From Tribonema minus (lineage: Eukaryota; Sar; Xanthophyceae; Tribonematales; Tribonemataceae): 64,000 nucleotides of DNA. Made by a program: the position numbers and the translations under genes. Shown here one piece after another: positions 1 through 64,000 of this stretch. Under the pieces are notes generated by a model. It did not search any database. It was not told the origin of the DNA and saw only the letters and a list, made by a program, of their open reading frames with translations. Positions within the stretch are counted from its first letter, which is position 1. Each line of letters starts with the position of its first letter. The stretch lies in the NCBI GenBank assembly GCA_017506865.1, contig JAFCMP010000540.1, positions 372,001 through 436,000 on the forward strand, read 5' to 3'.

Positions 1-3000
1 ATCTGCGCGGTCGCGGGGCAGACCAACCGCGACCTGCTGGAGCTGGTGCGTGGCACGTCGCGCGGCTTTGAGCTGTCGCCGCTGCTGCAGTCGCTCACCG
101 CGGAGCTGTCCAGCGACCACGTGCCCACGCGCATGGCCGCGCTGCACTGGCTCAACATGCTGCTAGAGAAGGCGCCAGCGGAGATGGGGTGAGCGCTGCA
201 GCAAGTTGCAGTTGAAGTTGAAGTCAGTGCGGTCCTGCACTGGCTGTAGCGGTGGTCGCGCCTAGAGAAGGCGCCGGCGGAGATGGGTGAGCCAGCAAGT
301 TGAAGTTGAAGTTGGAGCGATCCCGCCTCCAGGCTGTAGCCGTGGTTGCGCGTCATCCTGAGTCGTCATGTGGCTGGCAAGCGAGGCCTTAGAGCTGTTG
401 TTGAACATTGAAACCGCGTCGTTTGAAATGTGACTGCACTGCAGTCACAGTACCCGTGGGTTACCTATCATGTCAACGCAGTGTTCAGCAGAGTGTGTCA
501 CACTGCTGGCACCTCCGCTCATCCTGGGGTGCAACAGCCAACGACAAGTCTGCTGGTTGCTGTTCCAAGGTGGTGCATGAGTTGCGTTTCATGATGTCGC
601 TGGGATGTGGTGCAGAGGGCATGGCCATGATTGTGGCGTGTGTGCGGACACATCGCACCTTCCTTAGCCCCCTCGCTAACAGACCCTAGCTGCAGTCCAC
701 CAATGGCACTCGGTGCCCCTTGTGGATGGTCTCTTTGCTGCCCCATGGGTGGCAGTGCGCCAAAAAGCAGCTCAGAGCCGCCCTCTCGCACCTTGCTGAG
801 GTCAGTGCTGCTGTGCAGCAGCACACCGGCAGCAACGTAATGAAAAGGATCTGCTACAGCTGAGAAGCTAGCGTGCGTACCATATTCACAATATGGCGCA
901 TACCATACCCACAGAATTCATGGTTTGCCACAGCTGTGGATAACCTCATTTGATAGATACGCTGCAAAGTCATGCGCCTCGCAGCAAGGTCCACTTGTAT
1001 TTGAAATGACACATTGTTAGTCATCGTGCTCTGACGGCCGAGAAACGTGATTGCAGGTGATGTCTTCTTGTATACTTTGTCATCCGACATTGGAAGTCAT
1101 TCACCGGGTGCTGCTTTCGCGTTGAAATGAACACCAACCATTTACGTTTGCACCTGATCCTGGGACACGAATGCAGTGGTGACACTCGTTGGCCCTTGTT
1201 TGCTGCTGTGCAGACGGTACATAGAAGATCTGCTGCCCGCGCTGCTGCACACCCTGTCCGACGAGAGCGATGAGGTCGTGCTGCTTAATTTACAGGTATG
1301 CGTGACTCTTTAGTTTTGACGTATACTTGAAGTACAGTGTACAGTAATGTGGGCACGTCATCCGCACACATCCGCACACCTTCTGATTGCTGCGGGGCGT
1401 GCGTGTAGTGCTGCCCGTAGCATTGCTGGCAAAGATCACGTTACCGTAAAGTGTTGCGTCAGCAGGCACCCTCATGGGTTGTCGGGGATCCAGTGCATGC
1501 TGACGTTGAGAATAGTTCAAACCCGCGTGCGACGTGATCAATGCTGCACGTCTCATCGGCAACGACAAGACACCTGCATCGTTGCACGCGAAAAATAACA
1601 CCAAGCACATCTCCATAACCACCCCTACCCTCCGTGTCTCTGCCAAACTACGCCCCACCACCACGACTGCGCACGCAACCGCTGCTGCTGCCTCCCATAA
1701 TGATGATGACGATGAGCAGGTTCTAGCGCGCATCGGCCTGGCGCAGTCTGAGTTCCAGCGCGTCCTCAACTCCATCATGGACGTCTTCACAGAGGACCGA
1801 CGCCTGCTGGAGGTGCGCGGCAGCCTCATTGTGCGCAAGCTGTGCCTGCTGCTCAACGCGCGCAGCATCTACATGGCGCTCGCAGCGGTGCTGGAGGGTG
1901 AGTGGCGCGCAGCACTGTGCTTGATAGGGCAGTGTTCAGAGGTGTGGCAGTGCTCATAATGGTTTTAGCAGGTGCTGGAGGGTGAGTGGTGCTCAGCGCT
2001 CAGAACTGTGCTGAGTGGCAGTGCTCCGAGGTGTGTGGCAGTGCTCATAAGGCTTTCAGCAGTGCTCAGGAGTGAGGCAGCAGTGCTCAAGGCGTGATTC
2101 TGGTGTGGTCAGCGCGCAGCGCGTCCCAAGCGCGGCTGCGCGCGAGTGCTTTGTATTCTCCTGACGACTTATTTTAATGATGGAACGCCTGTTGTAGCAT
2201 TGATGCTTTTGCTTTCGGCAAAACCTGAGAGCGAGAAACGCGCTGGTTGCAGCGTTCCAAAGCGTAGCAGCTATCAGACGTGCAGCAGAGGGGGGTCAGG
2301 GTTGAGGCAGTGCTCATCAGTGCAGCAGCGCTCTGGAGCGCAACAGCGCTTGTCAGTGCTTCGCGTTCCGGAATGCGGCAGCGCTCAAAAGTGCAGCAGG
2401 GCTCAAAAGCGAGACAGCGCTCACCAGAGCAGTTGTGGTTCGAAGTGCGGCAGTGCTCAACAGCGAGGCAGTGCTCACAAAGTGTAGCAGCGCTCAGATT
2501 GAGGCGGCGATCAAAATGAGGTGGTGCACGCCGCTCTTGGATTGCGGCTGAAGAAAATGCGCGTCGGTTTTACGAGCAGGACAGAACATTAGGGAATGGT
2601 TCATCACTTAGGCAGTGAGTGCACAACACGGGTCAGCGCTCTGTACTCGTACAGTCAGTGTGGCTGGCGCCTGGCTGACGCTGATCCTTACTGCAGTTGA
2701 TGGCTCTGTGTCAGAGTTGTGTCTATGATGTTTGAGTAACGCGTGTACAGACACCCCCCTGCCCCAGATCTTGCACCCCCCGATTCCGCCCGGCAGGCCA
2801 CCCTGTCAGGGAACAAGGGGCATTCAAGCCGGTAGGCTGAGCGCTTGATAGACATAAGTCATCATTTCATCAAGGTTTATGAAGAATTGCATCGAAGAAA
2901 AGACTCTGTGGGGGAATTATGGTTGATGCTTTGATATAACTCCAGAATGCGTTCTCAACCTTGAGATACAATTTGCGTACATTTTTGGTAAAAGTGCATC

Positions 3001-5684
3001 AGCAATGCAGCGGAGGGCATGAGGTGTGCAGCAAAATGCATCAGAGGCATCGCAAATGGTTCTGCCTCTCCCCAGATGCATTCCAGACTGATACAAGACC
3101 CCGTTCTCCTTACATTCACAACCGTTGCTGACGTCTGTAAACATTCACTCAGGGCCAATGACCAATGACCGCATCACTCATCACAGTTTACTGATAGCAG
3201 CAGCACCCTCCACCACTGCAGGCTGGTGGTGCAGCACCTTAACGTTACTGCGCTGACTGCAGTCCTACCTGACATGTATCTTTCCTCCCTTCCCCCCCTC
3301 TCAACGTACGTCAGTCAACAACAACTTCAAGTATCGTACCATGAACGTGCCAGCGCCGTTAACATCACTGACCGCCTCCCCTCCCCCCTCCCCCCCTCCC
3401 CCCCCCACTGCCACCAGGTAAAACAGATCTTCAGTTTGTCAGCCTGATGGTCCAGAGCCTCAACCTCATACTGCTCACGGCAGCAGAGCTCGATGAGGTA
3501 CGCCGCGCTTTAAAGGCCTCCTTCCAGCCCAACGCCGCACCTGAGGACACCCAGGTGTTCGCGAGCCTGTTCAGCTGCTGGTGCCACTCGCCCGTGTCCA
3601 CCTTCAGCCTGTGCCTGCTGGCCAAGGCGTACGATCTGAGCGCTGCTGTGGTGTCGGAGTTCAGCGACGTGGAGGTCACCGTGGGGTTCCTCATGCAGGT
3701 GAGCTTGGTGGTAACTGTCGTGTAACTGAAATGAGGGAGAGCCACAGATCTCCGTGTGCCGTCAAAGTGAAGCCTTCGTCTTGTTGCACATGCAAAATAC
3801 GACAGCGCAGGCAGTGAGCCTGAGCACTGCCCTCAGGTCAGACTTCAACCTTTTAAATAGTCCTTCTGGTCGGGTGCGCTTGGGAACTCAAGTTTTAGAT
3901 GCCGATGCCGTGTGCAGAACACCAACCATGTAGTGTAGGTGTACGATCAGCCGTCAGTAAGCACTGTGACAAATTGCGCATGACCTTAGCTTTGTGGTGG
4001 TGCCTCGAGTCCAATGACGTGCAGTGTCGCCATGGAATTCTGGTACAGTTGCGTGCCACCCGGTCATCAAAGCCTCAGAATCCCTAGCTTGGACGCTACT
4101 ACTCTCAGCAGCACAGCCGTTGCCTCCACTCATACTACAATCTGTAACTCAGCTGACCGGCCCTCGCTTCTGCCCCACCCCTCGCCCCGCCACCCCCCCG
4201 CTCTCTCCCCAGGTGGACAAACTGGTGCAGCTGCTGGAGTCGCCCATCTTCCTGCACCTGCGCCTGCAGCTTCTCGACGTCTCCGCGCCGTCGTACCCGG
4301 CGCTGGTCAAGTCGCTGTATGGCCTGCTCATGCTGCTGCCGCAGAGCGCTGCCTTCAGGACGCTGCGCGACCGCCTTGACGCCGCGTGCGCGCTGCGCCA
4401 GAACCTGGCGTACTCCACGGCGCCGCCGCCCGCGCAGCTGCCGCCCGCGCCGTCGTCCACAGGTACTGCCGAGTGTAATTGTATGTGATAAAGTGCAACC
4501 TGCGCTGCTGATGTATACTTCATAAAGTAGCCGCAAAGCGCACCTTGGACTGTCTTGCGATATGGCGTCAGAGAGCTTTTTGTGGCATGTGCAATAGGCG
4601 GGTTTGACCATGGTGCTTTTGTGTGACTCCATCCGACAATTTGTGTCTGCTGTGCACATGTCAGCGCTGCCGCCCCTGCAGGTGTGCAATTATCGCTGCT
4701 TCACAAGTGTGCCCTGCCAGGTGACTTGTTTACAATTCATGTTGTAGGCCACTGGAGAAGACGCATTCGCATGTGCAGCCCTGTGCACTGCTGCGGTGGA
4801 CACGCTTGCTACAATGCGTCACACGGAGTGTACTAGACAGCCCCATCGCCCTCGTCCATAGCAGCGCACAACATAGCTTGCATGTGTGATTTGGCAGCAT
4901 GACGAACCCCAATGTGCTTTGAGTTGATGCTGTCTCGTATCCCTGCGGCGCTGGCTTGTCGTCACGTGCGAGCAGTGCCAGCACCTGGTTTCCACTGCAT
5001 GCAGCAGCCTGCCTGCAAAGTTAACTTTTCTTGCACTCGTCTCCGATGCTGCCGGGAACAGCACTGCTCGCATCATTACGGTCGTACTGGCCATTGTGGA
5101 GCAGATCCCCATGCGGAAAGCAAATACCTGCGTTTACAAGTGCCATTGCACCCATTGCTGTGCATGCATATACTCACATTCCACTGCGTTCGCCGCCCTC
5201 GCTAACCCCCTCCCCCCCACGCACTCCCACCCCCATCCCCACCCCTACAGGCAGCAACAGCGATGCCGGCACGTCACCGCCCTCAACCACGTCCGCGCCG
5301 TCGCACACTGGCTGGCGCTCAAAAACCAAGTTTGTGTCCTCACGCGTGCGCTCGTCCACGACATCCGCGCCCGGCGACGGCATCGACGAAGGGGGGTTGG
5401 GGGGTGGCGGTGGAGGGGGAGGGGGGGGGGGCGGCGGCGGCGGCGGCGGGCCCGCGCAGCTGGACGTCTCGACGTTGCTGGCGCGCTTTGCGGCGGTGCA
5501 GGAGAGGCACGCCGACGCGCGCGAGGGGGGCTTCAAGTCGCGCTCGCTGCGGGGGATGAGCAGCGAGTCGGGGGTGTCGGTGGCGGCGGCGTCGGCGTCA
5601 GCGGCGGGGGGGGCGGGCGCATCGGAGGACGGCAGCGCCGGGCCGTCGCCGCGTCCGCTGCCGCCGATACCTCCGCAGTCATAG
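1..5684 (+). CDS. VAC14: VAC14, scaffold of the PIKfyve/FIG4 complex (3' part of gene)
   Basis: VAC14 is the HEAT-repeat scaffold that holds the PI(3,5)P2 kinase Fab1/PIKfyve and the phosphatase FIG4 on endosomal or vacuolar membranes. The gene is already open at base 1, so its N-terminal part lies outside the window. Exons fit in phase at 1-188, 1214-1295, 1720-1897, 3418-3698, 4213-4462 and 5251-5684 (stop). Recognisable family stretches are [16 protein letters not shown] (exon 2), [18 protein letters not shown] (exon 3), [11 protein letters not shown] and [20 protein letters not shown] (exons 4-5) and [15 protein letters not shown], the conserved FIG4-binding end. The last exon is not conserved: about 60 Ser/Thr/Pro residues, a Gly run near 5395-5450, then [18 protein letters not shown], which resembles the family's C-terminal helix. 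The recognition is firm; the boundaries of the tail exon are inferred from phase. Confidence 0.9.
163..353 (+). repeat. Tandem duplication of a VAC14 exon end with its donor
   Basis: The last 26 exon bases, the donor (GT at 189) and about 70 bases of intron (163-261) are repeated directly downstream (262-353; copied GT at 287). The exonic part of the copy differs at one silent position and by one missing G at the junction. Both units continue with a run of AAGTTGAAGTT. Confidence 0.8.
1882..2516 (+). repeat. Exon-end duplication running into a degenerate minisatellite
   Basis: The end of VAC14 exon 3 with its donor (GT at 1898) recurs 84 bases later (GT at 1982). Downstream the same sequence type, built on GGCAGTGCTCA, repeats irregularly at about 18-24 bases, densest from 2300 to 2510. 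It fills much of intron 3 and creates Ser/Gln-rich reading frames that I regard as by-products. Confidence 0.7.
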
Positions 5685-6110
5685 TGATTTGTAGTGGAGC
5701 GCGCTCGGACGGGCCTGTCTGGCTGAGCAGTGGCGCGGTGCTGCGGCAGCGGCAGCAGCGCGTTTGTTGTGTGCGCCGCCGCAACTGCCGTAATGACAAC
5801 GCTTAGGGGCCGTGTGTGCTGTCGCAGATGCCAGAACCGGTCCTGCGCCATGCCTCCATGCAGCCTCTCCCCCTCCTCCCCCCCATCCTCAGTTTTGTGT
5901 AAGTATGGCCAAGTACGGCCTGCACAAAAGAGATCAATGTCAATTGACGGTTATCTGACATGGGGTGTGCACTGCGTGATTTTTCTATTAGCCCGCGTAC
6001 GTACAGTCTGCTTTGCAAGCAACGAGCTCATCATCTTCAAATTTCGTGCAGATCACAAGAGACGAATGCCGTCCATACAGTCCAGTGTACATCGCTTCCA
6101 GTTCAAGTGT

Positions 6111-6158
6111 GTACTTTTTATTAATTCTCGCTCAGGGCGCGAAAAAGCCCAGATGATT
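6111..6158 (-). mobile_element. Shortest copy of the retroelement 3' tail
   Basis: Only the terminal 48 bases are present (GTACTTTTTATTAATTCTCG onward to CAGATGATT), nearly identical to the copy at 22455. The copies share one end and differ in length at the other, as expected for 5' truncation on the minus strand. Confidence 0.7.
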
Positions 6159-6300
6159 ACTGGTCGGGGTTCGCCGTTGTGGTACACGAGCTAAAACTTT
6201 CTCGAGAAAACAAGGTAGATGGATATTCCAGTCAGAATACAATAGTTGGGCCTTTGACACTTCGCACAAAGGTGGGATAATTCACACATTGTTCTTGTTG

Positions 6301-6566
6301 TGACTGCTGGCACGACTGCAGCGTTGCATGCATGGCATAGTTGTGACTGCTGGCACGACTGCAGCGTTGCATGCATGCACACGACTGCAGCGTTGCATGC
6401 ATGCACTGCCATGCAGGGTTGCAGCCAGCAGCAGCAGCTGCAGCTGCAGCAGCATGAGGGCGACAACAATTTCTTAAATTTCCTTGCAGCAGCAGCCAGC
6501 CAGCCACCCATCACCAGCCCAGCCAGCCAAAGGGATGGCGACAATAACTTCTCAAACTTCCTTATT
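6301..6566 (+). repeat. Short tandem repeats
   Basis: A 42-bp unit containing CGACTGCAGCGTTGCATGCA occurs two and a half times (6301-6342, 6343-6382, 6383-6405), followed by a CAG-rich stretch. A second, imperfect duplication of about 80 bp (6457 and 6535) carries GGCGACAA and a TTTCCTT tract. Both arrays are too short and too divergent to be coding. Confidence 0.65.
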
Positions 6567-6628
6567 TAGAACCGCCGTTGCCTTCGTTCCATATTCTTCT
6601 GGACGCAGTCCCGCCTTGCCCGAGCCTC

Positions 6629-6922
6629 ATGAGCACCTCGGCGGCGGCAGCCACCATGTCGTCCGACAGCGGCACTACTGTCAAGGAGACGCCACCAGGT
6701 GCGCCAGCAGGAGCGCCATCCGCCACTGTTCCAGCTGCAACATCAATTGAGGGACACAACAGCACATCGGCAGCGGCAGGAGGAGCAGCGGAAGGGAGTC
6801 AACAAAGCGTGGGCAGCTCTTCCCGGGAGAGGCGCCTGAGCCGGATGGCGCACAAAGGAATGCTGGGCAAAAAGGGCCTCTACGGAGTTCAAGCCACGGA
6901 CCTGGAGACCTATCAAGGCTGA
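6629..6922 (+). CDS. Possible small protein of 97 residues
   Basis: This is an ATG-started frame, Ala/Ser/Thr-rich at first, ending with a basic then mixed segment (RERRLSRMAHKGMLGKKGLY, then GVQATDLETYQG and a stop). The start is in an ACC-ATG-like context at the second methionine (6656). I recognise no family. The composition is more protein-like than the neighbouring frames, but nothing else supports it, and it could be a chance frame or a lone exon. Confidence 0.25.
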   Translation: MSTSAAAATMSSDSGTTVKETPPGAPAGAPSATVPAATSIEGHNSTSAAAGGAAEGSQQSVGSSSRERRLSRMAHKGMLGKKGLYGVQATDLETYQG

Positions 6923-6962
6923 GAGCGGCGGCGGATGGGAGTTTACGAGTAAGGCCCAACCA

Positions 6963-7310
6963 TTAACCTGCGGGCTTGCATGCCTGCCTGCACGCCAAAG
7001 TTGCCCGCCGTACTACTAGCTGTTGAGTGTGTTGTGCCCTGTCCATCATGGTGTACCAGTAGAACAGCCCCTTCTCTGTGGCACAGAAATCATTTCCGGC
7101 CCAGCCAGGCAACTTTTGCCCACGCCTCGTTGGCCAAACTTTGGCGACAAGTGATCGCTTGAGGCTCGCTTCTGCACCAGACCTTCGCCGCTTTCCTCCT
7201 TTGGGCTTGCCTTGAGCTGCCTCATAATGGAGATAGTCTGTATCTTGATCCATGAGGTATCTTGAAGGCGGCTCCTCTTCGCTCCCCCAGCATGCGACTT
7301 TTCTCCCCAA
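6963..7310 (-). CDS. Possible reading frame, unknown
   Basis: A 115-codon frame with charged and aromatic segments (SEEEPPSRYLMDQDTDYLHY, then KGGKRRRSG). It faces the frame at 6629-6922 tail to tail. No family is recognised and no splice or start evidence stands out. It is listed only because its composition is unlike the surrounding shadow frames. Confidence 0.2.
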   Translation of the reverse strand: MGRKVACWGSEEEPPSRYLMDQDTDYLHYEAAQGKPKGGKRRRSGAEASLKRSLVAKVWPTRRGQKLPGWAGNDFCATEKGLFYWYTMMDRAQHTQQLVVRRATLACRQACKPAG

Positions 7311-8320
7311 TGGCTCCCTCCATGCATGCTTTCGTGCTGCAACTCATTGTCCTCTTATGCTTGAAAAAATGCAATGCACGCCCCAAGCAGATATCGTTTT
7401 TCGTGTTGGGGCTCCTGTTTCCGTGTCTGCGATCTGTGCCCTTGTTTTGATGGGCGTGCTGCCTCGTTAGCTGCAGTATGGTTTGGCTAGCGTATTCAAA
7501 CAGAGGAGAGGACCACACACTTGCGCTATAACCTACCTCAACTTGAATGCCACGCTTGAGTAGCCCACATCTGATTGTGACGACGCCTGGCCATCTTGGT
7601 AAATTACGCCTATACTGTACATAGCAAGATTTGTTGGCTCACTGGCCACAGTTTGGGATGCAGTGCCATGGCGCATTACTTCACGTGCAACGTGGTCTTC
7701 AAGGTGCTCAGCGCCGCCGCTGTGGCTCGCCATTGCTTGCAACAGTGCTCGTTGTGTTGGGTAACCTTATCCATGCTCACCCATGTACGCCTCTTAGATG
7801 CGCAAGCAAAATTGGTGTCCTGATATGCGACAGCTTTGGGATGGGTGAATTGTGCCTACCTACATATTTCAAGGCACACAAGATGAGTTGATGAGACCAT
7901 TTGGTGGCTGCAATGGCATCAAGTGGCCAAGAGCACGCGTCAAGACGCAAGCAGTATGTAAGCCTGTGTGGCGTTGCAAAATACCTCTGTGACACATGGC
8001 AGATTGCATTCTAGAAAAATTCAACATGTTACACAAAGATGATGTGAACGCACTACGCGCGCACACACTCACATAGGTGTGATGTTGGCCTGGAGAATGC
8101 CGCACGGAAGAGCAGGGAGCATGCTCCTATATACCCTACATCTAATGGCGATCTGAAGTTCAGACACAATGTATTGTATTTTGTACGTTCTTCTCCAAAT
8201 TAAAAAAAAATCCATATACTTTAACTCACATCCACAAACTTCAACGTCGGCCTTCAAAACATTTCGGTCAGGGTCTTTTGCAGTTCAGTGCGGTGGCAGT
8301 GGTGCGTGCGAGTGCTGCCG

Positions 8321-10715
8321 ATGGAGGATTTTGTCCTCAATTGCATAAAACCACTGTCGTATCAAGTCTTTCTGGATCTTTCACCTGTAGCGAGGCAAGG
8401 CGTTTACTCGGGCGCCGTCGTGATACGTCTTGCCTCAAATAGATCGCAGGATTCTCGAGAGCAGCAGCAGTGTCAACAACAGCAGTGTCAACAACACTAC
8501 GGCAACCACCAACAAGGTCCGCGTCAGCAACAGCAGCCGCTGCACCTGGCAAACCCGGCAACGTCACCGCCCGCACCTTCAACGCTTTACTTGCACAGTC
8601 AAGGACTGGAAATAGTTTCGTGCAAGCTGCAGGGCATTGTGTGTGCTGTGCAGCAAGTCTCAGACGATGTTATCTCCATCACTGCTGCCGAGCAAAGCCA
8701 ACGACAGCAGCAGCAGCAGCAGCCTCAGCAGCAGCAGGATCTTGCCACCAACACGGATGCCTGCAGTCACTGTGACCTCATCGTGGAGCTTGCCTTCAGA
8801 GGCGTCATCAATGACAGCGGATTCGAGGGCCTGCACTTCATCCCCCCTGACAGGCCGGCGGGCGGCAAGCTGCTGTGCTCACACATGGAGCCGGCGCACT
8901 GCCGCAAGGTGTTCCCCTGCCTGGACCTGCCACACATGAAGGCGATTTTTGAGCTGCAACTGGCGGGAGTGCCAGAGGGTGCGGTGGCCGTCTCCAACAC
9001 GCCTGTGAGGAAGGAGGGAGGGGGGAGGGTCACCTTTGAGCCGACGCCGCTCATGTCCACTTACCTGCTAGGCAAGTGGTGCATGGTGCTTGTGTCTAGA
9101 CCGGTGTATGGCAGTGCACAGCAGCAGAGCACTGCTGTGGTTGTGGGCTTTGCTGCTGAGTCAAGTGCCGTTGCGGGCGCATGCACGCAGGGTTTTCGAA
9201 CTTGAGCTGCTGCTCCATCGAACTTGGGCTGCTGCTCCATCTTGAAACTTTTAACATACGTCAATGACTGTGCATCATAGCGCTGTCAGTATCGTGATGC
9301 AGTGCAGCTCACAGAAGGAGGTGCCTCGCATTTGTGTGTTGTGGAGCACCAGTCCCTTCAGCGCGTATGGTCGATCCGCACACGACAGACGTGACGTGCA
9401 GTCCAATCACGCATGGCTTGCAGGAAGGACTGTTGCGTACCTGTGTCACGACATGTGCGTTATGCGCGCATGCCCATGGGCGCAGTTGCGACCGACCAAA
9501 CGATGGGGAACACTACGTAAAAACACTACGTACCTGTAGGCAGTTCATATGGTGCACATCACGCAGCTCCGTGGCTTCCTTGCTCCTTGTGCGGGTTGTA
9601 TGCAGTCACAATGTCAGCAAGCAATGGATAGGACAGCCTGCACATATGTCTCTACTCAGCTTCGTGCCGCAGCAGCAGTACGAAAGCATGTGGACCATGT
9701 GGTCCTGTCCACTCCCGCGTATGTGTGCATGTACTTCAAGCATTTAGGTATGGGGCATGCGATCGCTCACCTGCCTCTTGCCACCTTCAACTGCAGCACT
9801 AACACCCAGTGACGAATGGTATGCACATACTGTCTGTCGAAGACAGGTGTTGAGCACTGCGGTGCAAAGCGCATTTCACCTACTGCAGAATTGCCATGCA
9901 CCTACGCATACACCACCAATAACATGTCTTATCCTCTAAGCGCAAACGATGAGCACCAACCACAAAACCAGGCCAGAACATCCACCCCATGCCCTACGCT
10001 TGATTGCAGTGGTCGTCTGGTTTGCAACTGCTGGTGCGCCAGGATACATGGGCAGACGCAATGCTCAGCATACTACTATGAGGCAGCAATAAAAACTTGT
10101 CAGCCCACACCTGCTGTGGCGGCCTCAACAATCAGGATTGACAGCGCAGACTGGACTGGCTGTTGCAGGGGACAACGATACCAGCAAGGTTGTCTGCCTC
10201 ATCTAACCTTGTGGCAGTGGCGAGCCTAACCCTAACCCTGGCCCTAAGCTACACAGCTGTTTTCACACTGTTACACACCTGCAATGACTCGTATCACAAT
10301 CTTGCTATGAACCTCATCTCAACCTCGGATTCTGGCTTTTGTGTGTTGCATACGTTGCACTGCAGGACTCTGGGTGGGCAGCTTCAACTGCATCACCACC
10401 ACAGCTCGCTGCGCGCTGCTGCCGCCACACACGCCATCTGCCTCCAACGCAACACACTTGTCATCAACTCCGTCAACTTCATGCCAGCCATCAGCAGCAG
10501 CAGCAGCAGCAGCAGCGGCAGTAGTCCCTTGCGCAGACCCGTCCGCACCGCCACTGGCGGTGCAACAACAGCAGCGGCCATGGGCGCAAGCAGCGCCGCT
10601 GCCGCTTTCGCCACTACCTCTGCAGCCGCCGCTGCTGCCACCTTTGCAGCAGCACCAACTATTATCGCCACCGCCACAGCAACATCAGCAAGATCATGAT
10701 CATCAGCAGCAGCAT

Positions 10716-10747
<32 letters not shown>

Positions 10748-13700
10748 CACCGTGGCGATCACCGCATACGTGCCGGCATGGCAGGATGTCGAAGATGCCC
10801 GCTACGCGCTGGAGCTCACGCGCGCAGCGTTTGAGTTCTTCAGTGCGCTCTTCGAGGGGGCGCCGTACCCGCTAAACAAGCTGGACCTGATATGCGTCCC
10901 CGCCATGCGCGGCATCGGCATGGAGAACTATGGCGCCATCACACTGCGTCAGGTGGGCATAGCGCGCTAATGTGCATTTCGCTGTCTTTTTACTTCTGCT
11001 GGACGCAGCTTCTGATGCCTGGCAGCGTGCCGCTCCCGTGACACTCGCAGCACCCGATGCTGTCGTCCCCGATGCTGTCGTCCCCGCCGCAAGCAAATCA
11101 GAGCATCGCTTCCTAGCTTTTGGAAGTGTCCATGTCTCTCTTGTGACTGCCTCAATTACCTTTGGAGGGGACTAAGTGCCACCGCTCACGGTTTCTGCCA
11201 TGACAGCAACTTCACCTCTGAACTCAACGCCAACTATGAGTTCAAGAGTTCACCTCTGCCTTCAACATGCAATCGATTTCATCTTCTACAGTGCACAGGA
11301 CCTCACGCTGGCTGCACGCGAAGGCGACATTCGTGCAGCGCCGATACGCTGCATGCCCAGACCGCGGCGCATCGCCCACCAGTGCCACAACTTCAACATT
11401 GCCTAGAACTCCTATTTCAACTCCGACCACACTGACTTCATCTCTGTTCGCGACCTAGGCTTTCGACTTCGCTGCTGCGCACGGACGCTGCGTTCGCGCG
11501 TCGGCGGCGCGCTGCGCGCCCCGTGCCACGAGGTGTCACCAGTGCCCCAGCTTCAAATTTGACCCGCACTCTGATCCAACTGCACCTCGGCACTGTCACT
11601 AGACAAAGGACAAATGGAACATTAATGAAGTGTGCAACACAAAATCAATTGCTGACTTGAGAATTTATGCTGACTTCAACATCTGTTTTACCAGGACTTC
11701 ATGCTGCTGCACGCGGACGCTGCGTTTGCGCGCCGGCGGCGCGCCGCGCGCCTCGTCTGCCACGAGGTCTCCCACCAGTGGTACGGCAACCTGGCCACGC
11801 CGCGCAGCTTTGATGACTTGTGGCTGAAGGAGGGACTCGCGCGCTACTTTGAGTTTGTGGCGCTGGACGCGCTGGAGCCGTCGTACGGCGTGTGGTCGCA
11901 CTACGTCGACGAGGTGATTTGGTGTGGCGAGGGGTGCTTGCGATGTACTTTGGTTGAGATTCTTGCTCAAGGCGCTGAGAAAGCCCAGATGATTGATGTC
12001 AAAGCTTTAAAGTACATAATTAATGTGTCATGTGACAATCTGGGAAGTGTCTCATTGACAATCACCTCCAAACGACGTCGCCAAAAGGCTTGCGATGTGC
12101 TTTGTCAAAACGTTGTACAGTCTAATTTCATTGCGCTTGGCGCGTGGAGCCAAGGTACAGCACGTGGCTCCTGTCACCATGTCAACGATGCCAGTTGAAG
12201 GTCATTTGCTGCGGCTCGTGAGTACCGCATTGGCGTGCCACAAGTACATCAGCCAGCGTAGAGTGTACCGTGTGGTGCATATGGTGCATAGGATGGCGGC
12301 TGCCGTGTACTCTCCATCTGATGCGTCATGTGACAGACCCGTCTGCCCCTTTTCCTTCCGTGTCAATCACACTTCTTGGGACCTGCACTGGTTTGACTAC
12401 ATTGTATTGGCTGGTCATGCCACGCGCACTTGCTATTTGCACGCATTGCTGCTGCTCCTGCCCAATAAAACCTGTTGCTGTCTGCAGCTCCTGTTTCCTG
12501 ACGCGGTACGTGGCTGCTTCACCAACCGACTGCGCTGCATGTGAGTGTTGAGGCGCTGTGGCTTCTTGAGCGCTGCTGCTGCTCACTGTCATCCGCATCT
12601 CATGATTCCAGAGCCCCACTGGGTGATGTCAGGCGGTCAGCAGGCGGGGGGTTCTGACGCACGAGCTCTGCCCTGTGCTCTGCTGCTGCGCTGCCTTCAC
12701 TGCATTGCCGGCTGCAGGTGATGTTCGAAGCGCTCATGGCTGATGCTCAGGTATTTACGCTGATGCTTTGGAATACATTAGAGTCCAAATATTCAAGTGC
12801 CGCCAGCTGTGATATCCGCAGTTCTTTCGCTGTGTGCTGCAATGCTGTGTTGTGTACAGCAGGTGGACATGCAGAGTAGATCGATGAAGGCTGCCAGAAA
12901 TGTCAGGCGGTGGATTGCAATCATCAGCTACTTCGCTGGTATTGTACTTTTTATTAATCTCGCTCAGGGCACGAAAAAGGCTTCAAACAGCCCAGATGAA
13001 TGGCGTCTAACTTGAAGCTTGCTGTACGGAATCTACATTTTGTAGGACAGTCTGAAAGTGTCTCAACGACATTGTACTATTTAGAGAGGGGCCCATATCG
13101 AAAGAGCCAATTAAGGTGCTGCATGTCACATTACATGTGTATTTAGGGTGAAGGGGTTTAAAGGCAGTCGCCGCTGTGCTCCATGCAAGCTTTTTGCCAT
13201 CACAATTGTCACCTGGCGCACTCCAAAGAGTAAATGCGTGGGTTGAGCAAAGCATTACCTGGGCAGCCACCCAGCATGACTCAAAGTTTCAACTTGCTTC
13301 CGTTGTTGCAGATCTGAATGGGGGCTGTAACAGCGCTGTGACAGATCACTTGGTGTGGAGCAAGGCACCTCTTGCGGCTGCTGGCTTTCTGTTATGTCCT
13401 CTTATCCATACCCAGAATGCATGACCGATGCTCTCGCGGTGACTATCACCGAAGCAAGCTTGTAAAGTGCATGTAATGCCGCACAGAGAATTCAAAACAA
13501 AGACGAACGCTCTCAACGATGGGGGGGGGTTCATGTCGCTTGTGCGGCAGCACGCCTCAGGCCAAAGACCTCTGTTCAGCAGTATTCACCTTCCACAATG
13601 CCGTAACCAGGCCGGCTCACTCATTCTCGCTGCGAATGGAGTAGCAGCGCCGCAGCAACGTGCCCGGCGCGCTGCAGTGCCTGGACGTTACACACCACAT

Positions 13701-16700
13701 CACCACAACTTCAACACTGATGAGCTGCAGCAGCGCTCAACAACCGAACGCTCCCCCATCCTCTCTCTCGCCTGTGCATGGCCCGTAGCGCCAACTGATT
13801 TTGCTCCGTCCTTTCTCTTCTGTGCGCCACCTGCACGTTTTTCACAGCCAGACTCGCACCCGGTGGCGCAGCAGCACCGCGGCCACCTGGCCAGTGTGCT
13901 GCTGAGCTTTGACACCATCACGTACGGCAAGGGTGCCAGTCTGCTGCGCATGCTCGCGCTGCACATCGGCCACGATGTGTTCATGGACGGCATGCGGTGA
14001 GGCACTTGAAGTGGCACACTTGAAGAACGCGCCCTTTTCCGAGGGTCTTGAAGTTGAGGTTTAGAGTTGCCACGCGTGTACTTGTAATAATCTGAACAGT
14101 GCGGTGTGTCATGCTTGGATGCGTTTACGCTTTGTCCTGTCAAGAGGTCTTGCGAGCATCTCGTACATGCCCATTCATTGCGCATGCGACATGTCTGCAG
14201 CCTTCGTTTGTTGCATGTCAGCTACTTTCATTTTCTGTGTGCTCTCACACGCTGCTTCTTCGACTCTAAATACCCCCCCCCCCCCCCCCCCCCCCCCATA
14301 TCTTAGCATATGTCCACCATGAACTCTCACATCGCCAATTCCACACATGTGCATGACACAAGTGGGGTCACAGCGTACTCTGGAGGCTCGTGGCAGGCTT
14401 TGCGCTGGACAGTGCAGTATTGCAGACGATGACCGTGCGCAAAGTTGTCAGAACTGGGTGCTCTGAGCGCTGCTTCGAGTCGCAGCGCTCAGCTATTTCC
14501 GTAACTGCCGCCGCCGTTCACGCACAACTGGCGCGTGCCGCAGGCGCCTCCTGCACAGACATCATTTTGGCAGCGTCACCCAGGACGACCTGTGGAGCGC
14601 GCTGCAACACGCGCTCGATGCCGCACGCGTGAGCAGCGGCGGCGACAACAGCGCTGCGTCAGAACTCACAGACGTCAAGGTAATCAAGTGTCAGCAGAGT
14701 GGTCGCCACCGTGTGACAGTCGCCGCTGCAGCATTACGCTCGCCATGAAGAGGGGGCCGTGCATGCACGTTGTGTCGTTGCGGCGCCCTGCTGCTCAAGC
14801 CATGCCGCAGCGGCGCAACGCACTTTCCATACTTATTGAGTATGATTGGTGTGATGTTTATGTGCGCTTGAAGTTGCCAATGTCCAGGTGAGACAATACC
14901 CCCTCACCTGATCAATATCTCGCCGTGAGCCACTGATGGGCCGCCGGTTTGCTGCGGACACACTGCCGCAGCCGCACCAAGCGCCTACAACCTGTCATAG
15001 AAGTATAGTTGCGTGCCAGACCAGGTACAGCAATCGCAACGCATAAGGATGCATGCGAGCGCGCAGTGCTGCAGCCTCAGCTACTGTGTCAATTACTTCC
15101 CATCCTCGGTGGCAGCGGCTCAGATTTAGTGAGCCCCTGCACGTGCGGTGTGCACCCACAAATCGCAACTGTTCTGCCATGCAATCTCGTCACTTCTAAC
15201 ATCTGCTATTGAACTGTGCGCCATCCCTTACCTGCCGCAGGCACTGATGGACGGCTGGCTCACTCGGAGGCACTTCCCTGCCGTTGTGGCAACGCTCAGA
15301 CCTGGGGGGCAGCTGCACCTGCGCCAGTACTGCTTCCGCTTGTACGACGACGAGGGGCCTTCACCGCCTGAGCATCATCATCATCAGCCCCCCCTCGCGC
15401 CCCCTGCGACCCCCCCTGCGCAGCAGGACCCCCCATGGCACATCCCCCTGCAGGTGATGGTGCATGTGTTGTGTGTTGAGGCTACAATGAGCGCTGGTTT
15501 GACAGGACAGTTGCACGCGCAAAGTTGCGCATCCCGCAATCTGCCTCAGTAGTCATTGTTGCGGGTATGTTTAGGCAAGCTGCGTCAGCATCACTGTAGT
15601 GCGGTCGGCTTCTCAGTGCTCTGCATGCGTTTGCCCCTGACGCTTGGTCTCAAGCCGTTGCCGACTGTTTTGGATACGCTTCAAACATACGAAGTATATG
15701 ACTTGGTGTGAGGAACGGGATTGCGTTTAGGATGCAACCCTCAGGTGCAATGACAGAGCTTACACGAGTGAACCAGCAACCACACATCTGGCACACAGCC
15801 ATGAAAATGACATACAATGCACTCGTGTCCCAGACGTGTACAGCCTTGCACTTAGGGTTAGGGTTAGGGTTAGGGTGAGCCGAGGCACTCAGAAGTGCAA
15901 CATCCTGCGAAGCACCATTGCCATTGCCAGCGCTGCCTCTGTTTCCAATAGTGGTATCAACAATTCAAGGGCGTTTCTCGTGCTGTGCAGTAATATCATA
16001 CACCGGCCATGAACTCATGTGACAACCAGCCTGACTGCCAGTGCCACAGTGTGTCCATGCATAAAACCCCACAGTGGTCTTGATATCATCAAGACTGCAT
16101 GCGACAGTATCAAGCAGCCGAAGCCTTGTGTTGTCAAGTACCTCAGAGTCTGGTCACTCACTTTGTACAGCGCAGCCTCCATCACATACGCACATGATGT
16201 GACAGCTGATTAACAAATCGGACACACCACTCATTGCACCAGCAGAGGTTCTCGTTGTACAACCATACTGTGCTCCCTCCCCACAGCCCACAATGATAGT
16301 TCCACGCCATACACCATCAAATCAGCGCTCAGCGCCATTGGTGTTCCCTCGCCACGCCACACCACTGCCTTTCCCCGCAGCGACCCCCAAATTTTATTCA
16401 GCCACTAAACCAGATGCTTTCATTACCGCCTACTGCGACCTGCAAGATTGCGCTGATGACAACAAGCGCAATCCACCTTTGCCGCAATTGTGCGCGCGGC
16501 TGCACTTGTGTCTATGCGCGCATGCCCAGGCGGTCAACTTGCACTGCTAGCGGTCCCCGCACGACAACGCGCACACATGCAGTTAACCTGGCCATCTTGA
16601 CCTCCGCAACACACGCTGCTGCCGCTGCCACCACCCATCGCCCGCCTCTCACTCCTCCCCCCCCCCCCCCCCCTGCGGTTGTCGCTCGCTGCCACCCACC

Positions 16701-17880
16701 CCTACACTGATGTGCCCAACGCACAGGTGGCAATCGTGCACAACGGCCGGCGCCACACGCGCCGCGCCGTCATGACTTCGCGCGAGATGACGCTGGACCT
16801 TAGCAGCAGCAGCAGCAGCAGCAGCAGCGCCAGCGGCAGCAGCAGCAGCAGCAGCGCTCAGCCAGAGGAGCAGGGCCTCGTCCTCAACGCCGCGCGCGCG
16901 GGCTTCTTCGTGTCGCAGTACGGCGACGCGTCGACGTGGCGCGCGGCGCTGCGCGCGGCGGCGGCGCCCGCGGCGCGCGGCGGGGCGACGGAGGTGGAGG
17001 CGCTTGGCCTCGTACACGACGTGCTCATGACCATGATGCAGGTCAGTGGCGCTGCGATACTTACTTCAAAATGAAGTTGGCCTTAGTGCAACGTGATCGC
17101 GAATGCAAAACTTCAGGGTTAGTGTCAGGCACATCAGGTTGGCGTCCACATCCCACGGCATGCACACGCAGTATGACACCCCTGCAATGGTACCCTGACC
17201 ATGCGAGACCCGCTGCGCAGCCCACGTCCACCCCGCACACTGCAGAACACAGATGCCGTGCTGCACTGGCGGCTCTTCTCCTCACATTCATTCCTATCAC
17301 GCCTACGTCGTTCAACGCCTCGTGCCGCGCAGGGCGTGCACACGCATGCCGCCGTCGGCGACGCGCATGCGGCGAATGCCAGCGCGGCGCGCCTGCTGCC
17401 GCTGCAGCGCCTCCAGTCGCTGGAGCGAGCACTGACGCGCGATGACGACGCGCGCGGCGCCGCGTGGTTCGCTGCGCGCCGCACGCTGTGGGACCTGCGC
17501 GTGGCCATCGCCGCGCAGCGCGTCTCGGCGCGCCGCCTGTCCGCGCTCCGCGCGCCCGCCACCGCAGCAGCAGCGCATGCGCGAGCAGCAGTTTCAACGG
17601 CAGCATCGCGTGCGCCAGCAGCAGTTTCGACTGACGCTGGGGGCGCTGCAGTGGCTGCAGGTGGGCGAGGGACGGATGACGATTCGGGGCAAACGGCGGT
17701 GGTTTTGGAGGGCGTTGCGGGTGGGGGCGGGGGGAGTGAGGGGGTGGAGGGGGGTGATTGGGAGGCGTGCGATGCGGCTGGGGACTTGCGCGAGCTGCAC
17801 AGGGAGGTGCAGGCACTTGCGGAGGTGTACGAGGCGGAGCTGCGGGGGGGGTGGAGCAAGGCGGATGGGCGCCTGCAAAA
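8321..17880 (+). CDS. M1 family zinc aminopeptidase (puromycin-sensitive type)
   Basis: It removes N-terminal residues from peptides and is probably cytosolic, as no signal peptide is visible. Exons in phase: 8321-9071, 10366-10952, 11695-11913, 12718-12750 (33 nt), 13848-13996, 14544-14679, 15241-15453, 16727-17041, and probably 17333-17880. Visible landmarks are LNCIKPLSYQVFLDLSP at the N-terminus, CRKVFPCLDLPHMKAIFEL, the exopeptidase motif as IGMEN (usual form GAMEN), the zinc site HEVSHQW with the distal Glu in WLKEGLARYFE, and the catalytic Tyr in FDTITYGKGASLLRML. Exon 2 carries a long Ser/Ala/Pro/Gln insertion, and exon 1 has Gln tracts. The intron after 9071 is GC-AG. The ERAP1-like C-terminal domain is poorly resolved: the last exon ends at a GTGAGT donor, so the gene probably continues. 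ATG 8321 is chosen because upstream bases offer only a GTG. Confidence 0.88.
9072..10365 (+). other. GC-AG intron in the M1 aminopeptidase gene
   Basis: The exon ends in TACCTGCTAG followed by GCAAGT, the usual form of a GC donor. Joining to the acceptor TGCAG at 10365 gives STYLL-GLWVGSFN, which is what the M1 family requires (typically STYLLAFVVGEF). No nearby GT donor gives that sequence. The intron also holds an internal TAACCC repeat near 10226. Confidence 0.8.
10226..10240 (+). repeat. Short internal telomere-type repeat (CCCTAA)
   Basis: Two to three CCCTAA units in the complementary orientation, inside the first intron of the M1 gene, followed by degenerate units. Confidence 0.6.
11295..11545 (+). 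repeat. Two decayed copies of the acceptor and start of the M1 zinc-site exon
   Basis: The real exon (acceptor AG at 11694, exon from 11695) starts with the 30 codons that lead to HEVSH. Similar sequence occurs at about 11457-11545 (close, with silent changes TTT/TTC, CGC/CGT, GCC/GCT before it degenerates) and again, more diverged, at 11295-11385. Part of the upstream intron is copied too (TGACTTCAACATCTG compared with TGACTTCATCTCTG). Confidence 0.65.
11945..12090 (-). mobile_element. Diverged copy of a retroelement 3' tail
   Basis: It reads GTACTTTGGTTGAGATTC, then GCTCAAGGCGCTGAGAAAGC, and matches the family seen at 6111, 12943, 22455 and 56502 along about 140 bases with many substitutions. 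It lies in an intron of the M1 gene just after the zinc-site exon. Confidence 0.6.
12943..13075 (-). mobile_element. Copy of the same retroelement 3' tail
   Basis: It begins with GTACTTTTTATTAAT, then CTCGCTCAGGGCACGAAAAA, and continues with the AATCTACAT...GACAGTCTGAAAGTGTC segment found in the other copies, with a small insertion. It lies in an intron of the M1 gene. Confidence 0.7.
14273..14297 (+). repeat. Poly-C tract
   Basis: An uninterrupted run of about 25 C in an M1 intron. Similar C-rich tracts precede acceptors at 3417, 16660 and 45425. Confidence 0.9.
15852..15876 (+). repeat. Internal telomere-type repeat, four TTAGGG units
   Basis: Four perfect TTAGGG units in the seventh M1 intron, flanked by unique sequence. 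Confidence 0.9.
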
Positions 17881-20222
17881 GTGAGTTTCTTTGAATTCTG
17901 ATTGGCTCTGTGAAGTTGCACCTGGCTACTGCGCACATGCTTTGAACTGGTATTGGAGTGTGTACGTTTGTCTCCTCAGAGGAAAGCACGCTTGAGTGGG
18001 GTCGTTCCAGACGAATTGTTGCGAAGAGCCTGTCAGGTGTGAACTTTGTCACTCAGTCGCGGTGGTTTGTGATGTAGCATGATGTGTGGTGCTGGTATTT
18101 CCGGCAAGCCACAGCACTATGGCTATAGCTATGCAGTCAACAGTTGACACCCATTTGTGGTAGACGACAACAAGCGCGTGTCAATGTTCTTTTGACCTGT
18201 ATGGCTATGTGTGGTGGAAAAACGGCAGTGCCGATGCCAATTAAGGTCATTAAGCAATCGAACACAATGTATGCCTTGTATCACAGTCTCTACGCGTACA
18301 GCAGGCTGCACTTTCACCATTAGCAGACGTGCAAGGCATCGCCTTGTAGATTCCGGATTCCGGCTTCACACGTCATCATAGCTACCAATAAATAAATTGA
18401 CCAATGGCAATGCGCAGTCGACAGCATCAGCACAGAACATGACAGCATGATATCCTTGCCAGTATGCTTCTTTTAAGGTGATGTGGTGGTCTGCAAGAAG
18501 ACAGACAGATTGCTTTGCAGCCCTGCAGGCAACACGTTGCAATGACTCGCTTGGCTGATGCTGTTTGGTCTACGCACAATGTAGCCCAAACTGACGTGTC
18601 CTTGCTCATCTGCTGATGGGTACTGGCTTGTGCGTAGAGGACATTGTAAAGCGGATGTCAGCCATGCTGCAACGCACTACACAACACACATCTCTGATGC
18701 ACAGCCGCCTTGCATGCTGCGCCCTTCGCTCATGGTTCACGCAGTCTACGGCCACTCCTGACGCGCATAGAGGAGCTGCTGCAGCGCACGCCCGGCCACG
18801 CAAGCAGCATCGCGACGGCGACTTAGCAGCTGTAAACGTCACGGCAGGTGCCAGCGTCCGCAGACGCTCGCATCGGCCGACAACAGCACCACCGCGTTGC
18901 GCCGGCAATGTCACTGCGCGCGCGCAATGTCCTGCCAAGATGCTGAGCGCTGACTCACAGCACAACGCTCAGCGGCAATGTAGGCCATAAAGTCTTTCGC
19001 AGAGGGTGGGGGCTCATCACGATACGCATGCGAGATAAGCGCACCTCGCGTGCGTGCTCGCAGCACACAGAGAGCGCTCCGCAGCGCTGCGAAATGTGCA
19101 GCTGCCGCTGTGCAGCGACGTCGCTGAACCCATGCTTGCAGTGTGACAACGTCCGAAGGCGGCGCACGGTGCGGCCGACTAGCGTTTCCCTCTATCGCTG
19201 CACACGATGGCGGTGGCGGCACCAGGACGTCTGCATCATACCCCCATGCCTGATGCCTGCCTGGCGAGGCTGTGTCACATGCACCACAAGTCTCGATCGA
19301 CATCATCAAGCACGCTGGTGGAGGTGCGCATATTCAGCTTGAGCGCCGTGCTGAACTTCAGTGCTGAGCACTGCGACTTGGTTGCGGCCCGCGCTGCGGT
19401 CAGTCCGCCTTGTCGCCACGCCGCTGCGCATCGCCACCGCTGCCGCCTCCGCTGGCCATGCCCACTGCCCTCGCCACGGCACTGCCTGCCTGAGCAACTG
19501 CCACGGACACTCCCCATGCGCGCGCGACTGTGCCGGCAACGGCGCTGGTGGCATCGCCAACGACGTGCACCGCGTGCGAAGCCCTGGACGTTGTTTCAGA
19601 GGCGCAGTGCATGCGGTGAGGTGGTCAGCTCGGTGCTTGAGCACACGCGTGCGCACATGCAAGCTGCAGCGCAGTAGACGGACGCATCGCGTGTGACGAC
19701 GCTGGTCAAGTTGGCCGCCACAATTCACCAAGGCGACATCTCTGTTCCGTCGCTATTCACTGCGCGTCGTTGATGATGTACTGTTTTCACACACTTGCGC
19801 TTGCGATGAGCGTGTGTGGTGTGAGATTGCGATTGCGCACGGAGTTGAAAGGCCAGCAGCAAGGGCGCATCGTGCTGAATCACAGGAGGCGGACACAAGC
19901 TTTGTTTCAACTGCAATTCGTCAGCATTAGTTGTGAACCAGGTACAGTTCAAAATACCTCTGCTTCAACAGCGCTAGGGCAGGCAATGTACACTTAAGGC
20001 CATGTCGAGCACCAAGCATAATCTGCCCAAAGTGCCTGACTCGTCGATGGACCGATGCCAAGGCAGAAGAGGACAAGGGAAGCAAAGCGATGCCCTCTTA
20101 CAATATGTCCAGCATAGAGTGTCAACTTTGTCTTGACCCTGCGCGACCCTGTGCTCGATGAATGAATGCTGTCGCAATGTGGACCTACAGCTGTTTCACA
20201 CGTTTGTCGCATATGATAACAC
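17881..20222. other. Gene-poor stretch with coding-like but broken frames
   Basis: From about 18700 to 19770 the GC content and codon-like periodicity rise and short protein-like segments appear, such as LRPLLTRIEELLQRTPGHAS near 18760 and TTLVKLAATIHQGDISVPSL near 19695 on the plus strand. Stops interrupt them and I can build no gene model. They may be distal exons of the M1 gene, a separate gene or a decayed one. I see nothing in 17900-18650 or 19780-20220. Confidence 0.35.
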
Positions 20223-21567
20223 TTACATTCCTAGCGCGACAGCTGTGCCCGTTGATATCATGTTGGCAGGCGCAGGGGCAGGGGGGGGAGATGGAGGGGG
20301 TGTCTCCTCTGCACTTGGCAGCGCATCCAGCTGGCGCAGAAACTCCTCTTTCTGGAGTATCTCTGCGGGCATCTGGTCAGAGCGGTAGAAGCGGCATATT
20401 TGAGGTGTTGCGCTTGTAATATTGTGTGTGCAAATCATCTGCCTGCGCCATAGCTGGTGACATTATAATCGTTGATTGGAAATAGTTCAACAAGAATCCC
20501 GCCGAGCGGATGAGAGCATGCTTTCTGCAGCGCATTAGCAGCCAGCTGTTGGCATAGAGGGCCAAGTGCAGCCCCCCAAAGCGCCAAAGTGCAGCCCCAA
20601 AGTGTGATGCCTGGACTCTAGCAATGTAGCATTCCAAGTCAAACCGCAACAACATTGCGCGTTCATCGGTGTGCTGCTGTCATGGTCTTCGACAATGCCC
20701 CTGATGGAGGTGACTCGAGCTCATTGGTGCTGGTTTGTGCGATGCGACGTTCACGCAATCTGCATCACTGCAGGTAAGGCGCTTTCACAAATGTACACAT
20801 GAGCACACTTGGTTAACTGATGGATGGACTCTAGGCGAACAGAAGAACTGGCAACCACGCAGGGTTTAACAACGATGATGTGTGTGTATCTGCCAGCGCA
20901 TGACACGAACTAAACGCAATCATGGCGGCGTGACGCACCAGCTTATTGCAAAATGCCAGTGCCCTCAAACTTGGCAATTGTTGATCAAGCACTGCTTGCT
21001 TTTTCAGCCCCGTGAACATTCATTCTTAGATAGCAAACTGCACTTGTGCATCAGCGCAGCGACTCTACAGTCCAGTACACATCTGTAGGCTTGGTTTCAA
21101 ATCATCAAATGTATGAGGTTATCGTTACAGCACATGAAGCTGTTGCGCCTGCTCACCTCTTCTGATTCCTCACTCAGTCCAGCGAGCCTCCTATCCAGCC
21201 TGGCCCTTGCCATGCCCGCCGTCATGCATACCAGAGTCACGACAGGCACCAGCGCGTAGCCCAGCCTCGGCGACTGCGCCAGACAGCAGCACAGCGCCAC
21301 AGCCCACGACAAACCCACCCCCGTCATCCAAGCGGTTGTGACGATCGACCTGGCTCTGTAGCAGCGCTGGGACTGCACCGACTGCAGGTGCGTGGCCTGG
21401 CTATAGCGCAGCTCTGCTGCGAGTTTGGCGATGACCTGCTCCTCCGTGTTGATCTCAAGCTCCTCCAGCTCCTCGCCCAGACCACTCTGCGTCTGGCGCA
21501 CCAGCTCCAGAGCTGCATCTCTTTGAAACAGTAGCTCAGCTTCCTCCGCTAACAGTGATGTTGACAT
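20223..21567 (-). CDS. Hypothetical coiled-coil protein with two membrane spans
   Basis: Two exons join in phase 0: 21567-21157 (ATG to a GTGAGC donor) and 20438-20223 (CAG acceptor to TAA), giving about 208 residues. The N-terminal 70 residues are acidic and helical (LLAEEAELLFQRDAALELV, then LGEELEELEINTEEQVIAKL), as in a coiled coil. Two hydrophobic spans follow, TTAWMTGVGLSWAVALCCCL and LGYALVPVVTLVCMTAGMA, separated by a short loop, then a basic-acidic linker. The second exon has FYRSDQMPAEILQKEEFLRQ and a Pro-rich run. I do not recognise the family; the hairpin-like pair of spans suggests an organelle or ER membrane protein, which is inference. It lies just downstream of the TPR gene on the same strand. 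Confidence 0.6.
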
Positions 21568-21739
21568 CTTCTGTCGCTGCGAGCTCGCTGAAAGTGGATC
21601 TGTCCGCTTGTCGTCTCTATCTCATCAAAGCTCCGTCAAGCACGTTCAGAGGGTTAGTCTTGGAGCACAGAGCAAGCGCCTGCACACAGATGCTTTTTGA
21701 AAACACACACGTGTGCACCTCTTTCTGCATCGAAGGACT

Positions 21740-22156
21740 TCAAGTTGACTTTGAAGTTTGAAAGTTCGGAAACGCGCGTGCTTGACTGACAGAGTCGCGT
21801 GCAAACTGCCGCCCGGGTACTTCCTGCACAGCTTGCAGCGCGCCGCCTGCTGCTCTACTCCAATGGACCGCTTCAACGCCAGCTGCCAAGGCATTTCCGT
21901 CAAATGCAGCCGTTGGGTACATTGGCTCGTTGAGAATGCCATGCCGACCGAGCGCATGTGGCGCTGCAACCGGAATCGAAAAAGTGCTTGCGTATGCTGC
22001 GTGCCCTGCGGTAATTGTTGGTTGCAGGTCCGCATCCACTTCATCTGCAAAGCTCGGTGGCGGCGGCATCTGCAAGCGCACGCTGATTTGAGGCGCCTCT
22101 ACACTGAACTGCAGAGCACTGACATAAGTACACCTCCGCAGCTCCAGTCCCAACAC
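21740..22156 (-). CDS. Possible exon or remnant, unknown
   Basis: A 138-codon frame with a balanced composition (PQISVRLQMPPPPSFADEVD, then STFSIPVAAPHALGRHGILN). Part of it (21855-22000) is a dispersed repeat related to 63650-63785, so the frame may belong to a mobile element rather than a host gene. No start or splice signals were confirmed. Confidence 0.25.
   Translation of the reverse strand: MLGLELRRCTYVSALQFSVEAPQISVRLQMPPPPSFADEVDADLQPTITAGHAAYASTFSIPVAAPHALGRHGILNEPMYPTAAFDGNALAAGVEAVHWSRAAGGALQAVQEVPGRQFARDSVSQARAFPNFQTSKST
21855..22000 (-). repeat. Dispersed repeat, copy 1
   Basis: On the plus strand it shares GGACCGCTTCAACGCCAG and TGCAGCCGTTG with 63650-63785 (GGAGCGCTTCAACGCCAC, TGCAGCCGTTG). 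On the minus strand both start near GATTCC.NTTGCAGC and continue with CT.AACGAGC. Identity over about 130 bases looks like 65-70 percent by eye. Confidence 0.5.
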
Positions 22157-22283
22157 CTGCTGGCGGCGGAGGCTGTTGCATAGGCGGCCTTCAAAGTATG
22201 TATCATGCTTTGAAGGTGTTCATAGGTCGGGGAGAGTTTACATGCAACAACATTGCCCGCTGGCAGGCAATACTATGGCAGCA

Positions 22284-22332
22284 GTGCGTGTTGCCGCTTG
22301 CAGCTAGCAGGCCTCTTAGCAGGGGCCTTTGC
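22284..22332. repeat. Dispersed repeat shared with 34072-34120
   Basis: About 45 bases including TAGCAGGCCTCT.AGCAGG and GGCCT.TGCGCC occur at both places. On the minus strand both can be read as RPLLRGLL within longer frames. Confidence 0.55.
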
Positions 22333-22454
22333 GCCATAGCTGCAGGCAGAGCACTGTCTGCCTTCCGAGACAACTCTGTGGCTTCCCTGTGTGCACCCAG
22401 ATGTTGTGAGTGCAACGCATCTCGGTACATACCTGTACATCATTGCGTACAGGT

Positions 22455-22888
22455 AGTACTTTTTATTAATTCTCGCTCAGGGCGCGAAAAAGCCCAGATG
22501 ATTGGCATCTAGCTGTAAGGAATCTACATGTCGTATGACAGTCTAAAAGTGTCGCAACGACAACCACTCAAACGCCGCCGCCGCCAAATGGCATCTCGGG
22601 GTCGTCCCCTACGTCCTCTTCCATGTGCCCCCCCCCCCTGGATTCTGCCATGTGTGTCATGACACGGCCAGAGTACGCCATGTGGAGCGCTGCCGACAGT
22701 GCCGAGCGTAAGCGCGCCAGGGCGATGCCCTTGAGAGCTTTAGGGCGCGCTCCTCCGGGCACTGACATCCTGCTGGCGTACTCCGTCGCCACAGCCTCCA
22801 GCAGCTTCCGCCCCTGCTCCCCGATGCTGCCAAATGACCCTATTGCCAAAGTGGCAAGTTTGTAGCAATTACTACGATGCAATGCCAT
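22455..22888 (-). mobile_element. 3' end of a LINE-like retroelement with the end of its reading frame
   Basis: This is the longest copy of the tail family. On the minus strand a frame from about 22888 to 22568 (LATLAIGSFGSIGEQGRKLL, ending in GDDPEMPFGGGGV and a stop) runs into about 110 non-coding bases that end in AATTAATAAAAAGTAC, with an AATAAA-like signal near the end. The segment SFGSIGEQGRKLLEAVATEY resembles the C-terminal helices of some non-LTR reverse transcriptases, but only weakly, and no RT core is present. The other copies contain only the last part, consistent with 5' truncation. Confidence 0.45.
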
Positions 22889-23231
22889 GGCACACAGTCA
22901 CCAAGATGCGTCAACAACACCTGGGCGGATACCGGGCTGAGTCTACTAGAAGCAGCAGTCAGCACGTGCTGCAACACATAAAGCAAAGTCAAGAATCTGC
23001 ATTGACCGTGTGAGGGAGCAAGAAGCCAATATTTGTTGACACTCTGCTGGTTTCTGGGCTGCAGGGCAGCCTGGGAAATATCATAGAAGTACGTACGTGC
23101 ATATTCGACTATTGTGTCTTGTCTCCTGCACAGATTCTGGTACGTCCCCAGAAAAGCGCCAAAGCAGCCTGAAGGAAAAATTTTAGATGTCGATTTTTGA
23201 GATGTCTTCGGTGTGGCTGTTGTCCGTCTCT

Positions 23232-25138
23232 TCAGAAGCTCAGCGTCCTCCGGAGGGCCATCATCTCCAAGTTGCGTTGCCGCTCGAGCACATCGTTGAG
23301 GTTGCCACGCGTCGCTGCCGTCGAGGGATCCTCAGGCCCGAGCGCCTTCTCCCTGATGGCCAGTGCACGCCTGTAGAGCGATTCCGCTTCCTTTAGGTTG
23401 CCTTGCTTCGCAAGCACGAAAGCGAGATTGTGAAGCGTCACCGCCATACGTAAGCGCTCACGCTCCAGCGCCTCCTCCTCAACTGCCCGTGCACGCCTGT
23501 TGAGCGACTCCGCCGCCTCTGGGCTGACTTGCTCCTCGAGCACATTGGGGAGCGTACCAGGCATCGCCGCCGTCTGTGATCAGATGCAAGGCTCTAGTGG
23601 TTAGCAACTGATGGGGACCGAAGCGAAGCTTTTGATACAAGCTTTGTGTTGCTCAGGGCCCGGGCTATGGAAGACACGAATACTTCTGAACGTCAACTAT
23701 GCACACATACACGACAAGGGGACACATGACCTTGTGAAACCGACATGGAGTCACCTAAAAGGATCAGAAATCCTCAGGACGAACTCTATTCAAACCACTT
23801 CTATTGCATTTGCACGCAGGGCAGCCTGTTGCAGCTTTCAAATTGGTGCTGCAGAACAGCAGCAGCAATGCAGTATGGCGACAATCAAGGGTGCTGATGG
23901 AGACAACTTGGGGCAAAGTATTGTTGCAGCGAGCTATGTAGGGTTTAGACAAAGACTGTAACAGTGCAGACAGGGCGGATGCTGGGCTCAAAACGCAAGC
24001 CAACAAGCATTTCGTTGCGAACCTCGAGCGCCGCCTCCTCTGAGCCTCGTGACTCCTCAATGGCCAGCATTCGCCTGTCCAGCTGCTCCGCCTGCTCGAG
24101 CTGGCCTTCGTCCGTGTCTGCGCCGCTGCAGTTGTTGTGAGCCCTTGCATTCGATGAATGCCGAGGCCCGAGTATCTTCTCCCTGATGGCCAGCGCACGC
24201 CTGTACAGCGACACTGCCTCCTCCCGCTTGCCTTGCCTCTGGAGCAGATTGGCGACGTGGTCAAGCGCCATCGCCGTCTCTGGATGCTCAGGCCCGAATG
24301 CCTTTTCCGTGATGGCCAATGCCCTTCTGTTCAGCAGCTCTGATTTGTTCAGGTTGCCTTGCTCCTCGAGCACATAGGCGAGGTTGCCAAGTGTCGCTGC
24401 AGTCGATTCATGATCAGGCCCCTGCTCCTGGATGGCCAGCGCTCGCCTGTAGAGCGACTCCGCCTCTTCCAGGTGGCCTTGCCCCTGGAGCAAGTGAGCA
24501 AGGTGTTCAAGCGTCACCGCCGTCTGCGGATGATCCGGCCCGAGGGCGGCCTCCAAGATGGCCAGTGAACGTCTGTACAGTAGCTCTGCCTAGTCCACTT
24601 TCCCTTGTCGATCGAGCACCCAAGCGAGATTGTGGAGCGTCGCTGCCGTCCGTACACGCTCAGGCCCGAGCGAGTCGTTGAAGGTGGCCAGCGCCCGCCT
24701 GTACAGCTGCTCCGCCTGCTCAAGCTTGCCTCGGGCCTGGAGCACGTCGGCGAGGTTGTGGAGCATGGCTGCCTTCGCTGAGGGCTCGAGCGCATCATCC
24801 TTGGTGGCCAACGCCTTATTGATCACCAGCTCCGCCTCTTCCACCTTGCCTTGCCTCTCAAGCACGAAGGCGAGATTGTTAAGCGTCAGGGCGAGGCTGT
24901 TAAGCGTCGCCGCCGACTGTGAATGCTCAGACGAGTCCTCCTTGATGGCCAGCGACCGCTTGTACAGCAGCTCCGCTTGTTCAAGCTTGCCTTGATCCAG
25001 GAGCACGTTGGCGAGACCGTGGAGCGTCGCTGCTGTCGAGGAAGTCCTCCTTTACCGCCAGCGACTGCCTGTACAGCTGCTCCGCCTGTCAAGCTTGCCT
25101 TGTTTGTGGAGCACAAGGGCGAGCTCGTCGAGCGTCAT
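23232..25138 (-). pseudogene. Kinesin-light-chain-type TPR protein gene, probably broken
   Basis: About twelve 42-residue TPR units follow one another on the minus strand. A typical unit reads AATLHNLA.VL..QGKLEQAE, then LYRRALAI.E..LGPDHP.T, the form found in kinesin light chain and in many algal TPR proteins that act as protein-binding scaffolds. A TAG at 24590-24592 sits inside the fifth unit, in frame on both sides, where Gln or Glu is expected. Near 25088 and 25035 the frame shifts while the repeat sequence continues. Between about 24020 and 23579 the repeats stop and resume after a CAG, which fits an intron. No N-terminal domain is seen. Either a recent pseudogene or sequencing errors would explain this. 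It is divergent from the AKR7 gene, 333 bp apart. Confidence 0.7.
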
Positions 25139-25470
25139 TGCCGGGTCTGAACACATTTGGCCCTCCTAATCGCCAATGCCCGTCGGATTACACACACCTC
25201 CTGCTCGAGTGCCCCCAGCCATGATCCCGGCCGGCAGGGTTCATGAAATTTCAAAGCGATGATGGTGACTCAATGTTGACCTCGTGGGAGCAGATCGGAA
25301 GACAGCACCAGAGGCACTGGCATACGAAGGTGGTGATGACGCATGTGAAAACGGCGCAGAGCAAAGCCCGTTGGTGTAATGTTACTCACACCGTGTACTT
25401 CAAGTTTTTCCGCATCGGAAGTTAGAAACTTGAAGTTGATCATGAAGTTGGCTCCGTAGACGCATCCCGC

Positions 25471-31367
<5,897 letters not shown>

Positions 31368-33003
31368 CGCGCGCGCGCGTGCTGGCATGAATCTTTTTAA
31401 TGTAGATACAGTACTGTGGCGGCAAGCCACCGCGGCAACTGCCCGCTGTAGTTCCGGTAGCGCGCGCGCACTGGCTTCATTGGCTTAAATATTAGTGTGG
31501 ATATGGTGCCGTAGCTGTTGGAATAGGGTGTGTGTGGGTATGTGTGGTCGGTGTGTCTTGTGCGTTGGTTTGTCTTTTGTCTGCTGCGTGATGTGTAATT
31601 GATGGCGAGCTACAGCTACCTGTACGGTCGCTTGCAGCTGCACCATTGGGATCTCGATGAATTTGTTTTTGTATTGGTGGGTCAAATGGTTGTCTGGCTG
31701 TGCAGCAAGGTGATTACAAGTGCCAGAAAGATTGAGCTTTTATGTTTGAAGTAAGTGATCTACTGGTTCCATTTGATCAGGTCTTTCTTGCTTAGGGTGC
31801 AAGGAAAATACATGAATGTTCCTGTTCGTGGTCATTGTCATCTTGGAACAAACTGACTGCTTACGCTGCCATGGCACATTCCAACTTTGCCGCATGGTAT
31901 TTCCATGAAGCGCCTAGGCTCACACTCTGCTGCAGCCAGCCTTGTACACCTACTGAAAACAATGGCGAACATGAAGTGGAGTCATGCATGGTGATATGTA
32001 GTGATCAAAAGCTGGCAATGCTGATACTTGTGAACAAGTGCACAGCATTCAGCAGTGGCCACAACTGCATAGAATGCGAGCTGCAGGTCTCTCTCTGCAA
32101 GTCCCAGAGCTCCCTTCAGCTGAGACAGGCGCGCCTATAGTACAACAGAGTTGCAGCCCCCCTGCAAAACGTGCACGTCCTGACCTGCACACATTGACTT
32201 TGTCGTACGGACACCAGCCGCTCTGCTGTCGCCGTATACTTTGCAACCCCAAAGTGGCTGTTGCGCAGCAGGCCGTCTGCCTTGTTTGTGGCAGCGCACT
32301 GCGCGACGCTGGCGTGCATCAGTGCCGCTCAAGCAAAGCTCCTACTGTCGTCAAGCAGCATCTGGCTCTATGAGCCCTGCTTTAGCTCGGCAATGCTCAA
32401 CGCTGCCGTTCGAAGATCGTTTCTAGCGCCTTGAGCTTTGCCTTTCGCATCTCGTGGGCCACGATCCAGCGTGCTAGCGAGGTGCTTCACCTTCGCTGCC
32501 GCAAGACCAGCAGCGGCGGCGGCACTCGGCGGTACCGAAAGAAGGGTGCGGAGGCAGGCCGTGTCACGCAAGCGCTGTAGATCCTGCGACAATCATGCTC
32601 GATTCTACAGCTGCTGCTTGCGGGCCAGGCGCAACCATCGCCTGACAGCGTCGCAAAGCTCACTGCAGCAGCCGCAATCAGAACTCGAGCTAGCCGGCGG
32701 TGACGTGTCGACCGGAGCTGCGCTTGGCGCTGCTTTGAGCCGCGTCTCGAGCTGCTGGTGATGAGCAACGTCGCTAGCTTTGCCGCGTGTTGGTCAGCGG
32801 CGTTCTGAGTCTGCGTTGCGGCGAAGTTCGTCGTACGTAGAGTCTGCTGCACGCAACAGGTTGCTACCGCAGCGACGCCTAAGTGCTTGCGTCTCAGCAA
32901 GCTCAACTGCAGCTTAAACTTCCCGCGGTGACGCTAGGCGACAAACCTCAGCTGCGCGGAAGTGCTAAGCTACAGATACAGCTTCGCTCTTTCTTCAGCA
33001 GCA
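31368..33003. other. Intergenic region between AKR7 and LAP
   Basis: Holds the AKR7 3' flank (TGTAA at about 31590) and the decayed minus-strand frame described separately. From 31600 to 32360 I see nothing more. Confidence 0.5.
32368..32930 (-). pseudogene. Decayed frame with helical segments, unknown family
   Basis: One continuous minus-strand frame of about 185 codons, GC-rich, contains amphipathic segments (VELAETQALRRCGSNLLRAA, ELCDAVRRWLRLARKQQL, DLQRLRDTACLRTLL, AAKVKHLASTLDRG) but is broken by three stops before its final stop at 32368. No donor or acceptor pairs remove them. It looks like a host gene remnant or a shortened end of one, lying head to head with the LAP gene. Coding shadow on the plus strand is less likely because that frame lacks order. 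Confidence 0.35.
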
Positions 33004-46476
<13,473 letters not shown>

Positions 46477-48151
46477 GCCGTGCTGCACAACGGAGGAGAG
46501 TCACCTGTTGCAGGAGGAAATGCTACACCGCTTTCATTCACTGCGGTCCGCAGGGGGCATGTGCGTTTTGCCTACGCGCCGTTTTTGTGTTGTCCTGTTG
46601 ATAGAGTGTCCTGTGTCGTGAGCTGGCGCGCAAGACGCGGTCTGTTGCTGAGGGCATAGCGCGGTCAGTCGCTCGTTGAGCACTGCTGCAGCGTGACAGC
46701 TGGCATGCTTGCTGGCTCAGACGGCAGTGCGCAGGCAAATCATCAGATTGCACATGATATGTATGCATTTCTAAAGTAGGGCTCCGCCTATACATGCTGT
46801 AGTGCGTTTCAAAATGCGATTACATAAGCGGGGAGGTCCAACAGTCATTGCCATATACTGTTGCAACCAGCTCGGGTTAGCATGCTCCGCATGCAAGTCG
46901 GGGGGGCACATAAGCAGAAATAGGTGCAGACAACGGGGCTGGCGGAGACTGCTGCACAAATATGTCCTCTAGCCCTTTGCGCAGTTGACAACAGGTCATG
47001 CGTCATTGGGCTCGGTGGCAGTACACATAAATGCGTACATCATCTTTTAGAGCGAGCCTCCTTCGTGCAAATGTGCGTTGAACTCAAATAGGTAGAAGTG
47101 TTCGCAGGGCATGCCATTCACTCAGTTTGAACACTTCAGACAAGCGCAGCACAGCAAGCCAAATTTCACGGCAGACACCACATGGGGCTTCATTCACACA
47201 CAGAACGTTACAATCCTGAGCACACTGTTGCTAGTTCCACGATCACTGGGAACAGGGCAGAAGAAAGCTGCATACTGAAGCCGCATAGCCTCCATTGGGG
47301 CAGCTGCAAACTCGAATGCCGGAAGGTGCGGAAGGACACACTTCAACAAACACCACATGTGGCATAGGCAATACGTGCTTACCCATGACACCATCCCAGC
47401 GCTCCTTCAACTTCATCTGCAAGTACCCTGTAGCAGTACTTCCTCAATCGGACCAACAGCACGGCACGTGCAACAAGGAGGTTGGGGCTGCTCAGTGCAC
47501 TTTGGCGGCTGGGGCTCCACAACCGACACAAGAATGAATCGATACTTCAAGTTCACCAGCGCAGAACTTGCACTGCTGCAGCTGGCTTATGCGGGCGCGG
47601 CGCGGGGCACCAACTTTTCTATGCCTTGAAGCACGTCTGGGTGGCGATGCAGCAGCCAGTAGCGGTGAGCCTCACTGCGCACAGAGCACAAAGACACAGG
47701 AGGCAGCACGCCACAGGCGTCAGTTTGGAGTTGCATGCGCAGAGCGTCGCTGATTGGGCGACAGATCACATCATGGGGCAGCCGTACAATGCATACATGC
47801 ATACTGGCGCCACGGTTAACACATGCTTCTAATCTTTCTGCACAAGCGCCCATTGCCTTAGCTCTTTTCAGAGCGATGGTCACTGGGCGCAGTAAGACCT
47901 CGCCAACGAGGCGGCGACAGCCACAAGCCTGTGTCAGATGGTACTTCAAAAAAATGCTTGCTCTCAGGTCCGTTCTCTGCGCTGAAGAGACGCAAACTAC
48001 CATGCCATGCATACCTGAAGGCAACCCGCATACAATGTGTACATACATACGCATCAAATGACGGTGCCACCCGTGCCGCATGAGTGCCTGAATGAGAATT
48101 GGTCACATTTGCCCGCCGCAAAAGCAGTTCTGATCACACTTGAAGTACCAC
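46477..48151. other. Intergenic region between LAP and the secreted-protein gene
   Basis: This is the space where two genes converge. I find no conserved frame, RNA gene or ordered repeat apart from scattered short tandem motifs. Confidence 0.5.
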
Positions 48152-51100
48152 CTAATGGCAATCACACAACAGCAACCGCACTATGCACGCCAGCAACATC
48201 CTGCCAGCAGCGCTCAACTCACCAGAGTCGGGCCTGACGGTCGTCCACGTGAAACTGCCGCTCCACTGGTTGGTCACACCCAGCCTGGTGAGGGCGATGG
48301 GAGGGGGGTTCAGGATAGCAACCCCCTTGTTGAAGAACTCCGCCATAACCTGTGTGGTGCAGGTGGATGCAGTGCAGGCAGTGCCGGCAGGCGCATTGCC
48401 GGCAAGGTTGGAGCAGCGGTTGACGCCACCCAGGAAGGGAAGCGTGTTGGGAGCGCTGCCACAGTTGGTGCTGGTGCGCGTGGTGCAGCCGCAGTTGTTG
48501 TTGCAGGAGGTGGCTGTGCACGTCGCTGTCTTGCCCATGAGAGCGTTGACGTGGATGTACTTGTAGCCTGCGGGCAGGCGGGGAGGAGCGCGAGCGGAAA
48601 GTTCAACATGAAGTTAGTTGGCTGTGGTGACAGGACGCTTTATAGGGGCGTGGCGGTGTCAATGCCTCAGATCTCTAAGGCCAATGACTCGATGGCCAGT
48701 GGCAGTGACTGAAGTGATAGCATAGCCTACTGCCAATAAATGGCAACACGAGGTCACGCTGTGTAGGCCACGACTCGCGCTTGTACCCTGGCACTCCCTG
48801 TCACGTCAATCTGGCCTGCAGCATTTTTGTTGGCTGAATTTGTCTGTTCAATGGGCATCCGCTGCATGACGGTCAATGTGCCTGCATTGAACATATCGTC
48901 AGGCCCTGCTACAGTCATCCCACAACCCATGAGCGCACGGTGCACGCACAGAGCATATGCCAGCATGTTCAGCCGACCTTTGACGCTGATCTAGTTGCGC
49001 TTAGAGCACATGCCGGTGTGTTGGCCCATCTTCAACCACAAGCATCTACTTCAACACCCTTTACTTCAACACCGTCTACGTGAACACCTTGTACTTCAAT
49101 TTCAACACCATGTAGTGGTGACTCACCGTTGTTGCGCTGCGAGAAGGTGCCTTCGTTCTGGCCCTGGGGGACGAATGTGTCGGGGAAGCATGTGCAGCTC
49201 ACACCAGTGCAGCCGCCAGGAGTCGCAGCTGCAAAGCCTCAGTAGTGGTTGTGCAGTTTGCACACGTTAGGCAGGCGTGGAATGTTGATCATGGCTCTTG
49301 CACATGCCCCAGGTTCAGCTGGTTTGCGTACATTATAATAAATGCATATATTATGGCGGTAGAGGTTTTTGACTGGCACTTTGCCTCTGCGTCGACTGTA
49401 TCAGCCATCTTTTGTCAACTAATTGTTCGCCCACAATACCCTGAAGCCCACTATGGCATGTCTGTTGCTACATCCAGGTCTCAAGAAGTACAGCATTGCA
49501 GGCCAATGTGCATTGCGCTATGGTGTGCTACGCAATCACACGCACCTTGTCACAACCGCGCTTGAGCTGCTGATTCAAAGTGAATGTAACAACTCGGTCG
49601 CCGACGCGTGAACGGGCAGAGGCGGCACTTGATGCATGAGTGGTCACAGTCGGTACTTACGTGTGGAGCACAGGCGTGCGTTGTCGGCAACAAACTGAGA
49701 GGGCAGCCTATTAGGCAGAGGCGTCAGCGCGGGCTTGGCCGGGTCGACAACCAGGTAGGGAAGGTCGCCGAAGTTGCAGGAATTGATGGGGGACCCGTAC
49801 TGAGGAGGCTCTGGGAAGATGTACTCTGCATGGGGCGCCAACACAGAAATGCAGTGTGATGTGTGACGCATGCACTGCAGGATTGATGCCATGTACACTT
49901 TCCAATGTGGCATGTGTCACATGAAGCGTCTTTCAAATGCTGTTGGCAGAGACAGGAAGCACGCATATTAGTACTTGAAGTATGTGTTCATACATGGGCA
50001 TCAGGCATCGGGCATAAGCCAGCGCAGTCCACATGTCACGTGAAGCACATGTTACACTTTGACATTCATCAGCCTGACTAAAGGTCGTAACAGTTAACGA
50101 CCCTTCTGATGCACTTGTACTGACGTACCTCCAATGGGGGCGCTGTACCGGCCAGAGTAGCGGGCGCACGCGCTGTTGGTGTTGAACGGCGTGGCAGCAG
50201 GATCCACGACATCAGCGCGGATGTTGGCAGGCAGACCCGCAGGGCACGGCGTGTTGGGGTTCTGCGAGGAGAGCTCCACCTTGTAGTTGCGGGCGCCTGT
50301 GGACCAAGAGCAAATAGGCATAGGGATGTAGCGTGAGGTGAAACCTGCCAGCAGACATCCTACGTCGGAACCGTCAAGAGACGTGCGCTGCAGTGATGTA
50401 GATTACACAAAATACTGCATCAGTCTCAGCATGCAGCACAATCTTGGTCAGATCCTGCTGCACAACAGCAGGCGTGAGGGGGTTCTGCGAGGAGAGCTCC
50501 ACCTTGTAGTTGCGGGCGCCTGCGCGTGGTGAGAAAAAACAGGGGTATGTAGGTATTGGATGTTTGCAGTGGAGTAGGAGAGCTCCGCCTTGTTGTTGCG
50601 GGCGCCTGCACGGTGAGCCAAAACAGGGGCATGTAAGTATTGGATGTTGGCATCAGTGGCATGCTGATGTCAACGTCACTCGAGCCTGTAATTTGTGTTG
50701 ATGCGTTTACGAGGGCCATAAAAGAGCCAGGATGTGCCGCGTGTGCCTGTCGTGACGTCACATGCAGCAACTTGGCCTGCCGCACCCGAGGGTTAGGGTC
50801 AGGAATAGGGTTAGCTTGCACACTGGTACAGCTACACAGCCCAGCATTTCTGCCCCGCATATGTGCACCATGGCGCCAGCTCCAAAGCTAAAGACGTGCC
50901 GTTGGGCACATTGCAGTAAAACATCAACTCAGTGCGCACTGAAAGTGCTAGCTGCCGACACTGCTAATGAGTCTCCGCGCGCAACGCAATCCGGCAGACC
51001 ACCTAGCAGCCGCCGTTTGGCGGATGGCACACTACTGCCTGGGCAGCTCACACTGAGCGGACTTCATTCAACTTTCTCTACCTCAGGGATGAATGTAAAG

Positions 51101-54100
51101 TATACAGCGTATGCGCCCGTGCGCACTGTGCCATACAGCTGCCGGTGTGCGCCCGCGCGTTGAAGGTACAATGCACCTTGCTGCCTGTACGACACTCGTA
51201 CGTAGATGCGTTGTATCAATGACAACTGGGCGCACGCAGACAAGGAATGTGTATGCACCTGGCAGGTAGTACTCATCGTAGAGGCCAATGTCATTGACAT
51301 CCCACAGCCAGCGGCCAACGGGCACCGCCTGCTGAATGCCCAGGCTGTCTGCGATCTTGCGCCACTTCTTGGTAGGATCGGTGGGGCAGGTGACTGCGAG
51401 GCGGTGAACGGGATAGGGTGTGTGCACATTCATCAAGATTACCATTCATGAAGACGAATTCATTCATGAAGCGAAGAAAGGTGACGCAGTGACCATCAGC
51501 GAGCCATGCGGATCATTGCTAGCAGGCTCGCTGCAATCCTTGCAGCACATCTTTGGACACCACCACGAGCAGCCAAAGTTGAATGAAGGCACAGTAAGGG
51601 CATCAGCAGCGCTATCAAGGGGGTCTGGACCCCCTCGGTGCTGTACTACACGTCTGCGTGTGCCTTTTCACAGCTGCGCAGACCACACATTTCAATCGTT
51701 GAGTCGCTAGACAAGTCTGTCAAAGAATGCTTCAGCAAAGCGCCAGCTACTCTTGCCCTGCGCACAACCCCGAGGCAAACACCATGTACTTGATTCACTT
51801 TTGCTCGAGGAGCGGAAGCCCAATGAAAAATCATTTCAAAAATGGAAGATATGCGCCTCTCGTGCTCGTGTCAAGCGTGCGCTGATGCGCGTGTGTGACT
51901 GCAAACATCGTGTACCAGGAGCCAGCCACTCACTGGAAGAGTTGACCTTGCAGTTGGCGGGGCAGGCAGCAAGGCGACTTTCTTTTCACACAACGTTGAG
52001 CGACCATTCGTCTATTTTCGCCCAGCAAGCAGGGGCGGAGTCAGCAACTCACTTGACTGGAAGATGTTAACCTTGCAGTTTACGGCCTCCGTAACAGCGC
52101 CGAGGATCTTGCCCGCGTGCGTCCACGCCGCGCCGGCCACGGAAAAGGCACCGGCGCTTCCGGCAAGACGGTTAAGTGCCGCATTGGCATTGGCTGCATT
52201 TGGCGTTGTTCCTGCACAAAGACCGGTGCGGGGCAAGCTGTTGTGAGCCAGACTCCTGTGTGTCGCCACGCATGCATCCCTAAGTAGGAGGCAACGCCAG
52301 CGCTTGCGGCGAGTTGCTCGAGGGCGGGGTTGCCAGCAAAGGTGAAGTATGGGAGGGTCAACTTGAAGTTCACAGCGACTTGCGCCCTGCAGCAAGTTGG
52401 AGCGTGGGCGGTTTCAGGGCCGGGATTGAGGTCCAGACGCGGCACCGAGCCTAGAGTTGAAGTTCAGGCACAGCGTCAACTTCACCTGTGTTGACGCCCG
52501 TGGGTGCGTTGCTGCTGGCAATGTTGCCGCCGAGGCCATCCAGTATCTCCTCGATGAAGATGTAGGAGCACGTGCTGGTGGGGGGCGTGCTGAGCCGCAG
52601 GTTGCTCTCCAGTCCCCATATCCACACGATGTCGTCTGCGCTCGTGGTCACGTCGTAATCGACGCTGACGCCGGCGTAGCAGATGAAGTCGCCTATCAGA
52701 ACCGACGCGAACAGCTCCGGGGACGGCACGTCGAAGGTTGGCGCTCCCACAGCGGGGCGGTTGGGTGCTGCTGAGGAGCACCAGCTGGCGTCGACGGTGT
52801 GGGGGACGCAGTGGGGGTAGGCGTTCTGCGTCCTGCACAGCGTGAGACGTACAAATGCAAGATACAGCCAACGTTTTGTCAGGGTCAGCTGCGGTGCTCG
52901 AGGCTGGGCCGCGGAGAGCAGAAAGGGGGCTGCACATGGCATTTGCTTGCGTGGTGTGGGAGGCGCAGTGGTGGTAGGCATTCTGCATCCTGCGTACGTA
53001 CATAACAGAAAACGTCAATTCCACGGGTCATGATGATTTTGTTCTGGAGAACTATTGAGGAATGGTTGTCTGATGAAGCGCGTTTCACCTACTTCAAATA
53101 GCAAGGGTTGATTTTTATCAGTGTACGTTCGGTTCCAGTCGATAGGTCAAATCATTGCTGTAAGAGTGCATGAGGATGCAGCAGATATATTCTGAGCGTT
53201 GTCAGTTTGAGACCGTTGCTGCACACAGATACTACCGCATGTAGCCCCTTCCACCGCGGAAGTCTTGAAGTTCACAGCTATGATAAGGGCCATCAGCAGG
53301 CCAGTCTACCCCGCGTATGCGAACCGTATGCAGCATTTTGTGATGCACACTAGACCGCACATGCAAGCACAATATACACATGTGGCCCAGCCCCCCCACG
53401 CCATTGGGACCCCAAGGCTGCAAACCTGTGCACCTATTGACCGTACTGCGTAGGCAGGACCGCGTGTATCGCTGCTACGGTGTTGCGCCACGTGGGGAGA
53501 TGCTCCAACAGGTCAACAAACAAAAAGGGTTACTGCAAAAAGGTACCATACCAACATACCTAACGGACGGGTTGTCGCAGTCTACTCCCCAGCGAGCGTC
53601 GGAAGCGTGCGCAATTCCGGCGATGCCTTCGGCGGTCCTCGGCCCGTAGCAGCCGTTGGGGTCATTGAGACGCACTTTGGCACCAGTTGGGGCATCCACG
53701 GTGGGGCCGACGGTCATGGTGCCATCTGCGTCAATGGTCTGGACGTATCCGCACTGGTTCACCAGCGATGCCGTGGGGGTGAGGTAGCAGAGGCCTGCGC
53801 AGTGCGTGGAACGCAGAGGTGCATGGCTCAGCAAATGTACTGGAAAGATGTACTGTCAGCATTGAAGTTGCTACGGCAGATCCCACGCGGCTCCGAAAAA
53901 ACCGCAACAACACCACAGAGCAGGCAACCTCTATGCCGTTAAATGCATGTGAGGCGGGGGCAACAAGAACAGGTTGCTGTATCAATGCGCGCTACACTAG
54001 TGCATGCAGGTGCAGTACAGTAGTGCTATCATGATGTGTCTCAATGCATTGGCTGCCCAGAATTAGCACACATAGTACTCTTGTGAAGTTCAAGATGTTT

Positions 54101-55578
54101 GCTGCTGGCTCAACACATCACGAAGTTTGTTTTCTCTCTTTGCCTTTAAAAATCTGCTGCACCTGGTTGCCAGGGTACTCTGGTCCGCAGCTCTGATGGA
54201 TCGCAGTGGGGTCAGCTGAAGAGCGCAAGTGACATGTGCGGCTATCACATGTCTATCCCCACATGCTTTGCTGGTCATATTCCTTGCAAGCTTTGCTTCC
54301 ACTCATGTGCTGATCAGCACACACCAACCGCATGTACAAGGCAAGACAGACAATATGCTACACAAGCAGCAGCACCGACTATTGCTAATCTGACACAAAA
54401 ACGCCTTGGGGCGCAATACGGGCTTGTCAGCGAGGTTTTGGCAACTTCAACAAGTAAGTGCTATCACCCACTGCATTCGCATTCAAGCAGCTTTTCTCAC
54501 CGACAATGTACCGAGGGCCGGTGACAAGCCCCACTGGCGGTGGCACCGTGGCAGAACCAGTTTGGATGTTGCCGATGAGCGTTGCCTCAAAGCCGTAAAA
54601 ATCGGGCTCCGCAGTGCCATCGACGGTCTTCACAATGGCCCCAGTTATTGGGTCCACAGATATGGTGTACTTGGGGAAGAACTGGTCAGCTGCCGCCATG
54701 GCCTTGGGGATCGCAAAGAGGTCATTCCAGGTGGCCGTTTGTGCTGTAACAGTTGAGAGGGGGGGGAGTCTCAGCTTGAGACAATTGCTGAGTGTGCAGT
54801 GATGCATGGCCACTTGAGGAAGGTTGCAGGTGGCTTGCAGTTCGTTCAAAGTTTCGTGCACCATGGTCACGCAGAAGCAGTGAAGCAAAGCTGTGCGCCC
54901 ACGAGGCCTCAAGTGAGGGAATCTAATGCGTGCATCAGCCCATTGCACGATTCCTCAACCAAAGGTGGATCTGTCATGATCTTCAAACACATGCATGTTC
55001 ATTTTTAGAAACAAATGTAGCAACTGACTGAGAACAAATCGATGAACTTTTGCTGGCCAAAGAGTACCTGGCAGAGTGCACTCTGTGTTGTCTGGGATGA
55101 TGTGGACGATGCCGTTGATCTTGATTGTGCCTCCCACTGTAGACAGTGGCGCTCCTGGCGTCAAGGGGGCTGCATTGCGCATGGCAAACTGCACCTTGCC
55201 AGTGGTGGAAAAGCACATGTCATTGCCAGGGGTGGCTTGCGCAGATGCTCGGTACACCTGCACGGCAGGCAACGCGATAGGCGATGAAGCTATGTCTACA
55301 AGGGCAGTGTGCAATGCTTGCGCAGCGGCCTTGAGTACTTGTTGAAAGGACGACGATAATGTCAGCACCGAACTTTGCGTTCTGCTAAGAATAGAATGCA
55401 CAATGGGTCGTCCTTGCCTCGCAATACTGCAATGCGTGTTGCCTGCAGCTTAAGCCCTGGTGGCACCAGCAACCATGCAGCAACATGTACTTTGGGATAT
55501 GATACGGTCAGTCAGGTCGTTCTTTGAGATATCCTCGCGACTTACCAGGCAGCCGCCCAACGCGAGCAGAACCCACAT
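48152..55578 (-). CDS. Unrecognised, probably secreted Cys-containing protein
   Basis: Minus-strand exons that join in phase: about 55420-55068, 54743-54501, 53794-53560, 52832-52486, 52211-52053, 51393-51259, 50296-50129, 49825-49661, 49228-49127 and 48567-48152 (stop), about 770 residues. A short exon at 55578-55546 codes MWVLLALGGCL before a GTAAGT donor, a likely signal-peptide start, but its phase does not match the next exon, so the 5' end is unresolved. Pro/Thr/Asn-rich segments carry spaced Cys (GGCTGVSCTCFPDTF, SCNNNCGCTTRTSTNCG) and Trp/Tyr motifs (GRWLWDVNDIGLYDEYY, EYIFPEPPQYGSP). I do not recognise the family. Eight of nine resolved introns are in phase 1, typical of extracellular modular proteins. 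An extracellular or cell-wall role is inference. Confidence 0.65.
49055..49112 (+). repeat. Tandem TACTTCAACACC-type motif
   Basis: Five units of about 12 bases (CTACTTCAACACC, TTACTTCAACACC, CTACGTGAACACC, GTACTTCAA, TTTCAACACC) just inside the intron beside the exon at 49127. It is a dense cluster of a motif that is scattered through the introns of this window. Confidence 0.7.
50256..50665 (-). repeat. Three copies of acceptor plus exon start in the secreted-protein gene
   Basis: The exon used in the model starts at 50296. The same CAG plus exon start occurs at 50519 (the first 41 exon-like bases are identical) and at 50605 (Tyr-to-Asn and Val-to-Ala changes). Flanking sequence (ACAGGGG.ATGTA.GTATTG) is copied as well, giving a unit of about 86 bases between the last two. 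All three acceptors are in the same phase. Confidence 0.85.
50788..50815 (+). repeat. Degenerate internal telomere-type repeat
   Basis: GGGTTAGGGTCAGGAATAGG followed by GTTAG; two good units and a broken one, in an intron of the secreted-protein gene. Confidence 0.6.
52260..52400 (-). repeat. Diverged relative of the exon at 52211-52053
   Basis: In one minus frame it reads NPALEQLAASAGVASYLG then MHAW, similar to NAALNRLAGSAGAFSVAG then AAW in the next exon. Phase does not allow it to be added to the gene model. It is either an old exon duplicate or an alternative exon. Confidence 0.45.
52790..52989 (-). repeat. Copy of acceptor plus exon start, secreted-protein gene
   Basis: The exon starting at 52832 (CAG, then GACGCAGAACGCCTAC) has an upstream relative starting at 52989 (CAG, then GATGCAGAATGCCTAC). 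The frame stays open, but several amino acids differ, so the copy is either decaying or a diverged alternative exon start. Confidence 0.75.
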
Positions 55579-56144
55579 GGCGCTCGCTGTGCAACGCTTA
55601 AACTGGGCTGGCGCTCGCCAAGCTGTGAAGTGCGCCGGCGGTCGTAAGTCATTCTTGGCCTGATGTTCCGCTTGAGCGAAAGGGGCGCACAATTGGTGCA
55701 GCAACTCCGGCTTCAGCCGGCGCGCCACACTCAAAAGCTACTCTCGATTAAAAAAAATCGGCCTCCTCCCGGGAACTTTCCAACCGCCTCTCTCCCGAGG
55801 GTGCACTCCCAAAGTGTGTGTGTGTTTGTGGTACGTGAGCTGCGCGCCGGCAGTGATGAATACCTCGCTGGGTAGTAGTCATGCATGACTAGCTTGTTCA
55901 TGGTGTACATATCCGAAGCGGGGCTGTGTTGGCACGACGTGTACCGCTCAAGCGCGTGTAGATGTTGCTGCCCGAAAAGCTTGGCTTTTCTTTTCTCCTG
56001 AGGTTTCCAGCAGAATGATTTCCGAAGCCTCGGCAACATAGCGCAGAATTGCACTGGTTGAATGGCGCTTTGATGTCTGCTTACCGACGACGACTGCTTT
56101 GAAGCGCCAGTGTTTCGAAGTTTGGCTCTCAAAGACCTCCGATC
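55579..56144. promoter_or_regulatory. Probable shared promoter region of two divergent genes
   Basis: About 566 bases separate the inferred ATG codons of two divergent genes whose first exons both code short hydrophobic leaders. I see no clear TATA box or other named element; the call rests on position only. Confidence 0.3.
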
Positions 56145-56994
56145 ATGCGGGCTGCGGCAATGATCTTTGGCGCGATGCTGGTGCCGGTGAGCTCCGTGTC
56201 GAGCCGTCAGTGACGTGCGTGTTGCTGTCTGGTCAAACTCGCGCCGACTGCTGCCTTAAAACCAGCGCAAGCCGCGTGAGCTGGGTCTCGTCGAGCTGAT
56301 CACATTATACAGCAGTCAGGGGTATCATACCTGTGCTAGCCATTGTGGACATAAGCTCATTATGTTCATTGTTCAAATCAACAACCTGGAAGTTAACTTG
56401 TTGAAAATTGACAAACCAAATCAAACTGCTTGTTGGCAATACACATCGAGGTTCCTATTTGTCGAGTCTTGGTCGCATTTCGTTTACTGCAGCGCGTGTA
56501 CTTTGTATTAATTCTCGCTCAGGGCGCGAAAAAGCCCAGATGATTGGCATCTAGCTGTAAAGAATCTACATGTCATATGACAGTCTGAAAGTGTCGCAAC
56601 GACAACCACTCAAACGCCGCCGCCGCCAAATGGCATCTCGGGGTCCTCCCCTCACAGCGCGTGTACTTGTGGACTTGCAGCGCGTGTACCAATGGTGGCC
56701 ATTTTGATTGCTCAACAAGGAGTGTCCTTCGACTTTTGCAGTGTCAGGCTACTGGCGTGTCTCTGAGAGGAGACGGCGCCAGCGCGCGCTCCCTGGCAAA
56801 CGCCATGGAAATTGGCAACGCAGCCACCATTCTGGCCACGGGTGCACAGGAGATGGTGAAGAAGGTTCCCGTGGAGCAACCTAGCTGCGACGGCGGCGGC
56901 GGTCGCGAGTACTACCCGATGGACAGAATGAATGCCGATGCAGCAGCTCTAGCCGATGTGCCGTTCCGTGCCCTATATGACGGCGCCAAACCGG
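56145..56994 (+). CDS. Small protein with signal sequence, unknown
   Basis: Exon 56145-56186 codes MRAAAMIFGAMLVP and ends at a GTGAGC donor in phase 0. Exon 56742-56994 begins after TTTTGCAG in the same phase (CQATGVSLRGDGASARSLAN, then AMEIGNAATILATGAQEMVK) and ends at a GTGAGA donor, phase 1. If that donor is not used, the frame stops at 57110. Later exons were not found. The intron contains a retroelement tail insertion. The motif VSLRGDGASARSLANAMEIG is faintly like the start of an Alba domain, but the leader argues against a nuclear protein; I leave the function open. Confidence 0.4.
56502..56654 (-). mobile_element. Retroelement tail insertion with target-site duplication
   Basis: A 153-bp copy of the tail family: the plus-strand left end reads TTGTATTAATTCTCGC and the right end lies in GGGTCCTCCCC. 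The 12 bases CAGCGCGTGTAC occur on both sides (56490-56501 and 56655-56666), as expected of a target-site duplication. A third CAGCGCGTGTAC follows at 56678, so the target itself was a small repeat. The copy is truncated relative to 22455-22888. Confidence 0.7.
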
Positions 56995-59081
56995 GTGAGA
57001 GCGACCTCACCAGCATTGCTCATTCCAGTTGGCTATCAGTAAGCCCATTCATTACCTGCCACAGTGTGATAGTTGGCGGTGTGCCATCAGAAATACTTCC
57101 AAGTATGTAAAAAGGGAAAGGCATTGCAGGTGGGGAGTATCACACTCAGACTGGAGTACTGCCACTGCTCTTGAATCCTGAACTGATTACGTGATTTCAT
57201 TGTCTTCGCGCATGTGCACCTGCTGTCTGGATAGGATCATCTCAGCAGCTGTGCCATGCATTATGTTTGAGAGCATATAGCTTCGCACCGCGCCAGATAT
57301 GGGCAACCAAGGGACTCAAGCAGGCACAAGGCTCGTGGCTAGTGATTGTGTTACTAGAACTTACCTATCATTGAAGAAAACCAGGAGGCAAAACATGAAC
57401 AGCCACGTCAGTGCCCAACAGAACGCAATCTGAAGATGTGCTTAGCTGTGCGCTGTCAATGCATGGTGTGAAGGTTCGTCATAGAACACAGTATCTGTCA
57501 GTATGGCATCCACTTCCACATTCACACAGCTGCCTGAGCATTCCCGTAGTCTCTGTGCATGGCAGCAACACAATGGCATGTGCTAGTCTCTCCTTGTCGC
57601 CATGTTGGAGTTGCCCCGCTGGTGAAGCATTTGCCTTAGGCACATGAGGTGGAACATCTGAGTGCCTGAAAGGCCTGCCAAACCTGTTGATTACACCGTT
57701 TTTATGCATCTGCAGTGGGCATCGACTTGCTTCTGACACTGCAGTGTCAGTTGAGTGACTGCAGTGCCTCTGCATCAGCATGTCTCAGATCTCTGTCAGC
57801 TGAGCATCTGCAGTGCCTGCGTGCCAGTGCGTCTTGTAGCAAATGACACACTTCTATTTATGATGATTCTACTGCATACAGCCATGAATGCCGCCTCATT
57901 GCAGCAGATGCTCCGATCAGCAAAGCCAGGGGTGTACAGTGACTGAATCTGTTGCTATACTGGTCCCATTGTACTGTCCATGCAGGATTTGGTGAACGCG
58001 CCCAGGGGTTTGCTGTGACAAAGCAGGGCTTTGGCACCCACAACAGGGGCAGAGTGGACATCATGCCAATGCGTTGAGATCCGATTCTGTGCTTGTACAG
58101 ATGCCGTGTTCTGCTGGGGAGGACACGCATGGAGGGGCCCGATGAATTTTTGTACTGCAATGTGTTGAGCATCATCGCAGTGGCAGCAAGCCTGCACGGG
58201 GCAGGTGTTTGTAAGAATGCACGTACATGACGGTGGAGTTTTGTCGGAGCAGCCTTTCACGATGACTGAAGTGGGCTGCGGATGCGGGACTCCGAAATAT
58301 TATTTGTTTTTTTTGCTCTGTTAAGGTCGGCACTCTTCGAATCTGCGCTTGCTGGTCTGCCTTGCAATGAGACTTGCATCGACCTGCATTTCTGGTGGAC
58401 TTGCTGCTGCCAACAGTCGTGTTATGATCAACAGGGCGTTGATGATGCTAGCAGTTGCTGAACAAGTAGGTTGCGCGCTGCGCGCCAGCCTGAGGGTCAC
58501 ACACTGTTGGCAATGACAAGTGTTGAGCAACCCAAGTACTGTCAACAGAGCTGCAGATGCTTTCTTGTGCACGAAACGCCTGCGAGCTGCCAACCTCGCG
58601 ATGCCACTTTTGTGCATGTTTCCTTGTGAATGATGGTTGTGCAAGCTGCAAACCACATGGATCCTCGTGCACTGCTGCTGGTCGTCTACCACTGCCCACT
58701 GGGCTGCAGGGTGCTCGGGCTGCATTTGGCGCCTCAACTGGTGCATCTGCACTGCACAAACTCAGTCCTGCCGTACAACTAAGAATGATTGTCGTGACCT
58801 CCAGTGACAGGCACTTTGATGCGCCGCCGCGCACACTCTTCGGGTGGCCTCAACGGCAGCACAACGTTTTTGTTTAACAGCAGCTGAACTATTCTTGCAT
58901 CAAGTCTCAAAGAATGCGTATGGGCGTCAAATACTTGTGTACTTTCCAGCTGCTCTCTGCTGCGGTTTCAGACTAGAGTCACCGCTTGAAGTAGTGGAAC
59001 TTCCACACGGCGAGTCGCCACTGAAGCTGTGTCGACAGATTGCATACGAGGTAGTGGCGAAGAACGCTGCAGATTGTGGCG
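56995..59081. other. Region without a supported gene
   Basis: May contain the later exons of the small secreted-protein gene and the promoter of the MFS gene. Only small features are visible: a 16-base palindrome TGACACTGCAGTGTCA at about 57735, and related CTGCAGTGCCT repeats around it. I found no RNA gene. Confidence 0.45.
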
Positions 59082-62000
59082 ATGCAGCAGCAGCAGCACA
59101 TAAGAGCTGTCAGCGGCTCAAGACTGCAGCTGGCTGCTGGAGTGAATGCCCATCAAACATGTGTTCTGCCTTCGACTACAGCCTGCTGCTCGTTGCTTTT
59201 ATGCAAGGCTCTGAGAGGAGCGGGCTTCAAACTTCACAGGTCGAATGCTCGACTTGGATGCCCAGCCCCTCGCAATGGCAGAAGCAGAAACGTAATGCCA
59301 TCCTCGTCTACAGCAACAGCCGGATCTTGTGATCCTCGGCCTCAGGCATGCAGGCCGCAAGCACGAGCGGTCTTCATGCTGCGTGGTGGCGACACCAGCA
59401 ATGACACGAGCAGTGCTGGCGTGAAGGCGCAGCTTGGTAGCCGCCAGCAGGTGCCCGGCGGTCTCTGGACAGCACGGGGGCTGTACTTTCTGGGGTACGC
59501 TACTGTTGGAGCGGTGGCGCCCTACCTCTCTACTTTTCTGTCAAGTACAGCCGGCATCCCGCTCAACAAACTGGGCATCCTAGGTATGCAGCCCATGTAT
59601 GTGCACTTGCGCATCTGTTTTGACTGCCTCGCGTGCATGGACGCCTTGGCTGTCAACAAGGTGCCATGGTGTCAATATGCTCGCAATCTGTAGCCTGTGT
59701 GATCGTGTCACTGGTGTCTGACATTGAATCAGATTGCAATCAAGCATTGGCCATGCTACACCGCCGATTGACACGTTTAGCTTTCATATATATGGCTATG
59801 TGTTGCATCTCAAGGTCTCCCTTCGGGCGTCAGCACAAACACAATGGGCAACGGCGGATGGTAGGGGCCAAACGGCATGCACTACGGCAGCTCTGGATAC
59901 ATTAGGTTGCGACCATAACGAACATGACGACCGCAAGTGCACTTTGGCAGGCAATGCATACCACAAGGCCTGTTGCATGCAGTCAGCTCAAAGCACATGT
60001 GCGATTGATGTAGCTCAAAGTTGAAAATTGTCTTTGCGCGCACCAGATTGCATCAGTGAAAGCACACCAGACCCCAGACTCATGCTGCACCCACGGACAA
60101 ACAAGCAGCACAATCACAGCTGCTTTCACACGTGCTCTCCACACATACAACAAGGCTGAAGCTCACCGCAGCCACCACCGTCTGACCTGCAGCACAGCTC
60201 TCCCCTAATTCCCCCCTCCCCCCACCCCCCCCGACCCCCCGCTTGTGCAGGCGCGCTGACGCCCATCATGACCACCACCAGCAGCCCGCTGTGGGGCGCC
60301 ATCGCAGACCGCACGCGCAAACACGAGGAGATCATGCTGAGCTCGCACCTCGCCAGCGTCACCATACGCACCGCGCTCGTGCTGCTGATCACGTCCGCGG
60401 CGGCGCGCGCGCACGCATCGCTCGTCATCCCCGTCGTCGTCGGCGCGGCGGCCTTCATGATGGCCCCCGTCTACTCCATCATGGACGACGTGTGCTTCAA
60501 AATCGCGGAGCGTGAGGGGGGCGCGGGGGGGTGGGCGCGGCTGCGCATGTTTGGCAGCGTCGGATTCGGCGCCGGCGCCGCCATCACCGGGCAGCTGGCG
60601 GACAGGAGTAAACTTGGTTACGGCGTGGCGTTTCTCGCGAGCGCGGCGCTGGCAGTGCCGACCGCTCTGCTGATGGCGCTGCTGCTGTCCGGCAAAACGC
60701 GTGCGGGCGCCGCCGCCGCCGCTGCTGCTGCGCCCGCGGCGCGGAAAGAGCGCGGCAGCGGCGCCGCTGCTGCCGCCGACAGCACCACCACCAGCAGCAG
60801 AACTTCCTCAGCAACTTCAACGGGTGACAATCCGCTGGCGGCAGCGCTCGGCGCGTGCTGGTCGCAGCCGCCGCTGACGCGGCTGCTCTGGGCGTGCATC
60901 CTCGTGTGCGGCGCGTCGTACGGCTTCCTGGAGGTCTTCCTGTTCCCGCTGCTGCGCGGCGCCGGCGTGCCCAGCGGCGTGCTCGGCGCGGTGCGCGGCG
61001 TCAACGCCGCCAGCGCGCTCCCTTTCTACTTCTTCTCCGCGGCGATCAACCGCAGCATCGGCGTGGCGGGGACGCTCGCCGCGGCGGCACTGTGCTACGC
61101 GGCGCGGCTGTTATTTCACGCGGCGGCGGCGGCGGCGGCGCCTGCGCCTGCGGCGGTGCTGGCGGTGGAGGCGCTGTATGGGGTGACGGGGGGGGCGATG
61201 TGGTCCGCTGCTGCGGCTCTCGCGCAGGTGAGGGTGTCTGCGCGATCTGTCAAAGTTGAAGTTTTAAGGCTGATCCCCAAGAAGTTGTAACAATGGAATG
61301 GTCACGCGTGGTTGCATGCGCCGCAGTGACCATAGACATGGATCATGCGCATGCGTGGTAGGCGTCGCTGTCGTATTGGACGTCGCCTCGAACAGTGCCA
61401 TGACTGCACTGCATATCCGGATGGCATGTCAGTAGCTTAGTGACTGAGTTCCACAACATATGCCGTCTGCGCACGTGTTCGAGCTGTGGAGAGTATGCTC
61501 GAGCGCTGATGGCGCCTCAGCGCTGATCGTCGCCATGATGCAGCAGTGCAGGCGCCGCACAACCAAGTGACATGAGCCAATTGAGAGTTGTAAGGAGTAC
61601 CGTTGGTAGGTGTAAGTATGCAGACACAGCGCATGAGCGCTCTACTGCCGGCAGGAACGGCGAGGCCTCAGACTAGAGCCCACAAGCCGCATCCACATGG
61701 CGTTTTGTGCGTCAATTTCCGATTATCACATGTACCAAGGATGTTGTTGGCTCCCTGCAACACTACTGCAAGCAAGCGGTACCTCAGTCTGTCCCCCTCT
61801 CATCACTGTCCCGTGGTCTGCCGCCATGCACAGGGACTCGCGCCGCCAGGCCTGGGGGCCACCATGATGGGGTTGCTGAACGCTGCGCACTTTGGTGTGG
61901 GCATGTCATTAGGATCATACGTGGGGGGCCAGCTTAGTCACAGGGTAGGCAGCGCGCACGCGTTTCAAGTCATGGGGGCTGTCAACGCGGCAGCGGCGGC

Positions 62001-62148
62001 AGTGGTAGTGCTGGCCCTGCTGAGCCACATACGGAAACGGAGCGAACATGGTGATTCCGATGGCGGCGATGTCGCTAGCAATGAAGCCCTGCTGCTTGGG
62101 CGCATGGGCATGAAGTTGCGGCGGCGCCTGTTGAAGAGTACATCCTGA
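59082..62148 (+). CDS. Major facilitator superfamily transporter (MFS_1-like/MFSD6 type)
   Basis: Integral membrane transporter; substrate unknown. Exons 59082-59583, 60251-61227 and 61834-62148 join in phase to 597 residues from ATG 59082, or 499 from the second candidate ATG at 59376. Around ten to twelve hydrophobic spans are visible. Typical parts are GLYFLGYATVGAVAPYLSTF in helix 1, the loop SSPLWGAIADRTRKHE after helix 2 (MFS motif A-like), RMFGSVGFGAGAAITGQLAD, PLTRLLWACILVCGASYGFL at the start of the second half, and LGATMMGLLNAAHFGVGMSL near the end. A Gly/Ala/Ser/Thr-rich linker of about 40 residues separates the halves. The roughly 100 residues before MLRGGDT are Ser/Arg/Ala-rich with few acidic residues, as in an organelle presequence; this could be real or simply 5' UTR read through. 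Confidence 0.8.
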
Positions 62149-64000
62149 AGTTTGTGACCGTGAACTTATCGCTGGCTGCTGGCTTTATGAATGATCAGGG
62201 CGAACAACTTTATGAGCAGGGAAACCATCAGCGCCCTCGCCTTACTCCATCTAAATATGGCGTTATATTTACACGGTCGCTGGATGGCTTGAACATTAGG
62301 CATTATATAGTTGCAAGGCATGCAGCAGAATAACACAAGATACATGTTCAAACCTTAAGGTACTGGCTTGTTGGTCATCTACGTACTTGCCTGCTTTATG
62401 ATGGAATTGTGCTACGTGAATGCTATGCTCCTGTAACACAAGCTGGTTGCCAGACCAAGCATGCAGTGTGTTCTTTCATATTATGAGCAGCGCTGTTGTG
62501 CGAGCACAGTGCACTGCATTGTAGTATGGTGTTCCATGCTCGTTGCTGCTGACCAGTGTGTGCGTTCACGTGCACCACTGCACTTGATGATTTTGTCGCA
62601 ATGACATGTCATTTGCACCTGTTCCTGCGTTGTTCAATTGACTTGACTTGACTTGTTGGCCTTGGTTTGCTCAGCAGAGCAAGCGTGTTCTGCACTTCAC
62701 ATGTGCACTTTCACCTACTGTACATTGGATAAATCTGAAGCACACGCACCGTTCAAAGCAACACTGAAGCACACGCACCGTTCAAAGCGACATATTTTTG
62801 GTCTGTGCTGGTGACCAACGGCCACCGGGTTTTTCCAAGCTTGATGTGCACAGGCAACGAATGGCACCGTAGCTTTGGCGCCATGCACCACACATCGCAC
62901 ACTGGGCCATGGATCGTGCATGTTGAACGTTCCGGTTGCTGCATCGTGCTCTGGGCCATGATCATCATGATGCTGCACGTTGAATGTGAGACTGCTGCGA
63001 CACACTGTCAGGCAGTGCATCTGCACTGCACCAGCATCACGTAGGTGCCTGCCGGAGCACCAGCTGCTGCGCAAGGTGCAAATCAAATTACCTGTCATTG
63101 CATGAATGACTTGTCATTGTAGCTCGCAGGTGAGCAGCCACTCATAAGTGGATGCTCTGACTCAGTGCTCAGTCATGGTGCGCGCTCAATGCCACTGCCA
63201 TCACCGCCCCCCCTCCACAACATCATGCCCCCCCTGCCCTTCAGCTCCGCCATGTGGACCATTACCCACGAGTGTTTGCCATGTGGAGCACAGTCGGCAC
63301 AGGAGAGCGTATGCAAGCCAATGCTACGCCCTTACAAATGAAAGTCAGATGCCGTCCTGCGCCGCGGACAATGACATCCTTCTTCTTGCTGTTGGCGACA
63401 AAGGCGGTAGGGGGCAAGCCAGCATTAAACTACATCCTTTCTTCCGTGGAGGCCAGAAGGGGCATGCAGTCCTCTTTCATCAGTGCCGTTGACGTGGTCG
63501 TGGCAGGGTGTGCTGCGTGGACCGTTCATGGCGCACGCTTGTGTCACGTGCTTGGACGCGCATCACGGTGCCTGACAGAGCTGCGCATGTAGAGCGCTGC
63601 CAGGCGATGGCTCCTGAACAGACTGCAATGTGCAGTCTGCGGCGCTGCATATCAGTGGAGCGCTTCAACGCCACATGGCAAGGCGTTCCATCTACTGCAG
63701 CCGTTGTGGGGCATGGGAGCTCGTTCAGCCTAAGGAAAGCTGTGCCGCAGACACAGTGATGGCGCAGCTGCAAGTGGAATCAGGCAAGTGCTGTGCCTAA
63801 TCATTCACGCACAACGTGTAACTGTTGCAGTCCATCTCTGCCATATCAGCAAGTCCGGCGGCGATGGCCTCTACGAGCCCACTCTGGGTCAGATGCATCA
63901 CAATACTACACTGCGGCTGACAGGCAACATTAAATGGTATTGCATCTGCTACTCCAGTCGCCCGCATGAAACCGCATATCGCCTGCATGATACTACATAT
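62149..64000. other. Downstream region without a supported gene
   Basis: Contains the MFS 3' flank (TGTAA at about 62434), a 29-bp perfect-to-near tandem repeat (CTGAAGCACACGCACCGTTC... at 62735 and 62764), and the second copy of a dispersed repeat at 63650-63785. No conserved frame is seen. Confidence 0.5.
63650..63785 (-). repeat. Dispersed repeat, copy 2
   Basis: Related to 21855-22000 over about 130 bases in the same orientation, with shared blocks CGCTTCAACGCCA, GGCAAGGC.TTCC and TGCAGCCGTTG. Confidence 0.5.

Follow-up and report, generated by a model that had tools for sequence, protein, structure and literature searches.

Short tandem duplications across exon-intron borders in sampled DNA of Tribonema minus

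Why do introns of the yellow-green alga Tribonema minus carry, next to an exon, a second copy of that exon's end together with its splice site? The question arose in a stretch of 64,000 nucleotides, here called the window. A preliminary description had listed at least eleven such duplications in five genes. Self-comparison, direct reading and base-level alignment recovered each listed pair in the 64-kb window, and every one of the eleven cases carries an exon end, a splice site and intron. The unit size, given before as about 85-240 bp in tandem, agrees with the measured window offsets of 84-236 bp. The analysis was extended to 0.31 Mb, that is 0.2% of the 158 Mb genome.

The first two genes encode a VAC14 protein and an M1 peptidase.

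163..261 (+): VAC14 functional unit with exon end (163-188), donor GT 189 and intron part; PF11916 match
262..351 (+): VAC14 intronic copy with donor copy GT 287; 80% over 99 columns
1883..1966 (+): second VAC14 functional unit, exon end with donor GT 1898; from TRF and base-level alignment
1967..2066 (+): second VAC14 intronic copy with donor copy GT 1982; from TRF, reading and base-level alignment
11299..11384 (+): M1 peptidase, acceptor and exon 5' end in the upstream copy that has diverged most
11465..11544 (+): M1 peptidase, upstream copy of the exon 5' end; 85% over 86 columns
11695..11780 (+): M1 peptidase, exon 5' end with its functional acceptor border; PF01433 match

The VAC14 donors are offset by 98 (GT 189/287) and 84 (GT 1898/1982). 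For the second pair, TRF reported an array at 1883-2066 with a period of 84 and 2.1 copies. The three M1 copies described before are present, the exon at 11695 and two more upstream of it, near 11459 and 11299. In the nearer upstream copy (11465..11544), the acceptor copy lies directly 5' of about 11459. The BLAST scan found 11275-11384 to be 66% identical to 11672-11780.

In AKR7, two donor borders and the coding end are duplicated.

27330..27385 (+): functional exon 3' end with donor GT 27379, used by P0001
27452..27507 (+): intronic copy with donor copy GT 27501
29774..29827 (+): functional exon 3' end with donor GT 29823, in P0001
29881..29935 (+): intronic copy with donor copy GT 29931; 76% over 55 columns, offset 108
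31341..31374 (+): coding end with stop codon; P0001 ends ...CPLYFR
31434..31470 (+): 3'-flank copy of that stop-codon end; offset 93

The pair GT 27379/27501 has an offset of 122, and its exon-part differences are all synonymous (7/7). The copied stop-codon end had also been described; reading by eye found the sequence from 31341 on repeated at 31434, a copy absent from the BLAST scan hits.

The LAP gene is affected at exons 7, 9 and 11, and a gene for a secreted protein at two acceptors.

36642..36719 (+): LAP exon 7 3' end with donor GT 36672, functional; used in transcript-derived P0121
36747..36825 (+): LAP exon 7 intronic copy with donor copy GT 36777; 81% over 80 columns, offset 105
38794..38852 (+): LAP exon 9 3' end with GC donor 38841, functional
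39004..39060 (+): LAP exon 9 intronic copy with GC donor copy 39049; 83% over 59 columns, offset 208
39902..40735 (+): array at LAP exon 11, with acceptor and exon 5' end in five tandem intronic copies
40736..40865 (+): LAP exon 11, functional; in P0121
40826..40895 (+): LAP exon 11 3' end with donor GT 40866, functional unit
40996..41065 (+): LAP exon 11 3'-end intronic copy with donor copy GT 41036; offset 170
50248..50299 (-): secreted gene, 5' end of the functional exon with its acceptor; border at 50296/50297
50471..50522 (-): secreted gene, first intronic copy (50519); 96% over 52
50557..50608 (-): secreted gene, second intronic copy (50605); 73% over 52
52763..52836 (-): secreted gene, 5' end of the functional exon with its acceptor; border at 52832/52833
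52925..52993 (-): secreted gene, intronic copy (52989); 76% over 74 columns

The six copies counted before at LAP exon 11 are the functional exon, starting at 40736, and five upstream copies at 39955, 40124, 40266, 40425 and 40582. Variable sites in their core are all synonymous. Read by eye, the copy of LAP exon 9 carries a frameshift. At the exon 11 3' border, the copy matches its own exon at 35/38 positions in LAP-A and 36/38 in LAP-B, compared with 28-32/38 between the two genes. This border was therefore duplicated separately in the two paralogues.

The units are short tandem duplications at the DNA level, direct and adjacent. Direct-repeat pairs with an offset of 40-800 and a score of at least 24 number 89 in 310 kb and 0 after shuffling (one dinucleotide-preserving shuffle per 2 kb piece). 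Some thirty clusters occur per 0.3 Mb sampled. Each unit takes in the end of an exon (11 to about 96 nt), its splice site and some of the intron next to it, in direct tandem. Across the aligned cases the offset ranges from 84 to 371 bp with a median of about 160 bp, and the exon part measures 11-86 nt with a median of 40 nt in 26 cases (13 on the donor and 13 on the acceptor side). Each aligned copy holds one splice site, never a whole exon with both. Where the duplication is youngest, the lengths of the exon and intron parts add up to the offset (99/98 for the first VAC14 pair and, outside the window, 181/177 for SSRP1 and 134/133 for dynein b), which identifies true adjacent tandems. In the oldest, the alignable stretch hardly exceeds the exon part and most of the intron part is beyond alignment. 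The weakest listed pairs are AKR7 29823 (76%, 55 columns, score 27) and the third M1 copy (66%).

The preliminary description had proposed a genome-wide self-alignment of introns against exons with a null set. A repeat search over 0.31 Mb, compared with a geometric null, gave an excess at borders. Scored by intron parts only (score at least 24), 21 of 32 clusters span a border, compared with 6.9 expected (P 3e-8) under a null of uniform breakpoints with gene models mostly from a predictor trained on the same DNA. An earlier label set gave 21/32 versus 6.9-7.5. Before counting, C300 (a satellite-like array), the piece of the dynein array that had its own entry at C537:60008, exon-exon clusters (4/53), intergenic clusters (3/53) and clusters with an intron-part score below 24 were dropped. 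Three doubtful border rows are included in 21/32: C537:187334 (a predicted gene edge against intergenic DNA, with no splice border), C537:132715 (offset 513, odd structure) and C100:8-1004 (partly beyond the mapped gene). Their removal leaves 18/29 versus 5.8 (P 5e-7). The VAC14 unit at 1883 and the LAP exon 11 3' pair have no rows of their own among the BLAST clusters, and an NPC1-like cluster was scored as intron-only because both copies are predicted as exons; the border count is thus slightly low. Subsets gave 13/20 versus 4.7 (C537:1-200000, C100 and C200), 11/16 versus 4.7 (without C100 and C148) and, in a strict set of regions picked neither by the preliminary description nor by similarity, 10/17 versus 3.6 (P 5e-4). 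When C100, which is very dense, is left out of the unselected regions, the excess is thin at 5/7 versus 2.3 (P 0.037). This, like the reliance of the null on uniform breakpoints and on those gene models, counts against the explanation preferred below. Within the 0.31 Mb sampled, the border excess is real and about three-fold over the geometric null. The earlier argument that random duplication should not favour borders so strongly holds to this extent, its scope being 0.2% of the genome.

Splicing normally removes the inner copies of LAP, AKR7, LAP-B and TMTC, the four genes checked, since their protein records join the outer copies (4/4 genes). Transcript-derived P0121 does so at 4/4 duplicated LAP borders, and the annotated P0001, P0211 and P0241 together with transcript-derived P0242 do so for AKR7, LAP-B and TMTC. 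The use of copied sites and intron gain, both suggested before, find no support in these records. For alternative splice-site pairs, the two transcript-derived records P0121 and P0242 have the outer copies alone. Exon-derived differences comprise 71 synonymous and 69 non-synonymous changes (27/28 pairs, the other having no alignment path); about half of the exons have more than one open frame, and the frame richest in third-position G/C was chosen. By our estimate, the synonymous share would be 40-46% with one constrained and one neutral copy and near 90% with both constrained. The observed 51% is slightly above the neutral estimate and counts against a reading as neutral relics. Coding constraint on inner copies as a rule is rejected by these changes and by the third-position share of differences (144/328, predicted frames). 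Two cases stand out: AKR7 27330/27452 and LAP exon 11 seem to be under more constraint than a neutral relic would be, which counts against the explanation preferred below. Exon parts are better kept (963/1075 identical) than intron parts (1611/1905) in base-level alignment, as expected where one exon copy is constrained. Overall, the changes in the exon-derived parts are consistent with decaying non-coding relics.

That selection keeps the copies as alternative or backup splice sites, or as regulated poison sites, is very improbable. About 23 of 26 copies retain the splice dinucleotide (by eye; the others are one GT to GC change, one loss and one undecided case), and the purely synonymous variation in the aligned cores of AKR7 27452 and LAP exon 11 would suit such a role. 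It is opposed by the near-neutral substitutions overall, the protein records with outer copies only, the frame-shifted LAP exon 9 copy and the unalignable intron part of older copies. Purely random tandem duplication, with exon-internal units purged, intron and border units tolerated and border cases easier to spot through the conserved copy, accounts for direct orientation, intronic position, decay and non-use. Detection bias does exist, as 5 of 9 border clusters in the window were detectable only via the exon part. TRF on exon-masked DNA (older labels) also gave a weaker excess: 14 of 18 arrays are intronic, and 9 of these were assigned by eye to border cases, two at one locus. We nevertheless consider this account unlikely, given the excess in intron parts alone and in the stricter set. 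Furthermore, an exon-masked search returned 23 border and 13 intron-only clusters (some hits pair two intronic copies and still hold exon-derived sequence), and uniform breakpoints would leave longer exon parts than those seen (KS p 1.3e-5, n=26).

The short exon part, the excess in junction-spanning units and the independent hits on one border in LAP-A and LAP-B would agree with a process directed at splice junctions, raised in the preliminary description. Transcription or splicing (polymerase pausing, R-loops, exon-phased nucleosomes) would set nicks or breaks on either side of the junction, and units would begin about 40 nt within the exon and stop about 110 nt within the intron. Intron-only clusters are not significantly exon-proximal (KS p 0.46, n=11, two touching an exon), which suits this process and argues against the general exon-proximal hot zone of our preferred explanation. 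However, the AKR7 coding end, which has no splice junction, and the predicted gene end at C537:187334 are copied too, selection could give the short exon part, and no anchoring motif was seen by eye. A junction-directed process is quite unlikely on this evidence. Breakpoints showed by eye no motif or long microhomology, and duplication junctions at most short microhomology. Interstitial TTAGGG was considered as a junction filler and rejected: flanks are alike beyond same-sequence controls (p<0.05) at 3/21 loci, of which two share a locus, so there is no general link.

We lean towards ordinary short tandem duplications by fill-in and end joining, frequent near exon edges and harmless through splicing. 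Such an origin is suggested by unit size and adjacency. A staggered double-strand break, or two nearby opposite nicks, would be filled in and end-joined into a tandem duplication. With the outer copy remaining in splicing use, the duplication would merely lengthen the intron; the inner copy would become a neutral relic and decay, and repeated events at some borders would build arrays. Breaks may be more frequent near exon edges, and selection against long exon copies, potential splice-site competitors, may keep the copied exon part short. We regard it as doubtful that exon-intron junctions are themselves hot spots of transcription- or splicing-linked breaks, with units from ~40 nt of exon to ~110 nt of intron and introns growing by border copies.

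Other systems place similar sequence in introns. Introner elements are dispersed similar copies, whereas the five matches of the one array searched, that of LAP, all lie at LAP or its paralogue. Tandem exon duplication and mutually exclusive exons also leave extra exon-like copies in introns; mutually exclusive exons are whole exons, in contrast to the one exon end and one splice site copied in T. minus. In rice, patch-mediated duplications are reportedly short, adjacent and direct. In a potato RdRp gene, a new spliced intron arose from a tandem duplication that crosses an intron-exon boundary, and a second tandem duplication, of 83 bp, lies within the first intron (PMC4974935). The T. minus units likewise cross an existing boundary, but the inner copy is skipped, no gain of an intron is seen in the genes checked, and the clusters number some thirty across 0.3 Mb. 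The tandem-duplication model of intron gain requires an exonic segment and results in a new intron (PMC3443670, PMC2891723). Both involve short tandem duplications that copy splice signals; in T. minus, however, a pre-existing border, part exon and part intron, is copied. When CST and Pol alpha-primase fill in staggered breaks, short tandem duplications result, with overhangs of about 43-50 bp (PMC8355091). These are also short, adjacent and direct; the T. minus units are longer, and an exon-border preference goes unmentioned in the available part of that source (PMC8355091). In the literature searched, boundary-crossing tandem duplications are known singly and a junction-biased swarm was not found. 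In the preliminary description, a process aimed at splice junctions was considered new.

If mutation and tolerance are all that is involved, the data still document that short tandem duplications are common in an alga. If the border excess holds genome-wide, introns lengthen by capturing their own edges. The copies would then form a natural age series of duplicated splice sites, which tests how the spliceosome chooses between near-identical sites, and the part of tandem duplication in intron gain and boundary shift would be testable in one organism.

Every duplicated pair listed in the preliminary description was found in the window by self-comparison, sequence reading and base-level alignment. 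Pfam also upheld its gene names for VAC14 (PF11916), the M1 peptidase (PF01433), the aldo-keto reductase AKR7 (PF00248; P0001, AKR7A2) and the M17 leucyl aminopeptidase LAP (PF00883, 335 bits, for a protein with some exons placed by hand). The gene for a secreted-looking protein of about 715 aa (window 47553-55578, minus strand) had no Pfam match at E 0.01. The assembly of the xanthophyte Tribonema minus has 158 Mb in 554 contigs. The DNA examined comprised the window, C537:1-200000 on the same contig, and from other contigs 20 kb of C100, 20 kb of C200, 3 kb of C300 and 3.4 kb of C148, which adds up to some 0.31 Mb (0.2% of the genome). It contained 89 direct-repeat pairs with an offset of 40-800 bp and a score of at least 24, versus none in one dinucleotide shuffle.

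Duplications straddling an exon edge, with an inner copy inside the intron and an outer copy as functional exon end, were about three-fold in excess within this small sample, against a null of uniform placement, with several clusters from each dense locus and with most gene models taken from a predictor that had this DNA as its training set. Self-alignment of the 0.31 Mb thus bore out the earlier view that tandem units are more common across borders than placement predicts. Intron-intron columns alone were scored, countering the easier detection of border cases through the conserved exon. The expectation was computed per region from the lengths of introns and exons and the sizes of the units.

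Border-spanning among genic repeat clusters (intron-only scoring, curated exons)
All regions: 21/32, 6.9 expected, P 3e-8
Without C100 and C148: 11/16, 4.7 expected, P 9e-4
Regions picked neither from the preliminary description nor by similarity (C537:1-200000, C100, C200): 13/20, 4.7 expected, P 3.6e-5
These unselected regions without C100: 7/9, 3.2 expected, P 0.011
All regions, three doubtful border rows removed: 18/29, 5.8 expected, P 5e-7
Unselected regions, doubtful rows removed: 10/17, 3.6 expected, P 5e-4
Unselected regions without C100, doubtful rows removed: 5/7, 2.3 expected, P 0.037

A search of exon-masked DNA gave 23 border and 13 intron-only clusters; with TRF on exon-masked DNA the excess was weaker. 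Intron-only clusters showed no significant crowding toward exons (n=11).

Border duplications also occur beyond the window, in a gene that we take from its sequence to encode a dynein heavy chain, in SSRP1, an NFU gene, an NPC1-like gene, the LAP paralogue LAP-B on C148 and a TMTC-like gene on C100. Three borders of the dynein gene are duplicated, one of which heads an intronic array:
C537:57441-60402, dynein array (L011/L012), 3 kb, offset 153 bp, opening with 27 nt of exon

The duplications are very dense in LAP-B and TMTC. TMTC has 8 border and 5 intron-only clusters for 16 borders. In the 3.4 kb of LAP-B, the 5' ends of exons 10, 11 and 12 and the 3' end of exon 11 are duplicated, that of exon 12 in four versions including the functional one. 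The copy of the exon 11 3' end matches its own exon at 35/38 and 36/38 positions in LAP-A, the window gene, and LAP-B, versus 28-32/38 between the genes. The copies are nearest their own exon and thus indicate that this border was duplicated twice independently, barring gene conversion. Other repeats were seen as well. Locus L030 (C300:20001-23065) is nearly entirely a diverged, satellite-like tandem array with an offset of 143-155 bp. A minus-strand gene at window 23232-25222 has coding repeats of 126 bp (42 aa), presumably resembling TPR units and distinct from the border duplications.

The anatomy was determined by base-by-base alignment of 26 border cases, 13 at donor and 13 at acceptor sides. 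Their offset ranges from 84 to 371, with a median of 164; the exon part is 11 to 86 nt long, with a median of 40, and makes up at most 45% of the offset. This exon part is shorter than predicted by uniform placement within unit and exon (KS p 1.3e-5). A TMTC case outside this set has an exon part of about 93-96 nt. Conservation is 0.90 in the exon part versus 0.85 in the intron part, and the youngest cases are adjacent tandems. The donor of LAP exon 9 is a GC (window 38841), as is its copy at 39049.

The copies had earlier been considered as alternative splice sites; the protein records speak for the outer copies. P0121, a transcript-derived protein with 99% identity and evidently from Tribonema, joins the LAP exons at the outer copy at all four duplicated borders. 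Outer copies are likewise joined in the annotated AKR7 (P0001) and LAP-B (P0211) proteins and in TMTC (P0241 and the transcript-derived P0242). The inner copies in LAP, AKR7, LAP-B and TMTC are therefore part of introns normally spliced out. Of 28 pairs tried, 27 could be aligned and one gave no path; the exon-derived parts of the 27 show 71 synonymous and 69 non-synonymous differences. A count with predicted frames gave 91, 93 and 144 differences at the first, second and third codon positions. By our estimate, the synonymous share is 40-46% if one copy is constrained and the other neutral, and near 90% if both are constrained. The observed 51% is close to the former, which suggests that the inner copies are mostly relics. 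Two cases are exceptions: all seven differences are synonymous in AKR7 27330/27452, and at LAP exon 11 five copies and the exon vary in a 27 nt core at synonymous sites only. In this array (window 39902-40766), all six core versions encode VLGVARMLM; the flanks are more variable than the core.

The genome is very rich in short interstitial TTAGGG arrays, for example at window 15852-15875, 28368-28391 and 42446-42463. The 18-mer (TTAGGG)3 has 11,474 genome matches, overlaps counted, versus none for the reversed control, and telomere-type 7-mers are about 20-30x over-represented in introns of the 0.31 Mb sample. At its left end, C537 carries a telomere array of the TTAGGG type. Densities of TTAGGG arrays and local duplications co-vary over five regions.

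TTAGGG arrays/local duplications per 10 kb
C148: 9.6/28.7
C100: 6.5/16.5
C200: 2.5/3.5
Window: 0.5/3.4
C537:1-200000 (terminal telomere counted): 0.3/0.8

Flanks of single arrays are seldom alike (3/21); the array at C537:71404 is flanked on either side by a 24 bp direct repeat. Another motif, ACTTCAA/TTGAAGT, has 53 window sites versus 6 expected (e.g., 1324-1334, 49972-49982), and TACTTSAAGT has 10 versus 0.2. Across the whole sample, the former is strand-symmetric, and its density in introns is three times that in exons.

Single boundary-crossing tandem duplications are already described. In potato RdRp, such a duplication produced a new intron (PMC4974935), whereas the border duplications of T. 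minus show no intron gain in the four genes with protein records. Exonic duplications turned into introns are the subject of the Rogers model and of Drosophila cases (PMC3443670, PMC2891723). Among titles and abstract openings, with few subscription journals covered, no genome was reported with a swarm of border-crossing duplications and unchanged intron number.

Short tandem duplications are known to result when staggered breaks are filled in and end-joined, in the cited work with overhangs of about 43-50 bp (PMC8355091); most T. minus units are longer. The units were most likely formed by fill-in and end joining at breaks. A duplication mechanism tied to splicing itself had also been proposed. 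The part of that proposal in which borders are favoured over random placement stands with the excess in the sample, but the AKR7 stop-codon end is copied as well, which counts against the mechanism. The excess could reflect either more breaks near edges or a survival filter favouring edge units. Units within an exon would not be hidden by splicing and would usually be lost. The short exon part may stem from selection, since, in line with classical work on splice-site competition, a copy should be the stronger competitor the more exon context it carries. A unit crossing an exon edge keeps the outer splice site and the exon intact, so that splicing hides the duplication; this hiding follows from the structure and the protein records.
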